A stretch of DNA of 44,674 nucleotides from Chloroflexota bacterium. GTDB lineage: Bacteria; Chloroflexota; Anaerolineae; Anaerolineales; VGOW01. Of the stretch, positions 1 through 44,674 are shown piece after piece. The stretch is taken from assembly GCA_016197225.1 (NCBI GenBank), contig JACPWC010000057.1, forward strand, positions 1 to 44,674. The letters are read 5' to 3'. The position numbers and the translations under genes were made by a program. The notes beneath the pieces are model-generated. The model was given only the letters and a program-made list of their open reading frames with translations, did not search any database and was not told the origin of the DNA. The stretch's first letter is position 1. The number at the start of each line of letters is the position of its first letter.

Positions 1-552
1 CGTGGCTCTCGGTCATAATGCGTGGTCTCTCCACGCTTGAAAAAGCGTGGCCCCATTGAAGCACGGTGACAGATTCATTAGATGTCCGTCGTGTTCAAAC
101 TCTCCACGCTTGAAAAAGCGTGGCCCCATTGAAGCTTTGAGGTGTCATGCGGTGGAGAGATGCCCTGGAAACTCTCCACGCTTGAAAAAGCGTGGCCCCA
201 TTGAAGCCAGGTTGGTAAAATTGTTAGGCAAGACGGCGGCCACCTCTCCACGCTTGAAAAAGCGTGGCCCCATTGAAGCTGGCGGCAAAGGCCCGCAATG
301 CGTCAAGGTGTTCAACTCTCCACGCTTGAAAAAGCGTGGCCCCATTGAAGCTTCAGCGTAGGCGAGGGGATGACCGTCACTTACTCTACTCTCCACGCTT
401 GATAAAGCGTGGCCCCATTGAAGCGATACCGACAATTTCCCAACTCCGCCCGTCGCCTATTCTCTCCACGCTTGAAAAAGCGTGGCCCCACTGAAGCGGC
501 TCTAACGCCCCTTTGGGTATCGGCATCCCGCAGGCTCTCCAACCTTGACAAA
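1..552 (+). CRISPR. CRISPR array, trailer end, 7 full repeats plus a decayed half repeat
   Basis: Seven 36-nt repeats lie at 27-62, 100-135, 172-207, 244-279, 316-351, 389-424 and 462-497, separated by unique spacers of 36-37 nt. Bases 1-26 are the tail of another spacer, so the array continues left of the window. Each repeat starts CTCTCCACGC and ends ATTGAAGC, an 8-nt end like the 5' handle of type I/III crRNAs, so the crRNA should read from the + strand. The middle forms a perfect 8-bp stem (CCACGCTT/AAGCGTGG) closed by a GAAA tetraloop. Changes accumulate to the right: repeat 6 has a loop change (GATA), repeat 7 has one change near the 3' end, and an eighth repeat survives only as its first 18 nt at 535-552 (15 of 18 identical), exactly 37 nt after repeat 7. 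The right side is therefore the old end. No cas genes are in the window. Confidence 0.97.
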
Positions 553-571
553 TAAAAAAAGGTATGATAAT
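545..571 (+). promoter_or_regulatory. Candidate sigma-70-type promoter overlapping the decayed CRISPR repeat
   Basis: A perfect TTGACA box (545-550) lies inside the remnant eighth repeat. A GATAAT box (566-571) follows with a 15-bp AT-rich spacer, shorter than the optimal 17. It points toward the GH94 gene, but a hairpin with a T-tract and an operator-like palindrome stand between them. Seen in sequence; activity is inferred. Confidence 0.45.
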
Positions 572-600
572 TTTTGCCATGCCCTTAACCACAAGGAACC

Positions 601-639
601 CTCTCGAAAAACGAATTTTCGTTTTTTTTTCTAAGAGAG
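601..639 (+). terminator. AT-rich hairpin with T-tract (terminator or attenuator)
   Basis: AAAAACGA (607-614) pairs with TCGTTTTT (619-626) over a 4-nt loop and runs into a T-tract to 630. An outer CTCTC/GAGAG pair (601-605 with 635-639) encloses it. It may end transcription coming from the array or attenuate the promoter at 545. The stem is AT-rich and so weak. Confidence 0.4.
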
Positions 640-653
640 TGAAACGTTTCACT
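638..653. promoter_or_regulatory. 16-bp palindromic operator, LacI-family type
   Basis: AGTGAAACGTTTCACT is a perfect 16-bp palindrome with a central CpG, the usual form of LacI/GalR-family operators. It stands about 200 bp upstream of the GH94 phosphorylase, and a LacI-family regulator is encoded at 16007-16996 in the same island. Pairing this site with that regulator is inference. I saw no second copy upstream of the other sugar genes. Confidence 0.6.
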
Positions 654-859
654 TTTTGAGATTATCAATAATTGATGTCAAAGATGTAGAAAAGGAAAGA
701 CTCTTGGTTCTCCCGTTTTAGCGGGAAACGGGACGCGGATAAACGCGGATTTTGTTTTTTTTCAGCGAAAACCAGCGTTCATCTACGACCCAAGAAATTT
801 CTCAAGTTAAATCTGATAGAGCCAGACTCTTGTCACAACCTATCTTCTCAGAAAGCAAA

Positions 860-3265
860 ATGAATAAGAAATTTGAAAATGCCTACGGTTATTTTTCAGA
901 AGATGGAAAAGAATACATTATTACGACTCCTATAACGCCCAGACCTTGGGGAAACATCATAAGCAACGGAGATTATGGGTTCATGATTTCCCAAAACGGA
1001 TCCGGTTACAGTTGGCGAGGTAATGCAGGACAAAATCGGATTACACGGTCGTTTCAGGATCTGATAAAGGACAACTGGGGAAAGTATTTCTACATTCGCG
1101 ACTTAAAAAGAAATGTTTATTGGTCTGCAACTTATAAACCGGTGATGCACCCGTATAATTATTATTCAGTTGTTCACGGAATTGGTTACTCCAAATTCAT
1201 CCAGCAAGTCGAAGAAATTGACAGCGAGTTAACAGTTTTTGTATCAGCGAAAGATCCAGCAGAGATATTTCAGCTAAAACTTATAAATGAAAGCAATGAG
1301 GTACGTGAACTTGATATCACATCTTATGCTGAGTGGTTATTGGGGTTTGCGCCAGATGAACACCGTGAGTTTCATAAATTGTTTATCGAAACATCGGCCG
1401 ATGTAGCAGGGAGCACGGTATACGCCCGCAAATGCTTATGGGGTTTCCCGGACGATAAAGGCAGACACAACAATACCGATTGGCCATTCACCGCATTTAT
1501 GTCGGTCAGTGAACCTTTGAAGTCATTTGACTGTGACAAAGAATCGTTTATCGGTTTGTATAACAATGATGATAAACCAAAGGCTATGGCCGATAGCTTA
1601 CTGGCGGGCAGAACTGGAAGATTTACCGATGCCATTGCATCCTTGCAGGTTAAGGTGACTCTTGAACCCAACGAATCAAGAACCGTGGTTTTTACTCTTG
1701 GGGTTGCCGAAGATGGTAGAGAGGATTTAGCTGAATTAATAGGCCGTTATACTGCAGTTGAGAAAAGTGAACAGGCATTGCAGGATGTCAAAGATTTCTG
1801 GTCACGCTTTGTTGACAGTGAGAGGGTGGAAACCCCGGACGAAGCGTTTAATTTTATGACCAACACCTGGTTAAAATATCAGTCGATTTCTTGCCGATTG
1901 TGGGGTAAGTCAGCTTTTTATCAAGTATCAGCCGGATACGGCTTTCGAGACCAATTGCAAGACAGTCAGATTTTCCTGATCAGCGAACCTGAATATACCA
2001 AAAAACAGTTGTTGGCGCATGCCGGACAACAATTTATCGAGGGAGATGTTTTGCATTGGTGGTTCTCCATTAAAGGCGGCGGCCCTCGTACAAACTGCTC
2101 GGATGATTTGCTGTGGCTACCGTTTATCTTGGATGCATATCTAAAAGAAACTAATGATTTCAGCATATTGGATGAAATGATCCCTTATCTGAACGGTCCC
2201 GCAGAACCCTTCTACGATCACTGCAAACGGGCAATCGAACGATCCTTCTTTCGCTTTTCGCCAAGAGGGATTCCTTTAATGGGCGATCATGATTGGAATG
2301 ACGGATTGAGCGCGGTCGGAACGCTTTTGAAAGGGGAAAGTTTTTGGGTTGCCGAGTTCTTATATATGATCCTCGGAAATTTTATTCCGGTTGCCAGGAT
2401 GCGCGCGGACGATGACTTTGCCAAACGGTGCGACACGGTCCGCCAGAGCGTAAAAGATGCATTGAACCGTTATGGTTGGGATGGTGAGTGGTATTTGCAG
2501 GCAACAACCGATGATGGTTTATTGTTGGGATCAAAAGAGAATGATGAGGGCAAGATATTTTTGATGCCGAATAACTGGGCCGTTATCAGCGGTGTGGCTG
2601 ATCATAACAGAACCAAAGCCGCCATGGCTTCTGTAACGAAATATTTGTTGAAGGATTATGGAACGCTGCTTAATTATCCAGCCTTTACAAAACCTCGTCC
2701 GGATGTTGGATATGTTACCCGTTATGCCCCGGGATTGCGTGAAAATGGCGGAGTTTATACTCATGCCGCAACCTGGTCAGTTTGGGCATATACACTTGCT
2801 GATCAACCGGAATTAGCCTATGAAGCTTACCGAAAAATTTGTCCGCCTAACAGAAGCCAGGATATTGACACATATAAGGCAGAACCCTATGTAACACCCG
2901 GCAATGTTGACGGCCCGCTTTCCGAGTTTTATGGTCGTGGTGGATGGACATGGTATACAGGTTCTTCACAATGGCTGCACCGTGTAGCAACTCACTGGAT
3001 TTTGGGCATCAGACCGCAGGAAGACGGTTTATCGGTGGAGCCGTCCATTCCATCAAATTGGCCGGGTTATAAAGTAACTCGGAAATTTCGCAACGCTCTG
3101 TATAAAATTGATGTAAAAAACCCCGAAAATGTCAGTAAAGGCGTTAAATCTGTGGCGGTTGACGGAAGAATCTTGGATGGCAAATTAATTCCAGTCTTTA
3201 ATGACGGGCAAACCCATATTGTCGAAATAATCATGGGAGAGGCTGAACAAAACCCCGTTCGTTAA
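860..3265 (+). CDS. GH94 family disaccharide/oligosaccharide phosphorylase
   Basis: The encoded protein of about 801 residues should split a beta-glucoside with phosphate, giving a sugar 1-phosphate and saving ATP; it has no signal peptide, so it acts in the cytoplasm. The N-terminal half is the beta-sandwich of the family, and the C-terminal half is the (alpha/alpha)6 barrel with GYGFRDQLQD, a TNCSDDLLWLP segment and GDHDWNDG at about residues 475-482. The D-W-N-D motif carries the general acid of cellobiose phosphorylases. The length fits cellobiose-type members (about 800) better than 1,2-beta-oligoglucan phosphorylases (about 1100). I chose the ATG at 860 because the reading frame upstream opens only with a TTG at 752 and has poor protein character. 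It is first in the sugar island, behind the LacI-type operator. The family is clear; the exact substrate is not. Confidence 0.9.
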   Translation: MNKKFENAYGYFSEDGKEYIITTPITPRPWGNIISNGDYGFMISQNGSGYSWRGNAGQNRITRSFQDLIKDNWGKYFYIRDLKRNVYWSATYKPVMHPYNYYSVVHGIGYSKFIQQVEEIDSELTVFVSAKDPAEIFQLKLINESNEVRELDITSYAEWLLGFAPDEHREFHKLFIETSADVAGSTVYARKCLWGFPDDKGRHNNTDWPFTAFMSVSEPLKSFDCDKESFIGLYNNDDKPKAMADSLLAGRTGRFTDAIASLQVKVTLEPNESRTVVFTLGVAEDGREDLAELIGRYTAVEKSEQALQDVKDFWSRFVDSERVETPDEAFNFMTNTWLKYQSISCRLWGKSAFYQVSAGYGFRDQLQDSQIFLISEPEYTKKQLLAHAGQQFIEGDVLHWWFSIKGGGPRTNCSDDLLWLPFILDAYLKETNDFSILDEMIPYLNGPAEPFYDHCKRAIERSFFRFSPRGIPLMGDHDWNDGLSAVGTLLKGESFWVAEFLYMILGNFIPVARMRADDDFAKRCDTVRQSVKDALNRYGWDGEWYLQATTDDGLLLGSKENDEGKIFLMPNNWAVISGVADHNRTKAAMASVTKYLLKDYGTLLNYPAFTKPRPDVGYVTRYAPGLRENGGVYTHAATWSVWAYTLADQPELAYEAYRKICPPNRSQDIDTYKAEPYVTPGNVDGPLSEFYGRGGWTWYTGSSQWLHRVATHWILGIRPQEDGLSVEPSIPSNWPGYKVTRKFRNALYKIDVKNPENVSKGVKSVAVDGRILDGKLIPVFNDGQTHIVEIIMGEAEQNPVR

Positions 3266-3363
3266 TATGGCGCTGAAAAAGAAAGGAGGTGCTTATTGGG
3301 ATAGGCCAAAACAAAACATGTTTGTTTTTTTACAAATCACAATAATCAATGAGGAGATAAGAA

Positions 3364-4806
3364 ATGAAAACCTACGCTAAATTAGTGTTCACTGTAATGT
3401 TAGTTGCAAGTCTTATCGGATGCACCACGCAACCCACGAAGACCGCTGAACCTGCAGCGACACAACCAGAAGCCACCGCCGTGCCGGCCACCGCCGTGCC
3501 GGCTACCGCTGTACCGCCCACCGCCGTGCCGCCTACCGCCGCGCCGGAACCGATTACGCTGAGATATGCGAACTGGAACCTGGGAACCGAAGAAGAAAAT
3601 AACATTCAAAGGCAACTGGTCAAGGCATATACAGACTTAAACCCGCATGTGACGATTGAGTTTGTGGATATGTCCGGTGAAGGCGGTTGGGACGCAATTC
3701 TAACTGCTTATGCGGCTAAGGGAGAGCTGCCGGATGTCTTTATGGCTAACAATGTTCCGTTATATGTTTCCAACGGATGGCTGGCCGATTTAACAGACTT
3801 GACGAACGATGATGCGGATTGGCAGGATGTTCCCCAGGTCTTAAAAGACGCCTTTACTTACAACGACAAAGTTCTCGGTTTGCCAGCGGCCCAGTTCGTC
3901 ATGGGCTATTTCGTCAATCGAGAACTGTACGAGGCTGCCAACCTGGATGCGCCAGAATATGGTTTTTCAATTGACGAGTTCAATACCGGTATAACCACCT
4001 TAACTGATGTCTCCAAGGGCGTTCTTGGCTTGGATGAACAAGAGTTCGTTATGGGGTGGTATCCGAGCGCCGTTGACAGCAACCTGAAATGGTTCAGCTA
4101 TGACGGAACAGAGATGAATTACAACTCCTCCGCGTTTAAGGAAGGCCTTGCCAAGGCGGGCGAGGTGAAACCTTATACCTGGCAAGGTTTGTCGGATGAG
4201 CAGAAAACGAACTTTAAATCTGCCGGGCCTTGGGAGTTGTTCCTGAATCAAGAAGTCGGTTTGCGGTGGGATGCCTCCTGGGCAGTGCCAGACTACGTGC
4301 AAAAAGCTTCTTTTGATTGGGACTTCATCGGTATTCCTGGCGGCAATCAGGCACTAGTGGCGGATGTCATCGTGGTGTCCAAGACAACCGCTAACCTGGA
4401 AGAAGCCTATAGGTTTGCTAAGTGGATGACGTTCTCCACTGCCGCCTATGCTAAAGAAGCAGAATTAGCCCGCGCCGCGGGTTCTGCACCCAAAATGCCG
4501 GTTTCGGTCAATGATGCTTCTATAGAGCTTTATAAAGAATTCGTAGACAAGCCGGGCATCCTCAAAGCACTGGATAACCTGAACACCAGTGTGATTGAGT
4601 CTCTAGCAAAGATCGTCCCGGGCTATATCAATGCGCGCTGGGAAGGTAAACCAGGTATTGACGTCGGCGAAGATAAAGATGTTAATATGTGGTTTATGTT
4701 CAATTTCGCAAATGATGGTCGTTACAAATACGAGGACTACTCCGCGCAATTGGAAGAGTTCGCCAATCAAATCTTGGCAGATGCAGCATCTGAAATGAAC
4801 AAGTAG
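3364..4806 (+). CDS. ABC sugar transporter substrate-binding lipoprotein (COG1653 type)
   Basis: A 480-residue lipoprotein that would capture a sugar outside the cell and pass it to a MalF/MalG-type permease pair. Residues 1-20 are a lipoprotein signal peptide with the lipobox LIGC. Residues 25-60 are a Thr/Ala/Pro linker of repeated A-V-P-(A/P)-T units that would hold the domain off the membrane. From about 65 on it is a standard family 1 extracellular solute-binding fold (NWNLGTEEENNIQRQLVKAY start; WDASWAVPDYVQKA and later AYRFAKWMTFSTAAYAKE). A clear GAGGAG site at 3351-3356 precedes the ATG. A strong terminator follows directly, so this gene can be expressed above the downstream transporter genes, as binding proteins often are. 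Confidence 0.93.
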   Translation: MKTYAKLVFTVMLVASLIGCTTQPTKTAEPAATQPEATAVPATAVPATAVPPTAVPPTAAPEPITLRYANWNLGTEEENNIQRQLVKAYTDLNPHVTIEFVDMSGEGGWDAILTAYAAKGELPDVFMANNVPLYVSNGWLADLTDLTNDDADWQDVPQVLKDAFTYNDKVLGLPAAQFVMGYFVNRELYEAANLDAPEYGFSIDEFNTGITTLTDVSKGVLGLDEQEFVMGWYPSAVDSNLKWFSYDGTEMNYNSSAFKEGLAKAGEVKPYTWQGLSDEQKTNFKSAGPWELFLNQEVGLRWDASWAVPDYVQKASFDWDFIGIPGGNQALVADVIVVSKTTANLEEAYRFAKWMTFSTAAYAKEAELARAAGSAPKMPVSVNDASIELYKEFVDKPGILKALDNLNTSVIESLAKIVPGYINARWEGKPGIDVGEDKDVNMWFMFNFANDGRYKYEDYSAQLEEFANQILADAASEMNK

Positions 4807-4820
4807 TTGGTGAATAAAAA

Positions 4821-4853
4821 GGGGCGTTGTGATTTCACAACGCCCCTTTTTTT
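4821..4853 (+). terminator. Strong rho-independent terminator
   Basis: GGGGCGTTGTG (4821-4831) and CACAACGCCCC (4836-4846) form a perfect 11-bp GC-rich stem with a 4-nt ATTT loop, followed by seven T and preceded by A residues. It closes the GH94/binding-protein unit. Confidence 0.95.
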
Positions 4854-4887
4854 ATAAAATCGGATAAAACTAAAATTGGATATTCCA

Positions 4888-7785
4888 ATGAAGTTTAGTA
4901 GATTTCTAAGGTTAGTAGGGGCAGTCACCATCTTAATGACGGCGACGCCGTTTTCGGCGTGCGCCTCATTGACTGAAAACCATAATTCGGTGGTTGCTGC
5001 TCAGCAAAGTCAATCTCCTGATAGGGCTGAACACAGGAATATCATCGAGATTCGCGCCGATTCACTCGGACTGCCCATAACCAAACATGAAATCGCCGGC
5101 TTGTATGAGAAACCGAGTGTATTCCTTCAGCAAAATGACAGTATCCGTTTTGATGTTTTGCTTGAGGAAGAGGGGCTTTATACAATATCTTTTGATATGG
5201 CCGCCCCCGAGTCATTCATCAATGCGCCCGAAGGACAACTTTTGGTGGATGGGGCGTTCCCTTCGAACGATACACAGCGCATTGTGTTTCCGATTTTTTA
5301 TCAAAATACCAGGGATACGTTCCCGTTGGACAGATATGGCAATGAAGCTTTAATCCGCCAAGAAAGGCTGGTTCGCTGGGCAAAAACCGCCTTGCGAGAT
5401 GCGAATTTCAGCCAGGAATATCCTTTGCAATTCTATTTACCCAAAGGGGAGCATAACTTTGAGTTTAAATTAACTGAAGAATCCATGTTGTTGGGGAGTG
5501 TTTATATTGAAACATTTTCAACATATCCTGATTACGACCAATACGTAACAGACAACCAGGCCCCTGATTCTTCGGGTGTGTTGATCGACATTGAGGCCGA
5601 ACACCCTTCCTATAAAAACGACACCTCGATTCGCCCGATCAATAATCGCAGCCTGGAGGTAACGCCTTATGATACCTACCAACTATTATTAAACACCCTG
5701 GGCGGTGAAAGCTGGAAACGCAGTGGAAGCGCTGTCTATTATGAATTTGACGTGCCAGCAGATGGAATGTATTTAATTACCCTGCGCGCGCTTCAGAATA
5801 CCAAAAACAATTTTACTGTTTTCAGAAGAATTACTATCAATGACGCCGTTTTGTTTGAGCAGTTGAATGAGGTGGCTTTTGATTATTCTTCTCAATGGGC
5901 CAACATGACACTGGGAGGCGACACACCCTACAAGATTTTTTTGAGAAAAGGCGTGAATGTGTTGGGGATTGAAGCGAATAATTCTCCCTACCATTCGGCG
6001 ATTGAAAAAATCAAAAAGGTGTTGATAGATATCAACAACCTGTCTTTGGAAATCAAAAAACTGACTGGAAACCAGGTTGATCCATTTAAAGAATGGGAAA
6101 TTTCCGAATATATCCCCGATCTCCAAGAGCAACTCATCGCCATTGCGGATGATCTGCGCGAAGATTTGGATGTTTTGTCAGCCATTAATGAAAGCGGTGG
6201 GTCACAAGAAATTCTGACGTATCAAATGGCGATAGACAACATCCTGTTTTTGGCGCAGGACCCCGACAAGATTCCAGTGCGAATGAATCGTTTTTCAGAA
6301 GGTTCGGGATCAGCCGCCCAATTGCTTGGTAATATTCTGCCCACGTTGCAGAGTCAGCCTCTGGCTTTGGATAAGATCTATGTTCATTCACCGGATACCG
6401 TGCCTCCGCAGGTTAAAGTGCCGTTTTTTACTTCTTTGATTGAGGGAATCAAACGCTTTATCCACTCATTTGAACCGGATCCCTATCAATCCATTGGGGC
6501 CGGTGAAGACGAGATCGAAGTTTGGGTGAATCGTCCGCGCCAGTATCTCGACTTATTGCAAACGATGACGGATGAATCGTTTACAAAAGACACAGGCATA
6601 AAAGTAAAGTTCTCCATCATGCCAGATGAGTCAAAATTAGTGCTGGCCAATGCCGCCAGTATACAACCAGATGTCGCCCTGGGAGTCAGTACGAATGTTC
6701 CGTATGAATTAGCGATCCGTAATGCCCTAAAAGATTTGCGGTCATTTGACGACTTTGATTCTTATATTAGGATCTATTCCCCTGGCTCGCTATTAAGTTA
6801 CATTATTAACGACTCCGTCTATGCCATCCCAGAAACGCAGGATTTCTGGGTCACTTATTATCGGCAAGACATTATGAATTCATTGGGGATTCCGATTCCG
6901 CATACATGGGATGAGGTGATTGAGATTTTGCCTGAACTGCAACGATACGGGATGAATTTCAACACACCCCTTTCCAGTGGCAGTGGCTTCAAAGGGTATT
7001 TAATGACCGCGCCTTATGTTTTTAATCAGGGCGCACAGCTGTATAGTGCCGATGGGTTTTCAACCGGGTTAGGCAGTGAGGAGTCCATTAACGCCATGAA
7101 GTTTATGGCCGAGAGTTTTACCATCTACGGTATGCCGCTGACGACTTCAAGTTTTTACGATAGTTTCCGATACGGCAGTTTGCCCATTGGGGTATCCAAC
7201 TTTGAAACCTATCTCAAATTGTTAACCGCTGCGCCGGAAATCAATGGGTTGTGGGGGATTGACTTGTATCCGGCAACCGTCTTGGCCGATGGAACACAAT
7301 ACCGGTATGCGACTGGCTCGGCTCAAGCAGGGATCATATTTGCCAATACCGATCAACCCGATGAAGCGTGGACGTTTATGAAATGGTGGATGTCTACGGA
7401 GACCCAAGTAGATTTTCAACAGCAATTGATCCTAAATTACGGGTTGGAGTATTTGTGGAACTCGGCGAATGTGGAGGCATTTGCGTACTCTCCGATCCCT
7501 CGGGAGCAGAAAGACGTGATTTTGGAACAATGGCAATGGTTGCAAGAGCCGGTAAAACTCCCTGGCAGTTACATGCAGGAAAGAGAACTGAGCAATGCCT
7601 GGAACAAGATCGTTTTCGATGGGGTGAATCCTCGCGTCGCCATTGACAGTTCTATCATCATTATCAATCGTGAAATCACCCGGAAAATGGAAGAGTTCGG
7701 GTATCTCGAAAACGGGGTAAAGGTGAAAGAGTTCAAGATTCCGACGATAGAAACCGTCAAGGGGTGGATGGAGGCTGGAGAATGA
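4888..7785 (+). CDS. Large two-part lipoprotein with C-terminal sugar-binding domain
   Basis: About 965 residues from the ATG at 4888; the frame also opens with a TTG four codons earlier. A signal peptide ends at a lipobox-like F-S-A-C. Residues about 40-390 look like one or two beta-sandwich modules of carbohydrate-binding type (repeated [17 protein letters not shown]-like and ISFDMAAPE strands), which I cannot assign to a named family. A helical stretch follows at about 390-500. From about 540 on there is a complete extracellular solute-binding domain ([54 protein letters not shown]). Such large fused binding proteins occur next to YIP1 and DUF5696 genes in sugar clusters. The gene overlaps the next permease by ATGA, so the two are probably co-translated. 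Confidence 0.85.
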
Positions 7786-8750
7786 CGGCCAAAACAAGTG
7801 AGCAGACCATCCTCTTGCAGCAGAAGTCTTCGTGGGATTGGCCTTTCGGTAAGGCGCTAAAAAAATGGGTTGAGAAGGAAAGCGGCGCATATGCTTTTCT
7901 GTCCATGTACGCGCTGATGTTTATCATTTTTATCGTGGTGCCCGTTTTAGTGGCCTTCTTTCTGTCGTTTACCTTTTTTGACACCATTCAATTTCCCAAA
8001 TTCAATGGTTTAAGAAATTACATTGTCTTGCTGACGCAGGACGAAATTTTCATGCGTTATGTGCTGCCCAACACGATCAAATTTGCGGTGATCGTCGGGC
8101 CGGGCGGTTACATCTTGTCATTTTTACTCGCCTGGATTTTGGCGCAGCTCCCGAAAGCCCCCCGCACGGTTTTGGCCTTGATCTTATATTCTCCTTCTAT
8201 GACGTCAGGCGTCGCGATGGCCGTCGTGTGGAAGACTTTATTCAGTGGTGACCAAAATGGCTACTTAAATAGTATTTTGTTGGGGATGAGTGTCATACAA
8301 GAACCTATTCAATGGCTTCAGTCGCCACAGTATTTAATGACCATTATGATCATTGTCACTTTGTGGAGCAGTATGGGGGTTGGTTTTTTGGCGATGCTTG
8401 CCGGTATCTTGGAGATCAATCCCGAGCTTTATGAAGCTGGTAGCCTGGACGGGATCAGTAATCGATTCCAGGAAATCATTCATATTACGATCCCTTCCAT
8501 GAAACCACAAATGTTATTCGGCGCGGTGATGTCCATTGTCGCTACTTTCCAGGCCGGCGCGATTGGTGTAACTCTTTCCGGGGGGAACCCCACGCCTCAA
8601 TATGCCGGGCAGTTGATCGTCAATCACATCGAAGACTTTGGTTTCTTGCGGTATGAAATGGGATACGCTGCGGCAGTTTCGGTCGCACTGTTGCTGATGG
8701 TGCTCCTTTTTTCCAGACTTGCAAACAGATTATTTGGCAGTGAGGATTAG
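7782..8750 (+). CDS. ABC sugar transporter permease, MalF type
   Basis: The 322-residue integral membrane subunit has about six helices. The first is at about 37-62 ([20 protein letters not shown]), and the cytoplasmic coupling loop near 215-240 reads [20 protein letters not shown], the EAA motif that docks the ATPase. I chose the ATG at 7782, which overlaps the TGA of the binding protein (ATGA) and has GGAG just upstream, over an ATG six codons earlier. With the next gene it forms the first permease pair and should import the ligand of the large binding lipoprotein. No ATPase gene accompanies it. Confidence 0.92.
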
Positions 8751-8756
8751 AGGAAA

Positions 8757-9668
8757 ATGATGAGCCGCAAGAAGTTTAGCAGCCGATTTTCCGGCATTCG
8801 CAATCGGGGGATCAATCCTCAGGGCTTTCATACAAGCCAGATAAAGTTTTACTTTTTTCTGCTGCCTTTAGTCATTTTCATGCTGTTGCCGATCATCTTT
8901 ATTTTCTCTCACGCTTTTAAACCGCCCGACGAATTGTTTGCTTACCCCCCGCGCTTTTTTGTCGTCAATCCGACCTTCAAGAACTTTACCGACTTGTTTG
9001 CGAAATTGTCGAGTTCCGGGATTCCGGTCAGCCGTTATTTATTCAACAGCGTCGTCATCACTATCGTAACGATTGGCGCTTCGATCCTGGTCTCGACGGC
9101 GGCGGCTTATGCCTTATCGAAAAAACGCTTCAAACTCAAAAAGGCTTTATTCGCCATCAATACGGTGGCTTTGATGTTCGTGCCGATTGCGGTCACGATC
9201 CCGCGTTTTTTGATCATCGAGAAACTCAACCTGATGAATACGTTCCTGGTTCACATCTTGCCGGGATTAGCTTTGCCGGTCGGGTTGTTTTTGCTCAAGC
9301 AGTTCATTGACGGGATTCCCGATGAGGTGGTCGAGGCCGCGCAGATTGACGGCGCGTCCGACGTGGGGATCTATTGGCGGATTATTTTGCCCATGATCAA
9401 ACCCGCGATTGCCACTATTGCCATTTTGACGTTTCAGGCCACGTGGAATAATGCGGATATTTCAACTTTGTATATCAACAGTGAAAGCCTTAAGACCTTC
9501 GCGTTCTATCTGACGACCCTGACGACAACAACCGCAGGTGCTAATGCAGTGGCCGGCCAGGGGATTGCGGCGGCGGCTTCATTGATAATGTTTTTGCCCA
9601 ACTTAATCATCTTTATATTATTACAAAGCCAGGTCATGAGCACCATGTCCCATTCGGGCCTCAAATAA
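8757..9668 (+). CDS. ABC sugar transporter permease, MalG type
   Basis: The 303-residue partner of the preceding permease has six predicted helices. The EAA loop ([22 protein letters not shown], about 198-219) is close to the consensus EAA---G---------I-LP. The start is ATG at 8757 or 8760 behind AGAGGA. The stop overlaps the next start as TAATG, so it is translationally coupled to the YIP1-type gene. An intact fold and normal length suggest it is functional. Confidence 0.92.
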
Positions 9669-11674
9669 TGAAAAGGCTTATTCAGATCGCCTTCATCGCC
9701 GCGATATTTTTATTAACAGATACTCAGGCGAGTGCTGAGTCTCCCTATACGACGTGGGCATTAGGCCCCGGAGGGGGGCTTTTTATGACTCAAGACGCGT
9801 ACACGCCCTTTGCCGAGGTGGATTTGCCCATATCCGGCGCAGAAGATATGGTTGTGACCCCGGATGGGTATATTTATATCGCGGATACCGAAAATGGGCG
9901 GATCGTGAAATTGCAGGATTTTGAGGTAATCGCCTCTTATGGCGAGGGAATTTTAGGAGAGCCGACCGGGCTGTTCGTGGATGATGAAGGGATCATGTAT
10001 GTGGCGGATGCAGAGCAAGATGCCATTTTTACCCTGGCTCCCGACGGAAGTGTACTGAACCAATTCGGACGTCCTACCGAACCGTTGTTTGGAAAAAACC
10101 AGGAATTTCTGCCCCGGAAAATCGCGGTGGATGCGCGCCAGAATTTGTACGTCATTAGCGAAGGCTCGGTCAACGGGATCGTTCAAATGAACACCAATGG
10201 CAATTTCATCGGGTATTTCGGCGCGAATTCTGCCTCAATGTCGCTCAAGATGATTTTGCAACGGTTGTTTCTGACCAAAGAGCAACTGGATCAGTTTATT
10301 AAGAACCAGGCGGCTTCCCCCTCCAATATCGCCATTGATCATCAATCGCTGGTGTATACGATCACTGCCGGCACGTCAGATGCAAAGAGCATCCGGCGGT
10401 TTACGGTTTCTGGCAAAAATATCTTTCCTGACACGATTGGGTCAACCTCGTTTCGGGATATTGATGTGAGTGAAGATGGTTTGATATTGGCAATTGCCGC
10501 CGACGGAGTAATCTTCGAATATGATCTTAACGGTACACTGTTGTTCGTGTTCGGAGCACAGGACACTGGGGATCAGCGTTTGGGCACCCTGCAGAATCCA
10601 ACTGCCATCGAACGGTATCAGGATACCATTTATGTCTTGGATAAAGACAAAAACGCTATTGTCGTTTATCAAACCACAGCTTTTGCCAGGCTCGTACACG
10701 ATGGTGTTCGTTTGTATATGGAAGGGTTTTACAGCGAGGCCAAACCTTATTTTGAAGAGGTCTTAAACTACAACGGCTCTTTTATTATGTCGTATCAGGC
10801 TATTGCAGATGCTTATTTTAAGCAGGGAGATTATCCAAACGCCCTCACCAGCTATAAATATGCTGAAGACCGAAACGGGTATTCGCAGGCATTTTGGGAA
10901 TTACGGAATTTCGTTTTACAGCAGTATTTGACTCAGACCATTTTGTGGATCATCGGCTTGTCGCTGGTTCAAAAAGGGGTCATGCGGCTGGATAAGCGGC
11001 ACAAATGGTTTGATCCGATCCGACAGTGGGTTAGAGATTTACAGCGCATCAAGCTGGTGGATGACTTTGTTTTCATGTTCCGGTTTATTAAATTTCCGGC
11101 GGACAGCTTTTATTACATCAAGAAGGACCTTCGAGGTAGCTGGAAATTTGCATTGTTGATCTATGGCTGGGTGATCGTGGTCAGGGTATTGTCACTTTAT
11201 TTAACAGGATTTACCTTTAATCCATATACCTCGTTGTCCGATATCCGGTTAGAGAATGAAATCGTCAACACCGTTTTGTTGATTGTTCTTTGGAACGCGG
11301 CGAATTATCTGGTATCTACTATCAGTGACGGGGAGGGCCGTATCCGGGATGTCATCACCGGCAGTGCCTATAGTTTATTCCCCTATGCGCTGTTTGCCTT
11401 ACCAATTGCCCTGATCTCGAATGTTTTGACGCTCAACGAGATTTTCATTTACTCATTCTCCCTCAATTTGATGGGGCTTTGGATGGGGATCATGCTTTTT
11501 ATCATGGTGAAGGAAGTTCACAACTATTCGTTTTCAGAGACGGTGAGAAACGTGCTGATCACCATATTCACCATGGCTCTGTTCCTTTTGACGGGATACA
11601 TTCTGTATGTCCTGTTCAACCAGCTGTTTGACTTTATTTCAGCAATACTTCAGGAAGTAGGATTACGTGGCTAA
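9668..11674 (+). CDS. YIP1-family membrane protein with NHL-type propeller and TPR
   Basis: 668 residues. A signal peptide (1-24, ending ASA) is followed by an extracytoplasmic beta-propeller of NHL-like repeats (about 45-340, e.g. [23 protein letters not shown] and [21 protein letters not shown]). A TPR-like pair (about 350-410, [19 protein letters not shown] and [19 protein letters not shown]) and a membrane helix follow. A C-terminal Yip1-type multi-helix domain spans about 490-668. Genes of this make-up are regular partners of DUF5696 proteins and sugar permeases, but I know of no biochemical role. A sensor or scaffold for glycan import at the cell surface is a guess. It overlaps the next gene by 8 bases. 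Confidence 0.8.
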
Positions 11675-13889
11675 AATAAAGCGAACATTTCAAAGCTTCA
11701 TCTTAATTTGGTTGTTTTTGGGAGTAAACGCCGAATCGCTGACTGCCATAGCGCAGAAGCCTGAATTTACTTCTAATCAGTTTACCCGGCTCAATACCGT
11801 AAATACAAACTGGCAAAACTATCAAGGCATCCCGGATTCCTATGAACTCGTGGCCGAAAATGCCTTTTTTCAATTATATGCAGATAAATCCACTTTAGCT
11901 TTTAAAGTAGTTGATAAGCGTAGTGGATATGTCTGGCATTCCAATCTTGATGAAGTCAGTAAAGATGATCAACTAAACAAGACATGGACAGCGTTTGCTC
12001 GCAGTGGTATCAGCATTGATTATCTGGATAAAAAAGCAATCAGCAAACGCGCCTCCATCACCAACTCAAATCGTTCTATTGAAGTAAAACCAATTGACCA
12101 GGGATTTGAGGCTTTGATAAAATTCAGCGATGTCTCAATATCGATTGGCGTTATTGTCCGATTGGAGGCAAAGGGTGTCAGTGTTGAAGTGCCGTTTGAG
12201 TCAATTAAAGAGGAAAACGCGGATTATAAATTAGGTTTGCTTTATATATATCCTTTTTTGGGGGCCACCAAAGAAGATAGTGTTCCAGGCTATATGTTCA
12301 TTCCCGATGGATCCGGAAGTCTGATTCGCTTCAGTGCGGCTACAAAAGCCAAAAACATGTTTTATGGCCGATATTATGGCGCGGATTTGGGCATGATCAC
12401 CACGCTACCTTATGATCCAACGGTTAACCGGCCATACAAAATTTCAATACCTGTCATTGGTATGGTTCATGGGGAAAAGCAGAATGCATTTATAGCCATT
12501 GTCGAAAAAGGCGCATCGTATGGTGAAATCCAGGCGCATATGGCGGGTATCATCACGAAATTCAATTTTCTATACAATGCATTTATTTATAACGAAAGTT
12601 ACTTCCAGGCTACCAATCGCTCGGGAGCTGGTGTTACAACTCTTCAGCCCAGAACGAATGCGTTTGATGTGAAGATATCTTATCGTTTTTTGACCAAAGA
12701 CGATGGTGATTATGTAGGGATGGCGAAAAGCTATCAGCAGTATTTGATTGAAAAGGGGATCTTAAAAAAGATTCCCGATCAAAACAGCGATATCGGGATC
12801 AGGGTCGAATTTTTGGGCGGGGATAAAGAAAGAATTTTGCTGTGGAATCGCTTAATTGCGATGACTGCCGTTAGCCAGATGAGCGATATTCTAAAAGATT
12901 TAGGGATTAAGAACCCGGATGTCATTTACTACGGCTGGCAGCCGCTTGGCGCTTCCAGCACGCCTCCAAAATCATTGCAGTTAGATAGTAGCTTAGGCAA
13001 CCCGGATCAGCTTCGCTCATTAATTGAAAAAATCGCTGCGGGTGGCGGAAATTTTTACCTGTATTTGGATCCACAGGCGGCATTGAAGGATGAAAATGGT
13101 TATTCGCCCCGCAACGATCTGGCGATGTCAATTACCAGTGTTAATTTGCAGGGTTACAATCGTAACAAAGTTAATTATTATCTAAATTTTGATGCGTTCA
13201 GCAAACACTATTCTACGCTTAGCAATGATGTTTTTTCGAAACTTAAGGCAGGCCTGGCATTAGATGGTATCGGTTCGATGCTTTATAGTGATTTTAAAAG
13301 CAATCATTTTTTGAATCGAGAAGATGCAATTAGGAAATATCAAGATTTGCTGGCTGAAAACAATGAGAGCACATCTTTTTACACACCGAATGATTACATG
13401 TTTGGTTATATGAAGGCTTATTATGATATACCTTTAACCAATAGCGGTTACATATATACCACCGATGCGGTGCCGTTTTTACAGATTGTCTTTGCCGGTT
13501 ATGTTCCCTATTATGGGACAGCGTTGAATTTCTCATCCAATTTGCAGGATGATTTATTACGGCATGTTGATTTCGGCGTCTATCCGTCATATTTTCTCAG
13601 TTATGAAGTAACCGCCAAAATTCTTAATACCAGTTCAAACTGGATTTATACCTCATCCTATGACCAATGGACACAAGAGATAAAACGAACTTACCAATGG
13701 CTGAACAATCTGCTAGGGCCGGTAAAAGGACAGGAAATTGTCGCCCGGCAGGTTCTTGAGGACGGCGTCGTGGCCACAACCTACGCTAACGGAAAACAAA
13801 TCATTGTCAATTATAACGATAAGCCATTCTTAGTCGGCGATGTTGTGGTCAACAGTAAAGATGCTGTAATCAGGGATGTGTTACCGTGA
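11667..13889 (+). CDS. DUF5696-type exported protein
   Basis: A 740-residue protein starting with GTG at 11667, with AGGA just upstream and an 8-base overlap with the previous gene. A hydrophobic N-terminus (about 8-28) acts as a signal or anchor. The body lacks known catalytic motifs that I can point to, but its pattern ([30 protein letters not shown]; the [11 protein letters not shown]-like segment near residue 610) matches the DUF5696 family found beside binding-protein-dependent sugar permeases. The family may hold a TIM-barrel-like glycosidase fold, which would fit a surface glycan-processing role; this is inference. Its stop overlaps the next permease start (GTGA). Confidence 0.75.
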
Positions 13890-14653
13890 ATTTGCGCAAG
13901 ACTTTTCGCAACAAAGAAATGAGGCATAGCACAAGAGAGGCGCTCTACGGCTATGCTTTCGTCATGATTTGGATTTTAGGCTTTGGGATATTTACGTTAG
14001 TCCCTCTAATTCAAACTTTTTTCTATAGCCTGAACCAGGTCACTGTTTCGGCAACAGGCATCAATCTTGATTTTGTTGAATGGGCGAATTATTCAAGAGC
14101 CTTATTTACAGACCCGACATTTGTGGAGTTATTAATCGGATATGTGATCGAAACGTTAGTTTCAGTGCCGATTGTATTGATATTTTCAATGATTATCGCT
14201 TTATTTTTAAATCTGAATTTCAGATTCAAGGGTTTATTCAGAACGATTTTCTTTTTGCCGGTTGTCATCACCAGCGGACCGGTGATTCAGGAACTGACAT
14301 CGCAAGGCGCTACCTCGGTGCCGGGGATTGCTAATTCAGCAGTAATTGCGGATTTTTTAGCCCAGCTGCCGCGCTATTTACGCAATCCGATTGAATACCT
14401 TCTTACCTCGTTTATATTAATCCTCTGGTTTTCCGGCGTACAAATCCTGATTTATTTATCCAGCTTGCAGAAAATTGACAAGAGCATTTATGAGGCGGCT
14501 GCCATTGATGGGGCATCTGCCTGGGAATCTTTTTGGAAAATTACGTTACCATCTATATTTCCTTGTGCTGATTTTGCTTCTGGCGATTGTATATTTGCTC
14601 CTAAACTTTCGCGCGGAGAAAAAAATCAGATAAGAGGAGATGGCCGCATATGA
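13886..14653 (+). pseudogene. MalF-type permease broken by an internal deletion
   Basis: The reading frame codes a normal MalF-type N-terminus, four helices and the EAA loop (IYEAAAIDGASAWESFWKIT, ending near base 14557). It then turns into non-membrane sequence (CADFASGDCIF) and stops at 14653. From about 14553 another frame codes LYFLVLILLLAIVYLLLNFR plus AEKKIR and a TAA at 14631-14633, exactly the last helix and basic tail expected of such a permease, followed at once by the AGAGGAG site of the next gene. So roughly 75 codons, covering the segment after the EAA loop, are missing and the frame is shifted at about 14550-14560. Loss of function is likely unless this is an assembly error. GTG start at 13886. 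Confidence 0.85.
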
Positions 14654-15579
14654 AAAGATTTATTCAGGAAAATTTGAAAAGCTTTCTGCTGGGCAATCGG
14701 GCCAATTATGGATTGATATTTAATATATTGTTGTATATGCTGTTGATCGCCATTGGCTTTGTTTATCTTTATCCGCTGTTATTCATGTTTGTCACTAGCA
14801 TGAAAAGTCCGGCGGATTTACTAAACCCGATGGTGCAATGGGTTCCGACTGAATTATTCGTTGGCAACTATATCAAGGCCTACCATGTATTAGATTATCC
14901 CACTACACTATTGTCATCTGTAATGATTAGTGTTGTCCCGTCGGTCATTCAGGCTATTGTGTGTTCGCTTGTTGGTTATGGGTTGGCGCGGTATCGGTTT
15001 TGGGGCAAAAATCTCATATTTGTTCTCATTCTTGCCACGTTCGTCATCCCCGCGCAAAACACCGTTATCCCGCAGATGTTAACTTATCGAAGTCTTGGGT
15101 TGCTCGGCAATATTTATTCTCTGATCTTGCCAGCAATTATGGGGCAGGGATTTAAGAGCGCTATTTTCATTCTAATTTTTTACCAGACATTTCTTTCTTT
15201 GCCCAAAGTATTGGAAGAGGCCGCGCGCTTGGATGGGGCATCTGACATAAAGATTTTTGTGCAAATCGCTCTGCCGGCCGCAATACCTTCCTATATTATT
15301 TCGATCATTTTCTCGACCGTTTGGTATTGGAATGAGACTTATTTGACCGTCATATTTCTTGAAGGCGGCATCCAGTCACTGCCAATGCAATTATCAAAGT
15401 TTGTTCAGGCATATGAGAATTTGTATCCACCTGGAACGGTGAATATTTTTGATCGCCTAAATGAGGCGGTAAAACTAAGCGGCACATTTTTAAATATTCT
15501 GCCATTGTTGATAATGTACTTTGTGTTGCAGAAATGGTTTGTTGAATCGATCGAAACGACAGGTATAACAGGTGAATAA
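14650..15579 (+). CDS. ABC sugar transporter permease, MalG type
   Basis: A 309-residue intact permease with six helices. The EAA loop reads LEEAARLDGASDIKIFVQIA then LPAAIP (about 192-218). AGAGGAG stands upstream at 14633-14639. It would pair with the preceding, broken permease, so this second transporter probably no longer works alone unless the subunit can partner with another MalF-type protein. Its stop overlaps the GTG of a truncated lipoprotein. Base composition is more AT-rich than the first permease pair, so the two modules may differ in origin. Confidence 0.9.
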   Translation: MKRFIQENLKSFLLGNRANYGLIFNILLYMLLIAIGFVYLYPLLFMFVTSMKSPADLLNPMVQWVPTELFVGNYIKAYHVLDYPTTLLSSVMISVVPSVIQAIVCSLVGYGLARYRFWGKNLIFVLILATFVIPAQNTVIPQMLTYRSLGLLGNIYSLILPAIMGQGFKSAIFILIFYQTFLSLPKVLEEAARLDGASDIKIFVQIALPAAIPSYIISIIFSTVWYWNETYLTVIFLEGGIQSLPMQLSKFVQAYENLYPPGTVNIFDRLNEAVKLSGTFLNILPLLIMYFVLQKWFVESIETTGITGE

Positions 15580-15673
15580 ACTGATCGTTTTGATCCTTGT
15601 GTTTTCGCTGACTATCACTGGTTGTTCTTCTCTACCCCAACAAGCGCGGCAAGCCATATGCAATTCAGTATAG
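15572..15673 (+). pseudogene. Truncated lipoprotein gene, probably a lost third binding protein
   Basis: A GTG at 15572, overlapping the permease stop, opens 33 codons: MNKLIVLILVFSLTITGCSS is a textbook lipoprotein signal with lipobox T-I-T-G-C. About nine residues later the reading runs into IS-derived sequence and stops at 15671-15673. In this gene order the next member is normally a sugar-binding lipoprotein, so I read this as the 5' stump of one removed by an insertion and deletion. That identity is inference; the signal peptide itself is clear. Confidence 0.7.
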
Positions 15674-15732
15674 GCTAAAGCGGCAGATTGCACTCCCTGA
15701 TCAGAGTGATAAATTTCGGGGCGATGCTCGGC
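15661..15732 (-). pseudogene. IS3-family transposase OrfB fragment
   Basis: On the minus strand bases 15732-15661 code EHRPEIYHSDQGVQSAALA then YTEL. This matches the part of IS3-family OrfB around the second catalytic Asp (I-Y-H-S-D-Q-G-V-Q-Y-A). A stop codon precedes it at 15735-15733, and it ends where the truncated lipoprotein begins. Only this small piece of OrfB remains. Confidence 0.72.
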
Positions 15733-15770
15733 TCAGGCGCCCCGGCTTAGCGATACGCGCTTGCTGTGGG

Positions 15771-15941
15771 TCAGCCCGCCATCACCCCGGAAGAGCCTGG
15801 GGCGTTGGCGAGAAATTGGCTTTTCCACTCCGACATCAAATCCGGCTTGAGGTTGTGCTCATGATCCAGGTCGGCGGCGAATCTATAATACGTGGCGATT
15901 GCACAGCGTTTTAGGCTATCAAACCCCGGCGAAATTTGCAG
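15771..15941 (-). pseudogene. IS3-family transposase OrfA fragment
   Basis: A minus-strand frame of 57 codons reads LQISPGFDSLKRCAIATYYR and continues FAADLDHEHNLKPDLMSEWK then SQFLANAPGSSGV. This has the layout of an IS3 OrfA helix-turn-helix (SPEF...LA..Y.L.P..I..WK..FL..A). It lies upstream of the OrfB fragment in the same orientation, as in intact IS3 elements, but most of OrfB between them is missing and no terminal inverted repeats are visible. Confidence 0.7.
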
Positions 15942-16006
15942 CTGCCTACAAAACTAAGTGCGCTGAGTCTCTCGCTTCGCCTGGTCATAAAAACTGAGGC
16001 AGATCA

Positions 16007-16996
16007 ATGACTACTATCAAAGATGTGGCTAAACATGCCAAGGTCAGCATCACGTCAGCATCATATGCTTTAAATGGCACAGGCACTATCAGTACAGCAA
16101 CCCGGAAACGCGTGTTAAAAGTCGCGGAGGAACTGAATTATCATCCCAATGCTTTTGCCAGAAATCTAAAAAAACGAAAGACATATACTATTGGTGTCTT
16201 TATTACCCGATTCGGCGGCTCGTTTTATGAAGAAATTCTCGAAGGAATCCATGATGCAGTTCTAAAAACCGATTATGAGTTGATTGTATGCCCTGAAAGC
16301 CGGATGTTTCGAAAACTCCTCACACAGCGGCAGGTAGATGGAGCCATTGTGTTTGATTCGAAAATAAAAAGTGATATCCTGGTTAAACTTGCTTCAAAAA
16401 GATTTCCTATCGTCGTTTTAGATCGCTATTTGGAAGTTGATTATTTGCTTCCTTTGTTAGTTGACAACCAGCAGGGGGCCAGGGAGGCTTTTTATCATTT
16501 ATATGCCCAGGGAGCTCGCCGCTTCTCCTTTATTTCAGGTGCTTCGGATTCATTTGATAATATGGAGAGAAAAAAAGCATTTTTGAATGAGGCGGACAAA
16601 AACAATGTCACCGTCCAATGCTATAACGGGAATTTTACCGAGGAGTCTGGCTACGATATTGCCAGAACGATGATTGAAACCAATGATTTGCCGGAAGCAG
16701 TTTTTTGCGCAAACGATCAAATGGCTATAGGATTTATTAATGCAATGAAGGAGAATCATTTAAAGGCTCCTGACGACATTGCCGTTGTAGGATTTGACGA
16801 TATCCAAATTGCTAAATATATGCAGCCGACCTTGTCAACTATTGGAGCGTCGCGTTTTTCATGGGGTTCGTTAGCTGCAACTCAGTTGATTGATTTTCTG
16901 GAGAATGAAAAACCTTTTCAGCCGTATAGAATTCCCGCCAGGCTGATCCAGCGTGAATCGTCTACGAAGAATCACAATGCGCTATTGGCAAAATAG
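16007..16996 (+). CDS. LacI/GalR-family transcriptional regulator
   Basis: 329 residues. The N-terminal LacI helix-turn-helix (TIKDVAKHAKVSITSASYAL, about 3-22) and hinge (YHPNAFARNLKKRKTYTIGVF) are followed by a periplasmic-binding-protein-like effector domain (from about 60; EAVFCANDQMAIGFINAMKE and DIAVVGFDDIQIAKYMQPTL are diagnostic). It should repress sugar genes and release DNA on binding a sugar. The perfect palindrome with central CpG at 638-653 is the best candidate operator. It starts just downstream of the IS3 relic, so its original upstream region may have been replaced. It probably governs the GH94, transporter and following glycosidase genes. Confidence 0.93.
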   Translation: MTTIKDVAKHAKVSITSASYALNGTGTISTATRKRVLKVAEELNYHPNAFARNLKKRKTYTIGVFITRFGGSFYEEILEGIHDAVLKTDYELIVCPESRMFRKLLTQRQVDGAIVFDSKIKSDILVKLASKRFPIVVLDRYLEVDYLLPLLVDNQQGAREAFYHLYAQGARRFSFISGASDSFDNMERKKAFLNEADKNNVTVQCYNGNFTEESGYDIARTMIETNDLPEAVFCANDQMAIGFINAMKENHLKAPDDIAVVGFDDIQIAKYMQPTLSTIGASRFSWGSLAATQLIDFLENEKPFQPYRIPARLIQRESSTKNHNALLAK

Positions 16997-17072
16997 TCGA
17001 GAACGCAAGATAACCTGTGACCCTGGCGCCATTGGTTATATCATTTGATATTCGTATTTTCGGAGAACAACT

Positions 17073-18371
17073 ATGTACGATGTATTCAGCCTGCCGGCGA
17101 TAAGCTTCCCGAAGGATTTCTTGTGGGGCAGCGCTACAGCCGGACATCAAGTTGAGGGCGACAATATCCACTCGCAAGTGTGGTTTGACGAACAGCAGGA
17201 CAAATTTTGGCTTGACGATCCCGAACGGAAAATCAGGGCGACCTCCGGTAAAGCTTGCGACCATTACCGGCTGTATCGGGAAGACGTGGATTTGCTGGCA
17301 GAGCTTGGCCACCGGGCGTACCGGATGTCAATTGAGTGGAGTCGAATAGAACCTGCCGAAGGCCAGTGGGATGTAGCGGCGGTCAACCACTATGTTGATT
17401 TACTGGCGCGCCTTAACCAACGGGGGATTCAGGTGTTCGTCACGCTCCATCATTTTACCCACCCTTACTGGTTCGAGCAGCAAGGAGGTTTTCGGGAACG
17501 TGAGAACTTACGCTACTTTGAGCGCTATTTGGAGTACCTCTTGCCGAAGATTAGCGCATACGTGAGCGGATGGAATGTGATCAATGAATTCAACTTAGGG
17601 CTATCTCCAACTGGCGGGTCTTACAAATTCAATATGCTTCGCTTTCACGCCCTGGGGTATCACTTGATTAAACGCTATTCTTCAGCCCCGGTAAGTAGCG
17701 CCCATGCTTTTATCCATTGGTTTCCACGACGTTACCATGATACTCTGGATCGGCGCATGACAGATTACGCGGATTTCCTTACAAATGAATTCTTCTTTCA
17801 TGCCCTGCGGACCGGTGAACTGGTGTACCCAAATATGAATAGCGAATATGACCCGGACGTGAAGGGAACGCTGGATTTTTGGGCGATTAATTATTATACG
17901 CGCCACATGGTAGATGCGCGCCAGGCAGGTTTGGAAGGCTCCCGGTTCAAGCACAAGGAGCTAAAGATGATCCCGATGAATTTTTATTTAGAGGAGATGT
18001 ATCCTGAAGGGTTGATTGCGAATTTGGAACGCCTGACTGATCGCCCGGTTTACATTACTGAAAACGGGTGTGCGACCACCGATGACCGGTTTCGGATTGT
18101 CTATCTCGCCTTGACTCTCTCCGCGTTGAAGGAGGCGATAGATCGCGGGGTGGATGTGCGCGGCTATTTTTACTGGTCATTGATGGACAACTACGAATGG
18201 GGATCGTTCCTGCCTCGATTTGGCTTGGTGGATGTTAATTTTGAGACCTTTAAGCGGACGCCGAAACCTAGCGCGATGTTCTATCGAGATATTATTGGGA
18301 GAAATGGATTTGAGGGCGCGACGTTACAACGCTACCTGAAGGAATTGCCTACATTGCAAAAGAGCCAATAA
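17073..18371 (+). CDS. GH1 family beta-glycosidase
   Basis: A 432-residue cytoplasmic retaining glycosidase. FPKDFLWGSATAGHQVEG is the GH1 N-terminal signature. The acid/base Glu is E172 in WNVINEFN (usual form TLNEP/W.t.NE), the nucleophile is E330 in VYITENGCA, and YFYWSLMDNYEW is the conserved aglycone-side segment. GGAG stands 8 bases before the ATG. It would hydrolyse beta-glucosides or beta-galactosides brought in by the transporters. It lies between the LacI regulator and the GH144-type gene, but about 200 bp of non-coding DNA separate it from the latter. Substrate range cannot be read from sequence. Confidence 0.95.
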   Translation: MYDVFSLPAISFPKDFLWGSATAGHQVEGDNIHSQVWFDEQQDKFWLDDPERKIRATSGKACDHYRLYREDVDLLAELGHRAYRMSIEWSRIEPAEGQWDVAAVNHYVDLLARLNQRGIQVFVTLHHFTHPYWFEQQGGFRERENLRYFERYLEYLLPKISAYVSGWNVINEFNLGLSPTGGSYKFNMLRFHALGYHLIKRYSSAPVSSAHAFIHWFPRRYHDTLDRRMTDYADFLTNEFFFHALRTGELVYPNMNSEYDPDVKGTLDFWAINYYTRHMVDARQAGLEGSRFKHKELKMIPMNFYLEEMYPEGLIANLERLTDRPVYITENGCATTDDRFRIVYLALTLSALKEAIDRGVDVRGYFYWSLMDNYEWGSFLPRFGLVDVNFETFKRTPKPSAMFYRDIIGRNGFEGATLQRYLKELPTLQKSQ

Positions 18372-18494
18372 ACAAGCGCACCCAGCCCGCCACCCAGCCG
18401 ACGCTTCGTCTTCAGTTCGGCGCGGCGGATGGCGACCGCGCATCTACAAAGCATCGGTAGATCGAAATGAGGAGCAGGGCATGCCCACATGCCC

Positions 18495-18547
18495 GTCTGC
18501 ACGTAGGCGTGCAGACTCCTCACATTGTGATGTGCTGAGAATCACAA
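18495..18547. repeat. Two small hairpins upstream of the GH144-type gene
   Basis: The 202-base gap 18372-18573 is GC-rich and holds no gene I can support. GTCTGCACG (18495-18503) and CGTGCAGAC (18508-18516) form a perfect 9-bp stem with a TAGG loop. TTGTGAT (18525-18531) pairs with ATCACAA (18541-18547). The 12-mer TCACAACGCCCC here also occurs in the terminator at 4821-4853. No T-tract follows. They may be relics of interspersed repeats or a leader structure. Confidence 0.5.
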
Positions 18548-18573
18548 CGCCCCATCAGAAAAATAAGCGAGCA

Positions 18574-19824
18574 TGTATGGATATACGAAACATATTACAT
18601 GATGAGCTAAAAGGCTCGTGTGACTTTTTCCTTAATTTCACGAATCTGAATTCAGATAGCAGAGGATTTGGTTTAACTGTTGACTCCACCAAGGATCCTC
18701 AGGTGGCTTCCATTGCCTCAGTGGGGTTTGCCCTTACTGCCTGGGTGATTGCTATTGAGCGAGGCTATATAACTCGTCAAAAGGCGCTGGATATTACCAG
18801 AAAGACTTTACGCACGCTTTGCTATCATGCAAGCCATTATCGCGGCTTCTTTGCCCATTTCCTGCATCTGGAAAGCGGCGAAAGAATTGGAAAATGCGAA
18901 TATTCAACGATTGATACCGCACTTTGCTTAAATGGCGTGATCACAGCAGCCGCCTACTTTCGGGACGAAGAAATCGGGCAAATGGCACAGCAGTTGCTCG
19001 AACGGGTAGACTGGAATTTCATCATTTTTGAAAAAGACGGCAAAACCCTTTTTCGGATGGCCTACAACCCGGATAAAGATGGCGATTATGTGACGGATGA
19101 TCCCGGATTTATTCACCAGTGGGATATGGCCGCCGAACAAAAGATGATGTATTTGCAGGCAGCCGGGCATATAGAGCCGTCATTGGCAAAGAAACTTTAT
19201 AGAGGCTTCTCCCGTGATCTTGGGAACTTTGAGGGGCAAAAAATCATCATCAACCCAGGCGGCAACTTATTTGCCTATCAGTTCAGCGAAGCCTGGTTAG
19301 ATGCCGCCAATTATCTTGATCCAGACGGAGTAGACTGGTTCAACAACACCCGGCTTGCCACATTAGCCAATCGCAATTTTTGTCTCGAGCACGCCCATGA
19401 ATTCAAAACCTACCATGCCAACAGTTGGGGGGCTAGTGCTGGCGACAGCCCGTGGGGATACGATGTCTCCGGCAGCACACCTTCTCTGCATACACCGAAA
19501 CCCAATGGGACCGTCTCTATTTATGGGGCATTGGCCTCCCTGCCGTTTATTCCCGAACTGACTGCGGATATGATTCAATACCTTTATCGCCATCATCCCC
19601 AAACCTGGGGGTCGTATGGCTTTTTTGATTCCTACAACCTCGATGTCTCCCCACCCTGGTACAGCAATTCGATTTACGGAATTGATAAAGGTTGTTCGAT
19701 GATCATGATCGAGAATCACCTGAGCAGACTGATTTGGGATACCTACACCAACAGCCCTTATATTCAAAAAGCTGTCGGCATTTTAGGCTTTCATAAACGA
19801 CAGGGAGGGCAAGTTACAAGGTGA
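18574..19824 (+). CDS. GH144 / Glycoamylase-domain (PF10091) glucanase-like protein
   Basis: 416 residues from the ATG at 18574 (an upstream ATG at 18481 would add 31 unlikely residues). Almost the whole chain is an (alpha/alpha)6 Glycoamylase domain: GGNLFAYQFSEAWLDAANYL, HANSWGASAGDSPWGYDV, WGSYGFFDSYN and GIDKGCSMIMIENHLSRLIW are its hallmarks. Family GH144 members with this domain act on beta-1,2-glucans, as endo-glucanases or sophorose-releasing exo-enzymes; the same fold is also the middle domain of cyclic beta-1,2-glucan synthases. No signal peptide is present, which suggests it acts on imported oligosaccharides. Together with the GH94 gene it hints at beta-1,2-glucan use. Fold assignment is strong, activity is inferred. 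Confidence 0.82.
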   Translation, partial: CMDIRNILHDELKGSCDFFLNFTNLNSDSRGFGLTVDSTKDPQVASIASVGFALTAWVIAIERGYITRQKALDITRKTLRTLCYHASHYRGFFAHFLHLESGERIGKCEYSTIDTALCLNGVITAAAYFRDEEIGQMAQQLLERVDWNFIIFEKDGKTLFRMAYNPDKDGDYVTDDPGFIHQWDMAAEQKMMYLQAAGHIEPSLAKKLYRGFSRDLGNFEGQKIIINPGGNLFAYQFSEAWLDAANYLDPDGVDWFNNTRLATLANRNFCLEHAHEFKTYHANSWGASAGDSPWGYDVSGSTPSLHTPKPNGTVSIYGALASLPFIPELTADMIQYLYRHHPQTWGSYGFFDSYNLDVSPPWYSNSIYGIDKGCSMIMIENHLSRLIWDTYTNSPYIQKAVGILGFHKRQGGQVTR

Positions 19825-19890
19825 CTCCGGCGACTCAGCCACTCCCATGGGCAGTATCAATGGAACTCATATCTGTAGAGGACACATACG

Positions 19891-21216
19891 ATGGCGTACC
19901 CGGACGAATCAAAGCTCAGGCATCTCCTTGAGCAACTTCACTTGTACAGTCACCTTAAACATGATTACGGCGCTCCAGGTATTGAGGCCTTGTTGACGAA
20001 AGCCGAACAAGCCCTTCAGGCCACTCTGGAAGAACTGCAAACTTTGCCGGTAAATGCAGAACTGGCCCAACAGGAGCCAAACCATCTGGCCGGCATTCGA
20101 CAATTGCGACCAAATGGACCGCGCCGTCTTTGGGATAGCATTGATCACGCGGTCTACCGGGAGAAACTGGAAGGAGCCTTGTTAGGCCGCATGGCCGGCT
20201 GTATTTTAGGCGTTCCGGTGGAAGGTTGTTCGCCCAGCTTCATGGAAAATCTTGCCAGAGAGAACGAAGACCCTTTTCCACCGGCCGATTACTGGAAATA
20301 TGTTCCCCAGCCCTTTGAGTTGCACAATGAGCGCAGCCCGCGAGAGGCTTACACTCGTACGAAGATGAATGGCGTGCCCGTTGACGATGACCTCGTCTAC
20401 ACGTTGTTAGGTCTATTCATCGTTGAAGCGTGTGGGCCGGACTTTAGCACAGAGGAGGTGGGAAAAGCCTGGTTGAACTATTTGCCCCTTGCTTATACGG
20501 CGGAAGAAATCACCTTGAGAAATCTCAAAGCGGGTATTCCGGCCCTGGAAGCTGGCGCCTTCCAAAATCCCTTTACCGAATGGATTGGCGCGGATATTCG
20601 CGCCGACCCGTGGGGTTACATGGCGCCCGGCTATCCGGAACTGGCCGCGGAAATGGCATACCGCGATGCCTACCTGAGTCATCGTCGGCAGGGGATTTAT
20701 GGAGAAATGTTTTTTTCAGCCGCGATCGCGGCCGCGTTTCAGGTGAAAGACCCGCTCGAGGCCATTCAAATTGGGTTGACCGAGATTCCGGCAGACTGTC
20801 AATTGGCACGGCATGTCTGTTGGGCTTTAGCCGAAGCCCCTCACATCACCAACTACCGGCAGGCGCGTCAGGCGGTAGAACACCGTTTTGCTGGCATGTC
20901 GGGCGCCCATACGCTCAATAATGCGTGCTTGACTATCTTTGGGCTGGCTATTGGTAAGACGGATTTCAGCCGGGTCATTGGCGAAACCGTGGCGATGGGA
21001 ATGGATAATGACTGCACGGCGGCCACGGCGGGGAGTATTGTTGGGGCGATTGTCGGGAAAGCCGGAATACCTCAACACTGGTATCAGAACTTCAACAATA
21101 GCATTCATACCTATATGATTGGAACGCCCCGGCTTGCAATCACTGATGTTATTGAACGATTTACCGAACAGACAACGCAGGTCTATTGCAGACACAAAGG
21201 AAAGCAAAATGAATAG
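19891..21216 (+). CDS. ADP-ribosylglycohydrolase (DraG) family protein
   Basis: 441 residues. After a helical N-terminal extension of about 85 residues comes the DraG fold: YREKLEGALLGRMAGCILGV opens it, GVPVDDDLVYTLLGLF supplies an Asp cluster, and AMGMDNDCTAATAGSIVGAI corresponds to the GxDTDT metal-binding motif, here with Asn in place of one polar residue. Family members remove ADP-ribose from proteins or nucleic acids with two Mg ions, but many sit in sugar catabolic operons and probably act on small glycosides. The context (GH144-type gene before, GH35 gene after, 8-base overlap) favours the second view. GAGGAC precedes the ATG. Confidence 0.85.
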   Translation: MAYPDESKLRHLLEQLHLYSHLKHDYGAPGIEALLTKAEQALQATLEELQTLPVNAELAQQEPNHLAGIRQLRPNGPRRLWDSIDHAVYREKLEGALLGRMAGCILGVPVEGCSPSFMENLARENEDPFPPADYWKYVPQPFELHNERSPREAYTRTKMNGVPVDDDLVYTLLGLFIVEACGPDFSTEEVGKAWLNYLPLAYTAEEITLRNLKAGIPALEAGAFQNPFTEWIGADIRADPWGYMAPGYPELAAEMAYRDAYLSHRRQGIYGEMFFSAAIAAAFQVKDPLEAIQIGLTEIPADCQLARHVCWALAEAPHITNYRQARQAVEHRFAGMSGAHTLNNACLTIFGLAIGKTDFSRVIGETVAMGMDNDCTAATAGSIVGAIVGKAGIPQHWYQNFNNSIHTYMIGTPRLAITDVIERFTEQTTQVYCRHKGKQNE

Positions 21217-23533
21217 ATTTTATGCAGAAAGCGGTCAGTTCTGGCTAAATGATCAACCCCAGTTAATTCAGGCGGGAGAATTTCATTATTTCCGAACGCC
21301 TCAGGATCAATGGCGTCATCGCCTGAGCTTGTTGAAAGCCGCCGGTTTTAACACCGTAGCGTCATACATTCCTTGGCTGTGGCATCAACTGGACGAGGGC
21401 GTGTCGGACTTTGACGGCCACAGCCATCCGATGAGGAATTTAGCGGGCTTCCTTGATTTAGCTGCCGAAATGGGCTTATTCATCATTGCCCGGCCAGGCC
21501 CCTACATTATGGCCGAAACCATCAATGAAGGAATTCCGCCGTGGGTTTTTAGTAAATATCCGCAGGTAGCTTTTATCGGTCAGGATCAAAAAATTCAAAA
21601 TATCGCCAGCTACCTGCACCCCGATTTTTTAGCGTGCGTGACAAAATGGTATCAGGCGATCTTTGAAGTGCTGACTCCGCGTCAGATTGCCCGTGATGGA
21701 AAGATCATCATGATCCAATTGGATAATGAGATGGGTATGCTGCAGTGGGTTAGAAACATCATGGATACGAATCCCGACACGATATTCAGGTTTGCGGCAC
21801 ATTTATCCAATGCCTATGGTAAACACCTCCCTGACCGATACCCGACCAGCGATTTGGCGGGCTTTTTGCGGGAAGGTATCTTGAATCCCGGCGAACCCCA
21901 TGCCGGAAAAATTGTCGAAGATTACCGGCGCTTTTACCGGGATTATCTGCATGAATACGCATCCTTTTTATGGTCGGAGGCGAAATCGAACGGGTTAGAC
22001 GTTTTACCGGTGATCAATATTCATGGTTTTGCGAATGGCGGGAAGACTTTCCCCATCGGGTTGTCTCAGTTGGTTGCGGTGATGGGCATGGATGGGATGG
22101 TCAGCGCTACCGATGTTTATCCGGGATTCATCGGCGAAGGCAATTTTCACCAGTTGTTGTTGGTCAATGAAATGACAAAGGCTTTGCAGAATAAACAGCA
22201 GGCGCTTTTTTCAGTAGAATTTCAGGCTGGCGGAAATAATGATTTTAGCAACGGCCAGTCTTCGCTGTGTGATTTGCACAGCCGGTTATGTATCTCCTCA
22301 GGCATGCGCGCTATAAACCATTACCTTTTTTGTGACGGCGAAAATGATCCAATTCTAAGCCCGGTAAAACGCCACGACTGGGGACATCCTGTTCGTAAAG
22401 ATGGCACGTTGCGGAAGCACTATTTCCGCTATCCGAAGCTGTCAAAGGCGTTGGATTCCTATGGGTCTGATTTGATCCTGTCACAGTCCAAAACGGTTGC
22501 GACCATTGGTTTTTTGCTTGATTACTTTATGACGGAAGTCAACAATGCCTTCACCCAGGAAGCCGCCAGCATCATCACACACCAGCGGGATGTAATTTTA
22601 TTTGACATGATTGCAAGAGGCTTGTCACTGACACACCGGCCTTTCGGCGCAGTGGAACTTAGCAGTTGCGACCTTGATGTTTTACAGACGCCGGTATGCT
22701 GGGCGATGATGGAGAAACAGTGTAATGCCGATACGCAGCGGAAATTGGTGGGTTACATTAATCAGGGCGGAAAATTGATCTTGGCAGGGCGGATGTGCAT
22801 TGAGGATTTTAACCACGCCGAGTGCACAATTCTAAAAGATGCTATCGGTATCAAACAAATTAATAGTGACTTGCCGTTTGTTTCAGATTCCATCAGCGCT
22901 TTTAATTATCACGACGTTCCAGTTTCGTTTTTGGAAACATACGCCGGTGAATTTGCTGAAGTCTTTGCAACGCGCGAAAATGGGGATGTCGCAGGATTTA
23001 TTAAAATGATGGGCAAAGGAAAGGTCATGATGTTCGGCGCAGCAATGGCCGCGAATACCCTGGATGATTTGGATATTGTTCATCAGATGGCAATGAAGAT
23101 GGGTTGCCCGTCTCTTTTTAAACTAGGCAACTGGGCGGATGTCCGCCTCAGCCGCGGAGAACATGGCAGTTTTCTATTTATTAATAATTATCAGGATGAT
23201 CCGGTTGAAACGACGGTTGAATATGAAAAAGAAATCATGTTCGGCGGAAACTCTGTGCATCTTCCGGCACGAAGAGGGTCAATCCTTCCGATTGATTGGC
23301 GGCTAAGTAAAGATGTAATGATTCATTATGCAACTTCAGAGCTTGTCGAAATAACCGATGACGGATCAATGATAATTCTTAAAACGGAACAAGATGAATT
23401 TTTCGCTGAAATCACCCTTTCGGGCTATAGCTGTGATCATTCAATAATAATCAAGAAGTCTGCCGAGACACAGCGCATAAAGATGCATGGCAAAGAAGGT
23501 GTGATTGTGCTAAGAAAGGATGGTAAATTCTGA
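21209..23533 (+). CDS. GH35-type beta-galactosidase
   Basis: 774 residues from the ATG at 21209, preceded by AAGGAAAG and overlapping the previous stop. The N-terminal TIM barrel shows GEFHYFRTPQDQWRHRLSLL then KAAGFNTVASYIPW, the GH35 opening. The acid/base Glu is E174 in QLDNEMG (usual QVENEYG), and the likely nucleophile is E337 in SVEFQAGG. After about 430 a Rossmann-like domain of the beta-galactosidase trimerisation / amidotransferase-like type follows, and a beta-rich tail closes the protein. No signal peptide, so cytoplasmic. It should release terminal beta-galactose or a related sugar. Family call is good; the divergent catalytic motifs leave the substrate open. Confidence 0.82.
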   Translation: MNRFYAESGQFWLNDQPQLIQAGEFHYFRTPQDQWRHRLSLLKAAGFNTVASYIPWLWHQLDEGVSDFDGHSHPMRNLAGFLDLAAEMGLFIIARPGPYIMAETINEGIPPWVFSKYPQVAFIGQDQKIQNIASYLHPDFLACVTKWYQAIFEVLTPRQIARDGKIIMIQLDNEMGMLQWVRNIMDTNPDTIFRFAAHLSNAYGKHLPDRYPTSDLAGFLREGILNPGEPHAGKIVEDYRRFYRDYLHEYASFLWSEAKSNGLDVLPVINIHGFANGGKTFPIGLSQLVAVMGMDGMVSATDVYPGFIGEGNFHQLLLVNEMTKALQNKQQALFSVEFQAGGNNDFSNGQSSLCDLHSRLCISSGMRAINHYLFCDGENDPILSPVKRHDWGHPVRKDGTLRKHYFRYPKLSKALDSYGSDLILSQSKTVATIGFLLDYFMTEVNNAFTQEAASIITHQRDVILFDMIARGLSLTHRPFGAVELSSCDLDVLQTPVCWAMMEKQCNADTQRKLVGYINQGGKLILAGRMCIEDFNHAECTILKDAIGIKQINSDLPFVSDSISAFNYHDVPVSFLETYAGEFAEVFATRENGDVAGFIKMMGKGKVMMFGAAMAANTLDDLDIVHQMAMKMGCPSLFKLGNWADVRLSRGEHGSFLFINNYQDDPVETTVEYEKEIMFGGNSVHLPARRGSILPIDWRLSKDVMIHYATSELVEITDDGSMIILKTEQDEFFAEITLSGYSCDHSIIIKKSAETQRIKMHGKEGVIVLRKDGKF

Positions 23534-23577
23534 TTTAGCTCAGAACAGGCGCCGACCGACACTACGTTGCTGTTTTG

Positions 23578-23606
23578 TTGACTCTTCAGGACGACGGTAT
23601 CATAAT
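23578..23606 (+). promoter_or_regulatory. Sigma-70-type promoter for the kinase/regulator unit
   Basis: TTGACT (23578-23583) and CATAAT (23601-23606) are each one base off consensus, with the ideal 17-bp spacing. They lie 36 bp before the ATG of the kinase. No terminator is visible after the GH35 gene, so read-through is possible as well. Confidence 0.65.
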
Positions 23607-23641
23607 TATCCTCGTTGACCCATGATCCGGCGAAGGCTCAC

Positions 23642-25327
23642 ATGACGTCTGCGCGCGAACCCCTCAATACCCGCCAGGTTTTCAGGCTACTCATTCTCTA
23701 CCGATGGTTTAGTCTGATCCCGGCCGCTCTACTGCTGGCTACAAGCCAAAATGCCATTCCTCTTTCCCTTTTGAGCATCACCCTGGCCGCGGCCGCCTTT
23801 GTCAATCTTGCCATCACCTTGTTTGCCGCCCGATTGAATGCTTTGCTTCGGCGCCGGCCCTGGTTGTTGGCTTTCGATTTGCTCTTCTGCTTCGCGTTGG
23901 TTGTCCTCACCGATGGTTGGAACACGCGATACTATCTGTACACTTTCAGCCCGCTGTTAGCCGCCGCCTTCTTCTTTCAACTGCGCGGCGCGATGCTCGG
24001 CGCGGCAGGGATGGCGGGCCTGTTCTTGCTGGCCGGAATCGGCCAGACCGGCACGGGCCTGACCTGGCTCAAACTGGCCGAGCAATTGACCGGATACTTT
24101 GTTATCGCCGGGACCTTTGGCTATGCCACAACGCTTCTGGCCCGATATACGAATTCTCTCACTGAACTCGATCAGGCTCATCGCGACCTCGAAGTAATTC
24201 ACGAACTCACCCTCTCGCTACAAAGCGCAGCCGACGTGGTGGAAGTGGAAGAAAGAGTGCTAGTGGCCGTGACCAATGACTTGGGTTTCCCGCGGGCTAC
24301 AATTGCTCTCGTGGATCAGCAAGAGCATGTGCTGACCGCCTGGCTGGGAAGGGCGCTCGACGGGCAGGCCATGTTTGTCGGCGGCTTGCCACACCCGATC
24401 CAATTGCGCCTCGCGCCCGATTCGGGAATGATTGCGCAAAGCCTGCTCGATGGTCAAGTCCGGCTGTCCGCCAAGAGCCGGCTCACATCAAATGAGCAGG
24501 TGAACACCTATCTGGGAGCTGATTCTTATCACGTCTTTCCCTTGTTATTGCGCGAGCACCCGGTTGGCGTTTTATTGGTGACCGCCTCGGATGGTGAAGA
24601 AGCGTCTCGTTTGCGCTCCCTACAAGCTATTGCCAATCAGGCCGCAGTGGCGGTGGGCACTACAATGTTGTGTATTGACCGGGCGCAACGGCTCGCCGTG
24701 CAAGATGAGCGCATCCGCATTGCCAGAGAGATTCATGATAGCGTCTCTCAATCGCTGTTCGGCATCACCTATTCGCTTGATGCTTGCGTGAAGCTCCTGC
24801 CACAGGAGCCGGACACTGTAAAGAATGAGCTGGCCGGTTTGTTGAGTTTCGCCCAGACCACACGCGATGAGGTGCGACAATCCATCCTCGACATCTGGCC
24901 GTCGGAATTGACCGCCGAACGGTTTGCTCAGGACTTGCGCCGCTATCTGGCCGGAATCTGCCGCGTGAGTGAGTTGGCTGTAGCGATTGAAATTCGCGGC
25001 GACTTTAGCCTCATCCCGCCACGCGCCAGGCGAAATTTGTATCGTATTGCCCAGGAGGCGCTGACCAACATCGTCCGACATGCCGCGGCGACCGAGGCGC
25101 GAGTTTGTCTCGAAGCTGGGCAAGGGCAGGCGATGCTGACGGTTCGTGACAATGGTCGCGGATTTGATCCTGCGCTGGCGATGGCGCGCGAAATTGATCG
25201 CGAGCGGTTTGGCCTGCTCGGAATCGGTGAACGTGTCGCGTCGCTCGGTGGAACCACTGACATTCTCTCCCAACCTGGGGCAGGCGCGACGATAGTGGTT
25301 AGCGTTCCCTTTGCCAATGGCCGGTAA
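23642..25327 (+). CDS. NarL-type sensor histidine kinase with GAF domain
   Basis: About 561 residues from the ATG at 23642 behind AAGG; a TTG nine codons upstream is less likely. Five or six N-terminal membrane helices (about 15-175) are followed by a short coiled segment and a GAF domain (about 200-350). A HisKA_3 dimerisation helix contains the phospho-accepting His in RIRIAREIHDSVSQSLFGI, and a HATPase_c domain shows the N box (ALTNIVRHA) and G boxes (VRDNGRGFD; FGLLGIGERV). It would autophosphorylate on His and pass the phosphate to the regulator encoded next, whose start it overlaps by 11 bases. The signal is unknown; a membrane or redox cue is possible. Confidence 0.92.
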   Translation: MTSAREPLNTRQVFRLLILYRWFSLIPAALLLATSQNAIPLSLLSITLAAAAFVNLAITLFAARLNALLRRRPWLLAFDLLFCFALVVLTDGWNTRYYLYTFSPLLAAAFFFQLRGAMLGAAGMAGLFLLAGIGQTGTGLTWLKLAEQLTGYFVIAGTFGYATTLLARYTNSLTELDQAHRDLEVIHELTLSLQSAADVVEVEERVLVAVTNDLGFPRATIALVDQQEHVLTAWLGRALDGQAMFVGGLPHPIQLRLAPDSGMIAQSLLDGQVRLSAKSRLTSNEQVNTYLGADSYHVFPLLLREHPVGVLLVTASDGEEASRLRSLQAIANQAAVAVGTTMLCIDRAQRLAVQDERIRIAREIHDSVSQSLFGITYSLDACVKLLPQEPDTVKNELAGLLSFAQTTRDEVRQSILDIWPSELTAERFAQDLRRYLAGICRVSELAVAIEIRGDFSLIPPRARRNLYRIAQEALTNIVRHAAATEARVCLEAGQGQAMLTVRDNGRGFDPALAMAREIDRERFGLLGIGERVASLGGTTDILSQPGAGATIVVSVPFANGR

Positions 25328-25982
25328 TTCAAGCCCCACCGTCATTCGCCTTCTCATTGCAGACGATCACGAAATTGTGCGCCGGGGACTGGCTATGGTA
25401 CTCCGGCTGGAACCGGGCTTTGAGCTTATCGGTGAAGCGCGTGACGGCGCCGAAGCCGTCCAAAAGGCGCGTGACTTATGCCCTGACGTATTACTGCTCG
25501 ACTTTAAGATGCCGGCGCTGACCGGCGATGTGGTAGCTCACCAGGTTCGCGCGCACTGTCCAAACACCCGCATTCTGATTCTGAGTGGGGCTGAAATAGA
25601 CGAGGCGGTGCTGAACGCCATTGAAACGGTGGACGGCTACGTGGTCAAGGATATCGGCCCGGACGAATTGGCCCGCGCCATCCGCCACGTGGCGGCGGGC
25701 GGGCGATACGTCCACGCGGCGGTGACGACAGCTTTGCAGGAGCGCCTGGGCGCGCAATTGAGCCTTCCTACCAGCCTGCGCGTCCCACTGTCTCCCCGCG
25801 AATTGGAAGTGTTGCGTTTGATGGCAACGGCGGCCACGTACCGGGAAATCGGCCAGAAGCTATTCATCTCTGAAGAAACCGTCCGGTCTCACGCCAAAAA
25901 CATCCTCGCCAAACTTGATCAACCCAATCGCACCCAGGCAGTAGTGGCCGCGGTGAAGCTGGGGCTGATTACCCTCGAGTAA
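25317..25982 (+). CDS. NarL/FixJ-family response regulator
   Basis: 221 residues. The receiver domain has the acidic pair (IADDH), phospho-accepting D62 in LLLDFKMP and the switch Lys in VVKDIGP. The LuxR-type helix-turn-helix at the C-terminus reads LSPRELEVLRLMATAATYRE then IGQKLFISEETVRSHAKNIL. It overlaps the kinase gene, so kinase and regulator are a cognate pair. Target genes are unknown; the nearby sugar genes, the HD-GYP gene and the sulfur locus are all possible. Confidence 0.95.
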   Translation: MAGNSSPTVIRLLIADDHEIVRRGLAMVLRLEPGFELIGEARDGAEAVQKARDLCPDVLLLDFKMPALTGDVVAHQVRAHCPNTRILILSGAEIDEAVLNAIETVDGYVVKDIGPDELARAIRHVAAGGRYVHAAVTTALQERLGAQLSLPTSLRVPLSPRELEVLRLMATAATYREIGQKLFISEETVRSHAKNILAKLDQPNRTQAVVAAVKLGLITLE

Positions 25983-26003
25983 GACAGGAATATTTCATTC
26001 AAA

Positions 26004-29000
26004 ATGCCGCCATCCAAGTCCAAGCCAGGCCGCTTACTGATCGTTGACGACGAAGTTGAACTGGTGATGGCTTTGTGCGAGATACTGACCAGGCAGGGCT
26101 ACGAGGCGGTGGGGTTAGCCTCGGGCCGGGAGGCATTGCAGGCGCTGAAGGAACAGGAATTCGATCTGCTCCTGGCCGACTTGATGATACCCGACCTGGA
26201 TGGCATCGCGCTGTTGCGGGCGGGGTTGGAAACGGACCCGCACCTGGTGGGCATCATCATGACCGGGCAAGGCACGGTGCCGACCGCCGTGGAGGCGATG
26301 AAGATCGGGGCCTTCGATTACCTCTTGAAACCGTTCAAGTTCAACGCCGTCCTGCCCGTTTTGGCCCGCGCTATGGACGTGCGCCGCCTGCGCTTGGAAA
26401 ACGTGCAGTTGCGCGAGACGGCAACAGTTTACGAACTGATCCAGACGATTGCGTTTACGCTGGACTCGGGGGCGATTTTAAACAAAGTGGCCGAGGTCGC
26501 GCTTCGGCAGTGCGAAGCGGATGAGGTTTCCATCATGCTCCCCACCGAGGCGGGCGACGAGTTGTACGTAGCCGTCGCGCGCGGCGAGCGCGCCGAACAC
26601 ATTGTAGGGAAACGCGCGCCGCTGGAGCAGGGCGTTGCCGGTTGGGTGGCGCGCTACCGCGAACTGCTCGCCTTGCCCGGCGAGGTGCGCGACTCGCGCT
26701 TCGCGCCGCTCTATCCGCGCCCCGACATCGGCTTTGCCGTTTCGATGCCGATGATAGCGGGCAACCGATTCGTCGGCGTCTTGAACGCCAACACGACCCG
26801 CCGCCGCCCCTTCACTTCCGGCCAGGTGAAAGCGTTGACCATTCTGACCGGGGCGGCTTCGGCGGCGCTGGAAGCCGCCCGCCTCTATGAACAAGCCCGA
26901 CGGGTGGAAGAAAAAGAACGGCTGATTTTGGAGAACGTGGATGAAGTCGTTTACATGATCGGAATAAGCGACGATCCATTTCGGGGGACAACCCAATTTG
27001 TCAGCCCGCGCGTCAAAAACATTATTGGCTATCGGGCGGAAGAGTTTTTGAATGACCCCGGCTTGTGGGCCAGGCTGATTCACCCGGACGATATTTCCAC
27101 TATAGGGTCGCAGACTCAAGCGATCTATGCCAGCGGACAGAGCGGCACGCGGGAATATCGGGTGCGGCATAAAACGACCGGCGAATACCACTGGATGGAA
27201 GACCGGGTGACGCCCCTGTACGACGCGGCGGGCAAAGTGATGAGCGTTTTTGGCGTCGCCCGCGACATCACCGAACGCAAACGGATGGAAGCAGAGCGCA
27301 CAGGACTTTTGAATATGCTGGAATCCAGCCTGAACGAGATTTACTTGTTCAACGCCGAGACCCTGCGCTTTCAGTATGTCAACGCCGGCGCGCTTCGCAA
27401 CCTGGGCTATTCGCGCGCCGCCATCGAGACAATGACGCCGCTGGATCTGAAGCCTGAATTCGACGACGCCTCTTTCCGAAACCTGCTGGCGCCTTTGCTC
27501 AACCACGAAAGAGAACTGCTGATTTTTCAAACCGTTCACCGCCGCGCCGATGCCAGCCTCTATCCCGTTGAAGCGCATTTGCAACTGGTTGAGCAGAATG
27601 GCGCGCAGATGTTTCTGGCGATCATTCTCGACATCACCGAGCGCAAACAGGCCGAGGTAATCCTGAAGAAACTCTCCAGCGCCGTCGAACAAACGGCGGA
27701 CAACGTCTTCATTTGCAATCGGGACGGCGTCATCGAATACGTGAACCCGGCCTTTGAGCAACTGACCGGATATACCCAGGCCGAAGCCATTGGCCAAACA
27801 CCGCGGCTCCTCAAGTCGGGCCAGCACGCCTCCCGGTTCTTCGAAAAACTCTGGGACACCATCCTCGCCGGATGCGTTTTCCGGGCCACCTTCATTAACC
27901 GCAAGAAGAGCGGCGAGTTGTATTACGAAGAAAAGACCATCACCCCCCTGAGGGACGATCATAGCAACATCACCCATTTCGTCTCGACCGGCAAAGACGT
28001 CACCGAACGCATGCGGGCGGAGGCGGCGCTGGAGAAGAGTGAGGCGGAGTTGCGCGCCCTGTTTGCCGCCATGCCCGATGTTGTTGTCGTCTACGACCGG
28101 CAGGGACGCTATCTCAAAATTGCGCCGACCAACACCTCGCTCCTGTACAAACCGCCTGGCGAGATGATCGGGAAAACATTGCCCGAAGTCTTGCCTGCCC
28201 CCCAAGCCAATCTGCTCCTTGAACACATTCAGCGTGCTTTAGACACGCAGCAGACCGTCATGCTTGACTATAGCCTGAGCTTGTGGGGCCAGGAAACTTG
28301 GTTTGCCGGGGCCGTTTCCCCCATGCCGGGGGAGGCGGCGATCCTGGTAGCGCGTGACATCACCGAACGCAAGTGGCGTGAGCGCGAACTCGAAGTCATC
28401 GTCGGCGTGAGCGCCGCCCTGCGCGCCGCCCCGACTCGGAGCGCGATGTTGCCGATCATCCTCGGCCAACTGTTAGAGTTGTTCAAGGTGGATGGCGCGG
28501 CGCTGGCAATGCTTGATCCTTCTACGGGGGAGATGGTGATAGAACTGGGGCAGGGGAGTTGGGTGGCCTGGAAGGGCGAGCGCCTCCCGATGGGTGAGGG
28601 CGTGAGCGGGCGCGCTATTGCCACTCGTCAGCCCTACGTGAACAACGACATGCGATCCGATCCGCTCTTCGCCCGGCCTGACTTGCTTGCCGGTTCAAAC
28701 GCCGTGGCCTGCGCCCCACTCATGGTTGAGGAATGGGCCATCGGCACCCTGTGGATAGGACGTGGCCGCGCCCCAGGTCCGGCGCTCTACTCGGAGATCA
28801 CCTCTGAGGAACTGCGCCTGCTCACCGCCATTGCCGACATGGCGGCCAATGCTATCCACCGGGCCACGCTACACGAGCAAACCCTGCGTTACGCGGCGGA
28901 TTTGGCTCTGGCCTACGATACCACCATCGAAGGCTGGTCACGGGCGCTCGACTTGCGCGATAAAGAGACCGAAGGCCACACCCTGCGCGTCACCGAGATG

Positions 29001-29468
29001 GTCTTGCGTTTGGCGCGCGCAATGGGCATCTTCAGTGAAGAACAGTTGTTGCACATCCGCCGGGGCGCGCTCCTGCACGACATCGGGAAGATGGGCATCC
29101 CTGACCCTATTTTGCTCAAGCCCGGCTCGCTCACCGATGAAGAATGGGTGATCATGCGCAAACACCCCGGCTACGCCCACGACTTGCTCTCGCCGATTGT
29201 ATACCTGCACCCGGCGCTGGACATCCCGTATTGCCACCACGAAAAGTGGGACGGCACGGGCTACCCGCGCGGGTTGAAAGGCGAGGCCATTCCTCTGGCG
29301 GCGCGCCTCTTTGCGGTGGTGGATGTGTGGGACGCCCTGCGCTCCGACCGCCCCTATCGCCCCGCCTGGCCGGAAGAGAAGGCGCGCGAGCATATTCAGT
29401 CACTGGCAGGAATGCACTTCGATCCGAAGGTGATCGAGGCGTTCTTGTCAATGTCAAACGACATGTGA
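26004..29468 (+). CDS. Receiver-GAF-PAS(4)-GAF-HD-GYP response regulator, c-di-GMP phosphodiesterase type
   Basis: 1154 residues. An NtrC-like receiver (1-125, phospho-acceptor D59) is followed by a GAF domain (about 140-300), four PAS/PAC units (about 310-430, 435-550, 555-675 and 680-795; each ends in a DITER- or DVTER-type motif), a second GAF (about 800-950) and a C-terminal HD-GYP domain. The HD-GYP domain keeps HDIGK (H1025, D1026), HPGYAHDLL, the HH pair (H1078-H1079) and WDGTGYPRGLKGEAIP, so it should be an active phosphodiesterase cleaving cyclic di-GMP. It follows the NarL-type pair by 21 bases, and could be phosphorylated by the same kinase. PAS and GAF domains suggest added redox or ligand sensing. 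Confidence 0.93.
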   Translation: MPPSKSKPGRLLIVDDEVELVMALCEILTRQGYEAVGLASGREALQALKEQEFDLLLADLMIPDLDGIALLRAGLETDPHLVGIIMTGQGTVPTAVEAMKIGAFDYLLKPFKFNAVLPVLARAMDVRRLRLENVQLRETATVYELIQTIAFTLDSGAILNKVAEVALRQCEADEVSIMLPTEAGDELYVAVARGERAEHIVGKRAPLEQGVAGWVARYRELLALPGEVRDSRFAPLYPRPDIGFAVSMPMIAGNRFVGVLNANTTRRRPFTSGQVKALTILTGAASAALEAARLYEQARRVEEKERLILENVDEVVYMIGISDDPFRGTTQFVSPRVKNIIGYRAEEFLNDPGLWARLIHPDDISTIGSQTQAIYASGQSGTREYRVRHKTTGEYHWMEDRVTPLYDAAGKVMSVFGVARDITERKRMEAERTGLLNMLESSLNEIYLFNAETLRFQYVNAGALRNLGYSRAAIETMTPLDLKPEFDDASFRNLLAPLLNHERELLIFQTVHRRADASLYPVEAHLQLVEQNGAQMFLAIILDITERKQAEVILKKLSSAVEQTADNVFICNRDGVIEYVNPAFEQLTGYTQAEAIGQTPRLLKSGQHASRFFEKLWDTILAGCVFRATFINRKKSGELYYEEKTITPLRDDHSNITHFVSTGKDVTERMRAEAALEKSEAELRALFAAMPDVVVVYDRQGRYLKIAPTNTSLLYKPPGEMIGKTLPEVLPAPQANLLLEHIQRALDTQQTVMLDYSLSLWGQETWFAGAVSPMPGEAAILVARDITERKWRERELEVIVGVSAALRAAPTRSAMLPIILGQLLELFKVDGAALAMLDPSTGEMVIELGQGSWVAWKGERLPMGEGVSGRAIATRQPYVNNDMRSDPLFARPDLLAGSNAVACAPLMVEEWAIGTLWIGRGRAPGPALYSEITSEELRLLTAIADMAANAIHRATLHEQTLRYAADLALAYDTTIEGWSRALDLRDKETEGHTLRVTEMVLRLARAMGIFSEEQLLHIRRGALLHDIGKMGIPDPILLKPGSLTDEEWVIMRKHPGYAHDLLSPIVYLHPALDIPYCHHEKWDGTGYPRGLKGEAIPLAARLFAVVDVWDALRSDRPYRPAWPEEKAREHIQSLAGMHFDPKVIEAFLSMSNDM

Positions 29469-29488
29469 ACGCTAAACTCCAGATTGGC

Positions 29489-29555
29489 GCGCCAAACCGA
29501 TGGGGTGGCAGTTCAACTGCCGCCCGAACCAGCGGTCATCCCATCACTTTGGCGC
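29489..29555. repeat. REP/MITE-like palindromic element, copy 1
   Basis: The core hairpin GGGTGGCAGT (29503-29512) / ACTGCCGCCC (29516-29525) has a 10-bp stem with one G-T pair and a TCA loop. It is flanked by GCGCCAAA (29489-29496) and its inverse TTTGGCGC (29548-29555). A related core with a similar GCCAA end lies at 41362-41470. The rest of the 219-base gap 29469-29687 shows no gene I can support. Confidence 0.6.
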
Positions 29556-29687
29556 ACTAACAACTCCAGCGGCTAATCTTGTAGCAAACCCCCCTTTAGG
29601 GTGATGAAGTCACGCGGCTTTGAGGCTACAATGCCTGCGTCTATTCGTTTATTCGTCAAAACATATATTTCAGTGCAGACTCTGCCT

Positions 29688-30020
29688 ATGCAAACCACCC
29701 TCCGGCGCGAAGTCCATCAACTCCATGCTGAAATCTGCCAGGCGCTCTCCGACCCCAGCCGGATTCTGATTCTGTATGAGTTGCGCGACGGCCCGCGCAA
29801 CGTCAGTGAGTTGGCGGAAAGCTTGGGCCTGAGCCAGCCCACCGTATCGCGCCACCTGAAAGTCTTGCGTGATCGCCGGATGGCGCTGGCCCAACGCGAG
29901 GGAACGAACGTTTACTACACCCTGGCCGATGCGCGGGTGATCGAAGCCCTCAACCTTCTGCGCGAAGTGCTGGCCGGAATTTTGGAAGAGCGGACGGCGC
30001 TGGTTGAAGAATTGGGATAG
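29688..30020 (+). CDS. ArsR/SmtB-family repressor of the sulfur locus
   Basis: 110 residues from the ATG at 29688; the frame stays open upstream to 29601, but that extension (MMKSRGFEATMPASIRLF...) is not repressor-like. The winged helix reads ALSDPSRILILYELRDGPRN then VSELAESLGLSQPTVSRHLK. ArsR-type regulators head several sulfur-oxidation clusters and sense sulfane sulfur through a cysteine pair. Here only one Cys is present (in HAEICQAL), so the usual two-Cys switch cannot form within one chain. It precedes tusA and is separated from it by a terminator-like hairpin. Confidence 0.88.
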   Translation: MQTTLRREVHQLHAEICQALSDPSRILILYELRDGPRNVSELAESLGLSQPTVSRHLKVLRDRRMALAQREGTNVYYTLADARVIEALNLLREVLAGILEERTALVEELG

Positions 30021-30064
30021 CGCGTTTCTGGGCTTGTGAGTCCGAGACGCGCTTTTATTTTATT
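30020..30064 (+). terminator. Rho-independent terminator after the ArsR gene
   Basis: GCGCGTTTC (30020-30028) pairs with GAGACGCGC (30044-30052) with one T-G pair. An inner GGGCT/AGTCC stem closes most of the loop, and TTTTATTTTATT follows. It begins at the last base of the stop codon. It may end the regulator transcript, with tusA onward read from a promoter I cannot locate or by partial read-through. Confidence 0.75.
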
Positions 30065-30086
30065 GCTCCAGGAAAGGAAGACACTG

Positions 30087-30326
30087 ATGACAGCGCTACA
30101 AGAGGATAAACTTCTCGATTGCTCCGGGATGTTGTGCCCGGTTCCCGTCATCAAGACATCGAAAGCGATCAAAGAGATTCAGATCGGCCAGGTGCTCAAG
30201 ATGATCTCGACCGACCCCGGCGCGCCGCCAGACATGGAAGCCTGGGCCCGCCAGACCGGGAACGAATTGCTGGACTCACACCAGGAAGACAAGAAATACA
30301 TCTTCTACTTCCGGCGCATGAAGTAA
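30087..30326 (+). CDS. tusA: TusA-family sulfur carrier protein
   Basis: 79 residues from the ATG at 30087 behind AGGAAAGGAAG. The defining CPxP motif is C17-P-V-P in DCSGMLCPVPVIKTSKAI; a second Cys (C12) stands five residues earlier. The C-terminal half (ISTDPGAPPDMEAWARQTGN) is the usual beta-strand/helix of the fold. TusA carries a persulfide on the motif Cys and, next to dsrE and shdr genes, delivers sulfur to the sHdr system rather than to tRNA thiolation. It is the first structural gene of the sulfur locus. Confidence 0.95.
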   Translation: MTALQEDKLLDCSGMLCPVPVIKTSKAIKEIQIGQVLKMISTDPGAPPDMEAWARQTGNELLDSHQEDKKYIFYFRRMK

Positions 30327-30356
30327 CGTATCGCCTAAATGCCATAGGAGGCTTCA

Positions 30357-30878
30357 ATGTCTAAATCCGATCCGAATGCACCCAAACGCCTGGCGCTGAT
30401 TGCCAGCAAGGGCACGCTCGACTGGGCCTATCCGCCTTACATCCTCGCCAGCGCCGGGGCGGCCATGGGCTGGGATGTCGCTATTTTTCACACCTTCTAC
30501 GGCCTGACTCTGCTGTTGAAGGAGATCAAGGCTGAAGTGACGCCGCTGGGCAACCCGGCCATGCCAATGACCATGCCGTTTGGCCCCGAAGCCTTTCAAA
30601 AAATTGACTGGCCGATTCCAACGGCGATGATGGCTACTCCCGGCTTCAGCAGTCTCGCCACCGGCATGATGAAAAAACTGTTCAAAGATAAAGGCGTGGC
30701 CTCCGTCCCCGAAATGCGCGCCATGTGCGTGGAGGCCGGCGTCAACATGATCGCCTGCCAGATGACGATGAGCGTCTTTGGCTTCGAGAAGGACGACTTC
30801 ATTCCGGAATGTACCGTCGGCGGCGCGGGTATGTTCTTAGATTATGCCGCCGACGCCGACGTGCAACTGTTCATTTAG
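30357..30878 (+). CDS. DsrE-family sulfurtransferase (DsrE2/DsrE3-like)
   Basis: 173 residues behind a strong AGGAGG. The fold opens LALIASKGTLDWAYPPYILA and has Cys at 124, 134 and 152. C134 in MIACQMTMSVFG is at the place of the active Cys of DsrE2/DsrE3 proteins, followed by the family's VGGAGMFLDYAADADVQLFI end. Such proteins bind a persulfide and exchange it with TusA. No membrane helix is evident, favouring a DsrE3-like cytoplasmic form. Position between tusA and a second dsrE-type gene supports the role in sulfur relay to sHdr. Confidence 0.85.
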   Translation: MSKSDPNAPKRLALIASKGTLDWAYPPYILASAGAAMGWDVAIFHTFYGLTLLLKEIKAEVTPLGNPAMPMTMPFGPEAFQKIDWPIPTAMMATPGFSSLATGMMKKLFKDKGVASVPEMRAMCVEAGVNMIACQMTMSVFGFEKDDFIPECTVGGAGMFLDYAADADVQLFI

Positions 30879-30967
30879 TAACAGCCATTAGGCCAATAAC
30901 GAGCGAGGGTTGATCACGCTCCGCCTCGCGGAGACGAATTAATCTTGCCTGAAGCCGGAGGGCCGCT

Positions 30968-31351
30968 GTGGACGACGAGACTAAGAAAATCCTTTATGTG
31001 CAAACGCATGGCGTGGACATGCCTGAACGTTCAGCTACGCCTTTTTACCTGGCGGCGGCCGGGGCGGCCATGGACGCCGACGTGGGCATCTACTTTACGA
31101 TGAATGGCCCGACTCTCTTGCAGAAGGGCGTGCCGGAAACATTGGTCGTCCCCAAAAAAGGCGGCGGCGGACGTGAACTGGCTTACTTCATCAAACAGGC
31201 CCTCGACTGCGGCGTAACTTTATATGTCTGCCAGCCCTCACTCGATTTGCACGCGCTCAAATTGGATGACCTGATTGACGGCGTGAAGATGATCGGCGGC
31301 GCGGCCTTCAACGACATGGCGCTGAATGCGGATGCGGTGATTGCGTTCTGA
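30968..31351 (+). CDS. DsrE-family small sulfurtransferase
   Basis: 127 residues from a GTG preceded by GGAGG. It is a short alpha/beta DsrE-like fold (ILYVQTHGVDMPERSATPFY; MDADVGIYFTMNGPTLLQKG; VKMIGGAAFNDMALNADAVI). C81 and C88 lie in the region of the active Cys (ALDCGVTLYVCQPS); C88 before P-S is the best candidate. It probably acts with the preceding DsrE-type protein and TusA in passing sulfane sulfur to the sHdr complex. Confidence 0.83.
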   Translation: MDDETKKILYVQTHGVDMPERSATPFYLAAAGAAMDADVGIYFTMNGPTLLQKGVPETLVVPKKGGGGRELAYFIKQALDCGVTLYVCQPSLDLHALKLDDLIDGVKMIGGAAFNDMALNADAVIAF

Positions 31352-31404
31352 TTCTCCAATTCTCTAATCCTCAAAGAGATTGGAGAACTGGAGAATTGGA
31401 GAAT
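31351..31404. repeat. Inverted phrase hairpin, dsrE-shdrC1 spacer
   Basis: ATTCTCCAATTCTC (31351-31364) is the perfect reverse complement of GAGAATTGGAGAAT (31391-31404): a 14-bp stem starting at the last base of the stop codon. The 26-nt loop is made of the same words. No T-tract follows, and the arm ends 5 bases before the next ATG. Confidence 0.85.
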
Positions 31405-31409
31405 TGACA

Positions 31410-32099
31410 ATGGGACTCTTTGCCGACAAATACCCCGACGTTGCCTACAAAGAAAAACTGCGTCTGTGGGAAGAAGTGAAAGCCGACGTGCGCTTCCCGT
31501 CCGTGCTGTACGGGTGTTACGAGTGCGGCATCTGCGTGGCCGCCTGCCCCTCGGCCCGGTTCTACGACTTCTCGCCGCGCAAAATCGCCCAGGCGGCGGC
31601 GCGCGAGGACATCGAGTTGATCTACGAGCAGATGAATGACGACGTGTGGAACTGCTCGCAGTGCTTTTCGTGCAACCGTTGCCCGCGCCAGAACTCGCCC
31701 GGCGGGTTGATCACCGTTTTGCGAGAAGTGGCGGTGAAGAACGGACTCAAGTCGGCCAAGCAGGCCCTCGAAGGTTACTCGCGCATCATCTACAAGATCA
31801 TGGGCACTGGCACCCAGGTTTCGCCCGACATGCTCCAGCCCGACGCCTTTCCCGACTGGGGGCCGCAGGTGCGTGACGTGTCCGCCGAACTCGACGTATG
31901 GCGGCGGGCCTTGCCCCCCGAAACCTTGCACACCACTTCCACCGGCTGGCAGGTGGACGACAAGACCATCATCGAGCTTTACCTCATCTGGCACAACACC
32001 GGGGTGATGGACATGATCGCCGAAGTGGATGAGGGCCTGCATATGATCTTGAATGACGTGATGGAAGAAAAACTTGAAGAGGCAGGGTACGAAGTGTAG
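31410..32099 (+). CDS. shdrC1: sHdrC1, iron-sulfur subunit of the sulfur-oxidising heterodisulfide-reductase-like complex
   Basis: 229 residues from the ATG at 31410. The first 4Fe-4S site is the normal CxxCxxCxxxCP (C36, C39, C42, C46 in CYECGICVAACP). The second is CxxCxxCxxCP (C82, C85, C88, C91 in CSQCFSCNRCP), one residue shorter before the last Cys. The helical C-terminal part (about 110-229) is typical of HdrC. It should wire electrons between sHdrB1 and sHdrA. The gene order C1-B1-A-H is that of sulfur oxidisers, not of methanogens. Confidence 0.88.
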   Translation: MGLFADKYPDVAYKEKLRLWEEVKADVRFPSVLYGCYECGICVAACPSARFYDFSPRKIAQAAAREDIELIYEQMNDDVWNCSQCFSCNRCPRQNSPGGLITVLREVAVKNGLKSAKQALEGYSRIIYKIMGTGTQVSPDMLQPDAFPDWGPQVRDVSAELDVWRRALPPETLHTTSTGWQVDDKTIIELYLIWHNTGVMDMIAEVDEGLHMILNDVMEEKLEEAGYEV

Positions 32100-32103
32100 C
32101 GAA

Positions 32104-32137
32104 TGGCAGATAGTCATCAGCTATCAGCCATCTGCCA
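32104..32137. repeat. Inverted phrase hairpin, shdrC1-shdrB1 spacer
   Basis: TGGCAGAT (32104-32111) and ATCTGCCA (32130-32137) form an 8-bp stem four bases after the stop codon, with an inner GATAG/CTATC pair. The words are TCATCAGC and TATCAGCC. AGGAGG for the next gene follows directly. Confidence 0.75.
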
Positions 32138-32149
32138 CAGGAGGCGACT

Positions 32150-33355
32150 ATGACAGCCACAACCGGTTTTATCCCTTACGACGCCGTCAACACTAAGTCT
32201 TCGCGCAAGTTTGAGCGCGCCGCCGAATATGCGCCCGAAGATTTCCACAAGCACGTCTTCGAGTTGGAGGCAGAGGGCGAGTGGATCGTCCAGCGCGTGC
32301 CGGAGCCTTACGTCGAAGTGATGACGAAGTACGGGCGCACGAAGAAGATTCCGCTCGAACTGACCTGGCACCACAAGTCGTGCGGCCAGTGCGGCCATAT
32401 CCCCGGCTACTCGACGGCTATCTTCTGGCTGAATCGGAAACTGAACTTCAAATACATTGACCCGACCGACCAGACTTCCTGCACGGCGTGGAATTATTAC
32501 GCTTCGGCCACTTCCAACGCGGCGGCCCAGGCCGGCGTCGCCATGCGCAACTTCGCGGCGGCCTACGAGACCGGCTACTACCCGCTCATCCACTGCGGCA
32601 CGTCTTACGGCCACTACAAAGAAGTGCGCGAGGAGATGGTGCATCATCCCGAGATCCGGCACCAAGTGCGCGACGTGATGAAGAAACTCGGCAAGCCGCT
32701 CGTCATGCCGGAGGAAATCGTTCACTACTCCGAGTGGATCCACGCGGTCCGTGACCGCATCGCCGCTCTACAGACGCGCGATTTTTCCAGCATCGCCGTC
32801 ACTGTGCACCCGGCCTGCCATTATTACAAGCTGGTGCAGGAGGACGCCATCTACGACCCCGACATTTACGGAGGACAGCGCACAGCCACTGTCTCGGCGC
32901 TGATCGTTGCGTTGGGCGCGGAGGTGCGCGACTACTCGACCTGGTTCGACTGCTGTGGCTTCGGCTTCCGGCACATCCTCGTCCAGCGCGACTTCACCCG
33001 CTCCTTCGCCACCCGGCGCAAAATCGAAGTGATGAAGGAAGAAGCCAACCCCGATGTTGTCATCACACATGATACCGGTTGTGTGACCACACTCGACAAG
33101 AGCCAGTTCGTGGGCCAGGCGCACGGTCTCAACGTCGGCGTCCCCGTCATGTCCGACGCCCAGTTTGCGGCGCTGGCGATGGGCGCGCATCCTTACCGCG
33201 TCTGCCAACTGCACTGGCACTCCACCGATTACAAACCCTTGCTCGAAAAGATGAACATTGATCACGAAAAGGCCTGGGCGGAATTTCAGGAAGACTTGAA
33301 GAAGTTGAAGAGCGGCGAGAAGGAATATCTTACCTGGGAAGACGTTGACGCTTGA
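32150..33355 (+). CDS. shdrB1: sHdrB1, CCG-domain subunit of sHdr
   Basis: 401 residues, AGGAGG upstream. The C-terminal CCG half is clear: C223 (HPACHYY), C268-C269 (FDCCGFGF) and C311 (HDTGC) give C-x44-CC-x41-C. The N-terminal half has a divergent set (C78 and C81 in SCGQCGHIPG, C111 in TSCTAW, C149 in HCGTSYGHY) instead of a canonical CCG signature. HdrB proteins hold non-cubane 4Fe-4S clusters at the disulfide-reducing site; in sHdr this site is thought to handle sulfur bound to lipoyl groups. Length fits the family. Confidence 0.88.
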   Translation: MTATTGFIPYDAVNTKSSRKFERAAEYAPEDFHKHVFELEAEGEWIVQRVPEPYVEVMTKYGRTKKIPLELTWHHKSCGQCGHIPGYSTAIFWLNRKLNFKYIDPTDQTSCTAWNYYASATSNAAAQAGVAMRNFAAAYETGYYPLIHCGTSYGHYKEVREEMVHHPEIRHQVRDVMKKLGKPLVMPEEIVHYSEWIHAVRDRIAALQTRDFSSIAVTVHPACHYYKLVQEDAIYDPDIYGGQRTATVSALIVALGAEVRDYSTWFDCCGFGFRHILVQRDFTRSFATRRKIEVMKEEANPDVVITHDTGCVTTLDKSQFVGQAHGLNVGVPVMSDAQFAALAMGAHPYRVCQLHWHSTDYKPLLEKMNIDHEKAWAEFQEDLKKLKSGEKEYLTWEDVDA

Positions 33356-33361
33356 TAGTTA

Positions 33362-33426
33362 TCAGTGGACTGTGATCAGTAACCTGGAATTGCATTGACC
33401 ACTGACCCACTGTTCACTGATTACTG
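33362..33426. repeat. Imperfect inverted phrase, shdrB1-shdrA spacer
   Basis: The spacer is built of CAGTG/CACTG words: TCAGTGG (33362-33368) pairs with CCACTGA (33399-33405), and CAGTAA (33377-33382) with TTACTG (33421-33426). Closely related words recur in the spacer at 41951-41997. Confidence 0.6.
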
Positions 33427-33434
33427 GAGGTCAA

Positions 33435-34502
33435 ATGGCATCAGACACAGTTCTCATCATTGGCGGCGGCCCGGCGGGGCTGGAGGCGGCCCGACTGGTG
33501 GGCGATTTGGGCGCGAAGGCGGTCGTCATAGAAAAACGCGATCACCTGGGCGGCACGCCCATTGCCGAAAATTATGCGGCGCTCACCCACGGCTTCCGCG
33601 ACGCGGAAGAGGCGATGGACGAAATGATGCGCGGCGTCACCCATCACCCCAACGTCGAAGCGCGGCTCGGCTGGGAAGTGGCGGCCTCGGAGGGGAACGC
33701 GGGCGATTTTAAAGTGACGGTCGCCAAGTCCGGCAACGGCGCGAGCGAGGTGCTCAACGCCGGGGCCGTCATCATCGCCACCGGCTTCCAACATTTCGAT
33801 CCGGGCCGCGAGACGCAGATGTACGGCTACTACGAGTACGACGATGTGATCACTCTGGCCGACGCCGAGCACATGCTCAAGCATCACAAGTTCGTCAAGC
33901 CGTCCAACGGCCAAGCGCCGGAGCGGGTGTGCTTCATTCAATGCGTCGGTTCGCGCGACCGCCAGATCGGCAACGAGTATTGCTCAAAGGTGTGCTGTGG
34001 CATCTCGTCGAAACAGGCCATTGAAATTCGACAGCAAGTGCCGGGCGCAAAAGTTTTCATCTTCTACATTGACATGCGGATGTACGGCTATTGGGAAAAT
34101 GAGATTTACTGGCCGGCGCAGGAGAAATACCACGTTCAATACGTAAAGGGCATCATCACCGAGATCATTCGCAAGGGCGACCGCCTGCTGGTGCGCGGCG
34201 AGGACACGACGATGGGCCGCCCGATGGAAGTGCCGATGGACATTGTGGTGTTGGCCGTCGGCATGGAGCCGAGCCGGGGCACGAAGGACGTGGCCCAGAT
34301 TTTCGGCCTCAAGCAAAACAAATATAAATTTATTGAAGTGCCGCACGATGCGCTCGATCCGACCGCCACTTCGGTTCCCGGAATTTTTGTGGCCGGGGCC
34401 GCCGCCGGCCCGAAAGACCTCGACGACTCAATCGGGATGGCTGGAGCGGCGGCGGCAAAAGCAGTGGCGTTGGTAAGGCGGCTGGCAAAAGTCACCGCTT
34501 GA
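33435..34502 (+). CDS. shdrA: sHdrA, FAD-binding subunit of sHdr
   Basis: 355 residues, the short sHdrA form without the extra ferredoxin domains of methanogen HdrA. The Rossmann motif LIIGGGPAGLEAARLVGDLG (8-27) binds FAD. IIATGF (113-118) and the C-terminal VPGIFVAGAAAGPKD are the second half of the flavin fold. The HdrA iron-sulfur motif CVGSRD...YCSKVCC uses C170, C183, C187 and C188. GGAGG precedes the ATG. It would collect electrons from the sHdrB/C side and pass them on, here probably to EtfAB. Confidence 0.9.
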   Translation: MASDTVLIIGGGPAGLEAARLVGDLGAKAVVIEKRDHLGGTPIAENYAALTHGFRDAEEAMDEMMRGVTHHPNVEARLGWEVAASEGNAGDFKVTVAKSGNGASEVLNAGAVIIATGFQHFDPGRETQMYGYYEYDDVITLADAEHMLKHHKFVKPSNGQAPERVCFIQCVGSRDRQIGNEYCSKVCCGISSKQAIEIRQQVPGAKVFIFYIDMRMYGYWENEIYWPAQEKYHVQYVKGIITEIIRKGDRLLVRGEDTTMGRPMEVPMDIVVLAVGMEPSRGTKDVAQIFGLKQNKYKFIEVPHDALDPTATSVPGIFVAGAAAGPKDLDDSIGMAGAAAAKAVALVRRLAKVTA

Positions 34503-34503
34503 C

Positions 34504-34568
34504 TTCAAACTTTAGGTTTATTGTGGCCGGTCAAAATAAGATTCGTCAATCAAGGTTTGAAGTTTGAA
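34504..34568. repeat. Inverted phrase hairpin, shdrA-shdrH spacer
   Basis: TTCAAACTT (34504-34512) and AAGTTTGAA (34560-34568) form a perfect 9-bp stem right after the stop codon. The word continues as GTTTGAAGTTTGAA and GGAGTTTGAG toward the next gene, and GGAG inside it serves as ribosome-binding site. Confidence 0.7.
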
Positions 34569-34584
34569 TTTTGGAGTTTGAGAT

Positions 34585-35388
34585 TTGTCCACAGGACAAG
34601 TAGTTGACACCGAAACCGCCCAGGAGTTCATGGCCCAGGCTCTCGAAAAGGTGGAGCGGGCTGAACTGGGCGATATTGTGGCCGAGCTTGAGAAGAAGAG
34701 CGCGCGCTTTCGATCTTTGCTGGCGCCAGAGGTCGTAACCGACCTCACCCGCGAGCAGTTGCGTTTCATTTTGCGCTCCGTCTTTGCTACACGCCGCAAA
34801 GCCGACGCCATTATTGACGTGATGGGCGTGGAGGGCTTGTGCAACTCGTTCGCCTACCTGCTCTACGACCCGGCCCCAGTGCAAAAACGTTTCCAGGGAT
34901 TTGTAGATTGCCTCTCCGGTTACTGGGGCGATGTGCGATTGGCCCGCAAGGCACTGCCCGGAAAAGAAGGCAAGGCCGACCTGCCCGAAAACGTCCTCTG
35001 TGACTTGGCTTCAGAGTTGTTGCACTTCACCGGCCCAGACGATCGCTGGCTTTGGACGCGCTGGATGTGGGATCCACGGCTGGGCACGGGCGCACTGCCG
35101 CTGGTGACGATGGAAGAGTACGACTTGCATGGGCGGGACGCGGGCGAGACGTACATGAAAGTCGGTGTGGGCGTTGCCTTTGTGCAGGCCACCGGCGAGG
35201 CCGCCGGGTTCGCCAACTTTGGCGTGAGCAAAAGCCCTTTTGGAATTGATGTTTTCCTCGCGTGCGTGTACGCCGTTTACATGTACACCACTCTGCGAAT
35301 ACGAATGACACAGGAATTCAACAAGGTTGTGCCGCAGTTGCCCGAACTTTCGCGGCGGCTGTTGGGTGTTTGGAAAACAGAGAATTAG
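34585..35388 (+). CDS. shdrH: sHdrH, conserved protein of the sHdr cluster
   Basis: 267 residues starting at TTG 34585, 8 bases after GGAG; no ATG fits better near the start. It occupies the place of the conserved protein always found after shdrA in sulfur oxidisers. The N-terminal part is helical (QEFMAQALEKVERAELGDIV; DIVAELEKKSARFRSL). The C-terminal half is richer in small and hydrophobic residues (GVGVAFVQATGEAAGFANFG). No iron-sulfur or nucleotide motif is visible, and no function is known. Identification rests mainly on gene order and size. Confidence 0.7.
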   Translation: MSTGQVVDTETAQEFMAQALEKVERAELGDIVAELEKKSARFRSLLAPEVVTDLTREQLRFILRSVFATRRKADAIIDVMGVEGLCNSFAYLLYDPAPVQKRFQGFVDCLSGYWGDVRLARKALPGKEGKADLPENVLCDLASELLHFTGPDDRWLWTRWMWDPRLGTGALPLVTMEEYDLHGRDAGETYMKVGVGVAFVQATGEAAGFANFGVSKSPFGIDVFLACVYAVYMYTTLRIRMTQEFNKVVPQLPELSRRLLGVWKTEN

Positions 35389-35422
35389 AGGATTGGAGAA
35401 TTCTCTAATTCTCCAATCCTCT
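35387..35422. repeat. Inverted phrase hairpin, shdrH-shdrB3 spacer
   Basis: AGAGGATTGGAGAATT (35387-35402) and AATTCTCCAATCCTCT (35407-35422) form a perfect 16-bp stem with a CTCT loop. The first arm begins inside the stop codon, and the GGAGG site of the next gene follows 4 bases after the second arm. No T-tract. Confidence 0.9.
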
Positions 35423-35436
35423 CATATGGAGGCGCA

Positions 35437-36747
35437 ATGGCTGTCGGCCTTGATAAAGTAAAACCCGAAAACATCAAAGAAGAAAAACACCTCGTCGTGC
35501 AGGGCATGGACATTTCCGGCCACTGGAACCGGATGTTCGAGCAGAGGGTGATCTGGGATTACGACGTTGAGCAGTTGGAAAAGGTCGCCGCCCTGCCCGG
35601 CGGCGAGTCGCTCAACTGGTGCTACGGGTGCGCCAAATGCACCGCCGTCTGCCCGGTGGACATCGTCGGCGACTACTCGCCGCGTAAGATTCACCGCAAG
35701 ACGCAGATGGGCATTGACCTGTTCAATTCCCCTGACCTCTGGCTTTGCACGACTTGCATGAACTGCCTGCGCGTGTGCCCCAAAGAAGTGAACATGATCC
35801 AGATAATGCCCGCCGTGCGCGAACAGGCGGGGCGGGAAGGCACGACCGTGCCGCCCGAACTGCAAAAGGCCTTCGAGGACACGGCCAAACACGGCAACCC
35901 GCTCGGCCAGCCGCAACGAAAACGGGCGGACTGGGTGAAGAAGGCGGGCGCCCCGGTGCCGATCATGAAAGACCTCAAGCGCCCGGTGGACATCCTGTGG
36001 TACGTCGGCTCCTATCCCTCTTATCATCCGCGTGGCATTGACGCCGCCTGCGCCGCCGCCCGCATCTTCAACGCTCTGGGCGTTGACTTCGGCATCCTCG
36101 GCCTAGAAGAGAAAGACGACGGCGACTCACAGAGGCTGGCGGGCGAGAAGGGCCTGTTCGAGATGCTGGCCGAGCAGAACATCGCCACCTTTGGCAAATA
36201 CGAATTCAACCGTATGGTGGTGACCGGCCCGCACGAGTTCAACGCCTTCAAGAATGAGTATCCGAAATATGGCGCGGATTTCAAAGTGTTGCATTACACG
36301 CGCTTCCTCGTCGAGCATCTCGACAAACTCAAGCTGATGTTGAAGAAGCCGCTCAACCCTTCGACAGGCTCAGGTCGCGGCCTGAAAGTGACCTTTCACG
36401 ATCCGTGCTACCTCGGGCGGCACAACGGCGAATACGACGCGCCGCGCGAACTATTGCGCGCCATCCCCGGTATTGAACTGGTGGAGATGGGCCGGTGCCG
36501 CGAGAACGGTTACTGTTGCGGCGGCGGCGGCGGCGGCATGTGGCTCGACTCGTTCACCAAAGAGCACACGACGATGCGCCTCTCCGAGCGCCGCGTCCGC
36601 GAAGCCGTCGAATACGGCGCAGACGTGCTGGCTGTGTGCTGTCCATTCGAAGTCTCGCGTTTTGAAGACGCCGCCAAGAGCACCGGCAACGACAAGTTGA
36701 TGGTGCGGGATATTCTGGAATTATTAGATGAATCCATGCGAGGGTAG
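35437..36747 (+). CDS. HdrC-HdrB fusion protein (sHdrB3 / sHdrC2B2 role)
   Basis: 436 residues. The N-terminal HdrC part binds two 4Fe-4S clusters: C62, C65, C68, C72 (CYGCAKCTAVCP) and C104, C107, C110, C114 (CTTCMNCLRVCP). The C-terminal part is one CCG domain: C324 (HDPCYLGR), C360-C361 (YCCGGGG) and C401-C402 (VCCPFE). In the common type I cluster the place is taken by separate hdrC2 and hdrB2 genes. A single fused protein followed by etfAB and a membrane oxidoreductase matches what I recall as the type II sHdr arrangement. Residues about 307-316 (NPSTGSGRG) are an insertion made of a repeat word, absent from the related domain at 38704-40755. Confidence 0.86.
   Translation: MAVGLDKVKPENIKEEKHLVVQGMDISGHWNRMFEQRVIWDYDVEQLEKVAALPGGESLNWCYGCAKCTAVCPVDIVGDYSPRKIHRKTQMGIDLFNSPDLWLCTTCMNCLRVCPKEVNMIQIMPAVREQAGREGTTVPPELQKAFEDTAKHGNPLGQPQRKRADWVKKAGAPVPIMKDLKRPVDILWYVGSYPSYHPRGIDAACAAARIFNALGVDFGILGLEEKDDGDSQRLAGEKGLFEMLAEQNIATFGKYEFNRMVVTGPHEFNAFKNEYPKYGADFKVLHYTRFLVEHLDKLKLMLKKPLNPSTGSGRGLKVTFHDPCYLGRHNGEYDAPRELLRAIPGIELVEMGRCRENGYCCGGGGGGMWLDSFTKEHTTMRLSERRVREAVEYGADVLAVCCPFEVSRFEDAAKSTGNDKLMVRDILELLDESMRG
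36356..36374 (+). repeat. Repeat word inserted in frame in the HdrC-HdrB fusion
   Basis: ACCCTTCGACAGGCTCAGG codes NPSTGSG just before the conserved VTFHDPCYLGR segment. A 17/19 match (39500-39518) lies in the same reading phase inside the membrane oxidoreductase gene. The paralogous domain there passes from KKLDYR straight to VTFHDPCYLGR, so this segment is an insertion. Confidence 0.75.
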
Positions 36748-36790
36748 TTGGGTGGTTTGGCGGTTGGGTTGTTGGGGCGAACCACCCAAC
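36747..36790. repeat. Inverted phrase hairpin, shdrB3-etfB spacer
   Basis: GTTGGGTGGTT (36747-36757) pairs perfectly with AACCACCCAAC (36780-36790), starting at the last base of the stop codon. The words GGTTGGGTTGTTGGGG and ACCTAACAACCTAACCCC extend it imperfectly to 36808. Confidence 0.85.
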
Positions 36791-36831
36791 CACCTAACAA
36801 CCTAACCCCATTATTTCAGTGGAGCGATAAA

Positions 36832-37599
36832 GTGAATATCGTCGTCCCCATCAAACAAATCCCCAATCTCACCGACGAACTGGAAATCAACGGCGACGGA
36901 ACCGGCCTCGATCACGACGCGCTTCAGTACGTGCTGAATGAGTTTGACGAGCACGCGATTGAGGAGGCAGTGCTGGCCAAAGAGAGCGCGGGCGGCGCGG
37001 TGACCGTCGTCGGCGTGGACACGACCGGCGAACTCGACGGGGCGCTTCACACCGCCCTGGCCAAAGGCGCAGACAAGGCCGCCAAGATCACCGGCGACTT
37101 CCCGCGCGGCACCGACTCCCACACCCAGGCCAGGCTTCTCGCCGAAGCCATCAAAGACATGTCGCCCGACATCGTGCTGACCGGCGTGCAGGCCGCTGAC
37201 GACCGCGACGGGCAAATTGGCCCGATGATCGCGGCCCACTTGGGGATGCCCTACGTTGGCGTTGTGACCGGCGTCACCGTGTCAGGCGGCAAAGCTGTGG
37301 TTCACAAGGAATATGCAGGCGGCGTCATGGCCGAGTTTGAAGTGTCACTGCCGATGGTCGTCGGCGTGCAGGCCGCGCACCAGCCGCCGCGTTACGCCCC
37401 GGTGAGCAAAATTCGCCAGATTGCCAAGACGGCGAAGATTGACGAGATCGCCGGCGGCGAGGTTGCAGGCGCGGGTTCGACCGTCCGCCGCATGTTCAAA
37501 CCCGAAGCCGCCGGGCATGCCGAGATGTGGGATGGCTCACCCGAAGAAGTGGCGGAGAAGATTGTGGCGATGATCAAAGAGAAGGGGCTTTTGAAATAA
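36832..37599 (+). CDS. etfB: Electron transfer flavoprotein beta subunit
   Basis: 255 residues from GTG 36832, preceded by GGAG. The sequence begins NIVVPIKQIPNLTDELEING and carries the beta-subunit pattern GVQAADDRDGQIGPMIAAHL then GMPYVGVVTGV (AMP/FAD-side loop). With EtfA it forms a soluble flavoprotein that takes electrons one at a time. Placed directly after shdr genes and followed by etfA and a quinone-side oxidoreductase, it most likely drains electrons from sHdr rather than from fatty-acid oxidation. Confidence 0.94.
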   Translation: MNIVVPIKQIPNLTDELEINGDGTGLDHDALQYVLNEFDEHAIEEAVLAKESAGGAVTVVGVDTTGELDGALHTALAKGADKAAKITGDFPRGTDSHTQARLLAEAIKDMSPDIVLTGVQAADDRDGQIGPMIAAHLGMPYVGVVTGVTVSGGKAVVHKEYAGGVMAEFEVSLPMVVGVQAAHQPPRYAPVSKIRQIAKTAKIDEIAGGEVAGAGSTVRRMFKPEAAGHAEMWDGSPEEVAEKIVAMIKEKGLLK

Positions 37600-37605
37600 C
37601 TGTTC

Positions 37606-37656
37606 CGTATTGCGTATTCCGTAGCGCGTATCTACGCATACGGAATACGCAATACG
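37606..37656. repeat. Inverted phrase hairpin, etfB-etfA spacer
   Basis: CGTATTGCGTATTCCGTA (37606-37623) and its exact reverse complement (37639-37656) form an 18-bp perfect stem. The 15-nt loop contains a nested GCGTA/TACGC stem. It starts 6 bases after the stop codon and lacks a T-tract. Confidence 0.92.
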
Positions 37657-37672
37657 CACTACGTGACCGGCT

Positions 37673-38635
37673 ATGGCAAACGACATTTTTATTCTCGCAG
37701 AACATCTCAACGGCAAGCTGGCCGACATCACTTTCGAGATGACGGGCAAGGCCAAAGAGTTGGCCGCCGCCTTTGGCGGCCAGGCCGTCGCCGTGTTGCT
37801 GGGCAGTGGCGCAAAGTCGCTGGCCGAGTCCATCGGCGCCGACACGGTTTTGTATGTGGACGATTCCACGCTGGCCGAATTCAATCCTGAAGCCTACAGC
37901 CGCGTATTGGCCGCGATGATCAAAGAGCGCGGCCCGCGAGTGGTGATGATGGGCAACACCTCGGTGGGCATGGATTTGGGAGCAGGACTGTCGGTGATGG
38001 CCGGCCTGCCGCTCATCGCCTACGTCAACGGTTTGGCCGCCGACGGCGGCATGTTCGTCGCCACCTCGCAAATTTACGGCGGCAAGATTCAGGCCGAGGC
38101 CGTGCCTGATGGCGAAGCCTGCATCGTCTCCTGCCTCGCAGGCGCGTTCCCTGCGGACGCGGGTCGCGGCTCCGCTCCGGTTGAGCAAATCGCCTCCCCG
38201 GTTCCGCTCGACGACTTGAAAGTGAAGTTCGTCAAACTCATCCAGCCCGAGGGCGGCGACGTGGACATCACCCAGCAACCGATCCTGGTCTCGATTGGGC
38301 GCGGCATCGGCGGGCAGGAGAACATCGAACTGGCGCAGGAACTCGCTGAGGCGCTGGGCGCGGCGGTGTCGGCTTCCCGCCCGATCACCGACGCCGGCTG
38401 GTTGCCGAAGACGCGGCAGGTCGGCAAGTCCGGCCTCACGGTGAAGCCCAAAGTCTATCTTGCATTCGGCATCTCCGGTGCGCCCGAACACCTCGAAGGC
38501 ATGCGCGGCGCAGAATTGATCATCGCCGTCAACACCGATCCCAAAGCGCCCATCTTCGACGTGGCCCACTACGGCGCGACCTGCGACATGCTGGACTTGC
38601 TTCCGGCGTTGACCGAGAAAGTAAAAGGCGGGTGA
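37673..38635 (+). CDS. etfA: Electron transfer flavoprotein alpha subunit
   Basis: 320 residues, normal length. The C-terminal FAD domain is diagnostic: SIGRGIGGQENIELAQELAE, ASRPITDAGWLPKTRQVGKS, VKPKVYLAFGISGAPEHLEG and INTDPKAPIFDVAHYG-type sequence (here AVNTDPKAPIFDVAHYGATC). The N-terminal domain is less conserved. It follows etfB across a hairpin spacer; the upstream ribosome-binding site is weak. It docks on the membrane oxidoreductase encoded next. Confidence 0.94.
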   Translation: MANDIFILAEHLNGKLADITFEMTGKAKELAAAFGGQAVAVLLGSGAKSLAESIGADTVLYVDDSTLAEFNPEAYSRVLAAMIKERGPRVVMMGNTSVGMDLGAGLSVMAGLPLIAYVNGLAADGGMFVATSQIYGGKIQAEAVPDGEACIVSCLAGAFPADAGRGSAPVEQIASPVPLDDLKVKFVKLIQPEGGDVDITQQPILVSIGRGIGGQENIELAQELAEALGAAVSASRPITDAGWLPKTRQVGKSGLTVKPKVYLAFGISGAPEHLEGMRGAELIIAVNTDPKAPIFDVAHYGATCDMLDLLPALTEKVKGG

Positions 38636-38691
38636 CGTTTGTCGGTTGACGTTTGATTTATGCCGCGTCAGCCGTCAAACGACAAACGTCA
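38633..38691. repeat. Inverted phrase hairpin, etfA-EMO spacer
   Basis: TGACGTTTGTCG (38633-38644) and CGACAAACGTCA (38680-38691) pair perfectly over 12 bp. After one mismatch TTGACG (38646-38651) pairs with CGTCAA (38673-38678). The first arm starts with the TGA stop codon itself. Confidence 0.9.
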
Positions 38692-38703
38692 GTTAAAAAC
38701 GTC

Positions 38704-40755
38704 ATGCTGACTCTTGTCGAAAAGATCATCTTCTTCCTCATGGCCGCCGTCTTCGGCGGTTTCACTGCCTGGGGCTTCTACAACATCTACCGCATCGTGC
38801 GGCGCGGGCGTCCAATCTCCAATTCTCCACGCGAAGCGTCTAATCTCCAATCTTTCATCCCTCAAGCTATCAAAGCCTTGCTTGAAGTCGGCCTGCAAAA
38901 GCCGATCTACAAATCGCGCCCTATCCTCACCACCTTTCACGCCCTCATCTTCTTCGGCTTCTCGTATTACTTCCTGGTCAACGTCAACGACGTGTTGGAA
39001 GGCTTCATCTCCGACTACTCCACCGCCGAAATTTCCGCCTTCCCCCTCGGCCTGTTGAACCTGGCCGGCGATTTGTTGAGCATCGGCGTTTTGGTCGGCG
39101 TCGTCGCCTTCCTCGTCCGCCGTTTCATTGCCAAAGACAAGCGGCTCGACTACAACAAGGATGTATTGTTGTACGCCCCGGTCAAAGCGGGCGGTATCAA
39201 ACGCGACTCGCTCATCGTCGGCGGCTTCATCCTGTTTCACGTCGGCTCGCGTTTCATGGGGCAGACCTTCCGCCTGGCCGAGATGCAGGTCTTCAATCCA
39301 ATGCAGCCGTTTGCCAGCGCCCTGTCGCTCGCCCTGCGCGGCTGGCCCGACTACACGGCGGCGATTCACACGACGTGGTGGCTGGCCATCGGCCTCATCG
39401 TCGTCTTCCTTCCCTACTTCATCATCAGCAAGCACATTCACATCATGGTCGCGCCGGTCAATCTGGCATTGGCAAAACAGGGTGAGCGTGGCCATCTCGA
39501 CCCTTCGGCAAGCTCAGGGTTGCCCGGCGCGGGCGCATTGAGTGATCTCGCCTGGCCGCGCCTGCTCGACGCTTACGCCTGCATCATGTGCAATCGCTGT
39601 CAGGACGTTTGCCCGGCGCACAATTCACTGCGACCTCTGAGTCCCTCGGCGCTGGAGATCAACAAACGCTACTGGCTCAACGCTAATTTCACCGCCTTCG
39701 CCGGGGGTGCCGCCTCGCCGCCCCTCACCGAATTCGCCATCAGCCCTGACGCAGTGTGGGCCTGCACCACCTGTTATGCCTGCGTGCGCGTCTGCCCGGT
39801 CGGCAACGAGCCAATGGCCGACATCATTGACATCCGCCGCCGGTTGGTGAACGACGGCGCGGAACTGGACAGCGGCGTGCAGTCCACGCTGGAGAAGATC
39901 GGCAAGACCGGCAACTCGTTCGGGCAGGCGGCCCGCAACCGGGCCAAGTGGACGCAGACCGGACTCGATTTCAAGATCAAAGATGTTCGCAAGGAGCAGG
40001 CCGAGTATTTGTGGTTCGTCGGCGACTATGCTTCGTTTGATGCGCGTGCCCAGGAGATCACCCGCACCGTGGCCCGCGTGCTGACCGGCGCTGGCGTGGA
40101 CTTCGGCATCCTGTACGAGGCCGAGAAGAATTCCGGCAACGACGTACGGCGGGTGGGCGAGGAAGGCCTCTTCGAGCAGTTGGCCGAGCAGAACATTGCG
40201 GCCATGAGCAAAGCCAAGTTCGAGCGCGTCATCACCACCGACCCCCACACCCTCAACGCGCTCAAGAACGAGTACCCGGACTACGGCGGCAAGTGGGAGA
40301 CGATTCACTACACCCGCTTGCTGGCGCAACTGATCGAGTCAGGCAAGATCAAACTCAATAAGAAACTCGACTATCGGGTGACCTTCCACGATCCGTGTTA
40401 CCTCGGGCGCTACAACAAAGGCTTCAACCCGCCCCGCGCCCTGATTCAGGCGACGGGCTGTGATTTCGTGGAGATGCAACGCAACAAAGAGAACTCGTAC
40501 TGCTGTGGCGCGGGCGGCGGCCAAATCTGGATGGGGACGACGCCCGAAGGCGAGCGCCCGGCGGAGAACCGCATCCGCGAAGCCCTGGCCGCCCTCGGCC
40601 ACACGGCCAACGGCGCAAGCGGCAAGAAGCTCCTCTTCATCGTCGCCTGCCCGAAGGACGTGGTGATGTATACCGACGCGGTGAAGACGACGGGTAACGA
40701 GGGTAAAATTGAAGTGCGGGATGTGATTCAGTTGGTGGCGGAGGCGATGGGGTGA
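38704..40755 (+). CDS. Membrane-bound ETF:menaquinone oxidoreductase, HdrD/EtfD-like
   Basis: 683 residues from the ATG at 38704. The N-terminal part is a cytochrome-b/NarI-like membrane domain with about five helices (near 5-30, 78-100, 115-138, 175-195, 218-240). Two 4Fe-4S sites follow: C293, C296, C299, C303 (CIMCNRCQDVCP) and C354, C357, C360, C364 (CTTCYACVRVCP). A C-terminal CCG domain uses C565 (HDPCYLGR), C600-C601 (YCCGAGGG) and C649 (VACPKD). This is the plan of EtfD-type proteins that move electrons from EtfAB to menaquinone, called EMO in sulfur-oxidation work as I recall. Two repeat words are built into it at 38812-38853 and 39500-39519. No good ribosome-binding site is visible. 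Confidence 0.88.
   Translation: MLTLVEKIIFFLMAAVFGGFTAWGFYNIYRIVRRGRPISNSPREASNLQSFIPQAIKALLEVGLQKPIYKSRPILTTFHALIFFGFSYYFLVNVNDVLEGFISDYSTAEISAFPLGLLNLAGDLLSIGVLVGVVAFLVRRFIAKDKRLDYNKDVLLYAPVKAGGIKRDSLIVGGFILFHVGSRFMGQTFRLAEMQVFNPMQPFASALSLALRGWPDYTAAIHTTWWLAIGLIVVFLPYFIISKHIHIMVAPVNLALAKQGERGHLDPSASSGLPGAGALSDLAWPRLLDAYACIMCNRCQDVCPAHNSLRPLSPSALEINKRYWLNANFTAFAGGAASPPLTEFAISPDAVWACTTCYACVRVCPVGNEPMADIIDIRRRLVNDGAELDSGVQSTLEKIGKTGNSFGQAARNRAKWTQTGLDFKIKDVRKEQAEYLWFVGDYASFDARAQEITRTVARVLTGAGVDFGILYEAEKNSGNDVRRVGEEGLFEQLAEQNIAAMSKAKFERVITTDPHTLNALKNEYPDYGGKWETIHYTRLLAQLIESGKIKLNKKLDYRVTFHDPCYLGRYNKGFNPPRALIQATGCDFVEMQRNKENSYCCGAGGGQIWMGTTPEGERPAENRIREALAALGHTANGASGKKLLFIVACPKDVVMYTDAVKTTGNEGKIEVRDVIQLVAEAMG
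38812..38853 (+). repeat. Repeat words inserted in frame in the EMO gene
   Basis: The stretch is composed of AATCTCCAATTCTCC and TCTAATCTCCAATCT, the same words as the spacer hairpins at 31351 and 35387. It codes PISNSPREASNLQS in the loop after the first membrane helix. The 15-mer TCTAATCTCCAATCT (38839-38853) recurs exactly at 44500-44514 inside the ligase gene, in the same reading phase (SNLQS). Confidence 0.8.
39500..39519 (+). repeat. Second repeat word inserted in frame in the EMO gene
   Basis: ACCCTTCGGCAAGCTCAGGG codes DPSASSG in the linker between the last membrane helix and the first iron-sulfur site. Its first 19 bases match the word at 36356-36374 at 17 positions and are read in the same phase. 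Confidence 0.75.
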
Positions 40756-40770
40756 GGATGGCTAGGTTGC

Positions 40771-41307
40771 ATGTTAAACGCTCCAATGAACAAAACCAAG
40801 AGCAAAACTAGAATCTCGCCCAACTCCGTCTCCCTTGCGGGCGAATTCGCGGCGTTATCACGCCTTGCTCTATGGGGCTACGATGCCAACATGACCCTGG
40901 GCCGAACGAAAAACGTGGACATTTTGGTCTCGAACCCACGCACAAACCAGTTTTATCAACTTGAAGTGAAGACCAATCTGGATAGTAGAAAGCGACCGCC
41001 TGTTTCAAAATTGTTCGGACGCTTTGTGAGTGGCTGGATTATGAACAAGAAACACGAATCCATTTCAAGGCCAGAGCTCTGGTATTGTTTCGTGACATTC
41101 CGATTGGAATCAAAGATCGCGAGGTACTTCATCGTGCCCAGCGCCGTCGTCGCGCGATATGTTCTGGCGCAACATCGCTTGTGGCTGGAAATGAAAGGCA
41201 AAGACAATCCGATGCGTCTTTTTCGGATTGGATTTGCGGAAGAGAAATATAGAATCTCCACTCCAACCGCAGAACGGTATGAAGACAATTGGGAATTCAA
41301 ACAGTAG
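40771..41307 (+). CDS. Putative PD-(D/E)XK nuclease-like protein
   Basis: 178 residues from ATG 40771, or 173 from ATG 40786. The N-terminal SVSLAGEFAALSRLALWGYD and the following DILVSNPRTNQFYQLEVKTN give the order E...D-x(n)-E-x-K of a PD-(D/E)XK fold (D about residue 51, E about 68, K about 70), as in small endonuclease-like or Holliday-resolvase-like families. No target can be named. The gene is more AT-rich than its neighbours and interrupts the sulfur locus without an obvious link to it, so it may be a later insertion. Confidence 0.55.
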   Translation: MLNAPMNKTKSKTRISPNSVSLAGEFAALSRLALWGYDANMTLGRTKNVDILVSNPRTNQFYQLEVKTNLDSRKRPPVSKLFGRFVSGWIMNKKHESISRPELWYCFVTFRLESKIARYFIVPSAVVARYVLAQHRLWLEMKGKDNPMRLFRIGFAEEKYRISTPTAERYEDNWEFKQ

Positions 41308-41361
41308 CTTATGCAACCTGGCCACCGCCAGCAGGCAAATATGTTCAACGGGTGTCTCGGT

Positions 41362-41470
41362 TAGTAGTCAGCCAATGCTAAATTGATGAGTGCCTGATCC
41401 GCCGCAGTTGTACTGCGGCGCGGGCGGCAGTGCAACTGCCACCCATCAAAACAGGCTTGGCGGACTACTA
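41362..41470. repeat. REP/MITE-like palindromic element, copy 2
   Basis: A 109-bp block is bounded by TAGTAGTCAGCCAA (41362-41375) and its near-perfect inverse TTGGCGGACTACTA (41457-41470; 13 of 14 pair). Inside are two hairpins: CGCCGCAGT/ACTGCGGCG (41400-41420) and GGGCGGCAGT/ACTGCCACCC (41422-41444). The second matches the core at 29503-29525. No transposase is encoded, so it would depend on one elsewhere. Confidence 0.7.
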
Positions 41471-41500
41471 GTCCCGCTGCCGCCACTAAAATCGACCCTT

Positions 41501-41956
41501 ATGCCTCAAGGCCTCACTGACCTCTCTCTCGCCCTCGCCATGCGACTGCGCGACATGGCGCGGATGCTTGATCGCCTCGACCGGCTGGAGTCCGGCACCG
41601 GCGAGTGGCTGGCCGCGCAAGGTGACGGCGCGCTGCAAGAGGCCGCTGCCGACATGACCCTGCGCGCCCTGCGCGCCGCAACCGACCCGACGAACTTCGC
41701 TGTTCTTGCGTTTCTCTCGGCGCATACGTCCGCGCCCATTGCCGAACTCGAAACGGCCACCGGTCTGGGGCGGCTAGCCCTCACCGAACGGGTGAATGAC
41801 CTCGTGCAGGTTGGCCTGGCCGGGCGGAATATTGACACCGATCAGGTGCAAGGCACGGCGGCGGGCGCGGCCCTCGTCGGCCTCATCCAAAGCATCTCTG
41901 AGGCCACAGCGACGAAGTTGGGAGAGGTGTTGAAACCGGTTACTAGTGAACAGTGA
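41501..41956 (+). CDS. Small winged-helix-like hypothetical protein
   Basis: 151 residues from ATG 41501; an upstream extension to 41390 lies inside the palindromic element and is not credible. The N-terminal third is one long amphipathic helix (LALAMRLRDMARMLDRLDRL). The middle looks like an ArsR/MarR-type winged helix (FAVLAFLSAHTSAPIAELET then ATGLGRLALTERVNDLVQVG). A helical tail follows (SISEATATKLGEVLKPV). It could be a local regulator, or a scaffold with the fold only. I do not recognise the family. It lies between the electron-transfer and lipoyl-protein parts of the locus. Confidence 0.6.
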   Translation: MPQGLTDLSLALAMRLRDMARMLDRLDRLESGTGEWLAAQGDGALQEAAADMTLRALRAATDPTNFAVLAFLSAHTSAPIAELETATGLGRLALTERVNDLVQVGLAGRNIDTDQVQGTAAGAALVGLIQSISEATATKLGEVLKPVTSEQ

Positions 41957-41997
41957 TCAGTGATCAGTGATCAGTAAACACTGTTTACTGATCACTG
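41951..41997. repeat. Inverted phrase hairpin with heptamer repeat
   Basis: CAGTGATCAGTAAAC (41965-41979) and GTTTACTGATCACTG (41983-41997) form a perfect 15-bp stem with an ACT loop. The left side contains the heptamer TGATCAG three times in tandem (41954-41974), of which the right arm has only one, so the unit seems to have grown by tandem duplication. It begins inside the stop codon. Confidence 0.9.
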
Positions 41998-42017
41998 TTC
42001 ACTGATAACTTTTTACA

Positions 42018-42308
42018 ATGAAGTGTCCTCACTGTGACTTCGCCGACACCCGCATGAAGCTCCACCGCCACCTGGCCGAGGCGCATTTGGATTTGGTGGC
42101 GACCGAGCACGACGAGGAGACGGGGAAGATGAAATATATCGTCGCCTGCCCGGTGTGCGGCTTGAAATACCAGCACGCCGTCAAGCCGCGCTACAAAGAC
42201 CCGCGCTTCCTCGAAGAGTTCAAAAGCGAGATTGCGCTGGTGGCGTTTGATCAATTGTTGTATCACCTGACGGAGAAGCATCCTGAGACTGGAGAAGCAG
42301 AGAATTAG
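42018..42308 (+). CDS. Small protein with two C2H2-type zinc-binding motifs
   Basis: 96 residues. Two Cys2-His2 patterns are visible: C3-x2-C6-x11-H18-x4-H23 (CPHCDFADTRMKLHRHLAEA then H) and C44-x2-C47 with H83-x4-H88 (CPVCGLKY ... YHLTEKH). The first is like a short classical zinc finger, the second has a long insert. I do not know a named family. It sits directly before three lipoyl-carrier genes, so a role in their maturation, in metal handling or in control of the locus is possible but unproven. Confidence 0.7.
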   Translation: MKCPHCDFADTRMKLHRHLAEAHLDLVATEHDEETGKMKYIVACPVCGLKYQHAVKPRYKDPRFLEEFKSEIALVAFDQLLYHLTEKHPETGEAEN

Positions 42309-42334
42309 AGAATTCTCTACTCCTCCAATTCTCT
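42299..42334. repeat. Inverted phrase hairpin, zinc-protein-lbpA1 spacer
   Basis: AGAGAATT (42299-42306) pairs with AATTCTCT (42327-42334). TAGAGAATTCTCTA (42306-42319) is a 14-bp perfect palindrome that contains the TAG stop codon. Words match those at 31351 and 35387. Confidence 0.8.
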
Positions 42335-42351
42335 ATTTCACAGAGGCAATC

Positions 42352-42792
42352 ATGGCGATCTGTAACAACTGCAACATCCCCGACGACCTCTACTATTGGG
42401 TAGAGAAACACACCTGGTGCCGGCGCGAAGCCGATGGAACCGTCGTCGTTGGCATCACCGACGTGGCCCAATTTCTCGCCAAGTCCATCATCTCGGCCAC
42501 GGCGAAAGAGGCGGGCAAGCCGGTGAAGAAGGGCAAGAGCGCGGGCACGGTGGAGAGCGGCAAGTGGGTGGGGCCGGTCACCGCGCCCGTCAACGGCGCC
42601 ATCACCGAAGTCAACGCCGCACTTAAAGCCAGGCCGGGCCTGCTCAACTCTGATCCTTATGGCGAAGGCTGGTTTGTCAAAATCAAGCCCGACAACTGGG
42701 AGGCGGACTCGGCTGATCTGGTCACAGGTGCAACAGGCATTGCGGCTTATCAGAAGTTTTTGGACGAGCAGGGGATAGACTGTCTCAAATGA
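42352..42792 (+). CDS. lbpA: Lipoate-binding protein LbpA, first copy (GcvH-like)
   Basis: 146 residues behind AGAGG. The single lipoyl domain has the modified Lys at K71 in GTVESGKWVGPVTAPVNGAI, matching the GcvH pattern ESVK. The end NSDPYGEGWFVKIKPDNW is the usual GcvH C-terminus. The N-terminus carries a C4-x2-C7 pair (AICNNCNIP) and C23, not typical of glycine-cleavage GcvH. In sHdr organisms LbpA binds the lipoyl group on which sulfur is oxidised. No glycine decarboxylase genes are near, which favours LbpA over GcvH. Confidence 0.9.
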   Translation: MAICNNCNIPDDLYYWVEKHTWCRREADGTVVVGITDVAQFLAKSIISATAKEAGKPVKKGKSAGTVESGKWVGPVTAPVNGAITEVNAALKARPGLLNSDPYGEGWFVKIKPDNWEADSADLVTGATGIAAYQKFLDEQGIDCLK

Positions 42793-42847
42793 ACAATGAA
42801 CAATGACACAATGAACAACGTGCGCTTCTCATTGTTCATTGTTCATT
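42788..42847. repeat. Inverted phrase hairpin, lbpA1-lbpA2 spacer
   Basis: AATGAACAATGAACAATGA (42788-42806) and its exact reverse complement (42829-42847) form a 19-bp perfect stem with a 22-nt loop. The TGA stop codon is inside the first arm. The heptamer AATGAAC/GTTCATT recurs, with another copy at 42852-42862. Confidence 0.93.
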
Positions 42848-42867
42848 CCCTCATTGTTCATTAACCA

Positions 42868-43329
42868 ATGACTGTTTACTACGGTTGCGACATTCCCGAA
42901 GACCTTTACTTCGACCTTGAGCGAGACGTGTGGATTCGGTTCGAAGCTGATCAGGCGGTGCTGGGGATGACCGACATCGCCCAGACGCGGGGCGGCAAGC
43001 TGGTCAACATTGCCTTCAAGAAGCCGGGCAAAGTCGTTTTGCAAGGCAAGAGCGCGGCCACCATTGAGTCGGCCAAATGGGTGGGGCCGTTTCCCATGCC
43101 GTTCAGCGGCGAGATCGTCGAAACGAACGAGGCCGGTTTCAAGCGCGACATTTTGCTGGCCAACAAAGACCCTTACGGCGCGGGTTGGTTGGTGAAGGTG
43201 CGCTCGGCCAATCTTGAAGCCGAACGCGTTCACCTCCTCACCGGCGCGGCGGCGGTGGAAGCATACAAGAAGAAGATAGAAGAATTGCAGGTGAAATGTT
43301 TTCGTTGCATTGACGAAACAGAAATTTGA
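42868..43329 (+). CDS. lbpA: Lipoate-binding protein LbpA, second copy (GcvH-like)
   Basis: 153 residues. The lipoyl Lys is K70 in ATIESAKWVGPFPMPFSGEI, and the C-terminal NKDPYGAGWLVKVRSANLEA matches the family. It shares the TVYYGCDIPEDLYFDLERDV start with copy 1 (both have Cys at position 7) but adds a C-terminal CxxC pair (C144, C147 in KCFRCI). That pair could bind metal or exchange persulfide; this is speculation. It follows copy 1 across a long hairpin and precedes copy 3 by 12 bases. Confidence 0.9.
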   Translation: MTVYYGCDIPEDLYFDLERDVWIRFEADQAVLGMTDIAQTRGGKLVNIAFKKPGKVVLQGKSAATIESAKWVGPFPMPFSGEIVETNEAGFKRDILLANKDPYGAGWLVKVRSANLEAERVHLLTGAAAVEAYKKKIEELQVKCFRCIDETEI

Positions 43330-43341
43330 ATCGGAGACCTT

Positions 43342-43782
43342 ATGCCTACGAACGGTCATTATTCTTTTCCGCCCGAACTTTATTACGACCGCGCCACTCA
43401 CGTTTGGGTGCGGCCTGACGGCGAAGGGGTCACCATCGGCCTTGATGCGCTCGGCCTCGAGTCGCTCGGCGACATGGCTTACCTCTCACTGCAAGCCGTC
43501 GGCCTCCCGGCGCGGCGCGGCGAGACCCTCGGCAGTCTGGAGGCGGCAAAGATGGTGGGCGATCTGATCGCGCCCGTCAGCGGCGTCATCACTGCGCGCA
43601 ACGAAGCTGTTCTGCACGATCCCAGCCTGATCAACCGCGATCCTTACGGCGCAGGCTGGATCGTCCAACTCGCGCCTTCGGACTGGGAACGTGACTCTGT
43701 CGAACTCGTTCACGGCGCGGAGTTGAAGCTCTGGGTCGAGGCGGAAATTGAGCGATACCGGGCGCAGGGCTGGATTGGTTAG
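43342..43782 (+). CDS. lbpA: Lipoate-binding protein LbpA, third copy (GcvH-like)
   Basis: 146 residues, GGAGA upstream. The lipoyl Lys is K70 in GSLEAAKMVGDLIAPVSGVI, and NRDPYGAGWIVQLAPSDWER closes the domain. Unlike copies 1 and 2 it contains no Cys, and its motif (LEAAKMVGD) is closer to ordinary GcvH. The ligase gene starts 4 bases after its stop, so this copy is most tightly linked to the ligase. The three copies may serve different partners. Confidence 0.9.
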   Translation: MPTNGHYSFPPELYYDRATHVWVRPDGEGVTIGLDALGLESLGDMAYLSLQAVGLPARRGETLGSLEAAKMVGDLIAPVSGVITARNEAVLHDPSLINRDPYGAGWIVQLAPSDWERDSVELVHGAELKLWVEAEIERYRAQGWIG

Positions 43783-43785
43783 CAG

Positions 43786-44674
43786 ATGATGAACTGGCGA
43801 CTCATCACTGACGACGGTGCAACCGCCTCTTTCGGCCTCGCCGCCGACGAGTGCCTCGCGGCGCGAGTCGGCGCGAGCGAGAGCGAGCCGACTCTGCGGC
43901 TGTACACCTATCAATCTCATTGCGCCCTCGTCGGGCGTTTTCAAAATCTCGATAACGAAGTGTATCGCGAGTATTGCGAGGCCAATGGCATCGCCCTCAA
44001 CCGCCGCCCCACCGGCGGCGGCGCGATTATCATGGGCGCCGATCAACTTGGCGTGGCGCTGACCATTCCGGGAGCCGGCGATGATTCGTACAGCCGCGCC
44101 CGCGAACTCATGGCCCAGTTTTCGGCAGGCGTGGTTAAGGGGTTGCAGTCGCTCGGTGTCGCCGCCTCGTTCCGGCGCAAGAACGACATCGAAGTCAACG
44201 GGCGCAAGATCGTCGGGCTGGGCATCTACCGCGCGCCGCGAGGCGGCCTGCTCTTTCACGCCTCCCTGCTCGTCGGCCTCGACATCCCGCTCATGTTGCG
44301 CGTCCTCAAAACGCCGTTTGAGAAAATCTCGGACAAAGAAATCGCCACCGTTGCCGACCGGGTGACGACTGTGCGCCGCGAGATCGGGCGCGAGATTGCG
44401 TTGAACGAAGTCCGGGCGCGAATCGCCGACGGCTACGCCGCCGCCTTCGGTGTCTCGCTCCACGCCGGCGGTTTCACCGCCGACGAATGCCGCGCAATCT
44501 CTAATCTCCAATCTCTTAAGTATGACACCGTCGAGTGGGTAAATCAGACCACCGCCGTGCCAGACGCGCTCGGCTCGGCCAAACTCAAAACGTCCGGCGG
44601 CCTGCTCGACGCGCGCGTGACGCTGGCCGGCAACACGATCAAAGCCGCCTTTATCGGCGGCGACTTCTTTGCCG
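43786..44674 (+). CDS. Lipoate-protein ligase, partial at the window edge
   Basis: At least 296 residues from ATG 43786 (a second ATG follows directly), open at the right edge. RRPTGGGAIIMGADQLGVAL is the lipoate/lipoyl-AMP binding motif. RRKNDIEVNGRKIVGLGIYR holds the catalytic Lys of LplA-type ligases. After about 245 a second part (YDTVEWVNQTTAV; LGSAKLKTSGGLLDARVTLA) resembles the accessory LplB domain, here fused as in LplA(AB)-type enzymes. It should attach lipoate or octanoate to the three LbpA proteins. Between the two domains (44495-44519) lies a repeat word coding ISNLQS. Confidence 0.9.
   Translation, partial: MMNWRLITDDGATASFGLAADECLAARVGASESEPTLRLYTYQSHCALVGRFQNLDNEVYREYCEANGIALNRRPTGGGAIIMGADQLGVALTIPGAGDDSYSRARELMAQFSAGVVKGLQSLGVAASFRRKNDIEVNGRKIVGLGIYRAPRGGLLFHASLLVGLDIPLMLRVLKTPFEKISDKEIATVADRVTTVRREIGREIALNEVRARIADGYAAAFGVSLHAGGFTADECRAISNLQSLKYDTVEWVNQTTAVPDALGSAKLKTSGGLLDARVTLAGNTIKAAFIGGDFFA
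44495..44519 (+). repeat. Repeat word inserted in frame in the ligase gene
   Basis: CAATCTCTAATCTCCAATCT and its tail repeat the words of the spacer hairpins. The 15-mer TCTAATCTCCAATCT (44500-44514) is identical to 38839-38853 and is read in the same phase (SNLQS), exactly between the catalytic and LplB-like domains. Confidence 0.75.

Follow-up and report, generated by a model that had tools for sequence, protein, structure and literature searches.

A type II sHdr-LbpA locus in a Chloroflexota bacterium, with a cysteine-free third carrier that probably belongs to a lipoylation cassette

Introduction

Why some sulfur oxidizers carry two LbpA proteins has been called unexplained (Cao 2018, PMC6067878), and a locus with three lbpA genes raises the question of what the third is for. 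Such a locus occurs in the window, by which we mean the whole stretch of 44,674 nt analyzed here (Chloroflexota bacterium, assembly GCA_016197225.1, contig JACPWC010000057.1, forward strand); the contig extends past its end to a total of 108,674 bases. A preliminary description based on the letters of the window had read a complete sHdr sulfur-oxidation locus, from arsR to a lipoate ligase, in a probable Chloroflexota member, and the host was guessed correctly.

The sHdr core and its electron-transfer genes

All of the genes named in that description are plus-strand ORFs in the order it gave (ORF listing of the window; Table 1), and their families are backed by Pfam or NCBIfam matches, with the exception of sHdrH and three small ORFs that fall below every cut-off. 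The gene order from arsR to the ligase is real. Completeness holds for the genes present; the window itself stops within the ligase gene, and further cassette genes lie beyond it. As type II is defined by shdrC1B1AHB3 and etfAB within one cluster (PMC11582611), the type II assignment also stands. Catalytic cysteines are conserved in alignments of up to 83 homologues, and relatives keep both 4Fe-4S motifs of HdrC1 and HdrB3 and the CCG cysteines of HdrB1, HdrB3 and Emo. The membrane segments, two 4Fe-4S motifs, CCG domain and adjoining etfBA genes identify Emo as EtfD-like, and its invariant H96 and H263 each lie within a hydrophobic segment. The conserved cysteine pair of sHdrR (Cys50/Cys116; PMC12423496) is absent from the window ArsR, which has a single cysteine.

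Table 1. Genes of the sHdr-LbpA locus and its surroundings, in contig order
Gene	Position	Strand	Remarks
Sensor histidine kinase, NarX/LiaS-type	23615..25327	+	upstream; NCBIfam
NarL-type response regulator	25311..25982	+	adjoins kinase; NCBIfam
arsR, ArsR-family regulator	29688..30020	+	one conserved Cys (HAEIC); start 29688 plausible (MQTTLRREV...)
tusA, sulfur carrier	30087..30326	+	Pfam TusA 79 bits; C13, C18 invariant
dsrE2, sulfurtransferase	30357..30878	+	NF047629 199 bits, slightly below 210 cut-off; C134 invariant
dsrE-like sulfurtransferase	30968..31351	+	Pfam DsrE 63 bits; C88 invariant
shdrC1	31410..32099	+	family match; eight 4Fe-4S Cys conserved
shdrB1	32150..33355	+	family match; CCG cysteines conserved
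shdrA, 355 aa	33435..34502	+	best PDB match 6TJR
shdrH	34585..35388	+	no Pfam or NCBIfam match
shdrB3, fused HdrC-HdrB	35437..36747	+	two 4Fe-4S motifs and CCG domain
etfB	36832..37599	+	family match; start uncertain, 36748 to 36832
etfA	37673..38635	+	family match
emo, EtfD-like membrane FeS reductase	38653..40755	+	about four hydrophobic segments; two 4Fe-4S motifs; CCG; PDB 9ojn
orfX	40771..41307	+	no homologue in related loci; missing between emo and orfY in one related genome
orfY, winged-helix protein	about 41501..41956	+	conserved, 22 loci; model pLDDT 92
orfZ, putative zinc-binding protein	42018..42308	+	conserved, 27 loci; model pLDDT 88
lbpA1, cysteine-bearing lipoyl carrier	42352..42792	+	GcvH-like; LbpA cysteines
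lbpA2, cysteine-bearing lipoyl carrier	42868..43329	+	GcvH-like; LbpA cysteines
lbpA3, cysteine-free GcvH-like carrier	43342..43782	+	first gene of lipoylation cassette
lplA1, lipS-linked lipoate ligase	43786..44913	+	window ends at 44674; complete gene on contig
lipS1	44876-45805		downstream of window, same contig
lipS2	45806-46888		downstream of window, same contig
lplA2, second ligase	46936-47940		downstream of window, same contig
FabL-like SDR	47913-48701		downstream of window, same contig
FeS-NrfD, fused	48714-50261		downstream of window, same contig
Molybdoenzyme, Soe-like	50258-53227		downstream of window, same contig
TorD-like	53224-54129		downstream of window, same contig

The window sHdrA is of the short sulfur-oxidizer type. 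Its best PDB match, extending over nearly its full length, is 6TJR (349 aa; E 1.4e-83), the sHdrA of Hyphomicrobium denitrificans, whereas methanogen HdrA matches strongly over one region only. A methanogen-like HdrA, or the lack of the order in any relative, had been named beforehand as a result that would speak against the locus, and neither was obtained. HdrB3 and Emo do have domains in common with TfrB, LdhH, DsrK and TmcB, as would suit an Hdr of methanogen, lactate/glycolate or other electron-transfer type unrelated to sulfur oxidation, but the sHdrA match and the presence of sHdrH, LbpA, TusA and DsrE in one locus make that reading very improbable.

Chloroflexota, Actinomycetota, Armatimonadota and other lineages share the gene order, which is therefore not due to chance, and shdrH is found in all five same-genus genomes searched, the source genome included. 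The locus is not new in kind. Two or three lbpA genes with etfBA were already described in Group III (Cao 2018, PMC6067878), and the 19-gene cluster trd_0160-0142 of Thermomicrobium roseum, likewise a member of the Chloroflexota, has hdrABC, etfAB, tusA, dsrE1/2 and three lbpA (Islam 2019, PMC6776052), a likeness that follows the published description. The earlier view that three carriers exceed the known arrangement is thus not supported. Sulfur-transfer genes and a ligase are also shared with the type II clusters, Group III included; the window locus differs from these by having orfY-orfZ after emo and lbpA3-lplA1-lipS1-lipS2-lplA2 between lbpA2 and the Soe-like molybdoenzyme.

From these genes we infer substrates, direction and product. 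Sulfur oxidation, as suggested in the preliminary description, is likely, while organic sulfur, its other suggestion, is a conjectural substrate. TusA and the two DsrE-type proteins would hand over persulfide sulfur, which sHdrC1-B1-A-H-B3 together with lipoylated LbpA1 and LbpA2 would oxidize to sulfite, and electrons would exit through EtfAB, with the membrane reductase Emo passing them on to quinone. Taken as a whole, a type II sHdr-LbpA cluster oxidizing sulfane sulfur, with a linked molybdoenzyme and with LbpA3 probably the carrier of a lipoylation cassette, is the best explanation of the locus, and we hold it with considerable confidence.

Two classes of LbpA carrier

LbpA proteins are marked by N- and C-terminal cysteines in addition to the lipoyl lysine (Cao 2018, PMC6067878). 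The lipoyl-attachment lysine is present in all three window carriers and the hallmark cysteines in LbpA1 and LbpA2, while no cysteine is found anywhere in LbpA3. This division extends across a sample of 80 loci found with sHdrH as query. In the LbpA tree, a branch with weak support (SH-aLRT 75) separates 35 cysteine-free proteins from 75 cysteine-bearing ones. The lipoyl lysine is followed by W in 75 of 75 cysteine-bearing carriers and by M, F, H or Y in 34 of 35 cysteine-free ones. Of 34 cysteine-free carriers in the 80 loci, 31 adjoin lplA1/lipS genes and three stand at the end of the available sequence; of 73 cysteine-bearing carriers, none adjoins such genes. LbpA3 is not an ordinary GcvH, as a separate and better GcvH match is located on another contig of the same genome. 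In the open-access main texts covered, a class of bacterial LbpA without cysteines is not described.

These features suggest that LbpA3 is probably a lipoate-assembly carrier of a separate cassette rather than a third sulfur carrier. LbpA2 of H. denitrificans is loaded directly by the ligase linked to LipS (PMC10332631), and in principle no separate LbpA3 is called for. This loading of a sulfur-oxidation LbpA, the lysine common to all three carriers and the position of lbpA3 immediately after lbpA1 and lbpA2 would fit a third working sHdr carrier, with LplA1 loading all three and LplA2 a redundant ligase. The missing hallmark cysteines, however, are missing in every lineage sampled, and LbpA3 stays with lplA1/lipS also in three genomes where the lbpA3-lplA1-lipS1-lipS2-lplA2 cassette is on a different contig from the sHdr locus; two other genomes have three cysteine-bearing LbpA, and the LipS1 search there gave no match. 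A third sulfur carrier is therefore the lesser possibility, though one of some weight. The earlier supposition of three like carriers loaded by one ligase does not fit the absent cysteines of LbpA3, its pairing with lplA1/lipS1/lipS2 or the second ligase downstream. The split into cysteine-bearing carriers and cysteine-free ones tied to lipoate synthesis gives the third carrier a specific explanation that can be put to the test, and counts of "lbpA" genes may mix two things.

The lipoylation cassette

LipS1 scores 235.8 bits against the NF053742 cut-off of 230. LipS2 matches the whole NF053743 profile and adjoins lipS1, yet reaches 203.8 bits against a cut-off of 270 and is accordingly labeled LipS2-like. 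With its linked ligase the cassette resembles the sLpl(AB)-LipS1/LipS2 assembly (PMC10332631), to which it adds a cysteine-free carrier and a second, distinct ligase: LplA1 and LplA2 fall into separate groups in the tree (support 100). In a genome of the same genus, where the LipS1 search gave no match, the order is lbpA1-lbpA2-native lplA2-FeS/NrfD-molybdoenzyme, and in the source genus the cassette has probably replaced this native lplA2. Several Chloroflexota have the cassette away from their sHdr locus. Among 350 Chloroflexota genomes, HdrB1 occurs in 23 and a strong LipS1 match in eight, seven of which have HdrB1; most of the sampled HdrB1-bearing genomes give no LipS1 match, and a LipS cassette is not a constant companion of type II sHdr. 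Plasmid searches for sHdrH and LipS1 found none.

If LplA2 transfers lipoyl groups from LbpA3 to LbpA1 and LbpA2, the matching precedent would be LipM-GcvH-LipL, the relay known from Bacillus subtilis. Tentatively, and as a rather unlikely reading when taken in full, in bacteria with both type II sHdr and the LipS cassette LplA1 and LipS1/LipS2 may build lipoate on LbpA3, from which LplA2 would pass it to LbpA1 and LbpA2; where LipS1/LipS2 are missing, LplA2 would draw on the canonical GcvH, and LbpA3 would represent an assembly-carrier family whose cassette has spread over about nine phylum-level lineages. In contrast to LipL, LplA2 resembles ligases in sequence comparison. A cysteine close to the lysine motif of the LplA2 on this contig is not conserved in other LplA2, so the sequences give no grounds for a LipL mechanism.

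Sulfite oxidation and genome context

A Soe-like molybdoenzyme is a conserved neighbor of sHdr loci, and judging by this gene association the linked enzyme with its fused FeS-NrfD anchor probably oxidizes sulfite further. The large molybdoenzyme, NrfD-type anchor and adjoining sulfur-oxidation genes recall the SoeABC sulfite dehydrogenase, from which the fusion of the FeS and NrfD parts differs; the likeness is one of gene association. A relative on plasmid pRHL3 of R. jostii RHA1 adjoins TusA, DsrE2 and MBL-fold genes. In T. roseum the relative is plasmid-borne, whereas in the window organism it adjoins the sHdr cluster. Type II sHdr is thereby tied to a probable sulfite-oxidizing complex in Chloroflexota and Actinomycetota.

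The genome was searched by named families only. SoxB and AprA gave no profile match reaching the cut-off, and a Sox or Apr pathway is rejected on this basis. Their absence above cut-off would also suit the kind of thiol oxidation, with disulfides as product, that has been suggested for T. roseum (PMC6776052), but TusA, DsrE2 and the conserved neighboring Soe-like molybdoenzyme favor sulfane sulfur and sulfite instead, leaving the thiol reading improbable. Phototrophy as a setting is rejected, PufL/M being absent from the genome.

Small ORFs and possible regulators

Three small genes, orfX, orfY and orfZ, separate emo from lbpA1. OrfX is probably not part of the system. The orfY model has a predicted ArsR/MarR-like fold by structure comparison. 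In orfZ, C3, H16, H18, H23, C44, C47 and H83 are invariant among 24 aligned sequences and C6 almost so; a fold search with its model gave no clear match. The upstream histidine kinase and response regulator are a possible regulator of the locus, of uncertain membership: a homologous pair adjoins the sHdr locus in seven other loci and is also found, there divergent, at two more. Magnesium-chelatase-like genes stand near the locus in two relatives.

Gene content and relatives of the sHdr locus

The genes listed in the preliminary description of the sHdr locus are all present and all lie on the plus strand. Pfam and NCBIfam matches back TusA, DsrE2, DsrE, HdrC, HdrB, HdrA, the HdrC-HdrB fusion (HdrB3), EtfB, EtfA, the EtfD-like FeS reductase (Emo), three GCV_H proteins and the lipoate ligase, and sHdrH matches no family in either collection. 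Alignments of up to 83 homologues show little or no variation at the functional cysteines. The closest solved structure to HdrA (355 aa) is 6TJR (E 1.4e-83, residues 6-352), the sHdrA of H. denitrificans, and the strong match between methanogen HdrA and the HdrA of this locus is confined to one region. Type II sHdr is defined by shdrC1B1AHB3 and etfAB in one cluster (PMC11582611), and because these genes share one cluster here, the type II assignment holds.

The view that three carriers go beyond the known type II arrangement is not supported, as 'Group III' clusters carry EtfBA and two or three LbpA (Cao 2018; PMC6067878), and Thermomicrobium roseum has three lbpA genes in a 19-gene cluster whose expression increases by an average of 45-fold when nutrients are limited (Islam 2019; PMC6776052). 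Given these descriptions and a 2026 report that Chloroflexaceae have lipoate-binding proteins and Hdr-like genes (PMC13384644), the locus is an example of an already described type of cluster. A search of related genomes for the same gene order had been proposed; a genome scan found 80 related loci, and the gene series tusA-dsrE2-dsrE-C1-B1-A-H-B3-etfB-etfA-emo-orfY-orfZ-lbpA1-lbpA2-lplA is seen again in Chloroflexota and Actinomycetota and, carrying one extra lbpA, in Armatimonadota, with arsR present, reversed or missing.

Two classes of lipoyl carrier

LbpA1 and LbpA2 each have one N-terminal and one C-terminal cysteine, the hallmark of LbpA (Cao 2018; PMC6067878), and LbpA3 has none. Of 114 carriers, 75 have both cysteines and 35 neither, the other four being truncated, odd or the genome's GcvH. 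The cysteine-free carriers form one side of a weakly supported branch (support 75), equivalent to one change versus a shuffled mean of 30. Their genes adjoin lplA1, lipS1 or lipS2 in 31 of 34 testable cases, the remaining three being the last gene of the available sequence stretch, compared with 0 of 73 cysteine-bearing carrier genes (Fisher p 8e-24, relatedness ignored). The residue following the lipoyl lysine is W in 75/75 cysteine-bearing carriers and M, F, H or Y in 34/35 cysteine-free ones.

In four loci of family f11 (L114, L140, L151, L152), LbpA1 has the N-terminal cysteine without the C-terminal one. Two Chloroflexota loci (L148 and L149, in genomes G181 and G228) encode three cysteine-bearing LbpA, a trio different from that of the window, with a native-type lplA2; neither genome has a LipS1 match.

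A probable lipoylation cassette

The contig totals 108,674 bases, and past the window end lplA1 is followed 3' by lipS1 (NF053742, 235.8 bits versus a cut-off of 230), a lipS2-like gene (203.8 bits, below the cut-off of 270), the second ligase gene lplA2, and genes for a FabL-like reductase, a fused FeS-NrfD protein, a 989-aa molybdoenzyme and a TorD-like protein. LplA1 and LplA2 form separate groups (support 100), and the LplA2 of this contig falls not with the LplA2 proteins of its closest relatives but with a protein of Acidobacteriota encoded in the same five-gene series (lbpA3-lplA1-lipS1-lipS2-lplA2). In G002, a 92% complete genome belonging to the same genus, the order is lbpA1-lbpA2-native lplA2-FeS/NrfD-molybdoenzyme, and LipS1 has no match. 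The cassette is in place in genome G004; in G039, G117 and G294 it lies on a different contig from the sHdr locus, and the carrier adjoining it is likewise cysteine-free. Among 350 Chloroflexota genomes, HdrB1 occurs in 23 and a strong LipS1 match in 8, seven of which have HdrB1. LipA is present in all ten genomes checked, so a different lipoyl synthase is available where LipS1 is lacking.

The favoured reading is that LbpA3 would function in lipoate assembly and LbpA1 and LbpA2 in sulfur oxidation. Judged from sequence, LplA2, whose PDB matches are ligases and in which no conserved LipL-like cysteine was found, could either move lipoyl from LbpA3 to LbpA1/2 or work as a separate ligase. The LipS-linked ligase of H. 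denitrificans serves LbpA2 directly (PMC10332631), which argues against relays being generally required.

Molybdoenzyme and genome setting

FeS-NrfD and molybdoenzyme genes adjoin sHdr loci in several phyla. The molybdoenzyme shares 63% identity with a T. roseum plasmid protein and 59% with a protein of R. jostii RHA1 pRHL3, the latter neighboured by TusA, DsrE2 and MBL-fold genes, and with the FeS-NrfD protein it probably constitutes a Soe-type sulfite dehydrogenase. The genome encodes a haem-copper oxidase, with PufL/M, AprA and SoxB all lacking a match over cut-off. Magnesium-chelatase-like genes were identified by eye near two related loci (L007, L009).

Small genes, regulators and other features

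Features of the window
Feature	Position	Observation
Sugar-use region (chiefly)	752-23533	GH94, GH1 and exo-glucosaminidase-like enzymes, ABC sugar transport genes, LacI-type regulator
Histidine kinase and NarL-type response regulator	23615-25982	Upstream; homologues adjoin the sHdr locus in several Chloroflexota loci
sHdr locus	29688-44674	
In-frame stretch in hdrB3	about 36355-36384	CCCTTCGACAGGCTCAGG
In-frame stretch in emo	about 39496-39525	CCCTTCGGCAAGCTCAGG
orfX	40771-41307	VDILV...LEVKT motif recalls PD-(D/E)XK nucleases; no family match
orfY	about 41501-41956	
orfZ	42018-42308	

Of the small genes between emo and lbpA1, orfX is without a counterpart in the related loci. OrfY is conserved, contains no cysteine and is of the winged-helix type; the folds nearest to its model (pLDDT 92) include CzrA, HlyU, BigR and SqrR, with Z of about 12-13 over the part that starts at residue 42. 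OrfZ is a putative conserved zinc protein, for which a fold search gave no clear match. The ArsR protein lacks the cysteine pair of sHdrR and retains a single cysteine common to most relatives; many shdr-linked ArsR proteins are without the pair (PMC12423496). The upstream histidine kinase and response regulator are possible regulators of the cluster. The short stretches in hdrB3 and emo are similar in DNA and look like a small repeat inserted into both genes.
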